Positions 1 to 64,000 of a DNA stretch of 64,000 nucleotides are shown here, piece by piece. How positions within the stretch are numbered: the stretch's first letter is position 1; every line of letters starts with the position of its first letter. The DNA is taken from the NCBI RefSeq assembly GCF_039503195.1, contig NZ_JBCJKP010000001.1:7006001-7070000 (forward strand). Direction: 5' to 3'. The stretch is from Streptomyces mirabilis (lineage in GTDB: Bacteria; Actinomycetota; Actinomycetes; Streptomycetales; Streptomycetaceae). Under the pieces are notes generated by a model. It was not told the DNA's origin and searched no databases. It saw only the letters and a list, made by a program, of their open reading frames with translations. Both the position numbers and the translations under genes were made by a program.

Positions 1-1105
1 TCATCTCGTGCCCGGCCACGTCCAGCGAGGTCAGCGGGTGGGTGTTCCCGGAGCCGTCGCCGTACGTCATGCAGAAGCAGCTGTCGTCCCAGAACGCGTT
101 GACGTACGCGTTGCCGTAGTGGACGCGGGAGTACGCGCCGACCCCGTTGTTCTTGATGCCGCTGCGGCCGAAGGTGTTCTTGTAGAAGTCCCACGTCTCC
201 TGCGCGCCGTACGCGGCGTCGGCGGCCGCGGTCTGGTCGGTGGTGGAGCTGGAGGCCGCGCCGGTGCCCCAGGTGTCGTCCGCGTCGGTGAACAGGGTGC
301 CCGTGGAGGAGGAGGTGCTGTGCGACTTGTTGTACGTCTTGTGGCCGCCGCGGGTCCCGTCGGTCAGCTGGTACGTCGAGCCCGACAGGGTGGTGTTGAG
401 GCTGACCGTGCCCGAGTAGAGGGTCTTGCCGGTGCCGGTCTCGATGCCCTGGTACTCGTAGAGCTTCTTGCCGGTGGCCGCGTCGGTGATGACGTGCAGC
501 TCGTTCGGGGTGCCGTCGTCCTGGAGACCGCCGACGACCGTCTCGTAGGCGAGGGTGGGCTTGCCGGTGGCGGCCCAGATCACCTTGCGGGGGGCGCGGT
601 CGGCCGTGGTCTTCTCCGAACCGGCGGCCTTCGCGGCGGTGAGAGCCTGCTTCTCGGCCTTCGCGGTGGTGACCTGCGGCTTCAGCGAGGCGACCTTGAT
701 GGCCGTCTTCACGGCCTTGGTGACGCCCTCGGTCTTGCCGGCCTTGGACTCGTGGACGACCAGGTCGCCGCCGAGGACCGGAAGGCCGTTGTACGTGCGC
801 TCGTAGCGGGTGTGCACGGTGCCGTCCGCGTCCTTGAGGACGTCTCTGACGACGAGCTTCTCCTTGGCGCCGAGGCCTATCTGCTGGGCGGTCTCGGGCG
901 CGGCCGCGTCGGCCTGCTGGATCAGGCTCGTGCGTGCGGCGGCGGAGAGCTGGACCGTGGCGCCGGGGAGCTTCGCCTTGGCGGCGGCCGACTCGGTCTG
1001 GGCGGAGGCACCGGTGGTCAGACCGGTGGTGAGCAGGGCTCCGGCAGCGACAGCGGTGGCGATGGCCAGAGTGGTGCGCTTGTGACGCGCGTAGAGGGGG
1101 GTCAC
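1..1105 (-). CDS. M4 family zinc metallopeptidase precursor (thermolysin-like), 3' end cut by window edge
   Basis: Secreted neutral zinc protease, N-terminal 368 residues only. The GTG start at 1105 has an AGAGGAG ribosome-binding site just upstream and opens a Sec signal peptide (basic RHKRTT, hydrophobic stretch, TTGASA cleavage region near residue 30). It is followed by an FTP/PepSY-type propeptide (the segment GTVHTRYERTYNGLPVLGGD is typical) and the beginning of the catalytic domain. The window ends in LDVAGHEM, the first half of the HEMSH zinc motif, so the active site lies mostly outside. It is a tandem paralogue of the gene at 1403-3442, with long near-identical stretches at DNA level. 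The family matures by autocatalytic removal of the propeptide outside the cell. Family assignment is secure; substrate is unknown. Confidence 0.93.
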   Translation of the reverse strand, partial: MTPLYARHKRTTLAIATAVAAGALLTTGLTTGASAQTESAAAKAKLPGATVQLSAAARTSLIQQADAAAPETAQQIGLGAKEKLVVRDVLKDADGTVHTRYERTYNGLPVLGGDLVVHESKAGKTEGVTKAVKTAIKVASLKPQVTTAKAEKQALTAAKAAGSEKTTADRAPRKVIWAATGKPTLAYETVVGGLQDDGTPNELHVITDAATGKKLYEYQGIETGTGKTLYSGTVSLNTTLSGSTYQLTDGTRGGHKTYNKSHSTSSSTGTLFTDADDTWGTGAASSSTTDQTAAADAAYGAQETWDFYKNTFGRSGIKNNGVGAYSRVHYGNAYVNAFWDDSCFCMTYGDGSGNTHPLTSLDVAGHEM

Positions 1106-1237
1106 GCAATCTCCTCTTGTGGGGGCGACCGGACGGCGTGGGGTGGCCGTACGGAAGGTGCGAAGTTGCGGTGCGGGTGAGCCGTGCGGTGGAAGAGTGA
1201 CATCCAGGGCGCGTACATGTCAGGAGGGCGATGAAAT

Positions 1238-1259
1238 CTTGGCCGAAAAGCGTCCGTTG
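1238..1259 (-). promoter_or_regulatory. 22-bp element shared with the upstream region of the second M4 gene
   Basis: On the plus strand this reads CTTGGCCG, a variable 5-base core, then CGTCCGTTG. The same element with 19 of 22 bases identical occurs at 3671-3692. Both copies lie upstream (about 130-230 bases) of an M4 protease gene and in the same orientation. Most likely a promoter part or a shared regulator site; no factor is known to me. Confidence 0.45.
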
Positions 1260-1330
1260 GATGAAGATCGCTGTTCGTTAAGCGGATCTCGATCTTGGTC
1301 AAGCGGCAACAAAAGCAGGGTCATGGCGCG

Positions 1331-1376
1331 GCAAAGAGGGCGCCGCCCCGGGAGTCGAACCCCGGGGCGACGCCCT
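1331..1376 (-). terminator. Rho-independent-like terminator of the 1403-3442 protease gene
   Basis: Arms 1337-1352 and 1361-1376 form a 16-bp stem with one G.U wobble and an 8-base loop, followed in the minus sense by CTTT. It starts 26 bases beyond the stop codon of the second M4 gene. The loop region reads GGGTTCGACTCCC and so imitates a tRNA T-arm, but no tRNA body is present. Confidence 0.8.
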
Positions 1377-1402
1377 GTCGGTGCCGTGTGTTCAGGTGCG
1401 GT

Positions 1403-3442
1403 CTACGGGAACGTCAGCTTCCAGCTGTTGATGTAGCCGGTGTCCTGCGCGGCCTTGTCCTGGACCCGCAACTTCCAGGTGCCGTTGGCGACTTCGGAGG
1501 ACGCGTTGACGGTGTAGGTCTCCTGGACGTTGTCCGCCGAGTCGGAGGAGCTGAAGGCCTTCAGGGGGTACACCGTGCCGTCCGGGGCCAGCAGATCCAC
1601 GACCAGGTCGCCGCGCCAGGTGTGCACGATGTCCACGTCGACCAGAAGGTTCGACGGGGCGTTGCCGGTACGGCCGGTGACCGCGATCGACGACGTCACG
1701 GCCGGCCCGTTGTCCGGAATCGATACGTCGCTGGTGTTCTCGAACGACGTACCGGTGCCGCCGCCGCCCGGACGCGAGCCGACCTTCACGGCCGCCCAGG
1801 CGTTCTGCACCGCCGTGTACTCGGCGCTCGTCGTGCCGTACAGCTCGCCCGTCGCCGCGAGCGTGCCGGTGCGGGCCGCCGCGTAGTTGGTGGTCGAGGT
1901 GAACTTGGTGGTGAGCGCCCGGTACCAGATCTGCAGGGCCTTGTCGCGGCCGATGCCGGTGACCGGAAGGCCGTCGGCGGTCGGCGAGTTGTAGCTGACG
2001 CCGTTGATGACCTTGGCGCCGCTGCCCTCGCTCAGCAGGTAGAAGAAGTGGTTGGCGACACCGGACGAGTAGTGGACGTCGAGACCGCCCACGCTGGAGG
2101 ACCAGTTGTCCGCCGAGCTGCCGTCCTTGCTGGGCTTGTCCATGTAGCGCAGCGGGGTGCCGTCGCCGTTGATGTCGATCTTCTCGCCGATGAGGTAGTC
2201 ACCCACGTCGGAGGAGTTGTTGGCGTAGAACTCGACGCCGGTGCCGAAGATGTCGGAGGTCGCCTCGTTGAGGCCGCCGGACTCACCGGTGTAGTTGAGA
2301 CCCGCGGTGTTGGAGGTGACGCCGTGGCTCATCTCGTGCCCGGCCACGTCCAGCGCGGTCAGCGGGTCCGCGTTGCCTGCCCCGTCGCCGTACGTCATGC
2401 AGAAGCAGCTGTCGTCCCAGAACGCGTTGATGTACGCGTTGCCGTAGTGGACCCGGGAGTACGCACCCACGCCGTTGTTCTTGATGCCGCTGCGGCCGAA
2501 GGTGTTCTTGTAGAAGTCCCACGTCTCGGCGGCGCCGTAGTGGGCGTCGGCGCCCGCGGTCGCGGCGTTCGACGTGGTGCCGTTGCCCCAGGTGTCGCTG
2601 GTCTGCGAGAACAGGGTGCCGGTGCCGGACGTACCGTGGTTGAGGTTGTACGTCTTGTGGCCGCCGCGCGCGCCGTCGGTGAGTGTGTAGTTGGAGCCCG
2701 ACTGCGTGGTCGTCAGCGTCACCTGGCCGCTGTACTGGGTGTTGCCGATGCCGGTCTCGATGCCCTGGTACTCGTAGAGCTTCTTGCCGGTGGCCGCGTC
2801 GGTGATGACGTGCAGCTCGTTCGGGGTGCCGTCGTCCTGGAAGCCGCCGACGACCGTCTCGTACGCCAGGGTCGGTGTGCCGTTCGCCGCCCAGATCACC
2901 TTGCGGGGCGCCCGGTCGGCGTCCGTTTTCTTCGAACCGTCGGCCTTGGCGACGGACAGGGCCTGCTTCTCCGCCTTGGAGGCGGCGATGGCGGGCGTGA
3001 GCGAGGCGACCTTGAGGGTGGCCCGCGTCGCCTTGATGACCTGCTCGGTCTTCCCTGTCTTGGTGGTGTCGACCACCAGGTCGCCGCCGAGGACCGGGAG
3101 TCCCGCGTACGTGCGCTCGTAGCGGGTGTGGACCGTGCCGTCCGCGTCCTTGATGACGTCGCGGACGACGAGCTTCTCCTTGGCCCCGAGGCCCAGGTCC
3201 TTGGCGGTGGCCGCCTTGGCGGCGTCCGCGTCGCGTATCAGCTCCGCGCGTTGCGAAGGTGTGAGCTGGACGGCGAGGGAACCACGGTTGATCTTGCCGA
3301 GGGAGGATTTCTGGGGGGCCGCGCTCGCGGCGCCCGACTGGACGGCCGCGGCCAGCAGGGCGGAGACGCCGACGAGGGCGACGGCCGCGACACGGCGCTG
3401 GGTGTGGGAGGTGCGTCTGTGGGAGGAACTGCTGCTCAACAC
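1403..3442 (-). CDS. M4 family metallopeptidase with C-terminal P-domain
   Basis: Complete secreted zinc protease of 679 residues. I chose the GTG at 3442 because AAGGAG sits 5 bases upstream and the Sec signal peptide starts there (MLSSSSSHRR, then a hydrophobic AAVALVGVSALLAAA, cleavage near GAASA/AP). Order: FTP and PepSY propeptide (to about 210), M4 catalytic domain with HEMSH near residue 370 and the third zinc ligand in GGLNEATSD, then from about residue 566 a proprotein-convertase P-domain (SFENTSDVSIPD, then RGDLVVDLLAPDG, ending SWKLTFP). The P-domain is a frequent C-terminal addition in streptomycete M4 enzymes and is thought to help folding or substrate binding. Tandem duplicate of the gene at 1-1105. 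Terminator at 1331-1376. Confidence 0.95.
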   Translation of the reverse strand: MLSSSSSHRRTSHTQRRVAAVALVGVSALLAAAVQSGAASAAPQKSSLGKINRGSLAVQLTPSQRAELIRDADAAKAATAKDLGLGAKEKLVVRDVIKDADGTVHTRYERTYAGLPVLGGDLVVDTTKTGKTEQVIKATRATLKVASLTPAIAASKAEKQALSVAKADGSKKTDADRAPRKVIWAANGTPTLAYETVVGGFQDDGTPNELHVITDAATGKKLYEYQGIETGIGNTQYSGQVTLTTTQSGSNYTLTDGARGGHKTYNLNHGTSGTGTLFSQTSDTWGNGTTSNAATAGADAHYGAAETWDFYKNTFGRSGIKNNGVGAYSRVHYGNAYINAFWDDSCFCMTYGDGAGNADPLTALDVAGHEMSHGVTSNTAGLNYTGESGGLNEATSDIFGTGVEFYANNSSDVGDYLIGEKIDINGDGTPLRYMDKPSKDGSSADNWSSSVGGLDVHYSSGVANHFFYLLSEGSGAKVINGVSYNSPTADGLPVTGIGRDKALQIWYRALTTKFTSTTNYAAARTGTLAATGELYGTTSAEYTAVQNAWAAVKVGSRPGGGGTGTSFENTSDVSIPDNGPAVTSSIAVTGRTGNAPSNLLVDVDIVHTWRGDLVVDLLAPDGTVYPLKAFSSSDSADNVQETYTVNASSEVANGTWKLRVQDKAAQDTGYINSWKLTFP

Positions 3443-3510
3443 ACTGACTCCTTCTGCGTGGCCACGGCTCGCGCGGCCAGTGGGGATCCGGTCGGGGTGG
3501 GTACCCGTCC

Positions 3511-3540
3511 GGGCAGAACAGGGCAGAACAGGGCAGAACA
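3511..3540. repeat. Three perfect 10-bp direct repeats upstream of the M4 gene
   Basis: GGGCAGAACA occurs three times head to tail, in the sense of the protease gene TGTTCTGCCC x3, 69-98 bases upstream of the GTG at 3442. One full helical turn (10 bp) separates the copies, so a protein binding each copy would sit on one face of the DNA. Could be an operator array or slippage product. The 3443-3910 gap contains this array, the element at 3671-3692 and the hairpins at 3813-3862, and no gene I can support. Confidence 0.6.
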
Positions 3541-3670
3541 GTGTGGATCGCGGAACCAGTTGCCTGGGGTTCCACGGCCACGACACGGCGACGGTGCTGT
3601 GAGGTTGCTGTGAAGTTGCCGTGGGAAGAGTGGCAGGAGATTTCGCTTTCTGTCAGGACCGCGTCAGGAA

Positions 3671-3692
3671 CTTGGCCGGAATTCGTCCGTTG
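3671..3692 (-). promoter_or_regulatory. Second copy of the 22-bp element shared by the two M4 genes
   Basis: CTTGGCCG, five bases, CGTCCGTTG on the plus strand; 19 of 22 bases match the copy at 1238-1259. It lies about 230 bases upstream of the protease start at 3442, beyond the decamer array. The conservation in an otherwise diverged intergenic region suggests function in co-regulating the paralogues. Confidence 0.45.
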
Positions 3693-3812
3693 TCCGGGTG
3701 TTCATGTTCGGCATGCGGACTGTTTGCCGGAGCGTGTCCGGTCCGTGGCGGGGCGAGGTGCGAGGGCCCTGCCGCACCTCGCCAGAGCGGCCGGACGAGC
3801 CCCGACGCACCC

Positions 3813-3862
3813 GGCCCTGACCCCCGCTCAGGGCCTCGCCCTGAGCCCCGCTCAGGGCCTCG
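3813..3862. repeat. 24-bp tandem repeat forming two hairpins downstream of the ABC exporter operon
   Basis: Two head-to-tail 24-bp copies (3815-3838 and 3839-3862) differ at one base. Each folds into an 8-bp stem (GGCCCTGA/TCAGGGCC at 3813-3835; GCCCTGAG/CTCAGGGC at 3838-3858). They begin about 50 bases after the stop codon of the minus-strand ABC gene and could end its transcription, although no U-tract follows. Confidence 0.5.
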
Positions 3863-3910
3863 CTCCGACCCCGCTCGGGCCCCCGTCCTGGTCCCCGCTC
3901 GGCCCCCGCA

Positions 3911-5650
3911 TCAGTCCCCGTGCCACGTCCGCCAAAGTGCCGCGTACGCCCCCTCGGCCGCCACCAGCTCGTCATGCGTGCCGAGTTCGGTGAGCAGTCC
4001 GTCCTCCATCACGGCGACCCGGTCCGCGTCGTGCGCGGTGTGCAACCGGTGCGCGATGGCGATCACCGTGCGCCCCTCCAGCACGGCGGCGAGCGCACGC
4101 TCGGTGTGGCGCGCGGTCGTCGGATCGAGCAGGGCGGTCGCCTCGTCGAGGATGAGGGTGTGCGGGTCGGCCAGCACCACCCGGGCCAGGGCGAGCTGCT
4201 GGGCCCGCGACCCGTCCGTCCGGCGGCCGCCGGTGCCGAGCTCGGTGTCCAGGCCGTCCGGATGCTCCCGGACCCAGCCGTCGGCGCCGACGGCGGCCAG
4301 CGCCGCCCACAACGCCGCGTCGTCGGCGGCGGGTTCGGCGATCAGCAGGTTGTCGCGAACGGTGCCCAGGAACACGTGGTGCTCCTGGGTGACGAGGACG
4401 ACCTGCCGGCGCAACTGCTCGGGATCGAGGTCGGCGATCGGTACGCCCCCCACCGTCACCGAGCCGGACCGCGGCGCGTCGATGCCCGCGAGCAGTCGGC
4501 TCAGAGTGGTCTTCCCGGCGCCGGAGGGCCCGACGACGGCCAGCCGTTCCCCGGGCCGCACGGTCAGGTCGACTCCGCGCAGCACCTCGCCCCCGCGGTC
4601 GTAGGAGTAGCGGACATCCGTCACGTCGATCCGGTCGTCGACCGGGGTCGGCGAGCCCGACGGCACGGCCCGTGGCGCGCGGGCCAGCCCCTCGACGCGG
4701 GCGAACGAGGCGCCGCTGCTCTGCAACTGCTCGACCTGCATCAGGATCTGGTCGAGCGGCTCCGCGAGCTGGCGCAGATACAGGGTCGCGGCGACCACCG
4801 CACCCAGGCTCATCGCCCCCCTCGCGTGCAGGGCACCGCCCACCAGCAGGACGGCGACCACGGGAACGACGTACGACACCTCCACGGCCGGGAAGAACAC
4901 GCTGCGCAGGAACAGGGTCCGCATCCGCCGGACGCGGGACGTCTCCAGCGTCCGACGGCTCGCGGCGATCCGGCCGCGCTGCAGCCCGAACGCCTCCACC
5001 GTACGGGCACCGGACGCGGTGGCCGCGAGGATCTCGGCGACGTCCGAGGTGGCGGTGCCCTCGGCGAGATACGCGGTGCGCGCACGGCGCAGATACCAGC
5101 GCAGGGCGAACCAGATGCCGACGAGCCCGAGCACCCCGCAGGCGCCGAGCAGCGGGGCGATGACGAAGACCGCGCCGAGGATGAACAACGCCTGGGCGCA
5201 CGAGATGAGCAGTTCGGGCCCGGCGTCGCGCAGGGTGTTGCCCACCACGGTGACATCGGCGGTGCCGCGCGCGGTCAGGTCGCCGGTGCCGGCCCGCTCC
5301 ACGACCGAGGCGGGCAGACTCAGCGCCCGCTCCACGAACTGCTCCCGCACCCGGGCCAGCGTCCGCTCCCCGAAGCGGTGCCCCACGTACCGTGCCCACC
5401 GCGCCAGCAGCAGCTGCGCCAGCGAGCACACCAGGATGACCGACGCCAGCCGGTCCACGACGTCCACACCGTCCCCGGCCCGTACGTCGTCGATGATCCG
5501 CCCGAGCAGCCAGGGCCCGACCAGACCGGCCGCCGCGGCCAGCGAGTTGAGGCCGAGCACGGCGGCGAAGGACCGCCCGTCCGCCCGGATCAGCCGCACT
5601 GCCGCCCGGCGCACCTCGACGGGTTCGGCGACCGGCAGATGCGCGCTCAT
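3911..5650 (-). CDS. Type I ABC exporter half-transporter, catalytic-site Walker subunit with degenerate signature motif
   Basis: Membrane ABC exporter subunit of 579 residues: six-helix transmembrane domain (about 1-310), then nucleotide-binding domain. Walker A GPSGAGKTT, Walker B LILDEATALLDP with catalytic Glu, and H-loop IAHRLHTAHDADR are intact, but the ABC signature is DGSRAQQ instead of LSGGQ. Its partner at 5647-7356 has the opposite pattern, so the pair should form a heterodimer with one working and one dead ATP site. The start ATG overlaps the partner stop by 4 bases (ATGA), indicating translational coupling. Substrate cannot be predicted; lipid or drug export is usual in the family. 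Confidence 0.92.
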   Translation of the reverse strand: MSAHLPVAEPVEVRRAAVRLIRADGRSFAAVLGLNSLAAAAGLVGPWLLGRIIDDVRAGDGVDVVDRLASVILVCSLAQLLLARWARYVGHRFGERTLARVREQFVERALSLPASVVERAGTGDLTARGTADVTVVGNTLRDAGPELLISCAQALFILGAVFVIAPLLGACGVLGLVGIWFALRWYLRRARTAYLAEGTATSDVAEILAATASGARTVEAFGLQRGRIAASRRTLETSRVRRMRTLFLRSVFFPAVEVSYVVPVVAVLLVGGALHARGAMSLGAVVAATLYLRQLAEPLDQILMQVEQLQSSGASFARVEGLARAPRAVPSGSPTPVDDRIDVTDVRYSYDRGGEVLRGVDLTVRPGERLAVVGPSGAGKTTLSRLLAGIDAPRSGSVTVGGVPIADLDPEQLRRQVVLVTQEHHVFLGTVRDNLLIAEPAADDAALWAALAAVGADGWVREHPDGLDTELGTGGRRTDGSRAQQLALARVVLADPHTLILDEATALLDPTTARHTERALAAVLEGRTVIAIAHRLHTAHDADRVAVMEDGLLTELGTHDELVAAEGAYAALWRTWHGD

Positions 5651-7356
5651 CGCAGGACCTCTTCCGTGTCGCGGGCCACCAGCGCCCGGTATGCCGGCTC
5701 CCCGTCGAGGAGTTCGTCATGGCTGCCGCTCGCCGCGACCTTGCCGTCGACCAGGAAGTGCACGGTGTCCACCTGGTCGAGCATCAGCGGCGAGGTGCTG
5801 GTGACGACGGTCGTACGGCCCGAGCGTGCGGCCCGCAGCCGGGCCGCCACGGCCGCTTCGGTGTGCGCGTCGAGCGCCGAGGTGGGTTCGGCGGCGAGCA
5901 GTACCTCGGGGTCGGCGAGCAGCGCCCGCGCCAGACGTACGCGCTGTCGCTGGCCGCCGGAGAGGCTGCGGCCCTGGGCGGTGACGTCCGAGTCGAGACC
6001 GTCGGGGAGACCGAGCACGATGTCGTCCGCCGCCGCCGCGCGCACCGCCCGGGCGATCGCCTCCTCGTCGTGCTCCCGGCGGCCGGAAATCAGCTCGCGC
6101 AGGGTGCCCGCGAACAGGTCGGCCTCGTTGTCCGCGACCAGGATCCGCTCGCGCACCTGCGCCAGGGCGATCTCGTCGAGCCGTACGCCACCCCACGTGA
6201 CCGCCGTCTCCGCGTACCGGCCGAGGCGGTCGACGACGGCCTCGGACTCCACGGGAACGGCTCCGACCAGCGCGGTGAGCCGCCCCGGCAGCACCCGTAC
6301 CCCGGAGTCCGGATCGTGCAGCACCGCCGGGGAGGCGGGCGCGTCCCGGGCGTCGGGGTGGTCGGCGACGGGCTCCAGGGACAGGAACCGTACGACACGC
6401 CGGGCGGCGACGACGGCCCGGCTGAGCTGGTAGCCGCTCTCGATGAAGAAGTACACCGGCATCACGAGGACCGCGACATAGCCGTACACGGAAACCAACT
6501 GGCCGATGGAGATCTCGCCCTGGGCGGCGAGCCGGGCCGCGAGCCAGGTCACGAGGGCGAGGAAGAGGGTCGGCAGTCCCGTGCCCAGTGCCTGGATCCA
6601 GCTGGTCGCCGCCCCGACCCGGTACCCCTGCGCCCGCAGCTGCTGCGAGTCGCGGCGGAAGGTGTCCGCGAACAGCCCCTTGCCACCCAGACCGTTGAGG
6701 ACACGCAGGCCCCCCGCGAGGTCGCCGATCCGCGCGGTCAGCACCCCCTGCCGCTCGCGGTACTCGGTCTCCGCACCCTGCAACCGACCCATCAGCGGGC
6801 CGACGAGCCCGGCGATCAGCGGCACCCCGAGGAGTATCACCACCGACAGCTGGAGCGAGACCGACATCAGCAGCGCGGCCACCACGCCGTAGGTGACGAT
6901 CGCGGCGATGCCGGGACCGACGACGGTCAGCGACTGGCTGATCGTCTGGACGTCACCGACGCCGATCGTGACGACCTCCCCGGCGCCGACCTGGCGGCCC
7001 AGCGCGGCACCCAGCCGCGCCGACTGCCCCACCACGACCTTGACCGTGCGGAAGTTGGCGTCCATCCGGACCTTGGTCATGGTCCGGTGCCGCATGATGC
7101 CCAGCCAGGCGTTGAACACGCCGATACCCAGCACGGCGGCCGTCCAGCCGAACAGCGCGCCCCGGTCGTCCGGCTCCAGGCCGTCGTCGATCGCCCGGGA
7201 CAGCAGATACGGCGGCAGCGCCAGGAGCGTCATCCACACCGTGGCGAGCAGCGCGCCGGCCGCGCTGCGCCCCGACTGCCGGGTGACCAGCCACCACAGA
7301 TACCGCCACCCGCCCCGGCAGTCGGGCGTCCCCGGGTCCTCGTGAGCGTCGATCAT
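5647..7356 (-). CDS. Type I ABC exporter half-transporter with degenerate Walker motifs
   Basis: 569-residue TMD-NBD protein starting at ATG 7356 (MIDAHEDPGTPD) behind an AGGGCCCG sequence. The NBD has lost the Walker A lysine region (LVGAVPVESEAVV replaces GxxGxGKS/T), has AAEPTSALD in place of LLDEPTSALD, and has STSP in place of the H-loop His. The signature SLSGGQRQR is perfect. Such a subunit cannot hydrolyse ATP itself but supplies the signature to the partner (3911-5650), which keeps its Walker motifs. It is followed with a 4-base overlap by that partner and preceded 53 bases upstream by the second exporter pair. An open frame continuing further upstream to 9360 is not coding. Confidence 0.92.
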   Translation of the reverse strand: MIDAHEDPGTPDCRGGWRYLWWLVTRQSGRSAAGALLATVWMTLLALPPYLLSRAIDDGLEPDDRGALFGWTAAVLGIGVFNAWLGIMRHRTMTKVRMDANFRTVKVVVGQSARLGAALGRQVGAGEVVTIGVGDVQTISQSLTVVGPGIAAIVTYGVVAALLMSVSLQLSVVILLGVPLIAGLVGPLMGRLQGAETEYRERQGVLTARIGDLAGGLRVLNGLGGKGLFADTFRRDSQQLRAQGYRVGAATSWIQALGTGLPTLFLALVTWLAARLAAQGEISIGQLVSVYGYVAVLVMPVYFFIESGYQLSRAVVAARRVVRFLSLEPVADHPDARDAPASPAVLHDPDSGVRVLPGRLTALVGAVPVESEAVVDRLGRYAETAVTWGGVRLDEIALAQVRERILVADNEADLFAGTLRELISGRREHDEEAIARAVRAAAADDIVLGLPDGLDSDVTAQGRSLSGGQRQRVRLARALLADPEVLLAAEPTSALDAHTEAAVAARLRAARSGRTTVVTSTSPLMLDQVDTVHFLVDGKVAASGSHDELLDGEPAYRALVARDTEEVLR

Positions 7357-7409
7357 CGGGCCCTCATGCCTTTCACTCGCCGTCCGCTGTACGAGTCGCT
7401 CGCCGTCGG

Positions 7410-9341
7410 CTACACGAGGCTGTCGCGCCATGCCTGGTGCAGGTCCGCGAACCTGCCGGTGGACGCGACGAGCTCGGCCGGGCTGCCGTCCTCGACCACC
7501 CGCCCGTGCTCCATCACCAGCACCCGGTCGGCGATCTCCACCGTCGACAGGCGGTGGGCGATGACCACCGCCGTCCGGCCGCGCAGGACCGTCGACATGG
7601 CGCGCTGCACCGCCCGTTCCCCCGGGATGTCGAGGGAGCTGGTCGCCTCGTCGAGGATGAGGACGGCCGGGTCGGCGAGCAACGCTCGTGCGAAGGCGAC
7701 GAGTTGGCGCTGCCCGGCGGAGATACGGCCGCCTCGTTTGCGTACGTCCGTGTCGTAGCCCTCGGGCAGCGCGCTGATGAAGTCGTGGGCGCCGATCGCC
7801 TTGGCGGCCCGCTCGATCTCCTCGCGGCTCGCGTCGGAGCGGCCGATGGAGATGTTCTCGGCGACCGTGCCCGAGAACAGGAAGGCCTCCTGGGTCACCA
7901 TCACCACCCCGCGCCGCAGTTCGGGCACGGACAGCTCGCGCAGGTCGACGCCGTCGAGCAGGACCCGGCCGTCCGTGGGGTCGTAGAAGCGGGCCAGCAG
8001 CTTGGCGAGCGTCGACTTGCCCGCGCCCGTCGAGCCGACCACGGCCACCGTCTGCCCCGCGGGGATCGTGAGCGAGAACGTGGGCAGCACCTCGCCGCCG
8101 GTGCGGTAGGCGAAGCGGACGTCCTCGAAGACGACCTCGCGGCCCGGCTGCGCGGAGGCGAGCGCGGGCAGCCGCCTCGGTTCGGCCGGCTCCGGCACGG
8201 ACGGCGTCTGGGCCAGCAGGCCCGCGATCTTCTCCAGCGAGGCCGCCGCGGACTGGTAGGCGTTGAGGAACATGCCCAGCCGGTCGATCGGGTCGTACAG
8301 GCGGCGCAGATACAGCACCGAGGCGGCCAGCACGCCCAGCGCCAGCGAACCCCCGGCCACCCGGTACGCGCCCCACAGCACGATCCCCGCGACCGCCGCG
8401 TTGGCGATCAGCCGGGAGCCGACGACATAGCGGGCCATCTCCAGCAGGGCGTCGCCGTTGGTGCGTTCGTGGCGCTTGTTGAGCACCCGGAACTCGGCGT
8501 CGTTGGCGTCCTCGCGGCGGAACGCGCGCACCGGCCGGATCCCGTTCATCGTCTCCGCGAACTTCACGATGACGGCGGCGATCGCGGTCGAGCGGAGGCG
8601 GTAGATACGGCCGGCGCGGCGCCGGTACTGCCGTACGAGGAGGTGGAGCGGCACGAAGGACGCCACCGCCACCGCGCCCAGACCCAGGTCCAGCCAGAGC
8701 AGCATCGCCGAGATGTAGACGAAGGACAGGATCACCGTGATGAGTTCCTGCAGGCCCTCGCTGAGCAGTTCGCGCAGCGACTCGACGTCCGTCGTGGAGC
8801 GGGAGATCAGCCGGCCCGAGGTGTAGCGCTCGTGGAAGTCGATGCTGAGCGCCTGTGCGTGGCGGAAGATCCGGCCGCGCAGGTCGAGCAGCACGTCCTG
8901 GTTGACGCGGGCGGACGCCTGGGTGAAGGCGTACTGGAGCCCGCCGGCGGCCAGCGCGCACAGCAGATAGCCGACACCCACCGCGATCAGCGGGCCGTGG
9001 TCGTGCGCGCGGAAGGCCGGTACGGCACGGTCGATGGCGTACGCGACGATCAGTGGGCCCGCCTGGATGGCGGCCTGCTGGAGCAGGAGCAGCGCCATCG
9101 TCACCACCACACGGGCCTTGAGCGGGGCGAGGAGGGAACGCAGGAGCGCTGCGGTGGCGCCCGGGGGAGTGGGCAGGGCGTCGCGGTCGAAGGGGTCCTG
9201 GTGCTCGTGGGAGTCCCGCGCGTCCGCACGGTCCGTGCCGGGCTCCCCGCCGTCGGGTGCCGTGCCCCCTTCCCTGCCCGGTTCCCTGCCCGGTTCCCGG
9301 TCCGGTTCCTTGTTCGGCGCGGTCGTCGTGGGCGCCCTCAT
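7410..9341 (-). CDS. Type I ABC exporter subunit (TMD-NBD), catalytic partner
   Basis: 643 residues. A charged, proline-rich cytoplasmic N-terminus with DREPGREPGRE repeats precedes the six-helix domain (about 70-390) and the NBD. Walker A GSTGAGKST, Walker B LILDEATSSLD with catalytic Glu and the H-loop IAHRLSTVE are intact. The signature is ISAGQRQ, a mild departure from LSGGQ. The gene overlaps its upstream partner (9338-11164) by 4 bases. By analogy with TM287/288-type heterodimers, the Walker motifs of this subunit and the LSGGQ of the partner should form the active site. Substrate unknown; the pair sits with a second heterodimeric exporter in one operon. Confidence 0.93.
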   Translation of the reverse strand: MRAPTTTAPNKEPDREPGREPGREGGTAPDGGEPGTDRADARDSHEHQDPFDRDALPTPPGATAALLRSLLAPLKARVVVTMALLLLQQAAIQAGPLIVAYAIDRAVPAFRAHDHGPLIAVGVGYLLCALAAGGLQYAFTQASARVNQDVLLDLRGRIFRHAQALSIDFHERYTSGRLISRSTTDVESLRELLSEGLQELITVILSFVYISAMLLWLDLGLGAVAVASFVPLHLLVRQYRRRAGRIYRLRSTAIAAVIVKFAETMNGIRPVRAFRREDANDAEFRVLNKRHERTNGDALLEMARYVVGSRLIANAAVAGIVLWGAYRVAGGSLALGVLAASVLYLRRLYDPIDRLGMFLNAYQSAAASLEKIAGLLAQTPSVPEPAEPRRLPALASAQPGREVVFEDVRFAYRTGGEVLPTFSLTIPAGQTVAVVGSTGAGKSTLAKLLARFYDPTDGRVLLDGVDLRELSVPELRRGVVMVTQEAFLFSGTVAENISIGRSDASREEIERAAKAIGAHDFISALPEGYDTDVRKRGGRISAGQRQLVAFARALLADPAVLILDEATSSLDIPGERAVQRAMSTVLRGRTAVVIAHRLSTVEIADRVLVMEHGRVVEDGSPAELVASTGRFADLHQAWRDSLV

Positions 9342-11164
9342 CGGTCGGCCTCCTCGTCACCTGACATCAGATGGGCGTACTCGGCGTTGCTGCGCAGCAG
9401 TTCGTGGTGGGTGCCGACCGCGGTGATACGGCCGCCGGAGAGCAGGGCCACGCGGTCGGCGAGCAGGACCGTGGACGGGCGGTGCGCCACGATCAGCGCG
9501 GTCGTCTCCGCCAGTACGCGGCGCAGCGCGGCCTCGACCGCGGCCTCCGTGTGGACGTCCAGCGCCGACAGGGGGTCGTCGAGGACGAGGAAGCCGGGGC
9601 GGCCGACGACGGCCCGCGCGAGGGCGAGGCGCTGGCGCTGGCCGCCGGACAGGCTCAGGCCCTGCTCGCCGACCTGGGTCCGCGTGCCCTGCGGGAGCGC
9701 GTGCGCGAAGTCGGCCTGGGCGACGGCGAGGGCACGGTCCAGGTCCGCTTCCCCCGCGGTGTCCGGGGCGCCCATGAGCACGTTCTCCCCGACGGCGGCC
9801 GAGAAGAGCGTGGGCTCCTCGAAGGCCACGGCCACGCGCGCGCGAAGCTCCTCGCGGGGCATCGCCGTGATGTCCTCGCCGTCCAGCGTGATCCGCCCGG
9901 CCGTCACCTCGTGCAGCCGTGGGACGAGGGCGGTGAGGGTGGTCTTCCCGGTGCCGGTCGCACCGACCAGGGCCATCGACTCACCCGGACGGATGTGCAG
10001 ATCGATGCGGTCGAGGACGGGGGGCGCGTCCGCCGGGGCGTCGGGATAGCGGAACTGGACGCCGTGGAAGCGGAGTCCGCCCTCGCCCTTCCCGGCGGCG
10101 ACCGCGGACGATCCGTCGGAGACGGCGGACGATCCGTCGGCGATCGCGGACGTCCCGGTGGACTCCGGCTGCTCGTCCATCACCTCGAAGTACCGCTCCG
10201 TCGCCGTCGCCGCCTCCTGACTCATCGCGAGGAGGAAGCCGATGGACTCGACGGGCCAGCGCAGCGCCAGCGCCGTGGACAGGAACGCCACCAGCGTGCC
10301 GGCGGACAGGTGTCCGTCGGCGACCTGGACCGTGCCGAGCACGAGGGCCGCGCCGATGGCGAGTTCGGGGAGCGTGACGATGACCGTCAGGATGGCGGCG
10401 AGGAGGCGCGCCTTGGCCAGCTCCGTGCCGCGCAGGGTGCGGGACAGCTCCCGGAAGGCGAGGGCCTGGCTGCGGTGGCGTCCGAAGCCCTTGATGATGC
10501 GGATGCCGAGCACGCTCTCCTCGACGACCGTCGTGAGATCGCCCACCTGGTCCTGGGCCCGCCGCGCCACCAGCGAGTAGTGCCGCTCGAAGAGCCAGCA
10601 GACCACCATCAGAGGCACCGCGGGAGCCAGCAGCACCAGGCCGAGGGTCCACTCCTGGGCCAGCATGATCATGACGCCGACGAGGATCGTCACGGAGTTG
10701 ACCAGCAGGAACGTCAGGGGGAAGGCGAGGAACTGGCGCACCAGCATCAGGTCCGTGGTGCCCCGGGACAGCAGCTGACCGGAGGCCCAGCGGTCGTGGA
10801 AGGCGACGGGGAGCCGTTGCAGATGCCGGTACAGATCCGCCCGCATGTCGGCCTCGACCCCCGACAGGGGCCGCGCCACCAGCCACCGCCGCAGCCCGAA
10901 CAGCACCGCCTCCGCGATCCCGAGCAGCAGCAGATACAGCGCGCCGAGCCAGATGCCCGCCGCGTCGTGCTCGGCCACGGGACCGTCCACCATCCACTTC
11001 AGGACGAGCGGGAACACCAGCCCCGTACAGGAGGCGAGGACCGCGACGAAGGCGGCGCTGAACAGCCGCGTGCGCACCGGCCGCACGTACGGCCACAGGC
11101 GCAGCAGGCTGCGTACGGTCGAATGGTCGGCTCGGCCCGGGGTCACCGCATCTGAAGTGGACAT
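9338..11164 (-). CDS. Type I ABC exporter subunit (TMD-NBD), degenerate-site partner
   Basis: 608 residues from ATG 11164 (MSTSDAVTPGRAD). No clear Shine-Dalgarno is visible before the start, so the message may be leaderless or weakly initiated; an upstream extension to 11278 has no family support. Six-helix domain, a Ser/Ala/Gly linker made of DGSSAVSDGSSAV repeats near residue 340, then an NBD with Walker A GATGTGKTT, signature SLSGGQRQR and H-loop VAHRPSTV. Walker B is FLVLDDPLSALD: the catalytic Glu is Asp, the usual sign of the non-hydrolytic site in heterodimeric exporters. First gene of the four-gene minus-strand exporter operon; divergent from the DrrAB-type operon at 11350. Confidence 0.92.
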   Translation of the reverse strand: MSTSDAVTPGRADHSTVRSLLRLWPYVRPVRTRLFSAAFVAVLASCTGLVFPLVLKWMVDGPVAEHDAAGIWLGALYLLLLGIAEAVLFGLRRWLVARPLSGVEADMRADLYRHLQRLPVAFHDRWASGQLLSRGTTDLMLVRQFLAFPLTFLLVNSVTILVGVMIMLAQEWTLGLVLLAPAVPLMVVCWLFERHYSLVARRAQDQVGDLTTVVEESVLGIRIIKGFGRHRSQALAFRELSRTLRGTELAKARLLAAILTVIVTLPELAIGAALVLGTVQVADGHLSAGTLVAFLSTALALRWPVESIGFLLAMSQEAATATERYFEVMDEQPESTGTSAIADGSSAVSDGSSAVAAGKGEGGLRFHGVQFRYPDAPADAPPVLDRIDLHIRPGESMALVGATGTGKTTLTALVPRLHEVTAGRITLDGEDITAMPREELRARVAVAFEEPTLFSAAVGENVLMGAPDTAGEADLDRALAVAQADFAHALPQGTRTQVGEQGLSLSGGQRQRLALARAVVGRPGFLVLDDPLSALDVHTEAAVEAALRRVLAETTALIVAHRPSTVLLADRVALLSGGRITAVGTHHELLRSNAEYAHLMSGDEEADR

Positions 11165-11271
11165 CAGGAGCGAGCCTACGGTTCGGCACTGACAGAGCCC
11201 ACCGAGTTTTGGCCCGACCTGAATCGTTCCACGGATCCGGGACCGGTGCCCCGGGGCTCGGTCGTATCGCC

Positions 11272-11293
11272 GCATCAACCGATCGGTTGATGC
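11272..11293. promoter_or_regulatory. Perfect 22-bp palindrome between divergent exporter operons
   Basis: The palindrome is centred on CCGATCGG at 11279-11286, with arms GCATCAA and TTGATGC. It is 57 bases upstream of the ATG at 11350 and 108 bases upstream of the divergent ATG at 11164, a position suited to repress one or both promoters. Size and symmetry suit a TetR- or PadR-type dimer, but no such regulator gene is adjacent. Confidence 0.6.
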
Positions 11294-11349
11294 CGCTTCG
11301 AGCGCGATGGATGATGTGCCCGCTCCCGTCCCGCCGGGATCCTCGGGAC

Positions 11350-12252
11350 ATGTCAGTCATCGAAGTCACCGGACTGCGCAAGTCCTACGGCGGCCGGCCC
11401 GTCGTCGACGGTGTCTCCTTCGCCGTCGAGGAGGGCGAGATCTTCGGGATCCTCGGCCCGAACGGCGCCGGCAAGACCACCACCGTCGAGTGCGTCGAGG
11501 GCCTGCGGATCCCCGACGCGGGCCGCGTCCGGGTCACCGGGCTCGACCCCGTCGCCGACCACGAACAGGTCGCCCGCGTCCTCGGCGCCCAGCTCCAGGA
11601 GAGCGAGCTCCAGGCCAAGCTCACCGTCCGCGAAGCCCTGGAGCTGTACGCGGCCTTCTATCCGCACCCCGCCGACTGGCGGCCCCTCGCCGAACGCCTC
11701 GGCCTGACCGCCAAGCTCGCCACCCGCTTCGCGAAGCTCTCCGGCGGCCAGAAACAGCGCCTGTTCATCGCGCTCGCCCTCATCGGCAACCCCCGGGTCG
11801 TCGTCCTCGACGAACTGACCACCGGGCTCGACCCGCGCGCCCGCCGCGACACCTGGCAGCTCATCGAGGACGTCCGGGCGAGCGGGGTCACCGTCCTGCT
11901 CGTCACGCACTTCATGGAGGAGGCGCAGCGCCTGTGCGACCGGATCGCTGTGATCGACAAGGGCCGGGTGGCAGCCCTGGACACCCCGTCAGGGCTGATC
12001 CGGCGCTCGGCGGGCTCCACCGTCATCAGCTTCACGCCGTCCGCGCCGCTGGACGAGGGTGACCTGAACGCGCTGCCCGCGCTCGCGTCGGTCGAGCACA
12101 AGGACGGCCGGATCACGCTGTCCGGCACCGACGAGACCGTCAACGCGGTCATCACCCTGCTCGCCCGGGGCCACATCACCGCCCACCAACTCCGCGTCTC
12201 CGACGCCACGTTGGACGACGCGTTCCTGGACCTGACGGAGGTCACCCCATGA
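11350..12252 (+). CDS. ABC transporter ATP-binding protein (DrrA/YvfR type)
   Basis: 300-residue soluble ATPase of an ABC-2 type exporter. Walker A GPNGAGKTT, signature KLSGGQKQRL, Walker B VVVLDELTTGLDP (catalytic Glu present) and H-loop VTHFMEEA are all visible in the first 220 residues. The C-terminal 80 residues form the DUF4162-like tail, with the usual ATLDDAFLDLTE ending. I start it at ATG 11350 (MSVIEVTGLRKSYGG) because similarity to the family begins there; the ribosome-binding site is weak. ATGA overlap with the permease gene shows coupling. Because a NarL-type two-component system follows directly, this is likely a signal-responsive drug or cell-wall-stress exporter. Confidence 0.93.
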   Translation: MSVIEVTGLRKSYGGRPVVDGVSFAVEEGEIFGILGPNGAGKTTTVECVEGLRIPDAGRVRVTGLDPVADHEQVARVLGAQLQESELQAKLTVREALELYAAFYPHPADWRPLAERLGLTAKLATRFAKLSGGQKQRLFIALALIGNPRVVVLDELTTGLDPRARRDTWQLIEDVRASGVTVLLVTHFMEEAQRLCDRIAVIDKGRVAALDTPSGLIRRSAGSTVISFTPSAPLDEGDLNALPALASVEHKDGRITLSGTDETVNAVITLLARGHITAHQLRVSDATLDDAFLDLTEVTP

Positions 12253-12983
12253 ACACCGCAGTCCTGCGCGCCGAGCTGCGCCTCTTCCGCCGCGAACCGG
12301 GCGCCCTCTTCTGGATCCTGGCGTTCCCCACCCTGCTGCTGGTGATCCTGGGCTCCATCCCGTCCTTCCGCCAACACCACGCCGACCTGGGGGGCCTGCG
12401 CACGGTCGACGTGTACGTCCCGGTCGCCGTGCTCCTCGGCATGATCGTCGGCGCGCTGCAGTCGATGCCGCAGAACATCACCGGCTACCGCGAGCGCGGC
12501 ATCCTGCGCCGCATGTCCACCACTCCGGTACGCCCGTCCGCCCTGCTGTCCGCGCAGATGCTGGTCTACGGCGCGGCGGCGCTCGTCTCGGCCCTGTGCG
12601 CGCTGGCGGTGGGCCGACTCGCCTTCGACGTACGACTGCCCGAGCAGCCGTACGGCTATCTCCTCGCCCTGCTCCTCGCGATCCTGGCCGCGCTCGCGCT
12701 GGGCGCGGTGGTCTCCGCGCTGTCCCGGACGACGAAGATCGCGGGCGCGATCGGGTCGGCGGTGTTCTTCCCGATGATGTTCTGCGCGGGTGTGTGGCTG
12801 CCGGTGCAGGCCATGCCGGACGGACTCGCCCGAGTCGTCGGCTCCACCCCGTTCGGCGCCGCCGCGCAGGCCCTGAACCGGGCGGCGGCCGGCGACTGGC
12901 CGGGCTGGGCGCACCTGGGGGTGCTCGCGGCCTGGACGGTGCTGCTCACGGCGGGTGCCTCCCGCTGGTTCCGATGGGAGTAG
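12249..12983 (+). CDS. ABC-2 type transporter permease (DrrB/YvfS type)
   Basis: 244-residue integral membrane protein with six predicted hydrophobic segments, including FWILAFPTLLLVILG near the N-terminus and LLALLLAILAALALGAVVSA in the middle, and the ABC-2 hallmark FFPMMFCAGVWLPVQAMPD. It overlaps the ATPase gene by 4 bases and is followed 25 bases later by the histidine kinase, so transporter and sensor are one transcription unit. Confidence 0.92.
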   Translation: MNTAVLRAELRLFRREPGALFWILAFPTLLLVILGSIPSFRQHHADLGGLRTVDVYVPVAVLLGMIVGALQSMPQNITGYRERGILRRMSTTPVRPSALLSAQMLVYGAAALVSALCALAVGRLAFDVRLPEQPYGYLLALLLAILAALALGAVVSALSRTTKIAGAIGSAVFFPMMFCAGVWLPVQAMPDGLARVVGSTPFGAAAQALNRAAAGDWPGWAHLGVLAAWTVLLTAGASRWFRWE

Positions 12984-13008
12984 GCGAGGGGCCGTGCAGA
13001 CTGGGGAG

Positions 13009-14274
13009 ATGACCACCAAGGACCGGCAGATCGAGCGGCGTTGGGAGCAGCTGCACACCTGGGGGCCGTATGGTCTGCTCGGCATCAGTGTCGTCCTGGC
13101 GCTCGCCTCCGCCGGCGTGATCGACCGTTCCACCGAGTGGTACGCCGCCTGGGCCCTGGTCGTCGCCGCGGTCGCCCTCCAGCTGTGGTGGCACGGCACC
13201 CGCGCCCGCCGGGCCGGCCGTGGCCGGATCCCGTCCCGGGCGGGGACGGCGTACTACGTCGTGCGCTGGGGCATCGGCTTCGCCCTCACCTGGATGGACC
13301 CGTTCTTCGCGTTCTACGCCGCCGCCGGCTACATGGACGCCGACGAGCTGATCCCGGGCAGATGGCAGCGGCTCGGACTGTTCGCGAGCGCGGTCACCGT
13401 GGCCGCTGCGCAGGCCGGCGGGCTGCCGTTCGGGAGCGGCGTCCAGTGGATCCTCTTCGCCGCGCTCCTGGTCGCCAACTCCGGCCTGCAGATGGTGGTC
13501 GCCCATCTCACCCAGCAGGAGGCCCAGCGCTCCCGGGAGCGCACCGAGACCATCACCGAACTCGAACGCACCAACGCCGCCCTGCAACAGGCCCTCGACG
13601 AGAACGCCGCCCTGCACGCCCAACTCCTCGTCCAGGCGAGGGAAGCCGGCGTGGCCGACGAACGCCGGCGGCTGGCGGCCGAGATCCACGACACGATCGC
13701 CCAGGGCCTGACCGGCATCATCGCGCAGCTCCAGGTCGTCGCGAACACCCCCGATCCGGGGGCCGCCCGCGTACATCTGGGCCGCGCGTCGGAGCTGGCC
13801 CGCCAGAGCCTGGGTGAGGCGCGCCGTTCGGTGCACAACCTCGCTCCGGCCGCCCTGGAACACGACGGCCTTCCCGAGGCGCTGAAGAAGACGGTCGCGG
13901 ACTGGGCCCGACGCACCGGCGTCCGCGCGGACTTCACCCTCACCGGCACGGCGGAACACCTCCACGAGGAGATCTCGGCGACGCTCCTGCGTATCGCCCA
14001 GGAGGCCCTGTCCAACGCGTCCCGGCACGCGCGCGCGGCCCGGCTCGGCGTCACCCTCTCCTTCATGGGCGACGAGGTGACCCTGGACGTACGCGACGAC
14101 GGACGCGGCTTCGACCCCGCCGCCGTGCCCGAACGCACCGGCAACGGCGGCTTCGGCCTGGACGGCATGCGGGCCCGCGCCGAACGCGTCGCGGGCTCCC
14201 TCACCCTGGAGTCCGAACCCGGCCGGGGTACGGCGGTCTCGGCGCGCGTACCGTTGGTCCGCCATGACCGATGA
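13009..14274 (+). CDS. NarL-family sensor histidine kinase
   Basis: 421 residues. Transmembrane segments (about 20-65 and 80-165) form the sensor part, followed by a coiled linker rich in Glu/Gln (170-215). A HisKA_3 dimerisation domain has the phospho-acceptor His in AAEIHDTIAQGL (about H227), and a HATPase_c domain has the N-box EALSNASRHA, G1 DDGRGFDP and G2 GFGLDGM motifs. I use ATG 13009, but GGGGAG lies directly against it with no spacer; GTG 12994 with GAGGGG upstream is an alternative. The response regulator overlaps its 3' end by 11 bases. Likely controls the preceding exporter. Confidence 0.92.
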   Translation: MTTKDRQIERRWEQLHTWGPYGLLGISVVLALASAGVIDRSTEWYAAWALVVAAVALQLWWHGTRARRAGRGRIPSRAGTAYYVVRWGIGFALTWMDPFFAFYAAAGYMDADELIPGRWQRLGLFASAVTVAAAQAGGLPFGSGVQWILFAALLVANSGLQMVVAHLTQQEAQRSRERTETITELERTNAALQQALDENAALHAQLLVQAREAGVADERRRLAAEIHDTIAQGLTGIIAQLQVVANTPDPGAARVHLGRASELARQSLGEARRSVHNLAPAALEHDGLPEALKKTVADWARRTGVRADFTLTGTAEHLHEEISATLLRIAQEALSNASRHARAARLGVTLSFMGDEVTLDVRDDGRGFDPAAVPERTGNGGFGLDGMRARAERVAGSLTLESEPGRGTAVSARVPLVRHDR

Positions 14275-14926
14275 CTCGTTCGCCCCGGCCGATGACGCCG
14301 CGATCACCCTCCTCGTCGTCGACGACCATCCCGTCGTGCGGGACGGTCTGCGCGGCATGTTCGAGTCCGCGCCGGGATTCACGGTCCTCGGTGAGGCCGC
14401 GAACGGCGTCGAGGCCGTCGCCCTCACCGCCTCCCTCGACCCGGACGTCGTCCTGATGGACCTCCGCATGCCCGGCGGCAACGGCGTCGAGGCCATCGCG
14501 GAACTCACCCGCCGCGCCGCCCGCGCCAAGGTGCTCGTCCTCACCACGTACGACACCGACTCCGACACCCTCCCCGCGATCGAGGCGGGCGCGACGGGCT
14601 ATCTGCTGAAGGACGCCCCGCGGGAGGAGCTGTTCACCGCCGTCCGCGCGGCGGCGCAGGGCCGTACGGTGCTCTCCCCGGCGGTCGCCTCCCGCCTGGT
14701 CTCGGCGGTCCGCGCGCCCGCCTCGACCCAGGACTCCCTCTCGGCCCGCGAGCGCGAGGTCCTGGCCCTGGTGGCCAAGGGCACCTCGAACCGTGAGATC
14801 GCCCGCGTCCTGTTCATCAGCGAGGCCACGGTCAAGACCCACCTCACCCACCTGTACGCCAAGCTGGGCGTCAACGACCGCGCGGCGGCGGTGGCGGTCG
14901 CGTACGACCGGGGCATCCTGGGCTGA
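14264..14926 (+). CDS. NarL/LuxR-type response regulator
   Basis: 220 residues. Receiver domain with acidic pocket VVDDHPVVRDGL, phospho-accepting Asp near residue 66 in VVLMDLRMPGGNG and the conserved Lys in GYLLKDAPRE. A LuxR-type HTH lies in the last 65 residues (LSAREREVLALVAKGTSNRE, then FISEATVKTHLTHLYAKLGV). Encoded directly behind its cognate kinase with overlap. Probable target is the promoter of its own exporter operon. Confidence 0.94.
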   Translation: MTDDSFAPADDAAITLLVVDDHPVVRDGLRGMFESAPGFTVLGEAANGVEAVALTASLDPDVVLMDLRMPGGNGVEAIAELTRRAARAKVLVLTTYDTDSDTLPAIEAGATGYLLKDAPREELFTAVRAAAQGRTVLSPAVASRLVSAVRAPASTQDSLSAREREVLALVAKGTSNREIARVLFISEATVKTHLTHLYAKLGVNDRAAAVAVAYDRGILG

Positions 14927-14947
14927 CGCCCCGCGCCCCTGAAGGCC

Positions 14948-17215
14948 TCAGCCCACCACCCGTAGCAACAGCACCGCCCGTGCCGGCACGGTGACCGTGC
15001 CGCCCGCGCGGTGGATCACGCCCGGCGCCCGCGCCTGATCCTCCGTCGAGGTGTCGACCACGATTTCGTAGCGCGAGGCCCACGGAGGCCCCGGCAGGAC
15101 GAAGCTCACCGGACGGTCCCCGGCGTGCAGCACCGCGAGGAAGCTGTCGTCCACGACCGGCGCTCCTCGGGCGTCGCGTCCGGGGATGTCCCGGCCGGAG
15201 AGGTACATCCCCAGCGTCGCGGCCGGTGCGTACCAGTCCCGTTCCGTCATCTCCGTCCCGCGGGGGGTGAACCACGCCAGGTCTCGCAACCCGTCCACGG
15301 AATGGGCCCGGCCGGAGAAGAACGCGCGGCGCCGCAGCACGGGGTGCCGGTGCCGCAGCGCGATCAGACGTGAGGTGAGGTCGAACAGGGCCCGCCAGCC
15401 CGGTTCCTCCAGCAGGCTCCAGTCGACCCAGCTGATCTCGTTGTCCTGGCAGTACGCGTTGTTGTTGCCGCGCTGGGTGCGTCCGAACTCGTCCCCCGCG
15501 ACGAGCATCGGCACTCCGGTGGACAGCAGCAACGTCGTCAGCAGGTTCCGCAACTGGCGCCGCCGCAACCCCCGTACCCGCTCTTCGTCCGTCTCCCCCT
15601 CCGCCCCGCAGTTCCAGGCCCGGTTGTCGTTCGTGCCGTCCCGGTTCCCCTCCCCGTTGGCCTCGTTGTGCTTGCGCTCGTAGGAGACGAGGTCGCGCAG
15701 CGTGAAGCCGTCGTGGGCGGTCACGAAGTTCACCGAGGCATAGGGGCGCCGCCCGCCCCACGCGTACAGGTCGCTCGACCCCGAGAGGCGGTACCCCAGG
15801 TCCCGTACGTCCGGGTGCGCGCCCCGCCAGAAGTCCCGGACCGCGTTGCGATAGCGGTCGTTCCACTCCGTCCACAGGGGCGGGAAGGCGCCCACCTGGT
15901 AGCCGCCGGAACCGACGTCCCACGGTTCGGCGATCAGCTTCACCCGACGCAGGACCGGGTCCTGGGCGATGACCGCGAGGAAGGGGGAGAGCATGTCGAC
16001 GTCGTGCATCGAGCGGGCCAGCGCCGCCGCCAGGTCGAAGCGGAAGCCGTCCACCCCCATCTCCGTCACCCAGTACCGCAGCGAGTCCGTGATCAGGCGC
16101 AGGACGTGCGGCTGCACCACGTGCAGCGTGTTGCCGCAGCCCGTGTAGTCGGCGTACCGGCGGGCGTCCGACTGGAGCCGGTAATAGCCCCGGTTGTCTA
16201 TGCCGCGAAGGGACAGCATCGGGCCCAACTCGCCGGCCTCCGCCGTGTGGTTGTAGACCACGTCGAGGATCACCTCGATACCGGCCGTGTGCAGCGCCCG
16301 CACCATCCGCTTGAACTCGCCGACCTGCTGTCCCGTCGTCCCGGAGGACGCGTAGCCCGCGTGCGGGGCGAAGTAGCCGATCGAGTTGTAGCCCCAGTAG
16401 TTCTTCATTCCGCGCCGCAGGAGGTGGTCCTCGTGGGCGAACTGATGGACGGGCAGGAGTTCCACGGCCGTGACGCCCAGCCCGACCAGGTGCTCGATCG
16501 CCGCCGGGTGGGCGAGCCCGGCGTAGGTCCCGCGCAGTTCCTCCGGGATCCCGGGGTGCAGCCGTGTGAAGCCGCGGACGTGCAGCTCGTAGATCACCGA
16601 GTCCGCCCACGGGGTCTTCGGGCGGTGGTCGTCCGACCAGTCGTCGTCATCGTGGACGACGACGCCCTTGGGGACGTAGGGCGCCGAGTCCCGGTCGTCG
16701 CGCACGGTGTCCGCGACCTGCTGCTGGGGCCAGTCCCGGACATGCCCGTACACCTCGGGCGGCAGACTGAAGTCGCCGTCCACCGCACGGGCGTACGGGT
16801 CGAGGAGCAGCTTCGCCGGGTTCCAGCGGGCGCCGGTCCACGGGTCCCAGCGGCCGTGCACGCGGTAGCCGTAGCGGCGGCCGGGCAGCACGCCGGGGAC
16901 GAAGCCGTGCCAGATCTCGTGGGTCAGCTCGGTGAGCGGTACGCGTGTCTCGTGGACCTCGCCGTCCCGCTCGTCGAAGAGACAGAGGTCGACGGCCTCC
17001 GCCCCGCCCGCCCACAGGGCGAAGTTGGTGCCCGCCGCGCCGTCGGGGCCGACGCGGAAGCGCGCCCCGAGCGGGGTCGGGGCGCCTGGCCACACGGACA
17101 CGGCGGGCGACGGTGCCCGCTGGGCGCCGTTCAGTACGGGAGACGACTGCGCGGGCAGCTTCTCACCCGTGGCCCGCCCCTCCGGCACTGCCTCCTGCTC
17201 GGCTGCGCTCGACAC
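14948..17215 (-). CDS. glgX: Glycogen debranching enzyme GlgX (GH13 isoamylase type)
   Basis: 755-residue cytoplasmic debranching enzyme cleaving alpha-1,6 branches of phosphorylase-trimmed glycogen. The GTG at 17215 has an ideal AGGAGG 7 bases upstream. An N-terminal CBM48 (TPLGARFRVGPDGAAGTNFA) is followed by the GH13 barrel with the conserved regions VILDVVYNHTAE, GFRFDLAAAL (nucleophile Asp), AEPWDVGSGGYQVGAFP (acid/base Glu) and FVTAHDGFTLRDLVSY (transition-state Asp). The GlgX/TreX signature KHNEANGEGNRDG is present. It is convergent with the response regulator and divergent from the L,D-transpeptidase. Confidence 0.95.
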   Translation of the reverse strand: MSSAAEQEAVPEGRATGEKLPAQSSPVLNGAQRAPSPAVSVWPGAPTPLGARFRVGPDGAAGTNFALWAGGAEAVDLCLFDERDGEVHETRVPLTELTHEIWHGFVPGVLPGRRYGYRVHGRWDPWTGARWNPAKLLLDPYARAVDGDFSLPPEVYGHVRDWPQQQVADTVRDDRDSAPYVPKGVVVHDDDDWSDDHRPKTPWADSVIYELHVRGFTRLHPGIPEELRGTYAGLAHPAAIEHLVGLGVTAVELLPVHQFAHEDHLLRRGMKNYWGYNSIGYFAPHAGYASSGTTGQQVGEFKRMVRALHTAGIEVILDVVYNHTAEAGELGPMLSLRGIDNRGYYRLQSDARRYADYTGCGNTLHVVQPHVLRLITDSLRYWVTEMGVDGFRFDLAAALARSMHDVDMLSPFLAVIAQDPVLRRVKLIAEPWDVGSGGYQVGAFPPLWTEWNDRYRNAVRDFWRGAHPDVRDLGYRLSGSSDLYAWGGRRPYASVNFVTAHDGFTLRDLVSYERKHNEANGEGNRDGTNDNRAWNCGAEGETDEERVRGLRRRQLRNLLTTLLLSTGVPMLVAGDEFGRTQRGNNNAYCQDNEISWVDWSLLEEPGWRALFDLTSRLIALRHRHPVLRRRAFFSGRAHSVDGLRDLAWFTPRGTEMTERDWYAPAATLGMYLSGRDIPGRDARGAPVVDDSFLAVLHAGDRPVSFVLPGPPWASRYEIVVDTSTEDQARAPGVIHRAGGTVTVPARAVLLLRVVG

Positions 17216-17366
17216 CGTTCAGCCTCCTGCGGCTCGGTGGACGGCCGGAAGAGGAGCGTGCGGCGTCCCGGCCGCGGCTCCCCTTCGCGTCGTCCTCCCC
17301 ACTGTTCTGCCCAGCGCTTGGCTCGCACTCACGTTTCCCCAGAGGTGCACACTCGTTGGGCCCGCT

Positions 17367-18584
17367 GTGAAGCACGAACAGACACGCGCGCGGCACGCAG
17401 GGGCCGCGCTGGCCGCCGTACTGACCTGGGCCGGCCTGCTCGCCGGAGCCGCCGGCTGCACCTCGCACGGGATGGAGGAGGTGCTCGGCAAACCCCCCGC
17501 CGCCGAGGACGTCATCCGGATCTCTCCCGACGACAACAGCAAGGGCGTACGCCCGCGACAGGCGCTGCGGGTGCGGGTACCCGACGGGCGTCTGGAGTCC
17601 GTGCAGGTCGTCAAGGACCAGGACGCGCAGGAGTCCGCGGTGCCCGGGCACATCTCCGCCGACGGCCTGACCTGGGCCCCCGACGATCCGCGGCTCGCGC
17701 TCGCCGCCAAGTACACCGTGGACGTGGTGGCCCTCGACGGGCAGGGGCGGCGCTCGGCGCGGCACACGACGTTCACGACCTACGTCCCCGAGGAGCGGTT
17801 CATCGGATACGTGACGCCGGAGAACCGGTCCACCGTCGGCACCGGCATGATCGTCTCCCTCGCGTTCAACCGGGAGATCGAGAACCGGTCCGCCGTCGAG
17901 CGCGCGATCCACATCGAGGCCAGCCCCGCGGTCGAGGTCCGTCCGCACTGGTTCGGCAAGAGCCGCGTCGACTTCCGGCCCGAGAAGTACTGGAAACCGG
18001 GCACGAAGGTCACCGTCGGGCTGCGGCTGCGCGACGTCGAGGCGGCGAAGGGGGTCTACGGACTCCAGTACAGGACCTTCTCGTTCACCATCGGACGCAG
18101 CCAGGTCTCGCTGGTGGACGCCGCCGCGCACACCATGGAGGTACGCCGCGACGGCGACCTCCTCGCCACGGTGCCGATCACGGCGGGCGCCCCCAAGAGG
18201 ACGACGTACAACGGGAAGATGGTCGTCATGGAGATGCTGGACGTGACCCGGATGAACAGCCGCACGGTCGGCTTCGGCGGCGAGTACGACATCCCGGACG
18301 TCCCGCACGCGATGCGCCTCACCGACTCCGGGACCTTCGTGCACGGCAACTACTGGGCCTCGGGCGTCTTCGGCAACAGCAACGTCAGCCACGGCTGCGT
18401 CGGTCTCCAGGACGTGAAGGGCGGCAGCTCCGACTCCCCCGCGGGCTGGTTCTTCGACCGCAGTCTCATCGGCGACGTCATCGAGGTCGTCAACAGCGAC
18501 GACAAGGAAGTCGCTCCCGACAACGGCCTCGGAGGCTGGAACATGGACTGGAAGGAGTGGAAGGCGGGCAGCGCGGTGAAGTAG
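17367..18584 (+). CDS. Lipoprotein L,D-transpeptidase (YkuD family) with Ig-like domains
   Basis: 405-residue secreted lipoprotein forming 3-3 cross-links in peptidoglycan. The GTG at 17367 opens a lipoprotein signal (basic KHEQTRARH, hydrophobic core, lipobox LAGAAGC). Two Ig-like/BIG-type domains (about 45-260) precede the YkuD catalytic domain, whose HGNYWASGVFGNSNVSHGCVG stretch is split here as HGNYW...SHGCVG and supplies catalytic His and Cys. The same architecture as LdtMt2-type actinobacterial enzymes. Start region lacks a good ribosome-binding site. A paralogue follows at 18787. Confidence 0.92.
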   Translation: MKHEQTRARHAGAALAAVLTWAGLLAGAAGCTSHGMEEVLGKPPAAEDVIRISPDDNSKGVRPRQALRVRVPDGRLESVQVVKDQDAQESAVPGHISADGLTWAPDDPRLALAAKYTVDVVALDGQGRRSARHTTFTTYVPEERFIGYVTPENRSTVGTGMIVSLAFNREIENRSAVERAIHIEASPAVEVRPHWFGKSRVDFRPEKYWKPGTKVTVGLRLRDVEAAKGVYGLQYRTFSFTIGRSQVSLVDAAAHTMEVRRDGDLLATVPITAGAPKRTTYNGKMVVMEMLDVTRMNSRTVGFGGEYDIPDVPHAMRLTDSGTFVHGNYWASGVFGNSNVSHGCVGLQDVKGGSSDSPAGWFFDRSLIGDVIEVVNSDDKEVAPDNGLGGWNMDWKEWKAGSAVK

Positions 18585-18786
18585 CCCGGCGAAGCGGCCC
18601 GGTCAAAGGGGTACGTACGTGTCGTAGGGCAGGGGACTCCAGCGCGCCCCCACACGGTCGAACTTGGGACTGAACGGTGACAATCCCGGGGAGCCATCTC
18701 TCAGAGCCGTGTGATTAATTAGCGCGATACGCGCGGCGACGCGCTGGGGTGCGGGCCTGATCAGGCCGTGCGAGGGGAGAACAGAC

Positions 18787-20031
18787 TTGAACGGGCGACC
18801 GATATCGGGGGCGTCGGTTGGAACGCGGGCACGGGGGAGCAAGGGGATCCTGGCGCTGCTGCTGGGCGTGCTGCTGCTCGCCGTGACCGCGTGCGGCGGG
18901 GGAGGGGGCTCGGACTCCGGGAACGGCAAGGGCAGGAGCACGGGCAGCTCCACCAAGGCCGACACCAAGGTCTCGCAGGCCGTGGTGACCATCGCCCCGA
19001 AGGACGGCACGAACGGCGTGGCCACCAGCGGGGCCCTCAAGGTCACCGCGGCCAAGGGCAAGCTGACCGAGGTCACGGTCAAGGACGGCAGGGGCAACGC
19101 GGTCGACGGCGCGATAACCGGCGGGGGTGCCACCTGGACGCCCTCGACCCACCTCGCCTCCGCCACCAAGTACAAGGTCCACGCGGTGGCCAAGGACGCC
19201 GACGGCCGTGAGGCCGCCGAGGAGTCCGCCTTCACCACGCTGACCCCGAAGAACACCTTCGTCGGTATGTTCACGCCCGAGGACGGTTCCAAGGTCGGCG
19301 TCGGCATGCCCTTCTCGGTCCGCTTCACCCGGGGCATCACGCACCCGGACGCCGTCGAGAAGGCCATCAAGATCAAGACCGAGCCGGCCGTCGACGTCCA
19401 GGGCCACTGGTTCGGCAACGACCGCCTCGACTTCCGTCCCGAGCAGTACTGGAAGGCCGGCACGAAGGTCACCGTCACCCTCAACCTCGACGGCGTCGAG
19501 GGCCGGCCCGGGGTCTACGGCAAGCAGGCCAAGACCGTGACCTTCACGATCGGCCGCAGCCAGGTCTCCACGGTCGACGCCAAGACCCACAAGATGGTCG
19601 TCAAGCGCGACGGCAAGGTCATCAAGACCATCCCGATCACCACGGGCAAGCCGGGCTACGACACCTGGAACGGCCAGATGGTCATCAGCGAGCAGCTCCG
19701 GGTGACCCGTATGAACGGTGAGACGGTCGGCTACGGCGGCGAGTACGACATCAAGGACGTGCCCGACGCCCAGCGCCTGACCGACTCCGGCACCTTCATC
19801 CACGGCAACTACTGGGGCGGCGACGCCTTCGGCAACTACAACGCCAGCCACGGCTGCGTGGGCCTGCGTGACGTGCGTGGCGGCGGCGACCGCAGTGCGC
19901 CCGCCGCCTGGTTCTTCGACCACTCCATCACCGGTGACGTGGTGATCGTGAAGAACTCCCACGACAAGACGGTCGCCCCGGACAACGGCCTCAACGGCTG
20001 GAACATGTCCTGGTCGGCCTGGACCGCCTGA
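18787..20031 (+). CDS. Lipoprotein L,D-transpeptidase (YkuD family), paralogue
   Basis: 414 residues from TTG 18787, which has GGGGAG seven bases upstream. Lipobox LAVTAC, a Gly/Ser/Lys-rich linker, two Ig-like domains, and a YkuD domain with HGNYWGGDAFG and NASHGCVGLRD carrying catalytic His and Cys. It is clearly a duplicate of the gene at 17367 (shared HWFG, RPE.YWK.GTKVTV and GRSQVS segments) but separated by about 200 bases containing an AT-rich GATTAATTAG stretch, so it probably has its own promoter. Confidence 0.92.
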   Translation: MNGRPISGASVGTRARGSKGILALLLGVLLLAVTACGGGGGSDSGNGKGRSTGSSTKADTKVSQAVVTIAPKDGTNGVATSGALKVTAAKGKLTEVTVKDGRGNAVDGAITGGGATWTPSTHLASATKYKVHAVAKDADGREAAEESAFTTLTPKNTFVGMFTPEDGSKVGVGMPFSVRFTRGITHPDAVEKAIKIKTEPAVDVQGHWFGNDRLDFRPEQYWKAGTKVTVTLNLDGVEGRPGVYGKQAKTVTFTIGRSQVSTVDAKTHKMVVKRDGKVIKTIPITTGKPGYDTWNGQMVISEQLRVTRMNGETVGYGGEYDIKDVPDAQRLTDSGTFIHGNYWGGDAFGNYNASHGCVGLRDVRGGGDRSAPAAWFFDHSITGDVVIVKNSHDKTVAPDNGLNGWNMSWSAWTA

Positions 20032-20061
20032 CCTTTTCGCCTCGACGGGCCCGCTGTGCCA

Positions 20062-20077
20062 GGTCACCTCTGTGACC
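20062..20077. promoter_or_regulatory. GGTCAC-N4-GTGACC inverted repeat upstream of enoyl-CoA hydratase gene
   Basis: Perfect 6-bp arms around CTCT, 76 bases before the hydratase ATG. It may be an operator or a small terminator hairpin of the upstream transpeptidase gene; no U-tract follows, which favours the former weakly. Confidence 0.3.
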
Positions 20078-20152
20078 GAGTACACCGGGCCCGTTGTCGT
20101 TGGTCCCCGTGCTGCACCTGCCCCGGGGGACAACCCCCGATACGGTGCCTTC

Positions 20153-20920
20153 ATGACTGTGCATCTCGAAGTGGCCGAAGGCGTCGGCACCCTCCGCCTG
20201 GACCGCCCGCCCATGAACGCGCTGGACGTCGCCACACAGGACCGGCTCAAGGAGCTCGCCGAGGAGGCCACCCGCCGCGAGGACGTGCGCGCCGTGGTCA
20301 TCTACGGCGGCGAGAAGGTGTTCGCGGCGGGCGCGGACATCAAGGAGATGCAGGCCATGGACCACGCGGCGATGGTCGTGCGGTCCCGTGGTCTGCAGGA
20401 CTCCTTCAGCGCCGTGGCCCGTATCCCCAAGCCGGTCGTCGCCGCCGTCACCGGGTACGCGCTGGGCGGTGGCTGCGAGTTGGCGCTATGCGCGGACTTC
20501 CGTATCGCCGCGGACAACGCCAAGCTCGGCCAGCCGGAGATCCTGCTGGGACTGATCCCCGGCGCCGGCGGCACCCAGCGCCTGTCCCGTCTGATCGGCC
20601 CCTCCAAGGCGAAGGACCTCATCTTCACGGGGCGGATGGTGAAGGCCGACGAGGCGCTGTCGCTCGGTCTTGTGGACCGGGTCGTCCCGGCCGACGAGGT
20701 GTACACCCAGGCACACGCGTGGGCCGCGAAGCTGGCGCAGGGTCCCGCGCTCGCGCTGCGCGCCGCCAAGGAGTCCATCGACGCGGGTCTGGAGACCGAT
20801 CTCGAGACGGGGCTCGCGATTGAACGGAACTGGTTCGCGGGGCTGTTCGCGACCGAGGACCGAGAGCGCGGCATGCGCAGCTTCGTGGAGGAGGGGCCGG
20901 GGAAGGCGAAGTTCCTCTGA
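20153..20920 (+). CDS. Enoyl-CoA hydratase/isomerase family protein
   Basis: 255-residue crotonase-fold enzyme. ATG 20153 (MTVHLEVAEGVGTLRLDRPP) starts exactly at family similarity. Oxyanion-hole loops FAAGADIKEM and ALGGGCELALCADFRIA are present, as are the catalytic glutamates in GGGCELA and GQPEILLGLIPGAGG. Expected to hydrate trans-2-enoyl-CoA in fatty-acid oxidation. No operon partner; the downstream 250 bases hold CTTAAG repeats (20986-20999) but no gene. Confidence 0.93.
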   Translation: MTVHLEVAEGVGTLRLDRPPMNALDVATQDRLKELAEEATRREDVRAVVIYGGEKVFAAGADIKEMQAMDHAAMVVRSRGLQDSFSAVARIPKPVVAAVTGYALGGGCELALCADFRIAADNAKLGQPEILLGLIPGAGGTQRLSRLIGPSKAKDLIFTGRMVKADEALSLGLVDRVVPADEVYTQAHAWAAKLAQGPALALRAAKESIDAGLETDLETGLAIERNWFAGLFATEDRERGMRSFVEEGPGKAKFL

Positions 20921-21172
20921 TCGCCTTGCAGTTGACGCGACGTCTTATCCGGTGTCCCCCGAAGGGCTTGTTTATGCCAGCCTTAAGGGAACCTTAAGTC
21001 TGCCTTGTCGGGGGCTACTGGCGATTGCCGTCAACTGGGTCGTTCCGGCAGGTCAGATGGGCCTTGACGAGCCCCGAACTGCCCGGGGCATATGCCGACA
21101 GGATGGTGCGGAATGGGCGGTTCCGGGGGGTGTATTCCTCCGGAACGGCCCCGAAGCGGGCTCTGGGCGGCC

Positions 21173-21688
21173 ATGATGGGGGGCATGGCGGGGCTGGAGG
21201 GTATCGAACAGCCGCGGCGGCACGGGAGTGCGACCGCGGCGCGCTGGTCGCCTGCGGTCGAGGACGAGCGGGCACTCAAGGCGCTCGAGTTGTTCGGCAA
21301 CCCGACGGAGGGCGAGGTCCCGCTGCCGTCCCGCCCCGAGTCCGCCGCCACCGCGCGGCGGCTCACCCAGGTCATCGTCCTGCGGCACTGGGGGCTCTCC
21401 CCGAAGATGACCGAGGACGCCGTGTTACTGGTGTCCGAACTCGTCGGCAACGCCGTACGGCACACGGGCGCCCGCGTCTTCGGACTTCGGATGCGGCGCC
21501 GCCGGGGCTGGATCCGTGTCGAGGTCCGTGACCCCTCCCGCGGTCTTCCCTGTCTGATGCCGGTCCAGGAGATGGACCTGAGCGGCCGCGGTCTCTTTCT
21601 CGTCGACAAGCTCTCCGACCGCTGGGGGGTCGACCTCCTGCCTCGCGGCAAGACCACCTGGTTCGAGATGCGCGTCGCCGATCGCTGA
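21173..21688 (+). CDS. ATP-binding protein, HATPase_c / anti-sigma-factor (RsbW-like) family
   Basis: About 171 residues of the single-domain GHKL ATPases that are very abundant in streptomycetes. The N-box ELVGNAVRHTGA, G1-like VRDPSRGLP and the GRGLFLVDKLSDRWGV segment are visible. Homologues of known function are serine kinases acting on anti-anti-sigma factors; the partner is not encoded here. Start is uncertain: ATG at 21173, 21176 or 21185 are all possible, with a G-run ahead of the last. Confidence 0.85.
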   Translation: MMGGMAGLEGIEQPRRHGSATAARWSPAVEDERALKALELFGNPTEGEVPLPSRPESAATARRLTQVIVLRHWGLSPKMTEDAVLLVSELVGNAVRHTGARVFGLRMRRRRGWIRVEVRDPSRGLPCLMPVQEMDLSGRGLFLVDKLSDRWGVDLLPRGKTTWFEMRVADR

Positions 21689-21771
21689 CCGCTCGTCCCC
21701 GGGGTCCGCACCGCGACCCGCACCTTCATCAATCGGACCAATCGCCCGTTTTCTTACCATTACACCCTTAA

Positions 21772-22662
21772 ATGGTGCGGGTGATCACGCCCGCTCGTCC
21801 CCCTCAGCCGTCCCTCGACGGAAGCCCCGACGGAAGCGTCGCGCGCGCGGCGCCGGATCCTCGTACGGTTCCGGATCGGCGTGCGGCGCTGCGCTCGGGT
21901 GTCGCGCTCGCCGCCGGGACACTCGCCGCGGGGTGTTCCACGACCGGCGTCGTCGCCCACCCGGTCGCCGTGTCCCGCACGGCCGTCTCTCCCTCGGCGA
22001 ACGCCTCCCCGAACCCCTCTGCCAAGCCCGCCGCCGCGCCCGCGCCCCGCCGCTTCCCGCAGCAGCCCGCCGAGATCACCCACGGCCCCCGCGACCGTCC
22101 CCGGGTCGCCCTCACCTTCCACGGCCAGGGCGACCCGGCCGTCGCCAAGGCACTGCTCGGCGAGGCGGAGAAGGCCGGCGCCCGGGTCACCGTGCTCGCG
22201 GTGGGCAGTTGGCTCGACGAGCACCCCGACATCGCCCGCCGCATCCTCGACGGCGGCCACGACCTCGGCAATCACACCCTGCGCCACCTCGCCGTCAACG
22301 CGATGTCCGAGGCGGACGCGGAGGCCGAGATCCGGGGCTGCGCGGACCGGCTGCGGCGGCTGACCGGGTCCATCGGCACCTGGTTCAGGCCCTCCCGTAC
22401 CCCGACCGCCTCCGCCCTCGTGGCGGGCGTGGCCCGCCGCGTGGGCTACCCGCACGTCCTCTCCTACGACGTCGACTCGCTCGACTACACCTCGCCGGGC
22501 GCCCCCGCCGTCACCCGCCAGGTCATCGGCGGGGTCCGCGAGGGATCCGTGGTGAGCATGCACTTCGGGTACGCGGACACGGTCGCCGCGCTCCCCGCCG
22601 TCCTGGAAGAACTCGGCCGCCGCGGTCTGCGCGCGGTCACCACCACGGAGCTGCTGAGCTGA
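21772..22662 (+). CDS. Polysaccharide deacetylase-like lipoprotein with altered active site
   Basis: 296 residues with a lipoprotein signal (RRAALRSGVALAAGTLAAGC) and a Pro/Ala/Ser linker before a NodB-fold domain. The metal-binding His pair NHTLRHL and the late MHFGYADT motif are kept, but motif 1 reads LTFHGQGDP instead of TFDDGP, so both Asp residues (catalytic base and metal ligand) are missing. Either chemistry differs or the domain only binds sugar. No ribosome-binding site precedes ATG 21772, while ACCATT lies about 18 bases upstream, suggesting a leaderless transcript. The stop shares a base with the next start (TGATG), so it is coupled to the beta-propeller gene. Confidence 0.85.
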   Translation: MVRVITPARPPQPSLDGSPDGSVARAAPDPRTVPDRRAALRSGVALAAGTLAAGCSTTGVVAHPVAVSRTAVSPSANASPNPSAKPAAAPAPRRFPQQPAEITHGPRDRPRVALTFHGQGDPAVAKALLGEAEKAGARVTVLAVGSWLDEHPDIARRILDGGHDLGNHTLRHLAVNAMSEADAEAEIRGCADRLRRLTGSIGTWFRPSRTPTASALVAGVARRVGYPHVLSYDVDSLDYTSPGAPAVTRQVIGGVREGSVVSMHFGYADTVAALPAVLEELGRRGLRAVTTTELLS

Positions 22663-23852
22663 TGCACCGCAACCGGAACCTCACGAAGCGCGCCCTGCTC
22701 ACGGGCGCGGTACTCGCCGCACTCGCCGTACTTCCGGGCTGCGACGGCGAGTCCAAGAACACCGCGCACGAGGCCGTCGGCACCCAGGCCGCCGTCAAAC
22801 CGGCCCAGCCGAAGCAGCCCGACGGCCTGCCCGGCATGCCGCCCGTGCTCGACCCGAGGGACGTCTACGCCGCCGACCGGCCGAACAAGCTCTCGCCGGT
22901 CGTCAAGGACTTCCCGTCCCGCGTGTACGTCCCCAACACCAACTCCAACACGGTCTCCGTGATCGACCCGAAGACGTACGAGGTCATCGAGACGATCCGG
23001 GTCGGCGCGCAGCCCCAGCACGTCGTCCCCTCCTGGGACATGAAGACGCTCTGGGTCAACAACGACCGGGGCAACACCCTCACCCCCATCGACCCGAGGA
23101 CCGGCAAGGCGGGCAAGACCGTCGACGTGCACGACCCGTACAACCTGTACTTCACGCCCGACGGCAAGTACGCGATCGTCATGGCCTCCCTCGACCGCCA
23201 GCTGGTCTTCCGCGACGCGCACACCATGGATCGCGTGAAGACCGAGCCGGTCAGCTGCTACGGCGTCAACCACGCCGACTTCTCCCTCGACGGCCGCTAC
23301 TTCATCGTCTCCTGCGAGTTCAGCGGCGAACTGCTGAAGGTCGACACCGCGCGGATGAAGGTGATCGCCCAGGAGAAGCTGCCCTTCCGCGGCGCCATGC
23401 CGCAGGACGTCAAGATCTCCCCCGACGGCAAGCGGTACTACATCGCCGACATGGTGGCCAACGGCGTGTGGATCCTCGACGGGGACAAGTTCACGAAGCC
23501 GTCCTTCCTCCCGACCGGCAAGGGCTGCCACGGGCTGTACGTCAGCCGTGACTCGCGCGAGATGTACATCTCCAACCGGGGCGAGGGCACCATCTCCGTC
23601 TTCGACTTCGCCCAGAACAGGCTGACCAAGAAGTGGCGCCTGCCGCACGGCGGCAGCCCCGACATGGGCGGCGTCTCCGCCGACGGCAAGGTCCTGTGGC
23701 TGTCGGGCCGCTACAACTCCGAGGTGTACGCCATCGACACCCGCACCGGCGTCCAGCTGGCCCGCATCCCGGTCGGCAGCGGCCCGCACGGCCTGGCCGT
23801 CTACCCGCAGCCGGGCCGCTACTCGCTCGGCCACACCGGCGTCTTCCGCTGA
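22662..23852 (+). CDS. YVTN-type beta-propeller lipoprotein
   Basis: 396 residues: lipobox LAVLPGC near residue 25, then repeating blades such as SRVYVPNTNSNTVSVIDPKT, KTLWVNNDRGNTLTPIDPRT, REMYISNRGEGTISVFDF and LARIPVGSGPHGLAVYP. Such extracytoplasmic seven-bladed propellers bind ligands or proteins; no catalytic motif is visible. TGATG coupling to the deacetylase-like gene suggests that the two form a surface complex or act on one substrate. Confidence 0.9.
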   Translation: MHRNRNLTKRALLTGAVLAALAVLPGCDGESKNTAHEAVGTQAAVKPAQPKQPDGLPGMPPVLDPRDVYAADRPNKLSPVVKDFPSRVYVPNTNSNTVSVIDPKTYEVIETIRVGAQPQHVVPSWDMKTLWVNNDRGNTLTPIDPRTGKAGKTVDVHDPYNLYFTPDGKYAIVMASLDRQLVFRDAHTMDRVKTEPVSCYGVNHADFSLDGRYFIVSCEFSGELLKVDTARMKVIAQEKLPFRGAMPQDVKISPDGKRYYIADMVANGVWILDGDKFTKPSFLPTGKGCHGLYVSRDSREMYISNRGEGTISVFDFAQNRLTKKWRLPHGGSPDMGGVSADGKVLWLSGRYNSEVYAIDTRTGVQLARIPVGSGPHGLAVYPQPGRYSLGHTGVFR

Positions 23853-23942
23853 TCCACGCCCGGTCGACCGGAAGGCGGTGACACGCCGCCGTACGAGTGA
23901 GGATCCCCGGCCCGCCGCCGCAGAACCGAGATCGTGCTCCCC

Positions 23943-24551
23943 ATGATCACAACTCGCCTGCGGCGGCGGGCCGCAGCCGTCGTCGTCTCCCTCTCGGCCG
24001 TCTTCGCGACCTCCGCCGCGACGCTCCCCGCGACCCCCGCCGCCCCGCTCGCCAAGGCCGTCGCGCCCGCCTGTCCCCAGTTCGACGACCCGGTCAAGGC
24101 CGCCGCCGACCACCGCGTGGAGGTCGACCGCATCACCCCAGAGCCGGTCTGGCGCAAGACCTGCGGCACGCTGTACCGCAGCGACAGCCGGGGCCCCGAC
24201 ACCGTCTTCGAGCAGGGCTTCCACCCCAAGGACGTCATCAACGGGCAGTACGACATCGAGCAGTACGTCCTGGTCAACCAGCCCTCGCCGTACGTGTCGA
24301 CGACGTACGACCACGACCTGTACAAGACCTGGTACAAGTCGGGCTTCAACTACTACATCGACGCGCCCGGCGGCGTCGACGTCAACAAGACCATCGGTGA
24401 CACCCACAAGTGGGCCGACCAGGTCGAGGTCGCCTTCCCCGGCGGTATCGCGCGCCAGTACATCATCGGCGTCTGCCCGGTCGACAAGAAGACCAAGACC
24501 GAGATCATGAGCGACTGCGAGAGCAACCCGTACTACGAGCCCTGGCACTGA
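23943..24551 (+). CDS. Secreted mono-ADP-ribosyltransferase of the ScARP/Scabin (pierisin-like) family
   Basis: 202 residues with a Sec signal (TTRLRRRAAAVVVSLSAVFA). The catalytic R-S-E signature is complete: Arg in LYRSDSRGPD, the STT of YVSTTYDHD and the Q-x-E of ADQVEVAFPGG. Two Cys pairs suit an exported protein. ScARP (S. coelicolor) and Scabin (S. scabies) attach ADP-ribose to guanine bases of nucleosides or DNA; I infer the same here from the near-full-length match, not from any experiment. No immunity gene is visible nearby. GTG 23934 is an alternative start. Confidence 0.88.
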   Translation: MITTRLRRRAAAVVVSLSAVFATSAATLPATPAAPLAKAVAPACPQFDDPVKAAADHRVEVDRITPEPVWRKTCGTLYRSDSRGPDTVFEQGFHPKDVINGQYDIEQYVLVNQPSPYVSTTYDHDLYKTWYKSGFNYYIDAPGGVDVNKTIGDTHKWADQVEVAFPGGIARQYIIGVCPVDKKTKTEIMSDCESNPYYEPWH

Positions 24552-24554
24552 GGC

Positions 24555-25190
24555 CTATCCGGCGATGAGCAGCGCCTCCGAGCCCACGGGACGGTAACCG
24601 GCCGCCTGGAACGCCCGCATGCTGCGGGCGTTCCCCGGCGCGACCTGGGCCCACAGCGGCTCCGGGGCGAGCTGCCGGGCCGCCGTCACCAGGGCCCGGC
24701 CCAGGCCTCGGTGCCGTACTCCGTCGTCCACCTCGACGGAGACCTCGAGCCGCCCCGCGATCCCTCGCCCCAGCACCAGCACACCGCCCTCCGTCGTCCA
24801 CGCGCGTACGTCGGCACGGCGCCTACGGGCGTACACGATCCGCGGATGCTCGCCGTCCGTGATCTCCCGCAGCGGGAGCGCCGGCTCGCCCGGCAGGGGA
24901 GAGCCCACGAGCATCGCGTCGATCGTCTCGGACGTACGCCCCGTCCGCTCGAGGAAGGCCGCCAGGAACCGCGCGTTCATCGGCGCGGCGAGGGCGTCGC
25001 ACGGCACGGTGGCCAGCGTGTCGTGCACCCACCGCGGATCCTCGTCCGTGAAGACCACCGCGTGCGCGGTGAAGGCGAGCACACCCGCGTCCCGGTGGGA
25101 CGCCTGCGCCACGACGGTCGTACGACCGTCCGGCGGCGGGAAGACGCCCCGTGCGGCCGCGTCGAGAATGTCCCGAAGAGTCTCCACCAC
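24555..25190 (-). CDS. GNAT family N-acetyltransferase
   Basis: 211 residues. The acetyl-CoA binding motif A appears in the C-terminal half as VSVEVDDGVRHRGLGRALVT, followed by PGNARSMRAFQAAGYRPVGS, a typical GNAT end. The start is GTG 25190 (or 25187) because AAGGAG lies just upstream; a longer frame to 25310 would overlap the divergent MerR gene. Substrate unknown. Divergent promoter region shared with the MerR regulator. Confidence 0.85.
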   Translation of the reverse strand: MVETLRDILDAAARGVFPPPDGRTTVVAQASHRDAGVLAFTAHAVVFTDEDPRWVHDTLATVPCDALAAPMNARFLAAFLERTGRTSETIDAMLVGSPLPGEPALPLREITDGEHPRIVYARRRRADVRAWTTEGGVLVLGRGIAGRLEVSVEVDDGVRHRGLGRALVTAARQLAPEPLWAQVAPGNARSMRAFQAAGYRPVGSEALLIAG

Positions 25191-25236
25191 CGCGCTCCTT
25201 GAGTCTCCACCCACTGGAAGGCCCAGACTCGCAGAC

Positions 25237-26151
25237 ATGATCGACGACGGCACCGGACTTCTCACCATCGGCGAGCTGGCCCGGGCCACCGGACTGACCG
25301 TGCGCACCATCCGCTACTGGTCGGACGAGGGCGCCCTGCCCCCGGTGGCCCGCTCCGCGGGCGGCTACCGGCTGTACGACGCCGCGTCCGTGGCCCGCCT
25401 CGAACTGATCCGCACCCTGCGCGAACTGGGCCTCGGTCTGGACGCCGTACGCAAGGTGCTGGCCGGCGAGACGACGGTCGCGGAGGTGGCCGCCGCCCAT
25501 GTGGCGGCGCTGGACGCGCAGATCAGCTCGCTGAAGGTGACGAGGGCGGTGCTGTCGTCCGTGGCGCGACGCGGTTCGACCGCGGAGGAGATGACGCTCA
25601 TGAACACACTGGCGCGGCTGTCGGCCGCCGAACGAAAACGGATCATGGAGGAGTTCGTGGAGGAGCTGTTCCACGGGCTCGACTCCGTGGATCCGGCCAT
25701 CCAGGAGCGGATGCGCTCCACCGCGGTGGACCTGCCTCAGGAGCCGACCCCAGAGCAGGTGGACGCCTGGGTGGAGCTGGCGGAGATGGTCCAGGATCCG
25801 GAGTTCCGGGCGCAGATGCGCGAGGTGGTCGAGTTCAACGCGGCCGACCGGGACCACGCCGCGGCCGCCGGGCGATCCGTGTGGTTCCCCATGCGCCTGC
25901 TCCGGTTGGGGACCGAGGCCCGCGCCCGGGGAATCGCCCCCGAGTCGCCGGAGGCGGCGGCGCTCCTGCGGGAGGTGCTGGGGGACGGCGATCCGGCCGC
26001 CGTCCTCGAACGCATGGAGTCGGCGTCCAACGACCGGCTCGCCCGGTACCGGGAGTTGCTGTCCACGGTGAAGGGCGCGGGGACCCCGTCCGTGCACCGT
26101 GCGGAGTTCGGCTGGGTGGTCGCCGCACTGAGGGCCGGCGCGGACCGTTAA
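25237..26151 (+). CDS. MerR family transcriptional regulator
   Basis: 304 residues. N-terminal MerR winged HTH (LLTIGELARATGLTVRTIRY, then GYRLYDAASVARLELIRTL) followed by the dimerisation helix and a roughly 190-residue helical C-terminal part of unknown ligand specificity; no Cys metal site. It starts 46 bases from the divergent GNAT gene, so control of that gene and itself is likely. Confidence 0.9.
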   Translation: MIDDGTGLLTIGELARATGLTVRTIRYWSDEGALPPVARSAGGYRLYDAASVARLELIRTLRELGLGLDAVRKVLAGETTVAEVAAAHVAALDAQISSLKVTRAVLSSVARRGSTAEEMTLMNTLARLSAAERKRIMEEFVEELFHGLDSVDPAIQERMRSTAVDLPQEPTPEQVDAWVELAEMVQDPEFRAQMREVVEFNAADRDHAAAAGRSVWFPMRLLRLGTEARARGIAPESPEAAALLREVLGDGDPAAVLERMESASNDRLARYRELLSTVKGAGTPSVHRAEFGWVVAALRAGADR

Positions 26152-26199
26152 TCTGACCTCCGTCAATACAGCTGTCATGCACTACGAAGGGGCGGATCG

Positions 26200-26412
26200 G
26201 TGGCGGACATCGAGGAAGCACGCAAGCAGTTCGAGCGGATCGATTCGGACGGTGACGGTTTCATCACCGCGGCCGAGTTCAAGAGCGCCCTCGCCCAGGG
26301 CGGCGACTGGAACGTCACCGACTCGGTGGCGGAGGCCATCATCGCCACCCGCGACCTCAACGGGGACAAGGTCCTCTCGTTCGACGAGTTCTGGACCCAC
26401 CTGAACAAGTGA
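26200..26412 (+). CDS. Small EF-hand calcium-binding protein (CabB-like)
   Basis: 70 residues from GTG 26200. Two canonical EF-hand loops are readable: DSDGDGFITAAE (about 15-26) and DLNGDKVLSFDE near the C-terminus, each with Ca ligands at positions 1, 3, 5 and 12. It resembles the calcium buffers CabB/calerythrin of Streptomyces. GGGG lies 8 bases before the start, and a strong terminator follows at 26443. Confidence 0.93.
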   Translation: MADIEEARKQFERIDSDGDGFITAAEFKSALAQGGDWNVTDSVAEAIIATRDLNGDKVLSFDEFWTHLNK

Positions 26413-26442
26413 CCCGGGCCCTGACCAGGTGACCCGGACACC

Positions 26443-26474
26443 GGGGCGCCCGCCGACCATCCGGCGGGCGCCCC
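26443..26474 (+). terminator. Terminator of the EF-hand gene
   Basis: Perfect 13-bp GC stem (26443-26455 with 26462-26474), loop ACCATC, followed by TT. It starts 31 bases after the stop codon. Confidence 0.85.
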
Positions 26475-26480
26475 TTCGTC

Positions 26481-26801
26481 ATGCCGCGCGCGGTGCGCAG
26501 GAGCCGTGACCGCACCACGGTCGCCGCAAGCGTGGCCGCTCTCCAGGCGTCGGCGGCGCCCGGCCTCCAGCGCCTCCGCGAAGGCCGGCTGCGCCGCGCC
26601 GCGGGCCTGATCGAGATGCTGGACCTGGTGGGGGTGCGGGAGCACGACCCCAACACGGGCGACGACGTCCACGCGGCGCTGGTACGGGCCGTCGCGGACG
26701 GGGACGCGGACACGGCGGGGACGGTGCTCCGAGAGGAGCTGGAGGAGACGCTCGCCCTGTTGCGGCGGCCCGTCACCCGAACGCCGTACGTCCTGGAATA
26801 G
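26481..26801 (+). pseudogene. Possible remnant of a GntR/FCD-type regulator
   Basis: Open frame for 106 residues. The C-terminal half (DDVHAALVRAVADGDADTAG, then VLREELEETLAL) resembles the last helices of FCD ligand-binding domains of GntR regulators, but there is no HTH, and the ATG lies in the tail of the preceding terminator without a ribosome-binding site. Either a decayed fragment or a small independent protein. Confidence 0.35.
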
Positions 26802-26870
26802 GCGTGCCTGTACCACGGTTGATGATCATCGTCAGTCCAGTGGCGTCAACCTCGGAAGGGCCTGTCCATC

Positions 26871-27533
26871 ATGAAGATCGGCATCATCGGAGCGGGCAAC
26901 ATCGGCGGCAACCTCACCCGACGGCTCACCGCCCTCGGACACGACGTCTCCGTCGCGAACTCCCGCGGTCCGGAGACCCTCACCGCGCTCGCCGAGGAGA
27001 CCGGGGCGACCCCCGTCAAGGTCGAGGACGCGGCGCGCGACGCCGAGGTCGTCGTCGTCACGGTTCCCCTGAAGGCGGTCCCGAACCTGCCGCACGGGCT
27101 CGTGGACCAGGCCGCCGAGGGCGTCGCCGTCATCGACACCGGCAACTACTACCCCAAACAGCGTGACGGCAGGATCGCCGCGATCGAGGACGAGGGCCTG
27201 ACCGAGAGCGGCTGGACGGCCCGGCAGATCGGCCACACCGTCGTCAAGGCGTTCAACGGCACGTACGCCCAGGACATCCTGGACCGGCACCGTCCGGCCG
27301 GTGCCCCCGACCGCCTGGCGCTGCCGGTGGCCGGTGACGACGAGGCCGCCAAGCGCGTCGTACGTGAGCTCATCGACGAACTCGGCTTCGACACGGTCGA
27401 CGCGGGCGGCCTCGACGACTCCTGGCGCCAGCAGCCCGGCACCCCGGTATACGGCCTCCAGAAGGGCGTCGAGGAGGTGACCGAGGCGCTGGCCCAGGCG
27501 TCCCGGGAGCGCTCCGCGGACTTCCGCGCGTAA
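26871..27533 (+). CDS. NADPH-dependent F420 reductase-like Rossmann oxidoreductase
   Basis: 220 residues. N-terminal dinucleotide-binding motif KIGIIGAGNIGGNLTRRL, then VANSRGPETL (the Ser/Arg typical of NADPH binding) and VVVVTVPLKAVPNLP. The family includes F420H2:NADP reductases and related imine/ketone reductases; the physiological partner cannot be told from sequence. Single gene, convergent with the MOSC gene (3-base gap). Confidence 0.88.
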   Translation: MKIGIIGAGNIGGNLTRRLTALGHDVSVANSRGPETLTALAEETGATPVKVEDAARDAEVVVVTVPLKAVPNLPHGLVDQAAEGVAVIDTGNYYPKQRDGRIAAIEDEGLTESGWTARQIGHTVVKAFNGTYAQDILDRHRPAGAPDRLALPVAGDDEAAKRVVRELIDELGFDTVDAGGLDDSWRQQPGTPVYGLQKGVEEVTEALAQASRERSADFRA

Positions 27534-27535
27534 CG

Positions 27536-28081
27536 TCAGACGATCCGCAGCGGAAGGTGCGGCCCGACCGGCAACTCGATCTCGACGGGGTCCCCGGGCC
27601 GCACCACACCGCCTTCCCGTACGACGCTCATGACACCGGACTTGTAGACGACACCGCCGCCGTCCTCGTCCCTCCCGACGACCTGCTTGAGCAGCCCCTT
27701 CTGGAAGTCGTCGATCTGTGCGCAGGGATTGCGCAGCCCGGTGATCTCCACGACGGCCTCGCCCCCGAGACGCAGCAGCGTGCCCACCGGCAGGCCCAGC
27801 AGATCGACACCCCGGGTGGTGACGTTCTCCCCGAGTTCCCCGGGAGCGACGGTGAAGCCGCTCTCGCGCAGCTCGTCGAACAGCTCCTCGTGCATGAGGT
27901 GCACCTGCCGAAGGTTCACCTGCGACGGGTCCTTCGCCATCCGGAACCGGTGCTTCACGGTGGTTCCCGCGTGCACATCACCCTCCACCCCGAGCCCGGC
28001 GAGCAGCGTGATGCTCTCCCGGTTCGGCTTGGTGAAGGAATACGTCCCGTTACTGCTGACCGCCGTGACCGCCCCGCCCAT
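27536..28081 (-). CDS. MOSC domain-containing protein
   Basis: 181 residues. MOSC domain with GLGVEGDVHAG, the HLMHEELFDEL segment, GELGENVTT and the conserved sulfur-carrying Cys in RNPCAQIDDF. Homologues transfer sulfur from the molybdenum cofactor or reduce N-hydroxylated compounds (YiiM/YuaD type). GGGGAG lies 9 bases upstream of ATG 28081. Confidence 0.9.
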   Translation of the reverse strand: MGGAVTAVSSNGTYSFTKPNRESITLLAGLGVEGDVHAGTTVKHRFRMAKDPSQVNLRQVHLMHEELFDELRESGFTVAPGELGENVTTRGVDLLGLPVGTLLRLGGEAVVEITGLRNPCAQIDDFQKGLLKQVVGRDEDGGGVVYKSGVMSVVREGGVVRPGDPVEIELPVGPHLPLRIV

Positions 28082-28154
28082 CCGCGAGAGCTCCCCTCTC
28101 TTCGGCAGCTCCCACCGAGCCGCAGGTCAGAGCCTACGCGTCGACGCGTATGCG

Positions 28155-28508
28155 TCAGGAGAACTCATGGGTCAGCCGGATCTCTCCGACGATGTGGGCG
28201 TTGAACTCGTGGAGTTCCTCGGCCGGCACCCACAACTCGAGGATGGTCCGCCCGCCGACCTGCTGGACGGGGTACCGACTCAGGAACTCCGACTCGACCT
28301 CGAAGCGAGTGACGTAGCCGGCGCCACTGTGCTTCACGTTCCAGTCCCGCGCGATCCTGATCGCGTAGTCCTCGTTGAGCACCGGATAGAAGATCGGCTG
28401 CTCGGGCAGTCGGGGTGGCCAGGCGCGCCACCCCGACTGCCGGACCAGGTCCAGCTCCTCGGGGCCGGTGGGGCGCCACAGGGTCGTGGTCGCCGGCTGG
28501 CTGGACAT
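28155..28508 (-). CDS. Conserved hypothetical protein (streptomycete small-protein family)
   Basis: 117 residues from ATG 28508 (MSSQPATTTLWRPTGPEELD). The sequence has the pattern WRPTGPEEL, LVRQSGWRAWPPRLPEQPIF, YPVLNEDYA and LELWVPAEELHEFN, seen in actinobacterial proteins that databases often label ADP-ribosylation/crystallin J1; I know no function for it. No signal peptide or membrane segment. Confidence 0.7.
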   Translation of the reverse strand: MSSQPATTTLWRPTGPEELDLVRQSGWRAWPPRLPEQPIFYPVLNEDYAIRIARDWNVKHSGAGYVTRFEVESEFLSRYPVQQVGGRTILELWVPAEELHEFNAHIVGEIRLTHEFS

Positions 28509-28616
28509 GCGCACCGCTTTCGAAGGGGGAGGTACGGGGGAGCCCGGACGATACCGGCGTCGTGAGCCGGCGGCCACGAGGTTTCCGTCCGTTCCGCGGC
28601 GGGCGGCGGCCGGCCG

Positions 28617-29174
28617 TCAGCCCCCCGTCGCCCACTCCTTCAGCGCGGCCTTGCTGTCGAAGTTCGCGACGTCCCTGTCCAGGGGCTCGTCGGTGAACTG
28701 GTGGAATCGCCACGAGGCTTTGATACGGGGCTGGCCCGCGGTCACGTAGTCGGCGATCCACAGCCCGTCTCCGGCGTACGAGGTGGTGTCGACGGTGAGC
28801 CAGTAGTCGCGGTTGGTGTAGAGGAGGACTCGGTGGTTCGGCCGATGCTGCTTCACCATCCGGATGAAACGGTCCTTCTCGGCGTTGCTCGCGTGCGTGC
28901 CGTCACCCGTGGCCTCCCAGTCGACGGCGAGCAGGTCCCCGGCCTTCTCGGGGGCCTTGCCGACGAAGTACTCGGCCTGGGCGGCGATGTTGCCGGGCCA
29001 CAGGAAGTGGTAGAACCCGACCACGCACCCGGCGTCCCGGGCCGTCTTCACCTGTGCCGTGAGTTTCGGATTGACGTACGTATGGCCCTCCGTCGCCTTG
29101 ACGAAGACGAACGAGAGACCGTCGGTGGAGAAAGCGGACGACTGGTAGGCGCTGACGTCGATGCCGCGCAGCAT
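28617..29174 (-). CDS. GH25 family lysozyme (1,4-beta-N-acetylmuramidase)
   Basis: 185 residues consisting of a single GH25 barrel. Motifs: MLRGIDVSAYQ (catalytic Asp region), FVFVKATEG, GCVVGFYHFLWPG, LLAVDWEATGDG (catalytic Asp/Glu) and RVLLYTNRDYW. The start ATG 29174 has GGAGGAG six bases upstream, which fixes a start without any signal peptide; export would need a non-classical route or lysis. Hydrolyses MurNAc-GlcNAc bonds in the family. Confidence 0.9.
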   Translation of the reverse strand: MLRGIDVSAYQSSAFSTDGLSFVFVKATEGHTYVNPKLTAQVKTARDAGCVVGFYHFLWPGNIAAQAEYFVGKAPEKAGDLLAVDWEATGDGTHASNAEKDRFIRMVKQHRPNHRVLLYTNRDYWLTVDTTSYAGDGLWIADYVTAGQPRIKASWRFHQFTDEPLDRDVANFDSKAALKEWATGG

Positions 29175-29353
29175 GGGCGACTCCTCCATGCGTGGGGGAT
29201 GTACACGTACCGTCCTGCCTGATACGTGCGGGGGCCGACTACTTGTCAGATGCCCCTGCTTCCCCCACCACACCCTCGAACACCGGCCCGGACGCGGAAC
29301 CCTTGCTACCGCCGTCGTTCCGTCACGGCCCGCCCGTCACCCGCCTTCGGCGC

Positions 29354-30697
29354 TCAGGTGGTGTCGTCCTGCGACGGCACGAGACCGCGGTCGCTCTTGG
29401 CCGCGCAGGTACGAGTGGCCTCCACGCCGTGCACCGACAGGGTCCCTGCCGTCGGGTGGAAGCGGTCCAGCAGCGGTCCGGTCATGATCGTGGTCACGAC
29501 CGCCATCACGACCATGCCGGTGAACAGCCGGCCGTCGAGGACGCCGAGCGCGAGTCCGACGTTGAGGATGACGAGTTCCGTGAGGCCGCGGGCGTTGAGC
29601 AGTACGCCGAGAGTAGCCGCCTCCCGTTTGGTGGCGCCGGTGAGTCGTGCGGCGCTCGCAGCGCCGACGAACTTCCCGAAGCAGGCCACGAGGAGTACGG
29701 CCAGGAGGAGGAGCAGTCCCGGTCCGCCGAGTCCGCCGAGGTTCACCGACAGACCGGTGACGATGAAGAACACGGGCAGCAGGAAGAGGCTGATCTGCTC
29801 AAGGCGTTCAGGGACCTGAGGAGCCGTGGCGTCGATCCGCGCGCGCGGGACGATCGCGCCGAAGGCGAATGCGCCGAACACCGCGTGCAGGCCGATCGCC
29901 TCGGTGGTCCAGGCGCTCAGCAGGAGGCCGACGACCAGTACCGCCTGGGTGAGGGCGCTGCCCGCCCGTCGGCGCTCTGGAGCGAACAACCAGGTCAACG
30001 CGGGGCGGACCACGTAGTGCAGACCGACCAGCAGCGCAACCGACGCGACGGCCATGCGTAACAGCGGTCCGGCACCCGTGCTGTTCGCGAGCGCGACGAC
30101 CACCGCCAGCACAGTCCAGGCCAGGACGTCCTGGATGGCGGCGCACGCCAAAGCCATGGCTCCGATGCGGTCCTGCTGCAGGCCCCGCTCGCCGATGATC
30201 CGCGCAAGCACCGGAAACGCCGTGATGGACATGGCCGCGCCCAGGAACAGGGCGGGCACCAGCAGGCCGTCCGCCGTCATCGCGGAGCGGTCGAACCAGG
30301 GGGCTGTCGCGCAGGCCAGTCCCGCTCCGAGCGCGAAGGGCAGCGCGACCGAACTGAGGGACACCGCCATCACCTGGCGTCCGTGGCCTTTCAGCCGCGA
30401 GCTGTCGAAGTGGTAGCCGACATCGAACATGAAGAGAACGAGTCCGAGCTGGGCAAGGACTTGCAGACAGGGCCTGACGTCCGCGGGAAACGCGAGGTCG
30501 ACCAAGTCGCCCGGGAACAGCCCCAGCACGCTGGGGCCGAGCGCAATGCCGGCGACGATCTCGCCGACGACGATGGGCTGCCGTACCCGTCGCGCCAGCC
30601 AGGCGAAGACGTAAGCGGCCGCGAGGATCAGGGCCAGTGCGCCCAGCAGACTTCCTGACGGCGCGTACGCGGCGGCAACAGGGGCATGCGATTCCAA
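29354..30697 (-). CDS. Cation:proton antiporter (CPA2/KefB-like)
   Basis: 447-residue membrane protein with about 12 hydrophobic segments. The family core is evident in QPIVVGEIVAGIALGPSVLG, LFMFDVGYHFD, SITAFPVLARIIGERGL and LNARGLTELVILNVGLALG. I start it at TTG 30697 (GGAAAG upstream) because nothing before LESHAP resembles the family. It lies between the GH25 gene and the NRPS. Antiporters occur in some antibiotic clusters as self-protection, but this one may equally be housekeeping, so it marks the uncertain left border of the cluster. Confidence 0.88.
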   Translation of the reverse strand: MESHAPVAAAYAPSGSLLGALALILAAAYVFAWLARRVRQPIVVGEIVAGIALGPSVLGLFPGDLVDLAFPADVRPCLQVLAQLGLVLFMFDVGYHFDSSRLKGHGRQVMAVSLSSVALPFALGAGLACATAPWFDRSAMTADGLLVPALFLGAAMSITAFPVLARIIGERGLQQDRIGAMALACAAIQDVLAWTVLAVVVALANSTGAGPLLRMAVASVALLVGLHYVVRPALTWLFAPERRRAGSALTQAVLVVGLLLSAWTTEAIGLHAVFGAFAFGAIVPRARIDATAPQVPERLEQISLFLLPVFFIVTGLSVNLGGLGGPGLLLLLAVLLVACFGKFVGAASAARLTGATKREAATLGVLLNARGLTELVILNVGLALGVLDGRLFTGMVVMAVVTTIMTGPLLDRFHPTAGTLSVHGVEATRTCAAKSDRGLVPSQDDTT

Positions 30698-31049
30698 TGT
30701 GTCGACTTTCCGTACGAAGCCGTTACTGACGGGACGCCGAGGTGGGTGCCGGAGGAAGCGGTACAGAAAAGGCCGTCGCCGTCGTACGGGTGGCGGGGGT
30801 GGACACCGCGGCTCAAGAGGTCGAGGGCGAGAGCGGCCAGGCGGATGCCGCCGTGCGTTCGCCGTTGCCGAAGAGAGTGCCGTCGGGCCCACTCGATCCG
30901 GTCGGCTCTCGACGCGCACCGTGGCCGGCCGCGGACCGCCGCATCTGCGCGCTGTGGAAGCCTGCGGCCGCCGCGCAGGGCGACGCGGTTCAGGTCAGGG
31001 TGACCTGCCTACCGCCGACGACACCGGAGCTCTCCTCCTTCGGTATTCC
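30698..31049. other. Intergenic region between NRPS end and antiporter gene
   Basis: 352 bases that should contain the end of the NRPS transcript and the antiporter promoter. I see no gene with family similarity, no strong hairpin and no convincing -10/-35 pair. Confidence 0.5.
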
Positions 31050-34000
31050 TCACTCATCGGCTGCCGAGAGCTTCGCCCGAAGAACCGGAGCGATCCGGGA
31101 CAGCGCCGCCGCTTCGGTCATCTGGTTGTGTTCGCAGTCGATCTCGATTTCCGTGATCCGGCCCGCGATCAGCGGCTGCCAGGCCATCGCGAAGTCCGGA
31201 TCGTCCGGATGGCTGCGGGACGCGGTGAAGAACAGCAGGTCGGCGTCGACCGTGCGACTGAACGGTTCGTGCAGCATCGAGGTCTGCCGGCCGTAGACCT
31301 CCGACAGCGCGGCCAGGCTGCGTTCGCCGAGACCGGCCAGCGGGTGGTCGACTTCGCGCAGGAACGAGTGCACCCGGGCGAAGTCGAGCTCCCCCTCCGC
31401 CGTCGGCGCCAGATCCAGACCGAGGTCCCGCAGGGCCCTGAACAGCACGTCGGTGTCCGGTTGCCGGTACCCGTGCCCGGGAACCGTGGTGTCCAGCATG
31501 GCGAGCAGGCGCACCGGTTCGCCATCGGCGCGCAGCAACGCGGCGATGGCGTGGGCCACCGCGCCACCGGACGACCAGCCGAGCAGGTGATAGGGCCCGT
31601 GTGGTTGTACCGCGCGGATCTGGGCGACGTAGTCGGCCGCCATGTCGTCGAGGGACTCGGCGAACTCGACCTGCCCGGCCAGACCGCGGGCCTGAAGCGC
31701 GTAGATCGGCTGCTCCCGGTCGAGATGCTGTAGCAGGCCCGCGTACACCCAGCCGAGCCCGGTCGCCGGATGCACGCAGAACAGCGGGGGCCGGCCGCCT
31801 TCGGCACGCAGCGGCAGCAGGACCTCCAGCGAGCTGGCCGGGCTGTCGGAGTCGAGGCGCTCAGCCAGGCCGGCCACGGTCGGCGCCTCGAACAGGGTGC
31901 GCACGGCGAACTCGACGCCGAGCCGGGCCCGTGCCTTCGCGACGAGCTGAGTGGCGAGCAGGGAATGCCCGCCCAGTTCGAAGAAGCTGTCGTCGACTCC
32001 GACCGCCGGCACACCGATCACCTCGGCGAACAGTTCGCACAGCGCCCGTTCCCGCGCGTCGCGTGGTTCCCTGCTGCTGATGGCCTTCGCGGTCTCGGGT
32101 GCCGGCAGCATGCGCCGGTCCAGCTTTCCGCTTGCGTTCAACGGGAGGCGCGGGAGCGACACGACCGCCGAAGGGACCAGATGCCCCGGCAGCTCACGGC
32201 GGGCGAACTCGATCATCTCGGCAGGCCGGACCTCGTGGCCGTCGGCAGGGACGGCGTACGCGACCAGGGTGGTGTCCCCCCGCCGGTCCTGCCGGGCGAG
32301 CACCGCGACCTGGGCCACGGACCCGTGCCGGGCGAGCACGGCCTCGGTCTCGGCGGGTTCGGCCCGGTGACCGCGGATCTTGACCTGGTCGTCGACCCGG
32401 CCGATGAACTCCAACTGGCCGTCGAAGCGCCAGCGCACCAGGTCACCGGTCCGGTACATGCGTTCCCCCGCATGGCCGAACGGGCAGGCGACGAACCGCT
32501 CCGCGGTCATCGCGGGCCGCCCGAAATAGCCCCGGGCAAGACCCGCCCCGGCCAGATACAGCTCCCCGGCGACACCGGGCGGCACCGGACGGAGGCCGTC
32601 GTCCAGCACGTACGTCCGGTAGTTGGTGATCGCCCGGCCGATGGGTGCCACCCCCGCGGCGTTCCCGTCGTCGAACCACGCGGTGGCGTAGACGCAGGCC
32701 TCCGTCGGGCCGTAGAGGTTTGCGATCCGCACACCGGGTGCGGCGGCCCGCAGCTCGTGCACCAACCGCGGCGAGACCGCCTCGCCCACCAGGATGAGGG
32801 TGCCGATCCGGAGCTCACCGCCCGGAGCGAGGGCCGCCGACATCGCGGACGGCGCCGTGCACACCAGGCTCGCCTCTGGACGGTCCTCCCCGGCGAGAGC
32901 GAGCACGTCCCGCACCACCTCGATGCATCCACCGCCCACCAGCGGCAGGATCATGTCCGACACCGAGACGTCGAAGCTCGCCGAGGTCGAGGCGAGCGCG
33001 GCGCCGAACACGTCCTCGGGGAGGGTGTCCCGTGCCCACGCTGCCAGGTTCGCCACCGACCGGTGCGTGACCACCACGCCCTTGGGCCGCCCGGTCGACC
33101 CCGAGGTGTAGATCACGTAGGCCGCGTCGTCCGGGTGCAGCGGCGCCAGTCGGTCCGCGTCGCCCAGGTCGGTGGGGTCGAGCCGGGCCAGCGCGGCTTC
33201 GGTCGCCGGGTCGTCGAGCACGATCCGGGCCTGGTCGTCGGGGAGGACAGCCGCGCCGGCGCTGTCCGTCAGCACCAGCACCGGCCGGGCGTCCTCGATC
33301 AGATACCGCACGCGCTCCGCCGGATGACCGGGGTCGATCGGCAGGTAAGCGGCACCGGAGTTCAGCACCGCCCACATCGCGATCGGCAGCCGCTCGTCCC
33401 TCGGCAGGGCCAGCGCGACCCGCTGATCCGGGCCGCAGCCGTACGCCACCAGCAGCCGTGCCAACCGGTTCGCGGCCGCCCGCAGCTCGTCGTAGCTCAA
33501 CCGCGCGCCGGCCGCGCGGACCGCGGTGGCGGTGCCGTCACGGGAGGCCGCGGCGGCGAACAACCGCGGCAGGGTCGTTGCCGGGACCTCTGCGGTCTCG
33601 CCGTTCCACTCCCGCAGGATCCGCGTCCGCTCGGCCGGTTCGAGCAGCTCGACCTGGCTGATCCGCTGCCCCGGATCGGCAGTGATCGCCTCAAGCATCA
33701 GCAGCAGGCGGGCGACGATCGCCTCAGCGGTTTCCCGGTCGAACAGGTCAGTGCTGTAGACGAGCGCGCCGCGCGCACCGCCCTCCCGGCCGTCCGCGTG
33801 GTACCTGGCTTCCAGGTGGACGGACAGGTCGAACATGGCGGCCTCGACGCCGACCGGAGCGCCCTCGGCGGCGAGGCCGGGCAGCCGCAGCTCGGTGTCC
33901 CGAGTGTTCTGGAAGGCGAACATCACCTGGAACAGCGGATGCCGGGCCACCGACCGGTCCGGGTTGAGAGCCTCGACGAGGTACTCGAACGGCAGATCCT

Positions 34001-37000
34001 GGTGAGCGTAGGCGTTGAGGTTGGCCTCCCGCACCCGGTCGATGACCTCGCGGAACGTCGGATCGCCGCTGGTGTCGGTGCGTAGCACCAGCGTGTTGAC
34101 GAAGAACCCGACGAGCTCGTCGAAGGCTTCGTCCGTACGCCCGGCGATGGGCGAGCCGATCGGGATGTCGGTGCCGGCGCCGAGCCGGGTCAGCAAAGAC
34201 GCGAGCGCCGTCTGGACGACCATGAACGCGGTCGCGTGGCAGTCGACAGCCAGCTTGTTGATCCGGGCGTGCAGCTCCGGGCCGTAGCCGAATTCGACAC
34301 TGCCGCCGGCGTAGCTCGGCGTCTTCGGCCGCGCACGATCCGTCGGCAACGGCAGCTCGTCCGGAATCCCGGCCAGCGCGTCACGCCAGTACAGGACCTG
34401 CTCGTTGATGAGGCTCGACGGATCGTCCTCGCGGCCCAGCAACTCCCGCTGCCACAACGCGTAGTCCGCGTACTGCACGGGCAGTTCGGTCCACCGGGGC
34501 GCTCGGGCCGCGCAGCGGTCCGCGTACGCGGTGCTCAGGTCGCGGGTGAGCGGGACCAGGGACCAGCCGTCGCCGGCGACGTGGTGCACGACCAGCACCA
34601 GCACGTGCTCGGTCGGGGACACGGTGAGCACCCGAACGCGCAGCGGCAGGTCCCTCTGGAGGTCGAAGCCCCGTTCGGCGGTCTCCGCGATCGCCGCGGC
34701 CAGCTCGTCCCGGCCGACCTCGGTCACCACGAGTTCCACCTGCGCCCGGTCGGGGTCGAGGATGAGCTGGTAGGGAACGCCGTCGACGTCCGGGAAGACC
34801 GTGCGCAGCGCCTCGTGCCGCGCGACGACGTCGGCGATCGCGGCGGTCAGCGCCGACCGGTCCAGCGAACCGATCAGCCGCACCGCCATCGGTAGGTTGT
34901 AGGCGGCATTCGGGCCTTCCAGCCGGTTCAGGAACCACAGCCGCTGCTGCGCGTGCGACAACGGCACCCGCTCCGGCCGCCGCGTCCGCACGACCGGCTG
35001 CCGTCGGGTGTCGCCGGCCCGGTCGAGCACCCGGACGAGCCCGGCCACGGTCGGTGTGCCGAACAGGTCGCGGATCGCCAGATCGACGCCGAACGTGGCC
35101 CGTACTCGGGAGATCAGCCGGGTCGCCATCAAGGAGTGGCCGCCGAGGTCGAAGAACCCGTCGTCGATCCCCACTCCGGGCAGACCGAGGACCTCCGCGA
35201 AGATCCGGCAGAGCGCGGCCTCGCGCGGATCGCGCGGCCCCCGTCCCACCTCCCGGCCGGCGAAGTCGGGCGCCGGCAGTGCCCGTCGGTCCAGCTTCCC
35301 GTTCGGTGTGACAGGCAGTGCGTCCAGCACCACGAACGCAGCCGGGACCAGATGCTCCGGCAGGGAACGGAGGAGGAACTCGCGCAACGCCGCGGGCTCG
35401 GGCCGGTCCGCGGTGTCCTGGTCGGTCTCCGGCCTCCGGGACGGGACGACATAGGCGAAGAGCCGGGTGTCCCCGGAGTCGTCCGCGCGGGGCACGACCG
35501 CGGCCTGCGCGACGCCGTCGTGCCGGGCCAGGGCCGCCTCGATCTCGACGGGCTCGACCCGGAAGCCGCGCACCTTGACCTGGTCGTCGGCGCGGCCGAC
35601 GAACTCGAGCTGCCCGTCGGCGCGCCAGATCGCCAAGTCGCCGGTTCGGTACATCCGTTCACCGGCTTCGCCGAAGGGGCTGGCCACGAACCGCTCGGCG
35701 GTCAGGGCCGGGCGGCGCAGATACCCGCGGGCCAGCTGGGCACCGGCGACATACAGCTCGCCGACCACCCCGGCCGGCGCCGGACGCAGCGCGGCGTCGA
35801 GCACGTACAGCGCGGTGTTCCACACCGGACGGCCGATCGGCACGGAGACGGCGCCGGGCTCGTCCCGGTACTCCCAGGCGCTCACGTCGACCGACGCCTC
35901 GGTCGGCCCGTACAGGTTGTGCACCGGGACCCCGATCGTCGCGTGGGCCCGCTGAGCCAGCTCGACCGGCAGCGCTTCTCCGCTGCTGATCAGTCGGCGC
36001 AGGTCCGGCAGCCGTGCCGCACCCGGCTCCGCGACGAACGCGGCCAGCATCGACGGTACGAAGTGCGCTGTGGTGACCCGCTGTTCGCGGATCAGTTCGG
36101 CCAGGTACGCCGGATCCTTGTGCCCGTCGGGCTTGGCCACCAGCAGCGTGGCGCCGGTGATCAGCGGCCAGAAGAACTCCCAGACCGAGACGTCGAACCC
36201 GGCGGGGGTTTTCTGCAGCACCCGGTCGGTCTCGTCGAGCCCGTACCGGTCCTGCATCCACAGCAGTCGGTTGACGATGCTCGCGTGGGACACCACCACG
36301 CCCTTGGGCCGTCCGGTCGATCCCGAGGTGTAGATCACGTAGGCGGGGTGCTCCGGAACGCATGCGACCTCGTCGCGGCCGAGCACGGGGCCCGCCGGCT
36401 CGACGCCGAAGACCGGATGGTCCTCGGTGAGTGTGAGCACCGGTCGGGCGTCGTCGAGCAGGTACTGAATCCGCTCGGCCGGATAGCCGGGGTCGATCGG
36501 CAGGTACGCGGCACCGGTCTTCAGCACGGCCAGCAGCGTGACGACCAGGGCTTCGGAGCGCGGCAGCACGACCGCGACGCACTGCTCGGGGCCGGCACCG
36601 TGTTCGGCCAGCAGCCGGGCGAGTCGGCCCGCCCGCAGGTCCAGTTGGCTGTAGGTCAGTGAGGCGTCCTCGAACTCCACCGCTGTCCGGTCGGGCGTCC
36701 GGGCCGCCTGCGCGGCGAACAGCTCGGGCAGAGTCGTGCGCGGCACCTCGTGCGCCGTGTCGTTCCAGGTCCGTACGACCCGCTCGCGACCGGCCGGATC
36801 GAGCAGTTCGGCCGCACCGATCCGCTGCCCTGGATCGGTGGCCATCGCGGAGAGTAGACGCACCAGGTGGTCGGACAGCTGCTCGACGGCCGCCTCGTCG
36901 AACAGGTCGGTCGAGTACTCGACCATGCCGTCCAGGCCTGCCGGGGCACCGTCCTCGTCGAAGGCCTCGCGGAGGTGGATGGCCAGGTCGAACTTGTTCT

Positions 37001-40000
37001 GCACGATCCGGTCGAGCGCTTCGCCCCGGGCGACCAGGCCGGGGAACGCCGGCTCCGGTGTGGCGCCGTGCAGCGACAGCAGGATCTGGAACAGCGGCAG
37101 GCGCCCGTTGGATCGGCTCGGGTTCAGGATCTCGACGAGTCGCTCGAACGGCAGGTCCTGGTTCGCGTAGGCGTTGAGATTGGTCTCGCTGATGCGGCCG
37201 AGCAGCTCGTGCCACGTGGGATTTCCGCTGGTGTCGGTCCGCAGCACCAGGGTGTTGAGGAAGACGCCGATGAGCTCGTCGAGGGCTTGGTCGGTGCGTC
37301 CGGCGACCGGGGTGCCGATGGGGATGTCGGTGCCGGAGCCGAGCCGGGTGAGCAGGGCGGTGAGCCCCGCCTGGCTGACCATGTACAGGCTGGTGCCGGA
37401 GTCGTTGGCCAGCGCGGCGAGGCGACGATGGGTCTCCGCCCCGATCCGGAACGAGAAGGTGGAACCGTGGTACTCGCCGCTCGTGCTTCGAGGCCGGCTG
37501 TAGGGCAGCCGCAGGTCCTCGGGCAGATCGGCCAGCGTCTCGCGCCAGAACGCGATCTGTTCGCTGATCAGGCTGTCCGGCTCGTCCTCGCGGCCGAAGA
37601 GCTCCCGCTGCCACAGCGCGTAGTCCGCGTACTGGACGGGCAGTTCCGTCCACCGCGGCCGACGGCCGTCGAGCCGGGCGGCGTACGCATCCGTGAGGTC
37701 ACGCGTCAGCGGCCCCATCGACCATCCGTCACCCGCGATGTGGTGCAGCACCAGCATCAGCACGTGGTCGTCCGCCGACACCGCGAACAGGTGCGCCCAC
37801 AGCGGCAGCTCGTCGGCGAGGTCGAAGGCGCGGCCGGCGGCGAGGGCGAGTCGCTCGGCCAGTTCGGTCTCCGTGGTCCCGGTGACCCGGAGCTCGACCT
37901 GGGCCTGCTCCGGCGGCACGATGCGCTGGTAGGGGGTGCCGTCGACGTCCGGGTAGGTGGTGCGGAGCGATTCGTGCCGGTCCGACAGGTCCTGGATCGC
38001 CGCGGTGAGTGCGGCACGGTCGAGGCTGCCCTTCAGGCGCACGGCGATCGGCATGTTGTAGGTGGCGCTCGGGCCTTCCAGCCGGTTCAGGAACCACAGC
38101 CGCTGTTGCGCGTGCGAGAGCGGGGTCCGCTCCGGGCGCCGTGCCCGTACCACCGGCCGGCGCCGGGTGCCGGCGACCCGGTCCAGCACCTGGGCGAGCC
38201 CGGCCACCGTCGGCGCGGCGAAGAGGTCGCGGATGGACAGGTCCACTCCCAGAGCGGCCCGCACCCGGGAGATCAGCCGGGTCGCCAGCAGCGAATGGCC
38301 GCCGAGGTCGAAGAACCCGTCGTCGATCCCCACCCGGGGCAGGCCGAGCACCTCGGCCAGGATCCGGCACAGGACCTCTTCCCGCTCGTTGCGCGGGCCA
38401 CGGCTGGAGGCCCGGGCGGAGACGCTGGGCGCCGGCAGGGCGCGCCGGTCCACCTTGCCGTTCGGCGTCAACGGCATCCGGTCCAGCACCACGAACGCCG
38501 TCGGTATCAGGTAGTCCGGCAGCACGTTCCGAAGGTGCTCGCGCACCGACTCGACCATCGCCGCCGAGGTCAGCGTGGTGGCCGGGGCGTTGGTGTACGA
38601 ACGGGAGTCGGGGGTCGGTGACGGGCCGGGGCGGTAGGCGCCGCCCGTCGTCCCGGGCGCGCTGAACACGGCCTCCAGGCCGCCGCCCCGATGGTCGGCG
38701 CCCGACCAGGTCAGGTCGGTCCGGTAACCGCACTCGGCGCCCAGCCCGGCGAGCAGTTGGGGATCGGGCAGTTCGGGCTCGGGCTCCGTCAGCACGGCTA
38801 GGGCGGCCGCGAGATCGCCCGCTTCGAGGGCCCGCACGGCGGCGATCTCACCGGCGACCCGGCGGTTGGGTATGCCCGTGACACGCAGGCCGGCCGGCCG
38901 GGTGACCAGCAGTGCCCGCAAGGCGTCCACGTCGGTGATGTCCCGGCCCCACACGGCTTCCCGGCCGACAGCCGGTGCGGGGGTCGGCTCCGCGCGCAGC
39001 ACCACGTCGTAGCGGTGGCCCGTGAGTTCGTTGCGGTCCGTGCCGGGCTTGATCCTCAGGTCGACGGACGGGGCCACGGTGGCGAAGTAGTCTGGATCGA
39101 CGAGGAGTTCCGTCTCCCGGGAGACGGCCAGGTCGACGGCCTTGCACAGCTCGGCGGCGTCACCGTCCGCGGCGTCGACCGAGCGGAGTTCGACGGCGGT
39201 CCGCAGGGCGCGGTGCAGCCGCAGGTTGCGTACGTCCCCGACGAACACGGCGCCACCGGGAACGACCAGGTCAAGCGCCCGGGTGAGTACGTCGGTCAGA
39301 TAGCCGGAGCTGGGGAAGTACTGGACGACGGAGTTCAGAATGATCGTGTCGAAGAACCCGGTCGGCAGGCCGTCGAAGATGTGGGCCGCCTGTGCCCTCA
39401 GTTCGACCCGGCCGTCCAGTTCGGGCCTGTCGGCGAGTTGGCCGCGGACCCGGTCGATGACCACCTCGGAGATGTCGGTGCCCCAGTAGGCGTCGCAGTG
39501 CGGTGCCAGCGGCGCGAGGATCAGGCCGCTGCCGACCCCGATCTCCAGCACCCGTCGGGGGTCGAGCTCCCGCACCCGGTCCACGGTGGCGTCGCGCCAC
39601 CGCCGCATCTCCTCGACCGGAATGGCCTGGCCGGTGTAGCTGCTGTTCCAGCCGGAGAAGTCCTCGCCCAGTCCGGCGGACAAGCCCGCGTGGTGGGCAT
39701 CGTAGGTCGCCTGCCAGGTGCCGAGCTGCTGCTGTTCCCCCACCCGGTCACGGTGGCCGTCGTCCTCGGCCGGGACGAGGTACGCGGTCAACTGCGGGTC
39801 GCCCGGGCGGTCCTCGCGCGCCACCACGGCCGCCTGCCGTACCGCGGAATGCCCGGTCAGCACCGCCTCGACCTCGCCCGGTTCGATCCGGAAGCCGCGG
39901 ATCTTCACCTGCTGGTCGGCGCGCCCGGCGAAGTCGACCTGCCCGTCGGGCCGCCAGCGGGCCAGGTCGCCGGTGCGGTACATGCGCTCCCCGGGCCCGC

Positions 40001-42482
40001 CGAACGGGCAGGCCACGAACCGCTCCGCGGTCACCCCGGGACGGTGCAGGTAGCCGAGGGCCAGGCCCGCGCCCGCGATGTACAGCTCTCCCACCACGCC
40101 CACCGGCACCGGACGCAGGGCCTCGTCCAGCACGTAGACGCGTGTGTTGTCCAGCGGCCTGCCGATCGGGGGGCCGTCGGAGCCGGACAGCGGCTCGCTG
40201 ACCGTCGCGCAGACGGTCGACTCGGTGGGGCCGTAGGCGTTGAACATCCGGTTGCCCGGAGCCCATCGCGCCACCAGGGGGCCGGGGCACGCCTCACTGG
40301 CCACCACCACGGTCGTACCGGACGGCAGGCCGTCGGAAGGCAGTGCCGCCAGCACCGACGGCGGCATGGTGACGTGCGTGACGCGCATGGCCCGGACGAA
40401 CGCGGCCAACTGCGGCCCGGGCGTGACCTGCTCGGCGGATCCGATGACCAGCGTGCCCCCGGAGAGCAGCGCCAGGCAGCAGTCCCAGAACGCCGCGTCG
40501 AAACTCGGCGAGGCGAACTGGAGCACCCGGCTGCCCGGCCCCGCGCCGAAGCGTTCCTGCTGGCTGCGGGCCAGGCTGGCCACTCCGGCGTCCGAGACCA
40601 CAACGCCCTTCGGGGTCCCGGTGGACCCCGAGGTGTAGATCACGTACAGAGGGCTGTCGAGCGACCGGTTCGGTGGCAGGTCGTCCGCGCTCTGCCGGTC
40701 GAGTTCGGCGCGGGTGCCCTCCTCGTCGAGCACCAGGCGCGGGATGCCGGCCGGGAGGCGCTCGGCCAGTTCCCGGACGGTCACCGCCAGCGCGGGACGG
40801 GAATCGTCGAGCATGAACGCGATGCGTTCGGCCGGGTAGTCGGGATCGACCGGCAGATAGGCCGCCCCGACCTTGGCCACGGCGAGCATCGCGGTGATCA
40901 GCTCGGGTGACCTGGGCATCGCCAGCGCCACCAGCTGCCCCGGTCCGGCACCCCGCTCGGTGAGCAGCCGTGCCAGCCGGTTCGCGGCGGTGTTGAGCTC
41001 ACCGTAGGTCAGCGTGACCGTGTCGGACGCCAGTGCGGGCGCGTCCGGGTGCGCGATGGCGTTGGACCGGAAGATCTCCGCGAACCCTGCCGCGTCGACC
41101 TCGTGCGCGGTCCGGTTCCATGTGTCGAGCACCCGCTGTCGCTCGTCCGGCACCAGCACGTCCAGAGAGCCGAGCGGCCGGTCGGGGTCGCAGACCATAG
41201 CCTCGAACACCTGGATGAGGCGGGCGCCCAGTCGGTCCACGCTCGCCCGGTCGAACAGGTCGGTGGCGAACTCGATGGTGCCGGCCAGGCCGCCGGGCCC
41301 GCCCCCCTGGTCGAATTGTTCGCCCATGCTGAACGCCAGGTCGAACTTCGATGTGGCGGTGTACAGCTGCTCGCCCTCCACCACCAGCCCCGGCAGCCGC
41401 AGCTGTGGCAGCGTGTTGTTCTGGAACGCGAGCATCACCTGGAACAGGGGATGCCTGCCCAGGCTCCGGTCCGGCCGGAGGATGTCGACCAGCCGCTCGA
41501 ACGGGAGGTCCTGGTGCGCGTAGGCAGACAGAGCCCTTTCCCGGGACCGGGCGATGAGCTCGCGGAACGTCGGGTTGCCGGCGGTGTCGACGCGCAGAAC
41601 GAGGGTGTTCACAAAGAACCCGACGAGTTCGTGGAGCGCCTCGTCGGTACGGCCGGCGATGGCCGAGCCGATCGGGATGTCCGTGCCGGCGCCCAACCGG
41701 CTGAGCAGGGCGGCCAGCCCCGCCTGCACCACCATGAACAGGCTCGCGTCCGACCGGACGGCCAGCTCGGACAGTTTCCGGTGCAGCGTCGCGTCGACGT
41801 GGAACGGGACGTTGCCGCCCTCGTTGCTCGACGTGGCCGGCCGCTGTCGGTCCACCGGAAGCCGCAGCTCGTCCGGCAGATCGGCCAGCGCCTTGCGCCA
41901 GTACTCGATCTGCTCGCTGATCAGGCTCTCCGGGTCGTCCTCTCCGCCGAGCAGCTCCTGCTGCCACAGGGTGTAGTCCGCGTACTGGATCGGCAGGTCC
42001 GGCCAGTCCGGCGCCCGCCCGGCACGGCGGGCCTCGTACGCCGCGGTGAGATCACGGGCCAACGGGGCCATCGACCAGCCGTCCGCGGCGATGTGATGGA
42101 TCACCAGAGCCAGAACGTGTTCATGGTCGGAGACCGCGAACAGCTCGGCCCGTATGGGGATCTCGGCCGCCAGGTCGAACGGGCGAGCGGCCAGCTCGGC
42201 AATCCGGTCGGTGAAGTCCGCGGACCCGACCTCGGTGACGGGCACATCGAGCCGGGCGTCGCCCGGCTCGATGAAGCGCTGGTAGGGCACGTCCTCCTGG
42301 TCGACGAAGACCGTGCGCAACGGCTCGTGCCGGTCGACCAGGTCCTGGAGTGCCACGGCGAGCGCGGTCCGGTCGAGCGCGCCTGTCAGCCGCAGCACCG
42401 CCGGCATGTTGTAGGTGGCGCTGGGACCTTCCAACCGGTTGAGGAACCACAGTCGCTGCTGTGCGTGCGAGAGCGGGATCAT
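31050..42482 (-). CDS. Trimodular NRPS, C-A-nMT-T / C-A-T / C-A-T-TE (predicted N-Me-Phe, Ser, unknown)
   Basis: 3810 residues, ATG 42482 with GAGGAG upstream. Condensation domains carry HHIAADG, HHIAGDG and HHVAGDG; carrier domains have LGGHSL at about residues 1396, 2449 and 3506; the thioesterase has GWSSGG (about 3636) and a late catalytic His in CEHNQ. A SAM N-methyltransferase (VLEIGVGSG near 981) is inserted in the first A domain. Reading the ten-residue pocket against GrsA gives DAWTVAAVCK (Phe) for module 1 and DVWHISLVDK (Ser) for module 2. Module 3 gives DVSTIVLVYK, which I cannot assign. The N-terminal C domain shows that it accepts a chain from another NRPS, likely the one at 61290. 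No frameshift in 11.4 kb. It carries the shared promoter block at 42718-42779. Confidence 0.96.
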
Positions 42483-42717
42483 CGAATCTCCTCAGTCTGC
42501 GCCCGTGGTCGCAGCACGTTCGCGGCTACTTCGTCACCTTCGCCGGCGGCGTGTCCGGCGATCCGGCCCGCAACCGTGGCAAGCACGCCTCGCGCAGGCT
42601 CCATCCGGCCCGTGCCCACCGCGCCCGGGTTGACGGCGCGGGCGGTTTCATTCCCCGCTCGGCTCCCCTCGCCGGATGGCCACGGGGGCCGGCATACGTG
42701 CACCGTGCGGACACCTG

Positions 42718-42779
42718 CAGACTCTGTCGCGTCGGCTTGTCGTTGCAAGCTTCGGGACAGCACCGGACGGAACGAGACA
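42718..42779 (-). promoter_or_regulatory. Shared cluster promoter block, copy A (trimodular NRPS)
   Basis: In the NRPS sense: TGTCTCGTTCCGTCC (positions 1-15), GTCC (22-25), CTTGC (31-35), GACA (39-42) and GAGTCTG (56-62). The same blocks with the same spacing occur at 56221-56283 and 60948-61009. CTTGC and GAGTCTG are spaced like -35 and -10 boxes. The copy is 236 bases upstream of the NRPS start, giving a long leader. The rest of the 42483-42899 gap shows no gene. Confidence 0.75.
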
Positions 42780-42899
42780 ACGCGGAGGGCAAGTTCGGAC
42801 CTGAAGTGCCTCTGCTTCTGGGCGAGTTCGAGCCACTCCGACCGCCGGGCCCGAACCGGGGGATGGAACCTTCCGGACAGGAGACGCGTTTTACCTCAC

Positions 42900-43310
42900 A
42901 TGACAGGCATGTGGGCAGAGGCTGCACTCCCCGCGCTGGCGTTACTGTTGTTCGTCTGCTGCGGGGCGGAGTTGGCGATGCGGGGCTTCAAGGGGCGCAG
43001 TGTCCTGCGCTCCCGGCGGGGGCCCGCGAGACGCCCCCTGACGGGTTCCGCGTTCGACGAGTTCGGCCTGATGTTCAACGGCAACAAGTCGATCGAGATC
43101 GAACAGCAGCAACAGGATGAAGGACGCCGTGAGGAGGAGGGCGACGGTGCTCCGCCACGCACGCGCATCGACCTGGCCTCCGGCACGGCCCGGATAGTCA
43201 TCCTGCCCGCGGGAGGGCGGACCGGTCCGCGGTCGGCGGGCCCGTCCGGCGCCGGAGGGGAGTCCGGGTCCGGACGTGGGCAGGGTCCGCAGGAGGAGTC
43301 ACCCGTGTAG
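42900..43310 (+). CDS. DUF6191 family protein
   Basis: 136 residues: one N-terminal membrane segment (ALPALALLLFVCCGAELAM), then a basic, cytoplasmic region with the family pattern LTGSAFDEFGLMFNGNKSIE, IEQQQQDE and APPRTRIDLASGTARIVILP. The tail is Gly/Ser-rich. Function unknown; such genes are common single genes in streptomycetes, so it may be a bystander inside the cluster. ATG 42909 is an alternative start. Confidence 0.75.
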   Translation: MTGMWAEAALPALALLLFVCCGAELAMRGFKGRSVLRSRRGPARRPLTGSAFDEFGLMFNGNKSIEIEQQQQDEGRREEEGDGAPPRTRIDLASGTARIVILPAGGRTGPRSAGPSGAGGESGSGRGQGPQEESPV

Positions 43311-43627
43311 GTCGCCGCGGACCGGGCGGATCAGCGGACGCGCCGGTGCCGCCTGGCCGACATCCCGCGCCGGCCGAGCTGTCCCTTGGGGGACGCGGAG
43401 CCTGCCGGGCTTGCTCCGCCAATCCTTTCGGTCCATCGGCCGGGCCGTGCAAAAAATGCCATTGCAAGGGTTTCCGGGTGATCGTATGGTAATGGCGCCG
43501 AGGGTCTGTCAACGTGGCGCATGTCACTGACGGAGCGTTGTCGGGATATTGCACCGTTGCCGGGTGTGCGGCATCGTGCATTTCAGGCCGTACGCAGAAC
43601 AGTCACAAATCGGGGGATGGTGACGGA
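43311..43627. other. Intergenic region upstream of the DUF3995 gene
   Basis: 317 bases with a locally AT-rich stretch (AAAAAATGCCATTGCAAGGG around 43450) that probably holds a promoter. No gene or strong hairpin is visible. Confidence 0.5.
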
Positions 43628-44121
43628 TTGCGATTGAAGAGTTCGCGGTGGTATGGGTATCTCGCCGCCGGCTGGGCGACGATTTTCGCGAGTGCGCATT
43701 TCTTCTGGGCGCTCGGGGGAAAGTCGGGCTGGACATCTCCGCGGGACAGCGGCTCGCGGACGAGCGGCCGGGCTGGTTCGTGGCCGGCGGCCTGTGGGGA
43801 GTCGGCTGCCTCTGTCTGATCGGCGCCTCGGTGGCGCTGGGCCTGCGTCGACGTGGTGTCGACGGGCGCCCGTGGGGATTTCTCAAGATGCTCGGCTGGG
43901 GTATCGGCGGGCTGTTGCTCGTCCGGGGGATCCTCGTAGAGGTGCTGCTCATCACGGGTGTGGCGGAAGTCGACGGAGTCAGCTCCGCGCAGAAATTCTG
44001 GACACTCGCCTTGTGGAACCCCTGGTTCATTCTCGGCGGAGTGCTGTTCGGGCTGGCGGCGCGGAGCTTCGGGAAAGAAATGACCGGAGAAGTTGAATTG
44101 AGAAGCATAACGGCTCACTGA
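43628..44121 (+). pseudogene. DUF3995 membrane protein, reading frame broken near 43728
   Basis: The first frame (from TTG 43628, GGGGGA upstream) gives RLKSSRWYGYLAAGWATIFA and ASAHFFWALGGKSG; the family then continues in another frame as LDISAGQRLADERP to the stop at 44121, with three more membrane segments and WNPWFILGGVLFG near the end. One missing G in the run at 43726-43728 (GGG for GGGG) restores a single 165-residue protein. Function of DUF3995 is unknown. Real mutation or sequencing error cannot be told apart here. Confidence 0.7.
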
Positions 44122-44127
44122 GGGAAG

Positions 44128-44155
44128 GGTGAATTCACCGGGCCTGGTCCAGGTG
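44128..44155. promoter_or_regulatory. Palindromic sequences before the regulator gene
   Basis: GGTGAATTCACC (44128-44139) is a perfect 12-bp palindrome and is followed by CCTGGTCCAGG (44143-44153) and a TCACC/GGTGA pair enclosing the latter. They end about 26 bases before the TTG start, so they overlap the likely promoter and could be an autoregulatory operator or a terminator for the DUF3995 gene. Confidence 0.4.
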
Positions 44156-44180
44156 AGCATTCGGCACTACGGGGGATTAG

Positions 44181-45584
44181 TTGTCTTGGGCAACGTCTGA
44201 CAGTGTGACGGAATTTGTTCAGAATTTGCGAGAGCTTCGTCTGAGGGCTGGGCAGCCTTCCATGCGGCGTCTGCAGCAACTGGGCGGGCAGACCACCGCA
44301 CCCAGTGGTGACGTGGTGGACGCGTTGCCGCGAAGTACGATCTCGACGATCCTGCGGGGCAGTAAACTGCCGCGTGCGGAGTTCGTCTCCGCATTCGTGA
44401 CAGCTTGTCTGGTACACGGAAATCATCCGCCCGACAAGGTGGCAGAGACCACTGAGCGCTGGCTGGCTCGCTGGCGGACGCTCTACGCGGCGGAAGCGGC
44501 GGAGGGCGAGGTGGGGGAGACCACGGACGGCGAGGTGACCGTCGAGCCGTCGAGAACCGTGAACGTGCCACGGCATCTCCCGCTCGACGTAGGGTTCCTG
44601 GTCGGCCGTGAGGCAGAGCTCAAGGCGGCCGACGAGGTGAGCCGACTGCAGGCGCCTGACAACGTCGTCCTCGTTTCGGGCCCGGTCGGCGTCGGGAAGT
44701 CCGCGTTCGCGATCCGGTGGGCGCACCGACTGATCAACGACTTTCCGGACGGCCAGTTGTATGTCGATCTGCGCGGTGCCGACGGCCTGTTGACCACGGA
44801 GAGTGCCCTCGGAGTGCTGCTGGGCGGCCTGGGCCTGCACGAGGACGACTGGCCGGCGGATCCGTGGCGGCGAGTGGAGTGCTACCGGTCGCTGATAGCC
44901 GATCACCGGATGCTCGTCGTCCTCGACAACGCCTGCGACACCGAACAGGTGCGCCCGTTGCTCGCGACCGGTGGGCGCTGCCGGACCATCGTCACCAGCC
45001 GCAACCGGATGTCGGGACTGGTGGCCAGGGAGGGCGCGCGCCGACTGGTCCTCGACGTGCTCAGCGCCGAGTCCGCCTGCACGGTCCTGACCGCCATCAT
45101 CGGTGAGGAGTACGTGCGTGACGCACGGGCCGAGCTCGAGGAACTGGCCGAGCTGTGTGCGTACCTGCCGCTCGTGCTGCGGCTGGCCGCGGTCAAGTTC
45201 GCCGACCGGCCCGGTCAAGGCTTCAAGAACTTTGTCAGCGCGTTGCGTGACAACGACCGGTTGCTCTCGCTGAAACTCGACGACGACCGGGACAGCTCGG
45301 TCCGCGCGGCACTGGAGTCCTCCTACTGGATGCTCGACCTCGACGCGAGGTATTTCTTCCGCACGCTCGCGCTCGCCGAGGATGCGGAGTTCACCCTGGA
45401 AAGCAGTGCGGCGCTCGCCGGGATCTCGGTCGCCGAGGCCGACCGGTTGACCGGGCTGCTGGAGTCGGAACACTTCGTGGCGGGGGTGGGCAGAAGCCGC
45501 TTCACCATGGACCGAGTGCTCCAGGCCTTCGCCCGGACCATGAGGCGCGCGACCTGCGAGAGCCGGACGATGCTGGCGGGGTGA
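44181..45584 (+). CDS. XRE-type HTH / NB-ARC transcriptional regulator (cluster regulator candidate)
   Basis: 467 residues from TTG 44181 (GGGGGATTAG directly upstream). Residues about 10-80 form an XRE-like HTH (FVQNLRELRLRAG ... PRSTISTILRGSKLP). An NB-ARC ATPase follows: Walker A VSGPVGVGKSAFAI, Walker B MLVVLDN, sensor TIVTSRNRM and the winged-helix part LAELCAYLPLVLRLAA. No BTAD or TPR domain, so it is shorter than AfsR/SARP regulators. ATP-dependent oligomeric switches of this kind often control actinomycete antibiotic clusters. Its convergent neighbour ends 17 bases away. Confidence 0.85.
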   Translation: MSWATSDSVTEFVQNLRELRLRAGQPSMRRLQQLGGQTTAPSGDVVDALPRSTISTILRGSKLPRAEFVSAFVTACLVHGNHPPDKVAETTERWLARWRTLYAAEAAEGEVGETTDGEVTVEPSRTVNVPRHLPLDVGFLVGREAELKAADEVSRLQAPDNVVLVSGPVGVGKSAFAIRWAHRLINDFPDGQLYVDLRGADGLLTTESALGVLLGGLGLHEDDWPADPWRRVECYRSLIADHRMLVVLDNACDTEQVRPLLATGGRCRTIVTSRNRMSGLVAREGARRLVLDVLSAESACTVLTAIIGEEYVRDARAELEELAELCAYLPLVLRLAAVKFADRPGQGFKNFVSALRDNDRLLSLKLDDDRDSSVRAALESSYWMLDLDARYFFRTLALAEDAEFTLESSAALAGISVAEADRLTGLLESEHFVAGVGRSRFTMDRVLQAFARTMRRATCESRTMLAG

Positions 45585-45601
45585 GCGGTACGCCCACCTC
45601 C

Positions 45602-46141
45602 TTACTTCCGTGGGTTTCCCGGGCGACGTGGGGCGGGTGGGGCAGCGGTGGTGGATACCGCTGCCCCACCCCCGGCCACGACGGACAACGGGCGTGCCAC
45701 GGCGATCAGCGATCCGACGGTGAGGACGACACGGTCGCCGACGAGGCTCTCGCCGGACATGAACGCGTTGTCGTCCACCAGCCGGTCGATGCGTACACGG
45801 TGCCGGATCACGTCGCCAGGGAAAGCGGAGCCGGTGAACCGGCAGTTCCGGAGCCGGCCGACCATCGGCAGGCCGCCCCCGGCGGCGTCCGGGCCACCGT
45901 GGCTGCCGAGCCAGAGCAGTGCCGCGGACTGTCCGAACGACTCGAGGATCATCGACCGGGGATAGGCGTACCGCTCGGGCGGGAGATCGTCGGCCATGGC
46001 CTGGTAGCACGGTTCGCTGCCCGCGACCGCCTTCGCGGTTTCGATGCTGCGGTCCGCGTTGAACTCCGTGATCCGATCCACCAGCACCATCGGATGACGC
46101 ACCGGGAGGGACGCGAGGATCTGCCCGTATCCGGACCTCAC
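45602..46141 (-). CDS. FabZ/FabA-like hotdog dehydratase
   Basis: 179 residues from GTG 46141, overlapping the upstream gene by GTGA. Hotdog fold with the catalytic His in SLPVRHPMVLVDRI and the partner Glu in RSMILESFGQSAALL, so the full dehydratase dyad is present. A Pro/Ala/Arg tail follows. In highly reducing type II PKS systems such proteins dehydrate 3-hydroxyacyl-ACP to build the polyene. Last gene of the 15-gene operon. Confidence 0.85.
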   Translation of the reverse strand: MRSGYGQILASLPVRHPMVLVDRITEFNADRSIETAKAVAGSEPCYQAMADDLPPERYAYPRSMILESFGQSAALLWLGSHGGPDAAGGGLPMVGRLRNCRFTGSAFPGDVIRHRVRIDRLVDDNAFMSGESLVGDRVVLTVGSLIAVARPLSVVAGGGAAVSTTAAPPAPRRPGNPRK

Positions 46142-46587
46142 GCGATCCCTCCCCGAACGAGCTCGGTGGTCATCTTCGCGACCTGTGTGTCGTCGGCACG
46201 CCGGCAGTCGAGCACGGCCCGCAGGGCCCCCGGCGGCCCCGCCGTGACCTTGATGCGCAGGAGGAGTTCGTCCCCCTCGAGCATGGGCCTGAGCACCCGC
46301 GCCGACCCGAGCGTCCCCAGTTCGAGCCAGTCGCCGTGCGGGCCGCCCCGGCCGAGATGGGCGGCGAGCACGGGGGAGCGGTGCAGTTCGGCGCCGACCG
46401 CCTGCCGGATGCCGTCGAGGAGGAAGATCGCCGGGTAGAGCGTGATCCCCGGAAAGTGACCGGCGAGATAGGGATCGGTCGCCCGGACGGTCTTGGCCGC
46501 CTCGATCAGGAGCGCGTCCGCGTCGGCCCGCGCGGTGATCCGGTCGGTGGCATCGAGCGGCCGGGCGTAGGTCCGTTCCCCTCTCAC
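46138..46587 (-). CDS. FabA/FabZ-like hotdog dehydratase, second subunit
   Basis: 149 residues from GTG 46587. The hotdog motif GHFPGITLYPAIFLLDGIRQ is clear, but the residue aligned with the catalytic Glu is Asp. Immediately coupled (GTGA) to the canonical dehydratase downstream, so the two probably form a heterodimer like the paired dehydratases of other type II polyene PKSs. Confidence 0.82.
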   Translation of the reverse strand: MRGERTYARPLDATDRITARADADALLIEAAKTVRATDPYLAGHFPGITLYPAIFLLDGIRQAVGAELHRSPVLAAHLGRGGPHGDWLELGTLGSARVLRPMLEGDELLLRIKVTAGPPGALRAVLDCRRADDTQVAKMTTELVRGGIA

Positions 46588-46967
46588 AGGAACCACACCC
46601 CGTCGTAGTCCCCCCAGCGATGCGCGAGGTGGGCGGTGTCCAGCCGCGTGATCCCGGGCAGCAGGGCGGCGTCGGCCAGGCCGAAGGCCGCCAGCCCCGG
46701 CTGGTCGACGAAGACGGCCGCCCCCTTGTCCACCAGCGCGCGCACGGACCGTCGCGGGTCCGGCAGGGAGTCCAACACCGTCGGACCCACACGGAGTTCG
46801 GGCAGGGGGCCGGCATCGGCCAACGCGGCGGTGACCGTCGTCCCGCGCAGGATGATATCCATGCCACCGAGTTGGTCGCCGAGCATCTGGACTCCGTAGA
46901 GCGCGTCGAAGAACTGCGCTTCCGCGCTTCCGCGGTAACCGCGGTCGACGATGACCAGATAGGCCAT
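46584..46967 (-). CDS. DsrH/TusB- or DsrF/TusC-like small protein
   Basis: 127 residues, start codon directly abutting the stop of the previous gene (TAG ATG), with GGAGG upstream. The Rossmann-like pattern MAYLVIVDRGYRGSAEAQFF, ... FVDQPGLAAFGLADAALLPG and the ending DYDGVWFL resembles the small DsrE/F/H family. No cysteine at all, as in the non-catalytic subunits of the TusBCD sulfur relay. Function in a PKS operon is unknown. Similarity is weak and judged by eye. Confidence 0.55.
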   Translation of the reverse strand: MAYLVIVDRGYRGSAEAQFFDALYGVQMLGDQLGGMDIILRGTTVTAALADAGPLPELRVGPTVLDSLPDPRRSVRALVDKGAAVFVDQPGLAAFGLADAALLPGITRLDTAHLAHRWGDYDGVWFL

Positions 46968-47381
46968 CTACGCACCTCCGATGTAGACGGTCCGGTGGGC
47001 CGCGGCGATCGTGGCCGCCAGCCGGGCGTCGGAGCGCAGCCGGACCGCGGCGATGTGGTCCCGGGCTCCCCGTTCCGCGCTGCACGCCGTGCAGACGATC
47101 CAGCTGAAACGGCCCTTGTACGCGGTGAGCAGGCCCCGGATCAGTGCGGCGGCCGTCGGCGCCGACTTCGTGGGGTCCCGCAGGTCGGCCGGCTTGACAT
47201 CGCCCAGCGAACTCTGCGTCAGCATCGTGTTGTACCCGCACGCCCAGACCCGGATGGTGTGCTCCTGGTCCAGTACGGCCTGTGCCAGTCGGAGCACGGT
47301 GGTCAGGGTGTCGGTGGTGTGGGGCGGCGCGGTGAGGATGACGAGCACGTCCCAGGTGCGGCGTTCGACGATCGGACTCAT
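46968..47381 (-). CDS. DsrE/TusD-like protein with conserved cysteine
   Basis: 137 residues from ATG 47381. Matches the DsrE pattern: strand WDVLVILTAPPHTTDTL, helix TVLRLAQAVLDQEHTIRVWA, a central WIVCTACSAERGARD (Cys97 and Cys100, where TusD has its sulfur-accepting Cys) and the closing AAHRTVYIGGA. In TusBCD/DsrEFH such a Cys carries persulfide sulfur. Flanked by two Cys-free relatives, so the trio could form one hexameric complex. Role in cinnamoyl or peptide biosynthesis is not known to me. GTG 47393 is an alternative start. Confidence 0.65.
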   Translation of the reverse strand: MSPIVERRTWDVLVILTAPPHTTDTLTTVLRLAQAVLDQEHTIRVWACGYNTMLTQSSLGDVKPADLRDPTKSAPTAAALIRGLLTAYKGRFSWIVCTACSAERGARDHIAAVRLRSDARLAATIAAAHRTVYIGGA

Positions 47382-47383
47382 GG

Positions 47384-47719
47384 TCAGTGCCACACCACCC
47401 GGGTGCCGGACTCCAGGAGCAGCCGGGCCACGTCGGCCGTACCGGCGGACGTCACGCCCGCCTCGAGCGGTGCGGCGCGCAGGGTCCGGTGGTCGAGAGT
47501 GAACTCGTCGATCCAGACCCGCCCACCGGCGTCGAGGAACTCGCGCAGCTCCGCGCTCGCCCCCCGGATGCCGAGTGCGACGGCGTCGGCCGCGAGAAAC
47601 AGGCGCACCCGACCGCCGGTGTGTACCAGCGTGGCGGCGTCGGCCAGAAAGCGTTCCGCGGTGCCGTCGAAGCGGGTTTCGACGAGCAGGTACGACGTGG
47701 CCGCAGGGTCCTGGCTCAC
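47384..47719 (-). CDS. DsrE-like small protein
   Basis: 111 residues from GTG 47719, overlapping the ACP stop by GTGA. DsrE-like pattern: SYLLVETRFDGTAERFLADA, RVRLFLAADAVALGI, ELREFLDAGGRVWIDEF and VARLLLESGTRVVWH. No cysteine. Only 2 bases separate it from the Cys-containing relative, so stoichiometric synthesis of the trio is likely. Confidence 0.6.
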   Translation of the reverse strand: MSQDPAATSYLLVETRFDGTAERFLADAATLVHTGGRVRLFLAADAVALGIRGASAELREFLDAGGRVWIDEFTLDHRTLRAAPLEAGVTSAGTADVARLLLESGTRVVWH

Positions 47720-47973
47720 GTCGCCTTCCGCAGTTTCCGGTTCAGCAGCGCGCAGATGTCCGGCAACGTCCGCACGTCCGCTATCTCATGCGATTCGATC
47801 TTGACTCGATAGTGGCGTTCCAGCGTGACCGCCAGCTCCATGGCCAGGAGTGAGTCGACGCCGAGGTCGCGGATGAAATCGATCTCCTGTGTGATCGACT
47901 CCCCGTCGACCTCCAGCACATCGGCGATCATCTCGCGCAGCTCGTCCACGTCGAAGGTGGCCTCGACACTCAT
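47716..47973 (-). CDS. Acyl carrier protein (second ACP of the PKS operon)
   Basis: 85 residues. Phosphopantetheine Ser near residue 41 in RDLGVDSLLAMELAVTLERH. Acidic, one domain. It lies between the isomerase and the DsrE-like genes, whereas the first ACP heads the operon, so each may serve a different KS or a late tailoring step. Confidence 0.93.
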   Translation of the reverse strand: MSVEATFDVDELREMIADVLEVDGESITQEIDFIRDLGVDSLLAMELAVTLERHYRVKIESHEIADVRTLPDICALLNRKLRKAT

Positions 47974-48014
47974 GGGATTCCCCTCCGTTGTTCGTCTCCG
48001 GGCCGACCGAAAGG

Positions 48015-48731
48015 TCAGCCGCAGCCGCCCGCGTGGCCGGCGTCCCCGCCGGCGCGGATCGTTTCGGGCAGCGGACCGGCCTCGTCCAGCCAGCCGAGTT
48101 CGACCTCCTCGCCCGGCTCCTGGCCCCGGGCCTTCGCGACGTAGGCGCGCAGCCGATCCACGCCGAAGTACTTGTCGTGGCCGTGGATGAAGAACGGGAC
48201 GCCGAACAGACCGTCCTTGTGCGAGCGGATCAGGGTGTCCGCGCCCCGGCGCCGTACGGCCGGATCATCCGAGGCGTCGGCCACCGGGCCCGGGTCCAGG
48301 CCGAGTTCGACCGCGAGTTCGGCGATGGTGGCACGGTCGGTGATGTCCCGGCTCTGCTGCCAGCGGGCACGGTAGGCGAGCGCCACGTACTCCCGGCCCA
48401 GCCCGGCCTCCTCCGCCACCAGATAGCCGAGGTGGGCGACTTCCCAGTTGGGGTCCCGGTCCACCGGCCAGGTGACGGCGAGTCCGCGGGCCTCGGCCAG
48501 CCGGCGCGTGTCCTGGAGGATGTAGAAGTTCTTCGCCCGCGACATCTCCACGATCGACAGCCGGACGCCGTCCGCGTCCAGCAGCTCCTGGGTCTGCTCG
48601 TCCGGTTCCCAGAACGGGATCCACTCGATCGTGTCCGCCACGTCGGGGTAGCGGCTCAGCAGGTCGTGGTAGGCGAACCACGAGTAGGGGCTGCGCAGGG
48701 AGAAGTACCAGCGGGGTGGTTTCCTGGCCAT
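48015..48731 (-). CDS. DsbA-family / 2-hydroxychromene-2-carboxylate isomerase-like protein
   Basis: 238 residues. Thioredoxin-fold HCCA-isomerase pattern: RWYFSLRSPYSWFAYHDLL, IEWIPFWEPD, the central AEEAGLG...ALAYRARWQQSRDI and DGLFGVPFFIHGHDKYFGVD. The Ser of SLRSPYSW replaces the DsbA Cys, as in glutathione-dependent isomerases. Cinnamoyl-lipid clusters (skyllamycin, WS9326A, kitacinnamycin types) contain such an isomerase, thought to set the double-bond geometry needed for ring closure; I infer that role here. Confidence 0.85.
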   Translation of the reverse strand: MARKPPRWYFSLRSPYSWFAYHDLLSRYPDVADTIEWIPFWEPDEQTQELLDADGVRLSIVEMSRAKNFYILQDTRRLAEARGLAVTWPVDRDPNWEVAHLGYLVAEEAGLGREYVALAYRARWQQSRDITDRATIAELAVELGLDPGPVADASDDPAVRRRGADTLIRSHKDGLFGVPFFIHGHDKYFGVDRLRAYVAKARGQEPGEEVELGWLDEAGPLPETIRAGGDAGHAGGCG

Positions 48732-48758
48732 GTCGGGTGGCCTCCTTTCCGGTGGGGT

Positions 48759-49504
48759 TCAGAGCGAGATGCCGCCGTCGATCTCCAGCACCGTCCCGGT
48801 GATGTAGGCCGCGCGGGGGAGACGAGGAACGACACCAGGTCGGCCACCTCCCCGGCCCGACCCATCCGCCGCAGTGCCGTCCGCCCGACGGCGTCCTCGG
48901 TGACCTTCGGACTGAGGACGGCGGTCATGTCGGTGTCGATGTACCCGGGGGCCACGACGTTCGCGCGGATCCCGTAGGGGCCGACCTCCTTGGCCAGCGA
49001 ACGGGTGAAGCCGATGATCCCCGCCTTGGCCGCCGCGTAGTTGGTCTGCCGGGCGTGTCCGTGCACACCGGCGACCGAGGACAGATTGACGATCACCCCG
49101 GACTTGCTCTTCATCATCTCGAAGATCGCGGAACGGCAGACGTTGTACATGCCATCGAGGTTGACGTCGAGGACGCTGTGCCAGTTCTCGTCCGGCATCA
49201 GGGCCAGCGCGCCGTCCTTGGTCACGCCTGCGGAGGTCACGACGGCGTCGATGGGGCCGAGTTCGTCCTCGGTGCCGCGGACCCACGCCCGCACGCCGTC
49301 GGCGTCCGCGACGTCGACGCGGGTGGGGACCGCCCGCCTTCCCAGCCGGGCGACCTCCTTCTCCAGCTCCCGGGCCGAATCCTCGCTGCTGCGGTAGCAG
49401 AACGCGACGTCGTAGCCGTCGTGCGCCAGGCGGTGCACGATCGCACGGCCGATGCCGCGGGACCCGCCGCTCACCAGCGCGACCGGTGACGGTGTCTCAG
49501 ACAT
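48759..49504 (-). pseudogene. 3-oxoacyl-ACP ketoreductase (FabG-like SDR), frameshifted near its C-terminus
   Basis: From ATG 49504: NADPH motif VSGGSRGIGRAIV, SAGVTKDGALALM, catalytic Ser and YxxxK in NLSSVAGVHG...TNYAAAKAG, then VAPGYIDTDM. After SFLVSP the frame breaks: the C-run at 48815-48819 has five instead of six bases, and the expected RAAYITGTVLEIDGGISL continues in the neighbouring frame to the stop at 48759. All catalytic residues are upstream, but the C-terminus closing the substrate pocket is lost unless the base is a sequencing error. As read, the frame runs on to 48656 with an unrelated tail. Role: reduces the beta-keto group in each PKS cycle. Confidence 0.88.
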
Positions 49505-49588
49505 GCGCGCTCCCATATTCCTTCGCAAGTTCGTCAAGAGTCGGCGTGGGGCAGCGGGGTACGGCGGACGGCATCGCTGTCCTGCCCC

Positions 49589-50632
49589 TCATCGCAGCCG
49601 GAACAGCGCGCAGCCGAGCACGTTGTCGCGGTCGGCCGACAGCACCGCCGCGATCCGGCCCCGGGCGGCGGGGTCTCGTTCGGCCGCTGCCAGCACCGAA
49701 GCGATCTGGAACGGGGCGGCCGCGGCACCGGCGTCCCCCCAGACGTCCTCACCGGGCAGTGTCAGCGGGTCGGCCCCGTCGAAGGGGACCGGGGCCTGCC
49801 CGGCCGAGGGGGAGACGGCCCACAGATCCGCTGCCGTTGCCCCGGCCTGTGCCAGCGAGCGGGACAGGCAGCGCGTCAGTGAGGCAGCCAGATCGCCGTC
49901 CCGGAACACCCCCAGCGTGACCCCGAGGACCTCGGCGAGCACCGGCGCGTCGGCGGGTGCCTCGGGTTCGAGCAGCAGCAGTGAGCAGCCCTCGCCGAGC
50001 ACGGCCGGCCGTGCGGGGTCGCCGGAGTGGTACTCCAGCCAAGCCCGTTCGGGCGTGAGTTCCTCCGCACCGCCGCAGAGCACCGAGCGGGCGCGGCCCG
50101 AGGAGAGCAGCCGGAGGGCGTAGCGCAGGGCGAACAGTCCGGCCGCCCGGCCGCCCGCGACGGTCGTGTTGGGGCCCTTGAGGTCGTGCCGGATGGCGCA
50201 CTGCGCGGCCGAGCTGTTCATGATCGCGTTGGGGATCCGCGCCGTGTCGATGTGGTACGGCCGTGCCCGGGTGAGTGTGTCCCGGGTGATCTCCATCATG
50301 CTCCTGGCGCTGCCGGCGGTGGTGCCGAGCACGAGCGCCGCGTGCTCGCCGGTGGCGACCGTGCGATGGCGACCGGCCGAGTCGAGCAGCTCGCCGACCG
50401 CTGCGACGGCCAGCGCCGAGACCCGGTCCATCGACCGGGTGCCCTTGCGCCCGAGCACTTCCTCGGTGACGAAGCCGGGCACCCGGGCGGCCCGGCGCTG
50501 CGGGACCGGCCACGGGTCGGGGCTGAGGCGGGTCACCGCGGGCGTCCCCGCCGCGACTCCGTTCACGAACGCCTCTCGGCCGACGCCGTACGGCGAGATC
50601 GCCGACCAGGCGGAGATGACCGGCGCGGTCAT
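49589..50632 (-). CDS. Ketosynthase-like protein lacking the active-site Cys (CLF-like)
   Basis: 347 residues of thiolase fold, shorter than the usual 400. The Cys position reads AGGRAAG (Arg where KS has Cys), so it cannot form the acyl-enzyme. The fold is otherwise recognisable in ISAWSAISPYGVGREAF, TTAGSARSMMEI and GEGCSLLLLEPE. Likely a partner that shapes chain length for one of the catalytic KSs. ATGA overlap with the upstream double-hotdog gene. Confidence 0.8.
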   Translation of the reverse strand: MTAPVISAWSAISPYGVGREAFVNGVAAGTPAVTRLSPDPWPVPQRRAARVPGFVTEEVLGRKGTRSMDRVSALAVAAVGELLDSAGRHRTVATGEHAALVLGTTAGSARSMMEITRDTLTRARPYHIDTARIPNAIMNSSAAQCAIRHDLKGPNTTVAGGRAAGLFALRYALRLLSSGRARSVLCGGAEELTPERAWLEYHSGDPARPAVLGEGCSLLLLEPEAPADAPVLAEVLGVTLGVFRDGDLAASLTRCLSRSLAQAGATAADLWAVSPSAGQAPVPFDGADPLTLPGEDVWGDAGAAAAPFQIASVLAAAERDPAARGRIAAVLSADRDNVLGCALFRLR

Positions 50633-51639
50633 GCGCCCTCGCCGGGCAGGTTCCGCAGGGCGCTGTCGATCCGCTCGTCCCAGGCGACGACCCTCGCCTG
50701 GTTGCCGTTCTCCACGACACCGTAGCCGTGCGTGATGACACCGGTGGCCACCTGCACCGGTCGGCCGTCACGCACCACGTAGCAGTCCATCCGCGCGGTG
50801 TAGAGCAGGTTCTTGAAGATGTCCTCGACCGTGTAGACGGTGTAGAGATCCTCTTCGAGCAGGGCCTCGCCGAGGATCTCGATCCGCGAGTGGGTCACCG
50901 CGGGGATCCAGTTGCGTTCGGCGAGCTGCGCTCCGATGGAGATGCCGCGGGCGTCGACGAAGCGGTGCTTGGCCTCCTCCATCTGGCGGAGGTAGGACGA
51001 CATGTGCATCCGGCTGAAGAAGTGCACGTACGGGTAGGGGATCCTGAACTTCCAGCCGTAGCCGTTGCGGCCGGCCAGGAGGTGTTCGAGCACCGGGTCC
51101 CGGTCGGTGGAGCCGCCGGACACCAGCTGGTCCGTACCGGCGGCGGGAACCTCTTCGCCGGGCTCCGGGGTGCCGATGACGGCAACGGTGAAGCGGTCGA
51201 GCACGGCGGGGGAGGGCACTCGGCCCGGCAGCCGCCGGTCGTCCTCGTCCCGGCGCAGGACGGCCGACACCGAGGCGGTGACGACCTTCTTCGGCTCCCC
51301 GTCGCGCAGCACGGTGATCGCGATCTTGAACCGGAACACGGTGTCGTGGTGCTCGGTCATCGGCTGCACCTGGAGCGAGGCCTCGTCGTCGACGAACAGC
51401 CCGCCGCGCAGCCGGGCCTCCAGGTCGACGAGGTCGAAGCCGAGCCCATAGCGCTCATAGAGCTCTCCGACCGGCAGCCCGGAGCGCCGGAAGTGCTCGA
51501 TCACCGCCTTCTCGACAAGGTAGTTGACGTGCTTGAAACCGATGTACGTTCCGATGTTCGCGCCCTCGTACCCGGGCGTGAGCGCAACGGTGGTGGTCTC
51601 CGTCAGGACGTTCTTGACCGCGGTCTCGGTGTCAGTCAT
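50629..51639 (-). CDS. Double-hotdog thioesterase/dehydratase-like protein
   Basis: 336 residues with two hotdog-like halves. Segments: GYEGANIGTYIGFKHVNYLV with EKAVIEHFRRSGL; FRFKIAITVLRDG; FSRMHMSSYLRQMEEAKHRF; and THSRIEILGEALLEEDLYTV. The second half resembles the LnmK/FkbM-associated 4HBT group. It could dehydrate or release/transfer the acyl chain from ACP; motif evidence is not enough to choose. Starts 1 base inside the hydrolase stop codon (TGATG). Confidence 0.7.
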   Translation of the reverse strand: MTDTETAVKNVLTETTTVALTPGYEGANIGTYIGFKHVNYLVEKAVIEHFRRSGLPVGELYERYGLGFDLVDLEARLRGGLFVDDEASLQVQPMTEHHDTVFRFKIAITVLRDGEPKKVVTASVSAVLRRDEDDRRLPGRVPSPAVLDRFTVAVIGTPEPGEEVPAAGTDQLVSGGSTDRDPVLEHLLAGRNGYGWKFRIPYPYVHFFSRMHMSSYLRQMEEAKHRFVDARGISIGAQLAERNWIPAVTHSRIEILGEALLEEDLYTVYTVEDIFKNLLYTARMDCYVVRDGRPVQVATGVITHGYGVVENGNQARVVAWDERIDSALRNLPGEGA

Positions 51640-52526
51640 CAGGTGCGCTCCACTAGCGTTGAAAGGGGCCGCATCCGGGCCGTTTCGGGGTGGGCGGTGA
51701 TCCGGCGCAGGAACCCGTCGAGCACGGCCGCGAACCGGGCGGGCCGCTCGGACATCGGGAAGTGCCCGGTCCCCTCGATCGTGTGCAGGGCCGCCGAGGG
51801 CGTCCGCGCGACCAGGGTCTCGGCTTCCGCGGGCACAGCGATGCGGTCCTCGGCGCCGGACACGACCAGCGTGGTGGTCCGCAGCTCCGCCGTGCGCAGC
51901 CACGGTGTACGGAGGTACGTCTCGAGGAACCGCGACCAGCCGTAGGGGCCGATCGTCTCGCACAGCCGTTCCGCCATGGCGCGGTGCAGTTCGGGCTTCG
52001 CCCGCGACCCGGCCGCGACGCGAATGCCCTCCTCCATGGTGCGGACGAACTGCTCGGGCAGTCCCTTCAGGGTGTCCCAGTCGAAGTCCTCGGGCCGGGG
52101 CCGGAAGAAGGGGGACACCAGCACGATTCCCCCGATGCGGTGTTCGGCGGGTGCTGACGGTCCGCAGAGGAGGTCGAGCAGCAGCATGGCGGAGAACGAG
52201 TGCGCCACCACGACATCGGCCGGGCCGGCTGTGGCGGCCATCTGGTCCAGTGTGTCGGAGATCCACGTGGTGGGCTCGGGACGGTGCGCCCAGTCGGAGG
52301 GTCCGGTGCCGCGCCAGGGCAGTGCGGCCGAGTGAAGCCGGGCTCGCCGCAGGACGTCGTGGTGCGGCGCGAGCGCGCACAGCCTGTCCCAGACGGCGCT
52401 GCTGTCCGCCATGCCGTGCAGCAGCAGCACCCGAGGCCCTGCCTCGCCGGCATCGGCGGTCGTGCGTTGCTGGAGCAGGACCGGGGCCACTCGCTCGGCC
52501 CGGTGGGGCGGGTGCGTAGGCATCAT
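51639..52526 (-). CDS. Alpha/beta hydrolase
   Basis: 295 residues. Oxyanion motif LLLHGMADSSAVWDRL, nucleophile elbow VVAHSFSAMLLLDLL (Ser), acid in VSGAEDRIAVPAEAE and catalytic His in EGTGHFPMSERP, so the triad is complete. No lid insertion. In a PKS operon this may be a type II editing thioesterase or a cyclisation helper. Coupled on both sides by ATGA/TGATG overlaps. Confidence 0.85.
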   Translation of the reverse strand: MMPTHPPHRAERVAPVLLQQRTTADAGEAGPRVLLLHGMADSSAVWDRLCALAPHHDVLRRARLHSAALPWRGTGPSDWAHRPEPTTWISDTLDQMAATAGPADVVVAHSFSAMLLLDLLCGPSAPAEHRIGGIVLVSPFFRPRPEDFDWDTLKGLPEQFVRTMEEGIRVAAGSRAKPELHRAMAERLCETIGPYGWSRFLETYLRTPWLRTAELRTTTLVVSGAEDRIAVPAEAETLVARTPSAALHTIEGTGHFPMSERPARFAAVLDGFLRRITAHPETARMRPLSTLVERT

Positions 52527-53521
52527 GGGCGGCTCACCGTGTCCCCGGCAGCGGTGTGAACCGGTGCTGTGAGGACGAGCCCCGCGACGGCGTCGTCGGC
52601 ATCTGTGCCGGACACCGCGTACACCGGACCGTCCCCGCCGACGGCGAAGTGGCCGACGGCGGCGGCGCATTGAAGGACCCCCAGCGCGCCCGAGGCCGGG
52701 CCCCAGCGGTCTTCGAGATCGTGCCGGAGCACACCGGCGAGGGTCGAGGCCGGTGCGTTCCGCGGCGCGAACCACGCGCGCGCGGAGCCTGCGAGCGCGG
52801 ACACGCAGTCGGCCAGCCCGCCGGTGCGGAGATAGCCGTCCACTCCGGCGAGGGCGGGGGCGTTGCGCCCGGCCGCGGCTTTCGTGGTCTCCAGCAGCAG
52901 AGCGGCGGCGCCGTCCAACGGCTGGTCCTGTCCGACGAGTTGCCGGACGACGTCGTTGGCCGGCTCGACGCCGACCACCAGGACATGCCGGGCGCGGCCG
53001 CTCGACAGCCAGATCGTCGCCCAGTGCACGGCGTCGAGACCGGAGGTCGCTCCATTGCACACCATCACGTTCGGGCCGCGCAGCCCGAACCGGATCGCGA
53101 GCTCGGAAGCGGTGACGTTGCTCGACAGCCGCGGTGCGAGGACCGGGCTGATGAGCCGGGTGCCGTGGTCCGCCGAGATGGCGGCGACGACCTCGCACAC
53201 CGAGTCGAGGTTGCCGAAGTTCGAGCTGACGACGACTGCGACCGACTCGGCGGGCACCAGCAGTTCGGCGTCGACGACCGGCGCGCCGCCGCGCTGGGTG
53301 TTCATCCGGGCGTCGCCGCGCATCAGCCCGGCGGAGTTCAGCGCGTCCCGGGCGGCGCAGAGCGCGAGTTGGGTCGCGCGGTCCTGATGGCGCAGTCCCT
53401 TCTTGCCGATCCGGGCCGCCGGGTCGACCGGCGCCGCGCCGACGGCGGTCCCGGTCGTCAGGTCGGAGGGTATGAGGACACCGGGCATCGCCAGGCCGAT
53501 TCCGGTCACGACCGCGTTCAT
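52523..53521 (-). CDS. Ketosynthase-like chain-length factor (no active-site Cys)
   Basis: 332 residues of KS fold. Where KS has Cys the sequence reads VCNGATSGLDAVHW (Ala in line with the nucleophile; the Cys visible is four positions too early). Typical CLFs carry Gln here, so this is unusual. Directly downstream of a catalytic KS with ATGA overlap, the classical KS-CLF gene arrangement, and the likely heterodimer partner of 53518-54660. Confidence 0.82.
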   Translation of the reverse strand: MNAVVTGIGLAMPGVLIPSDLTTGTAVGAAPVDPAARIGKKGLRHQDRATQLALCAARDALNSAGLMRGDARMNTQRGGAPVVDAELLVPAESVAVVVSSNFGNLDSVCEVVAAISADHGTRLISPVLAPRLSSNVTASELAIRFGLRGPNVMVCNGATSGLDAVHWATIWLSSGRARHVLVVGVEPANDVVRQLVGQDQPLDGAAALLLETTKAAAGRNAPALAGVDGYLRTGGLADCVSALAGSARAWFAPRNAPASTLAGVLRHDLEDRWGPASGALGVLQCAAAVGHFAVGGDGPVYAVSGTDADDAVAGLVLTAPVHTAAGDTVSRP

Positions 53522-54660
53522 CGGCCACCGGCCACGAGCGCGACGGCGTTGATCCCGCCGAAACCGAAGGCGTTGACCTGCGCCAGCGCCAGGTCCGCCG
53601 GTGCGGGCGCGCCCCGCACGATCCTGAAGTCCGCGACCTCGTCGATCGGTTCGTCGAGGCCCAGGGTCGGGGGAACGAGCCCGTCCGCCATGGCTCTGAG
53701 CGCGATGATCAGGCTGTGCAGACCGGAGGCGCCGGAGGTGTGACCGGTCATCGATTTCATCGCCGTCATCAGTGTCGTTTCCGGGGTGGTTCCGAACACC
53801 GCACGCATGGCCTGTGCCTCGGCGACGTCGTTGGCGTGGGTTCCGGTGCCGTGGAGCATCACCAGATCGACGTCCTTCGGTCCGGTGCCGGCCCGCCGGT
53901 GCGCGTCGTGGACGGCGGCGGCGATGTTCCCGGCGTGCGGCGCGGTGGCATGGTGGGCGTCGCAGTTGACGGCGACGCCGCGCACCCGGCCGAGGCACGG
54001 GCGACCCGGCTCGCGGGTGCGGCGCAGCACCACGGCCGAGGCCCCTTCGCCGAGGATCGTGCCCCGCCGGTTGCGGTCGAACGGTCGCACGGTGTCCGGC
54101 GCCACCGACTGCAGGCGGTCGGCGACCCCGACCATGCTCTCGGTGACGACATCGACGCCCGCCACGACCACGGTCTCGGCACCGCCGGCCAGCAGGTCGC
54201 AGGCCATCGAGAGCGCGTAGAGCGAGGCTGAACAGGCATTTGAGAAGGTGTACGTCATCGTCGCGCCGAAGCGTTCCCGTAGCGCGTGGCCGAAGTGCAG
54301 CCGGTCGGCGGACCACGGGATGCCCTCGCGTGCCCACAGCTCGACCGAGCGCAGTTCACGCAGCCCCGTGCCGACCAGGACGGGGGTGTCTCCCAGCTGT
54401 TCGCCCATCCCGGCGTCTGCGAGTGCCTGTCCGATCGCGTCGAGGAGGAAGGCGGAAGCCCGGCCCGGGACGTCCCCGGAGCCCACGCGGTCGTCGATCT
54501 CGAACAGGCGGTCGCCGGTGTAGTGCGACCGGTCGAAGCCGCGCATGGGGTGCAGCCCGGACGTGCCCGCGCACAGGGCGTCGAAGATCTCGGCGGGGGA
54601 CCGGCCGATGGCGGCCACCGCGCCGGCGCCGGCGATCGGCCAGCCTGGATGCTCGCTCAC
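53518..54660 (-). CDS. Beta-ketoacyl synthase (KS) of the type II PKS
   Basis: 380 residues from GTG 54660 (GTGA overlap). Catalytic triad: Cys in TFSNACSASLYALS, His in LHGTGTHANDVAEA, His in MTGHTSGASGLHS. The FGFGGINAVALV end is complete. Catalyses decarboxylative elongation of the ACP-bound chain, presumably with the CLF-like protein encoded next. Confidence 0.92.
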   Translation of the reverse strand: MSEHPGWPIAGAGAVAAIGRSPAEIFDALCAGTSGLHPMRGFDRSHYTGDRLFEIDDRVGSGDVPGRASAFLLDAIGQALADAGMGEQLGDTPVLVGTGLRELRSVELWAREGIPWSADRLHFGHALRERFGATMTYTFSNACSASLYALSMACDLLAGGAETVVVAGVDVVTESMVGVADRLQSVAPDTVRPFDRNRRGTILGEGASAVVLRRTREPGRPCLGRVRGVAVNCDAHHATAPHAGNIAAAVHDAHRRAGTGPKDVDLVMLHGTGTHANDVAEAQAMRAVFGTTPETTLMTAMKSMTGHTSGASGLHSLIIALRAMADGLVPPTLGLDEPIDEVADFRIVRGAPAPADLALAQVNAFGFGGINAVALVAGGR

Positions 54661-55883
54661 ACGGACTCCTCGTACCGGCCCAGGACCGCGACCGCGTTGT
54701 TGCCCCCGAAGCCGAGTCCGTTGTTCTGCACGATCCGCAGATCGGCCTCGACGGCGTGGTTGGGCACACAATCGATACGGCACTCCGGGTCGGTGCGGTT
54801 GTGGTTGATGGTCGGGGGGATGAACCGGTGGGTGATCGCCAGCGCGCAGGCGATCGCGGCCAGCGCGCTCGCGGCGCCCATGGTGTGCCCCAGCATCGAC
54901 TTGACCGACACCGCGCGCGGCGGACGGTCGCCGTAGATCTCCCGGATCGCCTGGGACTCCGTGACGTCGTTGGCCTTGGTGCCGGTACCGTGCGCCGAGA
55001 TGAGGTCGACCTCGTGCGGCTTCACCTTCGCGTTCTCCAGGGCGAGCGCCATCACCCGGGCCACGCTGGACCGATCCGGCGCGACCTGGTGATAGGCGTC
55101 GCAGTTGAGGCCGTAGCCGAGCACCTCCGCGTAGATCCGGGCTCCACGGGCGAGCGCCGAGTCCAGGCTCTCCAGCACCAGCACGCCGGCGCCTTCGCCG
55201 GTGAGGATGCCCTTGCGCTCGATGTCGAAGGGACGGCAGCAGTCGGGGGCGATGGTGCCCAGCCGGTAGAACCCGGCGAAGGTCTTCCGGCACATGGCGT
55301 CCGCGCCGCCGCAGAGTGCGAAGTCGACGTCGCCGGAGCGGACCGCGTCGTAGCCGTAGCCGATGGCGTAGTTCCCGGCGGCGCAGGCCGTCGGGATGGT
55401 CACTGCCTCGACGTCGGACAGTCCGAGCTCCAAGGCGACGGCCGAGGAGAGCCGGCCGGCCCGCAGCCGGGCCGCGACCCGCGGGTCCATGGCCGCGGAG
55501 CCGTCCGCCAGTTCGGTCTCGACCAGTTCGTCGAGGTCGCGCGACTCGCCGTCGGTGGTGCCGATGGAGATCAGGCCGGGCTGCCCGCGCAGCACATCGA
55601 GATCCAGCCCGGCGTCCTGGACGGCCATCCGTGCCGCCGACACCGAGAACCGGCTTGCCGGTCCCAGCGAGCCGACGGGAAGATCGCGGACCCACTCCTC
55701 CGTGTCGAACTCACCGAGCCCGCAGCCGGTGGAGTGCTCGAAGCCGACGGTGTCGAACGCCGTGATCGGTTTGGCACCGCTGCGTCCGGCTCGTAGGCCG
55801 GCGACGAACTCGTCGACCCCGGTACCGATGCTCGACAGCACGCCGAGGCCGGTCAGGACGACCCGCCTGTCGGATGACGCCAT
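54657..55883 (-). CDS. Beta-ketoacyl synthase (FabF-like KS) of the type II PKS
   Basis: 408 residues from ATG 55883 (GGTGGAG just upstream; GTG 55892 possible). Cys in TIPTACAAGNYAIGYGY (about 167), His in SAHGTGTKANDVTESQ and in MLGHTMGAASAL, ending LGFGGNNAVAVLGRYEE. Follows the ACP by 30 bases. Two complete KSs in one operon suggest either two elongation systems or a starter-specific KS. Confidence 0.93.
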   Translation of the reverse strand: MASSDRRVVLTGLGVLSSIGTGVDEFVAGLRAGRSGAKPITAFDTVGFEHSTGCGLGEFDTEEWVRDLPVGSLGPASRFSVSAARMAVQDAGLDLDVLRGQPGLISIGTTDGESRDLDELVETELADGSAAMDPRVAARLRAGRLSSAVALELGLSDVEAVTIPTACAAGNYAIGYGYDAVRSGDVDFALCGGADAMCRKTFAGFYRLGTIAPDCCRPFDIERKGILTGEGAGVLVLESLDSALARGARIYAEVLGYGLNCDAYHQVAPDRSSVARVMALALENAKVKPHEVDLISAHGTGTKANDVTESQAIREIYGDRPPRAVSVKSMLGHTMGAASALAAIACALAITHRFIPPTINHNRTDPECRIDCVPNHAVEADLRIVQNNGLGFGGNNAVAVLGRYEESV

Positions 55884-55913
55884 CAGCTCCACCTTCCCTG
55901 TGCGAGCCGGTCG

Positions 55914-56171
55914 CTACTTCGTCCAGCCCGCGGATCCGGCCACGACGTCGTAGACGCCCCGAAGATTCGTCATCCGCTCGAGATCGGCCTGGTCGATGAC
56001 GACGCCGAACTCGCGCTCCAGTGACCCCAGGATCTCGATGGCGCGCAGCGAGTCCGCGCCGTACTCCTCCTTGAACAGGCCCTCGTCCGTGACTTCGTCC
56101 TCTTCGAGCTCAAGGATGTCGCAGACGATTTCTTTAATCTTCTCGAAATTCTTCTCAGCGATGTTGACCAC
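55914..56171 (-). CDS. Acyl carrier protein (first gene of the PKS operon)
   Basis: 85 residues from GTG 56171. Phosphopantetheine Ser near residue 41 in EEYGADSLRAIEILGSLERE. Heads the minus-strand operon 50 bases downstream of the shared promoter block at 56221-56283. Confidence 0.94.
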   Translation of the reverse strand: MVNIAEKNFEKIKEIVCDILELEEDEVTDEGLFKEEYGADSLRAIEILGSLEREFGVVIDQADLERMTNLRGVYDVVAGSAGWTK

Positions 56172-56220
56172 TGTCGGAACCCCGTTCTCCGGTATGGGCG
56201 TAGAGCATCGATTCAGTAAT

Positions 56221-56283
56221 CAGATTTCACCTGCGCGGGCGGTGTCCCGCAAGATCATGGACGCTACGGGACGGAATGAGACG
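56221..56283 (-). promoter_or_regulatory. Shared cluster promoter block, copy B (PKS operon)
   Basis: In the ACP sense: CGTCTCATTCCGTCC (1-15), GTCC (22-25), CTTGC (31-35), GACA (38-41) and GAAATCTG (56-63), matching copies A and C base for base in the first blocks and in spacing. It ends 49 bases before the ACP start and probably drives the whole 15-gene operon. The rest of 56172-56443 should hold the hydroxylase promoter. Confidence 0.78.
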
Positions 56284-56443
56284 GCTGTTCACGGTGTCCT
56301 CGCCGCAGGGTCGCGGGCTAATATCGAAAAGCGATTATGGGGGCGCTCCCGCGGCTGGCCCGGAGAATTAAGCGCGCCTGGTTCGAGTGAAAACTCCCGA
56401 GGCCGCTCCGCCGCTGCGAACGGATCAGCGAAAGAGAATTGCG

Positions 56444-57202
56444 ATGAATGATGAATACGAGCAGGAGAAGGCCAGGCGACAGCGACAGGCCAGGGAATGG
56501 CGGCTCGGCGAGCCGTTGCCGACCATCTCGTACACGCCCGAGGAGGACGCTCTCTGGGAGACGGTGACCGCCAAGCTTCGGTCGCTGCACGAGGGCGTGG
56601 CGTGTGCGCACTACCGGCGCGCCTGCGAGTCCGTCGTCCTGGAACGGGAGCGGGTGCCACAACTGGCCGAGGTCTCGCCCGTGCTGACCGCGTTGACCGG
56701 ATTCCACTTGCGACCGGCCGAAGGCACTGTTCCCGTCGAGCGGTTCCTCGGCGCCTTCGAGGAGGACGGGTTCTACGCGACGCAGTACCTGCGGCGACCC
56801 GAATCGCCCTACCACTCTCCCGAGCCGGACGTCCTCCACGAACTGGTCGGCCACGCAGTGATGCTCGGCGACCCGGTCTTCGCGGACCTCTACCGGCGCT
56901 TCGGGCAGACCGCCAAGCGGGTCTCCTCACCTGACGTTCTGCGGGCCCTGATCCAGGTGTTCTGGTTCACCCTGGAGGTCGGCGTCGTGCTCGAAGGAGG
57001 CCGGCCGCGGGTCTACGGCGCGGCCCTGTTGTCTTCGGTCGCGGAGATGGAGTCGCTGTCGCAGGTGGACCTGCGGCCGTTCGACATCGCCGAGATCGTC
57101 TCCCAGAACTTCGACGACATGCACTGCATGCCGGTGCTCTTCGCCGTCGAGTCGGTCGACCACCTGGTCACCGAGCTGAACCGATTCCTGACCCGGCTGT
57201 GA
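56444..57202 (+). CDS. Aromatic amino acid hydroxylase (biopterin-dependent, Phe/Tyr hydroxylase family)
   Basis: 252 residues. The non-heme iron site is intact: HELVGH (His132, His137) and Glu178 in [23 protein letters not shown] precedes it as in bacterial phenylalanine hydroxylases. Catalyses ring hydroxylation of Phe or Tyr with O2 and pterin. It is grouped with an O-methyltransferase 37 bases downstream and an aromatic-specific NRPS, so it likely supplies a Tyr, m-Tyr or DOPA-type precursor instead of serving catabolism. Start ATG 56444 with AAAGAG upstream. Confidence 0.92.
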
Positions 57203-57239
57203 ACCTCGTGCCGGGCGACCTCACACGGAGAGCGGAGAT

Positions 57240-57902
57240 ATGCGCATTCAGGTCAACCTGACCGAGAAGCTCCAGAACTACGTCGCGGACGTGTCCCTGT
57301 CCGAACCGCCGCCGCTGCGTGAGCTGCGCGAGGAGACCTCGCTGCTCGCCGAGCGCAATATGCAGATCTCGCCCGAGCAGGGGCAGTTCCTGTCCGTGCT
57401 GCTGCGCGCGATCGGGGCGAAGCGGACGCTGGAGGTCGGGGTCTTCACCGGCTACAGCCTGCTGCGCACGGCCCTGACCCTGCCGGCGGACGGCCGCGTC
57501 ACGGCCTGCGACATCAGCGCGAAGTGGGCCGAGGTCGCGCTCGGGCACTGCGAGCGGGCCGGGGTCGCGGACAAGGTGGACCTCCGGGTCGGCGACGCCC
57601 GGGAGACCCTGGCCGCCCTCGTCCAGGAGGAGGGCGCGGCCGGCTCGTTCGACTTCGTGTTCCTCGACGCGGACAAGGAAGGCTACGAGACCTACTACGA
57701 GTACGGACTGACCCTGCTGCGGCCCGGCGGCCTCCTGGTCGCGGACAACGTGCTCTGGTCGGGCCTGGTGATCGACGAGTCGGTGCAGGACGACGAGACC
57801 CGCGCGCTGCGCGCCTTCAACACGAAACTCTACGAGGACGACCGCGTGCACCTGTCCATGCTGCCGTTCGCCGATGGTCTGACCCTCGCCGTGAAGCGCT
57901 GA
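57240..57902 (+). CDS. SAM-dependent O-methyltransferase (CCoAOMT-like)
   Basis: 220 residues. Class I SAM fold: [17 protein letters not shown] (motif I), [33 protein letters not shown] (metal-binding Asp region) and [15 protein letters not shown]. The family methylates catechol or phenol hydroxyls with a divalent cation. Forms a two-gene unit with the aromatic hydroxylase, which fits methylation of a hydroxylated Tyr-derived residue. Converges with the truncated dehydrogenase 22 bases away. Confidence 0.92.
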
Positions 57903-57924
57903 CCGGACCCCCTGCCTTCGGGGT

Positions 57925-59073
57925 TCAGTCCACCCTGGCCGGTCCGCGCGCGTTCCGCCGTGCCGCACCTCGGGAGACCGCGAGCGGGTCCCAGCCGGCG
58001 CCGCGCGCGGGCAGCCGGCCGGGATCGCCGAACACCGTGCCGCCGTGGGCTTCGGCCAGTAGCGGCCGCCCCAGGATCTGGGCCGCGCAGGCGATCCCGC
58101 TGACCATCACGCCGGTCACCCCGCTGCCGTAGCGGGTGCTCTGGCCGACGACGTACAGGCCCCGGACGCCGGTGGCGGTGTCCGGCCGGGCGCCGGTTCC
58201 ACCCCAGGTGGCGAGGCCGAACGGAGTGCCGCCGGTGGAGAGCGTGTAGCGCTCCTGGGCGAGCGGGGAGGCCAGTTCCAGATGCGTGATGCTGTCCCGG
58301 AACGGCCCCAGCACGCGCTCGCCGGCGCGCACCACCGCATCGGTGAACCGTTGCTTCTCAGCCAGATAGGCGGGTTCGCGACGGTACCGGCCGCCTTCGG
58401 CCGGCCCCTGCTCGACTCCCCAGTGCCGGTAACCGGGCGGGCACATCGTCATCAGCTGGATGTTCGTGTGTCCGGGCGGACAGAGGTGCCTCGCGCCGGG
58501 ATTCTTGAGCGAGGCGACCGAGACGAACAGGAACCGCACGTCCTCCGGCTGCTCGCCGGCGTACAGCCCTCCGTAGAGCTCGTCGATGTCCTCGCGGTCG
58601 TACCACCAGATGTTCGCCTCGGCCCGCCGCGTCAACTCCCGGTCGAGCGCGACGTAGACGGTCGCGAAAGGCAGGCCCATCGTCGCCTCGCGGGTGGTGC
58701 GGCCGATCCGCGGGTTGAAGTGTCCCGCTCCGGCCAGATCCAGCACCGTGCGCCGGTAGTCGGCGTTGGAGATCACCAACGGCGCGGTGAGCGAGGCCCC
58801 GTCCGTCAGTCGTACACCGGTGGCCACCCGGTCGGCGACGTCGATCGAGGCGACCCGGCTGCGGGTACGCAGTTCACCGCCGTGCGCCTCCAGGACCTCG
58901 ATCAGCGTCGCGGCCAGCATCTGCCCGCCGCCGACCGGGACGTAGGCGCCTCGGAGATAGTGGTCGGTCACCATCGCATGCGTGGTCACCGTCGCGACGT
59001 CCGGTCCCATGCCGTAGTTCGGCGACTGAGCGGCGAGCACCGTCCGGGCCCTCGTGGACAGAGAGTCTGCACG
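57925..59073 (-). pseudogene. Phytoene-dehydrogenase-like FAD oxidoreductase, N-terminal part missing
   Basis: About 380 residues of a CrtI-type protein, from ADSLSTRARTVLAAQSPNYG to the C-terminal FAD motif GVRGLYVVGQSTRYGSGVTG. The N-terminal 130-150 residues with the GxGxxG FAD-binding motif are absent; the frame meets a stop at 59074-59076 and plus-strand sequence of an unrelated gene follows. GTG 59040 could start a 371-residue product, but it could hardly hold FAD. In cinnamoyl clusters this enzyme is thought to aromatise the cyclised chain, so its loss should block the pathway unless the junction is artificial. Confidence 0.8.
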
Positions 59074-59357
59074 TCATGCTGGCGAACCGCGAGGAGACCT
59101 CGTTGGTCGCGCGGGCGCTGAGCGGAATCGGGATCGGAGCGCCGGTCGTCGACGAGGAACGGAACACGATCGCGGTCCCCGTGTCCGGGGGAACCGACGC
59201 GCTGACGGCCGGAGTCCGCGCACTCGACACGGCGGGAGTGCGGCCGGTCGACATCGGGCTGCGGCGTCCCACGCTGGACGACGTTTTCCTTCAGCTGACG
59301 GGGGCCGGGACCGGGCCGTCCCGACCGGGGCGGACGGGACGGAGGGGTACGGCATGA
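59067..59357 (+). pseudogene. C-terminal fragment of a DrrA-type ABC ATPase
   Basis: Only the DUF4162-like tail remains: LHVMLANREETSLVARALSG, VVDEERNTIAVPVSGGTDAL, LDTAGVRPVDIGLRRPTLDD, VFLQLTG. The whole nucleotide-binding core (Walker A, signature, Walker B; about 220 residues) is missing. It overlaps the permease gene by ATGA, as intact drrA-drrB pairs do. Its lost 5' end faces the lost 5' end of the dehydrogenase. Confidence 0.8.
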
Positions 59358-60155
59358 CCGCGCTGACCGACGGGCTGGCCGATGGATGGATCATCGCGCG
59401 CCGCAACGTCATCCGGACGCGACGGGCGCCGGACGTACTGCTTCTGACACTGCTCCAACCCATCATGTTCGTGCTGCTGTTCGCGTACGTGTTCGGTGGC
59501 TCCATCAAGGTGCCGGGGGTGAACTACCGCGAGTACCTGATGGCCGGGATCTTCGTCCAGACGGTGGCGTTCGGCTCGTCGATGACGGGCGCGGGACTGG
59601 CCGCCGACCTGCAGACGGGAGTGATGGACCGGTTCCGGTCCATGCCGATGTCCCGGGCGGCGGTGCTGCTCGGTCGCACCACCAGCGACCTGCTGGGCAA
59701 TCTGGTCACCGTGCTGGCCATGGCGTTGTGCGGGCTGCTCGTCGGATGGCGGACACACACCGGCCTCGGTCAGGTGGCCGCCGGACTGGGCCTGCTCCTG
59801 CTGTTCGCCTACGCGATGAGCTGGATCTCGGCCACGATCGGGCTGACCGTGCGCAGCCCCGAAGTCTCCCAGACCGCCGGTTTCCTCCTGCTGTTCCCGC
59901 TGACCTTCGTGTCCAACGTGTTCGTCGCAGGCGACACACTTCCGTCCGGGCTGCGACCGGTGGCCGACTGGAACCCGATCAGCACGGTCACGCTCGCGCT
60001 GCGCGATCTGTGGGGCAACGCCCCGGCCGGCCCGGCCCGTGGCGGGCGTGCCCGCCGAGCATCCCGCGCTGGTCTCGCTTGGCTGGATCGCGGTGATCCT
60101 GGCCGTCTTCCTGCCGTTGGCGGTCGACCGCTTCCGGCGTGCCGCTCGCCGCTGA
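59354..60155 (+). pseudogene. DrrB-type ABC-2 permease, frameshifted near its C-terminus
   Basis: From ATG 59354: MTALTDGLADGWIIARRNVI, LLQPIMFVLLFAYVFGGSIK, then helices up to FPLTFVSNVFVAGDTLPSGL and WNPISTVTLALRDLWG, typical of daunorubicin-type exporters. Near 60036-60038 the frame shifts: VAGVPAEHPALVSLGWIAVI and the last helix LAVFLPLAVDRFRR continue in the +1 frame to the stop at 60155. One extra C or two missing C explain it. Without the final helix the permease would be defective. Presumed self-resistance/export system of the cluster. Confidence 0.82.
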
Positions 60156-60204
60156 CGCCCGTCACCGGGACTGTGCACGTCACTCGGTCGGCCATCGACG
60201 AAGT

Positions 60205-60247
60205 GTGCCGCTGCCCGAGGTGTCCGGAACACCTCGGGCAGCGGCAC
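60205..60247. terminator. Bidirectional terminator between permease and apoprotein genes
   Basis: Perfect 19-bp inverted repeat (60205-60223 and 60229-60247) with a 5-base loop CCGGA. It lies between the convergent permease (ends 60155) and apoprotein (ends 60284) genes and can end both transcripts. Confidence 0.85.
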
Positions 60248-60283
60248 GGTCATACGGAGCGACCGCCCCTCGGGCGGTGTTGC

Positions 60284-60733
60284 TCAGGCGAAGGAGATCG
60301 CCGCGGTGTCGTGGTTCTGGGCCTCGTTGGACGCACCGATGAAGCAGCCACCGGCGATGGTGGCGCAGTTGACGTCCACCGTGGCCCCGGACTGGTCCTG
60401 GCCCTGGAACGTCTTCTTCACGGTGAACGCCGTCGAGCCGGCGCCGGTGGCGTCGGTGGTGAGCTGCTTGATTCCGGCGACGTCGCACACCAGCGTCCCG
60501 GCCGCGGGGTCGCCGGCGCACTCGGTCGCGGAGACGGCCTCGGCGGCACCGAAGCCCGTGACGTTCACGGTGACGCTCGCGCCGTCGGAGAGACCGGTCG
60601 AGGGGGTGACCGTCACGCCGACCGCCGTGGCCGCGGCCGTGGCGGGAACCGACACGGCCAGCATGGCCGTGACGGCCGCGGCGCCGGTGAGACCGGCCTT
60701 CGAAATGAGCGCGATCCTCTTCTTGGAAATCAA
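60284..60733 (-). CDS. Neocarzinostatin-family secreted apoprotein
   Basis: 149 residues from TTG 60733 (GGAG eight bases upstream). Sec signal (SKKRIALISKAGL, hydrophobic stretch, cleavage near ATAAA, residue 33) and a mature part of about 115 residues, the size of neocarzinostatin apoprotein. The family pattern is clear: VGVTVTPSTGLSDGASVTVN, TTDATGAGSTAFTVKKTFQG, ending AISFA; four Cys (72, 83, 123, 130) match the two conserved disulfides. Known members bind and protect enediyne chromophores. No enediyne genes are in the window, so it may bind the cluster product or another hydrophobic ligand. Confidence 0.88.
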   Translation of the reverse strand: MISKKRIALISKAGLTGAAAVTAMLAVSVPATAAATAVGVTVTPSTGLSDGASVTVNVTGFGAAEAVSATECAGDPAAGTLVCDVAGIKQLTTDATGAGSTAFTVKKTFQGQDQSGATVDVNCATIAGGCFIGASNEAQNHDTAAISFA

Positions 60734-60947
60734 GGTGCTGGCTCCAATTCAGGATGGGGGGTGAATGGTCGACATTCGCGCAATGAGTGCCGAGTGATGG
60801 TGATTCCCGGGGTATTTCCTACGCGGATTCACTGGCAGCGCGAAATCATTTGGTGTCGATCCATTTGGAGGCTACAAGTCGGCCTGTGGGTCGTCAACCA
60901 CGACCTGAACAAAAAGGAACCGCCCTTTCCGGCAGACGTATGCCCGC

Positions 60948-61009
60948 TGTCTCGTTCCGTCCCATGGCGTCCGCCCCCTTGCTGGGACAGCGTCGCGCGG
61001 GCGAGCCTG
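60948..61009 (+). promoter_or_regulatory. Shared cluster promoter block, copy C (mbtH-NRPS)
   Basis: TGTCTCGTTCCGTCC (1-15), GTCC (22-25), CTTGC-like CTTGC (31-35), GACA (39-42) and GAGCCTG (56-62). Same spacing as copies A and B. Ends 34 bases before the mbtH start. The 60734-60947 part of this gap is AT-richer and should contain the promoter of the apoprotein gene; no gene is visible there. Confidence 0.78.
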
Positions 61010-61043
61010 CGGTGAGCACTCCACATTCGACAAGGGGAGATCA

Positions 61044-61247
61044 ATGACGAATCCGTTTGAGGATGCGGATGCGGTCTATTCGGTTCTCGTCAACGATGAG
61101 GGCCAGTATTCGCTGTGGCCGGCATTCGCCGACATTCCTGCGGGCTGGACCGCGGAGCTCGTCGAGGCAGACCGTGAGGCCTGCCTGGCGTACATCGAGG
61201 AGCACTGGACGGACATGCGGCCGAAGAGCTTGAGCGAAGCCTCCTGA
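61044..61247 (+). CDS. MbtH family protein
   Basis: 67 residues. Family signature [33 protein letters not shown] and the C-terminal [12 protein letters not shown]. MbtH-like proteins bind and activate NRPS adenylation domains. AAGGGGAG precedes the ATG; the NRPS follows 42 bases later, so both are probably co-transcribed from the promoter block at 60948. Confidence 0.96.
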
Positions 61248-61289
61248 CACGTTCCGCCGGTCCACCGACAACTACCCCGGGGGAACACA

Positions 61290-64000
61290 ATGAGCAACGT
61301 CGGCGGTGACACGCTGCCGCTCTCCGCTGCGCAGCGCGGAATCTGGTTCGGATGTCAACTCGACCCCGGTGGCCGGCGCTACCGGATCGCGGAGTACTTC
61401 GACATTCGCGGCCCGGTGGATCCCGTGGTGTTCGACGCGGCCTGGCGCCAGGTCGTCGGCGAGACCGAGGCGCTGCGCGTCCGGTTCATCGAAGAGGCCG
61501 ACGGGCCCCGGCAGTACGTCGGACCCGTCGAGACCGCCGCCGTCGAACTGGTGGACGTCTCCCGCCGGCCGGACCCCGAGGGCGCGGCGCTGGAACGGAT
61601 GCGCGCCGACCTCGACCGGCGGCTCGAGCTGACCCGAGACCCTCTGCACACCGTGCTGCTGTTCAGGCTGGCCCAGGACCGCTACTTCTGGTACTTCCAG
61701 TTCCACCACGTCATCCTGGACGGCTACAGCGGGGCCATGGTGGTGCGGCGGGTCGCCGAGGTGTACTCGGCCCTCGTCACCGGCGCGCCGGCCGTCCAGC
61801 CTGACCCCCGCCCGCTGCGCGACCTCCTCGACGAGGATCTCGCCTATCGCGTGTCCGACGCCTTCCTCCTCGACCAGGAGTACTGGGGGTCCCGGTTGGC
61901 CGACCGGGCGGAGCCCGCGACGTTGGCCGACCGGGTGTCCGCCGAAGCCGACGGACTGGTGCGTTCCTCGGCACAGCTCGGCACGGACGAACAGCGCCGG
62001 CTCTCCGAGTCCACCGGGCGGGCACTGCCCACCGTCATGCTCACGGCCGTGGCCGCCTATCTGCACCGGCTGACCGGCGCGCGCGACCTCGTGCTCGGCC
62101 TGCCCGTCACGGCACGGGCGGGATCCGCCACCGCCGGAACCGCCGGGATGGTGTCCAACCTGCTGCCGCTGCGGTTGACCGTGACGGGCGAGCAGACCTG
62201 CGCCGAGCTGGCCCGGCATGTGCTGTCCCGGACCCGCGAGGCCCTGCGCCACCAGCGCTACCGCTACGAGGACATACGCCGCGACCAACGGCTGGCCCTG
62301 GAGGACGAACCACTCGTCGGACCGGTGGTCAACGTCGTGCCGTTCAGCTACGACCACGGCTTCGGCGGCCACCCGATGACCTCCCACAACCTGGCGGGCG
62401 GACTGGCCGAGGATCTGTCGATCACGGTCTACGACCGGGGCGAGGGGCAGGGGCTCCGCATCGACTTCGACGCCAACGCGTCGTTGTACCGGGGGAGGAT
62501 CTGCACACCCATCAGCGCGGCTTCCTGCGGGTGTTGGAGGCGATGGCGGACGACCCGGCCGCGCAGGTCGGCCGGATCGAGCTGCTGGACGCCGCCGAGC
62601 GCAGGCGCGTTCTGCACGAGTGGAACGACACGGACCGTACGCATCCGGCGGCCACGTGGCCCGCGCTGTTCGAGGCTCAGGCCGCCAGGACCCCCGACGC
62701 GGTCGGGGCGGTCTTCGAGGACACCGCTCTGAGTTACGCCCAATTGAACTCTCGCGCCAACCGGCTCGCCCGGTCGCTGGTCGAGTCGGGCATCGGCCCC
62801 GAGCGGGTGGTGGCCCTGGGCCTGCCCCGCTCGATCGATCTGGTCATCGCCATGCTCGCGGTGTCCAAGGCGGGCGGCGCGTATCTGCCGCTCGATCTGG
62901 AACATCCGGCTGAGCGCCTGGCGTTCATGCTCTCCGACACCGCGCCCGCCTGCGTCATCACCGGTAGGGAGACCCCGGCGGGACTGCCCGGCACCATCCC
63001 GAGGATCGTGCTCGACGGACCGCAGCACACCCACGACGACGATCTGGCCGACGACGATCTGACCGACGCCGACCGGCTCGCCCCCCTGCGGCCGGACCAC
63101 CCTGCCTACGTCGTCTACACGTCCGGCTCCTCCGGCGTGCCCAAGGGCGTCGTCGTCACCCACACCGGTGTCGCGGCGCTCGCGTTCGCACAGATCGCCC
63201 GGCTCGGAGTGGACGAGCACAGCCGGGTACTTCAGTTCGCGTCCCCGAGCTTCGACGCGGCGTTCTCCGAGGTGTCGATGGCGCTCCTCTCGGGCGCCGC
63301 ACTGGTGCTCGCGGGTGCCGACCAGCTCGTCCCGGGCGTCGCCCTGACCGAACTGGCCGTCAAACACGCTCTGACCCACGTCACCCTCCCACCGGCGGTT
63401 CTCGCCACGATGCGGCCCGGCGAACTGCCCGCGGACCTGACCCTCAACGTCGCAGGAGAGGCATGCCCGGCCGAGACCGTGGCGGCCTGGTCGCCGGGCC
63501 GTCGCCTGCTCAACGCGTACGGCCCGACCGAGACCACGGTCTGCGCGACGATGTCGGACCCCTTGTCCGGCACGGACAATCCGCCGATCGGCCGCCCGAT
63601 CGACAACATGCGCGCGTTCGTCCTGGACAGCGCGCTGCGACCGGTGCCGGTGGGCGTCGCCGGCGAGCTCTACCTGGCGGGCCCGGGCCTGGCGCGCGGT
63701 TACCAGGGACGTCCGGCCCTGACCGCGGAGCGGTTCCTCGCCTGCCCGTCCGAGGCCGGACTGGCGCCGGGGGCGCGGATGTACCGGACCGGCGACCTCG
63801 TCCGCCGGCGCGCCGACGGTCAACTGGAGTTCCTCGGCCGCGCCGACGACCAGGTCAAGATCCGCGGCTTCCGGATCGAACCCGGCGAGATCGAAGCAGT
63901 GCTGGCCCGCGACGAGGCCGTGCGAGAGGTCGCCGTGGTCGTCCGGGAGGACGCCCCCGGGGACAAGCGCCTGATCGCCTATGTCGTCCCGCACGAGGGG
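61290..64000 (+). pseudogene. NRPS, starter C domain and aromatic-specific A domain, frameshifted and cut by window edge
   Basis: ATG 61290 (GGGGGAAC upstream) begins a C domain ([39 protein letters not shown]) of the kind that accepts an acyl starter. At 62491-62495 a run of five G breaks the frame; six would give [20 protein letters not shown] and lead into an A domain ([45 protein letters not shown]) open to the window end. Its pocket reads DASTNAAVCK, closest to Tyr/beta-hydroxy-Tyr type codes. As read, the C-domain frame ends at 62732. With the frame restored this would be the first module, loading the cinnamoyl acyl group onto an aromatic residue. Confidence 0.88.

Follow-up and report, generated by a model that had tools for sequence, protein, structure and literature searches.

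The window analysed here is a stretch of 64,000 nucleotides from Streptomyces mirabilis, and it carries a pepticinnamin-like biosynthetic gene cluster whose genes include a cinnamoyl PKS set, a Phe/Tyr hydroxylase, an O-methyltransferase, a flavin-dependent halogenase and an N-methylating NRPS, and which may be the published pepticinnamin cluster. The features that bear on its regulation are as follows, with REG denoting the HTH/NB-ARC protein encoded at 44181.

31050..42482, minus strand: target unit 1, a trimodular NRPS with N-methyltransferase and thioesterase
42718..42779, minus strand: site 1, block preceding the trimodular NRPS (31050-42482); half-sites GTCTC 42778-42774, GTCCG 42768-42764 and GTCC 42758-42755; promoter boxes CTTGC 42749-42745 and -10-like GAGTCT 42724-42719; orthologous sites in genomes G016, G247, G392 and G393
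43648..44121, plus strand: DUF3995 protein, directly upstream of REG in the same orientation
44181..45584, plus strand: REG, 467 aa, candidate reader of the sites; HTH at residues ~9-107, NB-ARC at ~130-460
45602..56171, minus strand: target unit 2, an operon of ACP, ketosynthase and reductase genes for making the cinnamoyl acyl chain
56221..56283, minus strand: site 2, block preceding the ACP (55914-56171), first gene of the PKS operon; half-sites GTCTC 56282-56278, GTCCC 56272-56268 and GTCC 56262-56259; CTTGC 56253-56249, inverted GGGACA 56248-56243 and -10-like AAATCT 56227-56222; orthologous sites in G016, G247, G286, G392, G393 and G394
60948..61009, plus strand: site 3, block preceding mbtH (61044-61247) and the second NRPS; half-sites GTCTC 60949-60953, GTCCC 60959-60963 and GTCC 60969-60972; CTTGC 60978-60982, GGGACA 60984-60989 and -10-like GAGCCT 61003-61008; orthologous sites in G016, G247, G286, G392 and G393
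61044..64000, plus strand: target unit 3, mbtH and the start of a second NRPS

An earlier note on this DNA had described three copies of a block of about 62 bp, and re-reading of the sequence bore out the coordinates and strands of all three. The fixed spacing attributed to them holds for YGTCTCRTTCCGTCC at block positions 1-15, GTCC at 22-25 and CTTGC at 31-35. Two small corrections concern copy 2, where GACA occupies 38-41 instead of the 39-42 seen in the other two copies, and where the -10-like box, GAAATCTG, has one extra base. A feature absent from that description is a set of direct repeats, GTCYC, GTCCN and GTCC, at positions 2-6, 12-16 and 22-25, with a period of 10 bp that recurs in the 16 listed sites (the spacing being built into the search pattern). 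The third half-site ends 5 bp ahead of CTTGC, and the distance from the last half-site to the -10-like box is 29-31 bp in the sites where the box was found. CTTGC and the downstream box are indeed spaced like a -35/-10 pair, as had been proposed, with a spacer of 17-19 bp between TTGCNN and RANYCT or AGATCT in 13 of the 16 sites scanned; no such pair was found at the remaining three (the ACP sites of G286 and G394, and the KS1b site of G392).

After CTTGC, GGAC is present in 12 of 16 sites, where it can pair with the GTCC of the second repeat, as might be expected if the block acted not as a DNA operator but within a transcribed RNA leader, as a riboswitch or an attenuator. We rejected an RNA element, and consider it very improbable, since there is no Rfam match at gathering scores and the pairing is lost, with no compensating change, in all four NRPS-promoter sites counted, from which GGAC is missing. 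In addition, only about 35 bp lie between the end of the block and the mbtH start, and the even spacing of the repeats suggests a protein on duplex DNA.

The core of the element, GTCTCRTTCCGTCC-N6-GTCC-N5-CTTGC, has three exact matches in the 11.1-Mb genome, which are the three sites themselves; no fourth was found in the whole genome up to 3 mismatches, and a reversed control pattern had no matches there. The first block alone (14 bp) likewise matches exactly only at these sites in this genome, and at ≤2 mismatches it occurs at 126 places vs 87 for the control. Across 392 genomes of the genus, the core at ≤3 mismatches was counted from the table at 37 places vs 16 for the control. Nine of these have 0-1 mismatches, all in four genomes and upstream of orthologous genes, and two more (3 mismatches, in G016 and G247) precede the NRPS ortholog, while the remaining 26 are near the control level, such that matches with 2-3 mismatches are approximately background. 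Among the 26, the G144 place (2 mismatches) runs, judged by eye, into the beginning of a MerR-like gene; most of the others, including a 3-mismatch place in G286 (C1), were counted only. A place in G206, from an order-level scan, sits within a coding frame. The motif search proposed in the earlier note finds the motif, at 0-1 mismatch, confined to cluster promoters in this genome and the 392 genus genomes, and many unrelated matches with the full spacing did not occur in the genomes searched.

Including three further strains reached through REG, there are 19 sites in 7 clusters; they stand ahead of the NRPS, ACP and mbtH genes also preceded by them here and, in a single case, of a second ketosynthase operon. 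The REG-found strains contribute four sites (S. diastatochromogenes ATCC 12309), three (S. spirodelae) and one (S. jumonjinensis), with 0 mismatches to a looser pattern. In the scan of these strains, the control pattern matched twice in G393 and once in G396, and one 3-mismatch place (C172 of G394) is not among the assigned sites. The extra copy, ahead of the second ketosynthase operon, is found in a close relative, and both it and that operon are absent here owing to a deletion relative to that genome. Gene order is rearranged among the clusters with the sites retained; in ATCC 12309, for example, the KS operon is split from mbtH and bears its own site. The presence of three similar blocks within one cluster could also reflect recent copying of one promoter, without regulatory meaning, but the same blocks stand at orthologous promoters of 7 clusters, and over 28 ortholog promoter pairs their identity is 0.93, 0.97 and 0.96, in comparison to outer flanks decayed to 0.30-0.41; we thus assign this explanation a negligible probability. 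As the earlier note had it, the sites precede the three biosynthetic units, and sites precede orthologs of these units in the related clusters. Taken together, these data support the 62-bp block as a cluster-specific promoter element.

REG contains a P-loop NB-ARC domain, which places it among the STAND proteins, and it stops at 467 aa, with no Pfam match up to E 10 to TPR, WD40, LRR or other sensor domains. The OmpR-type DNA-binding and BTAD domains of SARP regulators likewise have no Pfam match in REG up to E 10. The closest solved relative of its NB-ARC domain is AfsR (8k60, E 3.3e-101, with the match spanning profile positions 119-467 only), and the domain is nearest to AfsR in sequence and to CED-4 and NLRs in fold (best 50 fold matches). 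The HTH_31 profile does not match REG itself, and matches REG homologs at 0.0097, 0.0014, 1.5e-5 and 1.7e-6, of which the last alone passes the curated cut-off. In the third helix, S52, T53 and L58 are invariant across 14 HTHs, and R51 is present in 12. The combination of an XRE-like HTH with NB-ARC is repeated among the homologs listed. The neighboring DUF3995 gene was matched next to REG in G016, G247, G286, G392 and G393, with no match in the G394 stretch examined.

REG is present at ortholog level (E 0 to 1e-101) in all four genomes with the 0-1-mismatch motif and in none of the other 388 genomes of the genus, the next best E value being 5.7e-67 among the matches listed (four candidates were scored per genome). 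The REG of S. jumonjinensis is 40% identical, and the site is still present there. In each related cluster where the sites were found, REG is encoded as well. No other regulator-like gene was found among the shared cluster genes listed, including those of S. jumonjinensis.

The HTH of REG, used as a query, gave matches in 6 of 61 genomes; among the upstream regions of four non-REG loci, two of them (L150 and L152) read in the reverse orientation, that of L151 showed a repeat array; once this array had been noticed, L151 was made the query in turn, yielding 32 matches in 29 of the 61 genomes. Leaving out REG itself and two matches, 29 upstream regions were examined, and one (L169) was dropped as cut by a contig end. 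Tandem TGTCC repeats stand upstream of these relatives' own genes: TGTCC occurs 61 times in the 28 regions vs a mean of 11.6 in shuffled controls (first-order Markov resamplings), and spaced pairs 20 times vs 0.1. With the gene used as query and its twin at 96% removed, the counts are 44 vs 9.9 and 10 vs 0.06, and in a set thinned to 20 genes they are 26 vs 7.3 and 4 vs 0.03. TGTCC is the leading 5-mer by instances in each of these three sets, and no spaced TGTCC pairs were found at 221 control genes. This shared half-site lends independent support, on sequence grounds, to the pairing of REG with the sites.

It could nevertheless be that some other regulator, with its gene at another place in the genome, reads the sites and that REG merely travels with the cluster, as binding of REG to the sites is a prediction and the distant-homolog test is a weak one. 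We consider this distinctly unlikely, as the 0-1-mismatch motif is absent from 388 of the 392 genus genomes and present exactly where REG is, and REG's HTH relatives have the same half-site. The earlier note's choice of the 44181 protein as candidate regulator stands. No better candidate emerges, given this co-occurrence, its being the lone regulator-like shared gene found, and the half-site of its HTH relatives, and REG probably controls the pathway, whether as an activator or as a repressor.

The closest precedent is WhiJ9 of S. venezuelae, an XRE-type activator that binds three direct repeats at the iosA-whiJ9 intergenic site (PMC10294661). Like REG, WhiJ9 has an N-terminal XRE-type HTH, and it is reported to activate its target promoter; its repeat word is, however, CGXXCTCAAC rather than GTCYC, its site is placed 113 bp upstream of the start, and its role is in development and not in a biosynthetic cluster (PMC10294661). 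AfsR and other NB-ARC SARPs, which are antibiotic regulators, are described as binding direct repeats one helical turn apart at promoters with poor -35/-10 boxes (PMC10936776), but they lack the XRE-like HTH that in REG replaces the SARP domain, and REG has no TPR. In their operators the repeats recur every 11 or 22 bp and the final one stands 8 bp away from the -10 (PMC10936776), in contrast to 10 bp and about 30 bp here. MalT of E. coli, also of the STAND family, is reported to be nucleotide-switched, with oligomerization important for binding several promoter sites, but binds DNA through its C-terminal domain and senses maltotriose through another (PMC10427625), whereas the HTH of REG is N-terminal and no sensor domain was found.

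We consider it likely that the block is a cluster-specific operator-promoter, read most probably by REG, through which the NRPS, PKS and mbtH-NRPS units are activated together. The three GTCYC half-sites, which follow one another at 10 bp, a single helical turn, would all face the same side of the DNA at about -66 to -43, adjoining the -35-like CTTGC, which is followed by the weak -10-like RANYCT. Each REG protomer would use its XRE/HTH_31-like N-terminal domain to occupy a single half-site, and the NB-ARC domain may change nucleotide state and set neighboring protomers in a row along three turns. Once assembled on the DNA, this row could touch sigma region 4 and the alpha C-terminal domain, switching on the three units jointly from promoters that are poor in themselves.

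We use the word "activator" as an inference because in another cinnamoyl cluster, that of atratumycin, the NB-ARC SARP Atr32 is reported to be a negative regulator (PMC6835768). Were REG to repress instead, the array on the DNA would keep RNA polymerase out until released by a signal, in line with the Atr32 report, with the crowding of the -35 by the third half-site (5 bp gap) and the inverted GGGACA, and with the autoregulatory appearance of the repeats ahead of the HTH relatives' own genes. We find this clearly the less probable sign, as an activator would be expected to have its repeats ahead of a weak -10, which is their position here, GGAC is missing from all four NRPS-promoter sites counted, and WhiJ9, the precedent with three direct repeats, is reported as an activator.

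In related cinnamoyl PKS clusters (gla, skyllamycin, cinnapeptin and atratumycin), the reported cluster-situated regulators are paired LuxR proteins, a family unrelated to REG (PMC9381841); the phrase "binding site" is absent from the text of that source. Compared to these, regulator and operator can here be paired from sequence, providing a possible handle on the pepticinnamin-like pathway and a direct test with one protein and one 62-bp probe. In the titles and abstract openings covered by a literature search, no operator is given for an XRE-like HTH plus NB-ARC protein, and the pairing gives a way to ask how DNA is read by an NLR-like oligomer that lacks a sensor domain.

More tentatively, one-turn tandem GTCYC/TGTCC repeats might be the general code of an actinobacterial class of XRE-type HTHs whose third helix reads (R)ST...L, and REG such an HTH fused to an NLR-like NB-ARC oligomerizer, a CED-4-fold protein counting three helical turns to switch a whole pathway. 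If so, repeat spacing (10 or 11 bp) and number would pair regulators with promoters of unknown clusters. In the reverse test, from the TGTCC code to the HTH type, a REG-like HTH was found at 1 of 30 loci read, with a further 32 places outside this count. Eleven other loci have HTH_31-like genes ("WhiJ-like" being our own label), as detected by a profile for which ten of these very loci supplied the sequences, and the three of these run against Pfam, proteins similar in type to WhiJ9, carry HTH_31 with DUF5753 in place of the NB-ARC domain of REG.

Read toward the downstream gene, the blocks before the trimodular NRPS, the ACP heading the PKS operon and mbtH-NRPS match their description in the earlier note, and the whole genome (two contigs, 11,137,671 bases) contains three exact copies of the core GTCTCRTTCCGTCCN6GTCCN5CTTGC:

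Window 42745-42778, minus strand, exact core match
Window 56249-56282, minus strand, exact core match
Window 60949-60982, plus strand, exact core match

No other match was found in this genome at ≤3 mismatches, and the reversed control pattern gave none. The first block alone (14 bp) likewise has exact matches only at these sites; at ≤2 mismatches it occurs at 126 places, compared to 87 for its control.

Across 392 same-genus genomes, the core at ≤3 mismatches occurs at 37 places in 28 genomes and the control pattern at 16 places (both counted from the table), and the 0-1 mismatch core occurs at nine places, only in the window genome (G000) and the related genomes G016, G247 and G286. These hold the closest homologs of the ketosynthase at 54657-55892 (100, 91, 90 and 81% for G000, G016, G247 and G286), and the next homologs (G384 and G165, 78%) are without a core match. 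Mapping the window proteins onto the homologous clusters places each 0-1 mismatch site before an ortholog of the same gene; two weaker sites with 3 mismatches, one in G016 and one in G247, precede the NRPS ortholog. An order-level scan (293 genomes, partly the same as the genus set; looser pattern, ≤1 mismatch) returned nothing beyond G000, G016 and a single chance match in coding sequence.

The protein put forward as candidate regulator, REG (window 44181-45584, plus strand; a 467-aa HTH/NB-ARC protein), follows the motif closely. Ortholog-level REG, with a best match of E < 1e-100, is found in exactly the four 0-1 mismatch motif genomes out of 392, and the next-best match (5.7e-67) aligns to the NB-ARC part. 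The weaker near-full-length matches among those listed (G304, 39%; G271, 36%; G382, 36%) come from genomes in which no 0-1 mismatch motif occurs. The corresponding 2 × 2 table gives p = 1e-9, in which independence is overstated since the genomes are related. A scan of genome contigs with a REG-alignment profile yielded nine loci, in S. diastatochromogenes ATCC 12309 (99%), S. spirodelae (66%), S. jumonjinensis (40%), S. echinatus, S. hygroscopicus ATCC 21589 and four distant cases. The looser-pattern search, covering six of the genomes found in this way, gave four exact sites in ATCC 12309, three in S. spirodelae and one in S. jumonjinensis, and no site at ≤3 mismatches in the other three, which belong to the distant cases. 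This brings the total to 19 sites in seven clusters (G000 3, ATCC 12309 4, G016 3, G247 3, G286 2, S. spirodelae 3, S. jumonjinensis 1), with REG in all seven; no other regulator-like gene was found among the shared cluster genes. The NRPS-promoter site was not found in G286, nor the NRPS- or mbtH-promoter site in S. jumonjinensis, and in both fetched stretches the cluster contig ends nearby. A DUF3995 gene adjoins REG; the fetched S. jumonjinensis stretch yielded no such gene, although the site is present there.

We also note a partial copy in S. jumonjinensis (L125, 15960-15993; a pair of GTCCC words at 10-bp spacing, with GGGACA after them), preceding a second ketosynthase-like gene, and a 3-mismatch core copy followed by GGACA in G338 (L084, 7926-7959), just upstream of, and on the opposite strand to, a gene whose product combines a REG-like HTH (blastp 5e-6) with a long C-terminal part.

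The element was dissected over 16 sites, leaving out the three in ATCC 12309 that repeat the window sequence. Core positions 1-3 (GTC), 11-14 (GTCC), 21-23 (GTC) and 30-33 (CTTG) are invariant and positions 25-29 free; the GTC words begin at 1, 11 and 21, a spacing that was fixed by the search pattern and is therefore established for these sites rather than as the sole option. GGAC follows CTTGC in 12 of 16 sites (0/4 NRPS promoters), and RANYCT or AGATCT lies downstream in 13, with a spacer from TTGCNN of 17-19 bp. Between orthologous promoters (28 pairs, without the close pair G016/G247), the three blocks are 0.93, 0.97 and 0.96 identical, compared to 0.68, 0.49 and 0.79 for the stretches between and directly after them, 0.39-0.45 from there as far as the -10 region, and 0.30-0.41 in the outer flanks.

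NB-ARC is the sole good Pfam match in REG, and for residues ~119-467 the NCBIfam and PDB profile searches lead to AfsR. In the structural model (pLDDT 86), a five-helix N-terminal domain with a small beta insert precedes a CED-4/NLR-like NB-ARC part; the N-terminal domain modeled in isolation shows moderate likeness to XRE proteins, and REG homologs score against HTH_31. REG joins an XRE-like HTH to a NOD, without a sensor. Its conservation begins near residue 12; the annotated start of P0001, a public-database copy (440 aa, covering 94% of the query), may cut the HTH.

Other Streptomyces proteins carry HTHs related to that of REG. In the 320 bp upstream of 28 such genes, TGTCC occurs 61 times, compared to a shuffle mean of 11.6 and maximum of 26 (200 shuffles), and 8 and 11 times in coding and farther-upstream comparison regions. 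TGTCC-N4-7-TGTCC pairs number 20 (0.1 in shuffles), mostly spaced 11 or 10 bp, with none at 221 control genes. The query was chosen after its array had been noticed; once it and its 96% twin are removed (26 upstreams), the counts are 44 versus 9.9 and, for pairs, 10 versus 0.06, and with close relatives thinned (20 upstreams), 26 versus 7.3 and 4 (in two genes) versus 0.03. When all 5-mers are ranked, TGTCC is first by instances in all three sets and third by gene number (19/28), being concentrated in part of the set (at least two copies in 14/28 genes, a spaced pair in 9/28). In the third helix, S52, T53 and L58 do not vary across the HTH alignment, and 12 of 14 proteins retain R51, the exceptions being the distant homologs L126 and L127, both without a significant site. 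At its own 5′ end, L126 (Actinorhabdospora filicis) carries GTCTC/GTCC words in the same 10-bp phase (9906-9939), insignificant by weight matrix (19/200 shuffles reach the score).

A reverse test from 62 triple-TGTCC places in 41 genomes (control pattern 32) gave a mixed result: among 30 loci examined, a REG-like HTH occurs at one, another HTH_31-like gene directly downstream at 11, and neither at 18. Therefore, TGTCC accompanies XRE-type genes more widely than REG's clade alone. The 11 loci with tandem arrays (10-11 bp period) directly upstream of HTH_31-like genes are:

L187, L188, L189, L190, L198, L202, L203, L204, L205, L207, L212

Three of these genes carry HTH_31 plus DUF5753 by Pfam, and several of the loci have a divergent ATPase-like gene.

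Judging from the TGTCC arrays of its HTH relatives, REG should read the GTCYC-type half-sites of the core, and the natural reading is that a protein array would span three turns immediately before a weak promoter. Comparable elements are described in the literature: WhiJ9, a tested XRE-type activator acting on three direct repeats, whose published word differs from that of the TGTCC array (PMC10294661); AfsR, a regulator that carries a NOD and acts at a poor promoter (PMC10936776); and MalT, a STAND activator in which oligomerization matters for DNA binding (PMC10427625). Neither the REG protein nor its operator is of SARP type. Atr32 is reported to be a negative regulator (PMC6835768), and REG may either activate or repress. 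For other cinnamoyl clusters, paired LuxR regulators are reported (PMC9381841). Among the titles and abstract starts listed by searches of open-licence papers, none dealt with this motif or with an operator for a protein of XRE-NB-ARC type.

In G016, G247 and S. spirodelae, mbtH and a second ketosynthase operon (KS1b) run divergently from a common intergenic region. In ATCC 12309, the two are separated by an ABC transporter and a gene of the neocarzinostatin family, and a fourth site belongs to KS1b itself, beginning 125 bp ahead of the protein match. Because the ATCC 12309 counterparts of window 58016-59061 and 59045-64000 lie ~3.7 kb apart, the window genome lacks the fourth site as well as KS1b with its partner; the extra ~3.7 kb carries the second ketosynthase pair and the fourth site copy. 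At the deletion joint (59045-59061), a CrtI-like gene (57925-59040) and an ABC ATPase gene (from 59076) meet, each represented by its C-terminal part. A neocarzinostatin-family gene (60284-60733) adjoins an ABC-2 transporter; the neocarzinostatin-family gene is unmatched in the fetched G016, G247, G286 and S. spirodelae clusters, and matched in the window cluster and ATCC 12309. The second NRPS (61290-64000) is split near 62.5 kb into overlapping frames (61290-62732 and 62531 onward), and is one continuous frame in G016 and G247, the split being either a mutation or a sequencing error.

The cluster encodes a cinnamoyl PKS, an aromatic hydroxylase and an O-methyltransferase, together with:

L071 4905-6392, flavin halogenase, following the second NRPS immediately beyond the right edge of the window; shared with G016, G247, ATCC 12309 and S. 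spirodelae

This gene set is compatible with a pepticinnamin-type product, the name that we presume to apply here.
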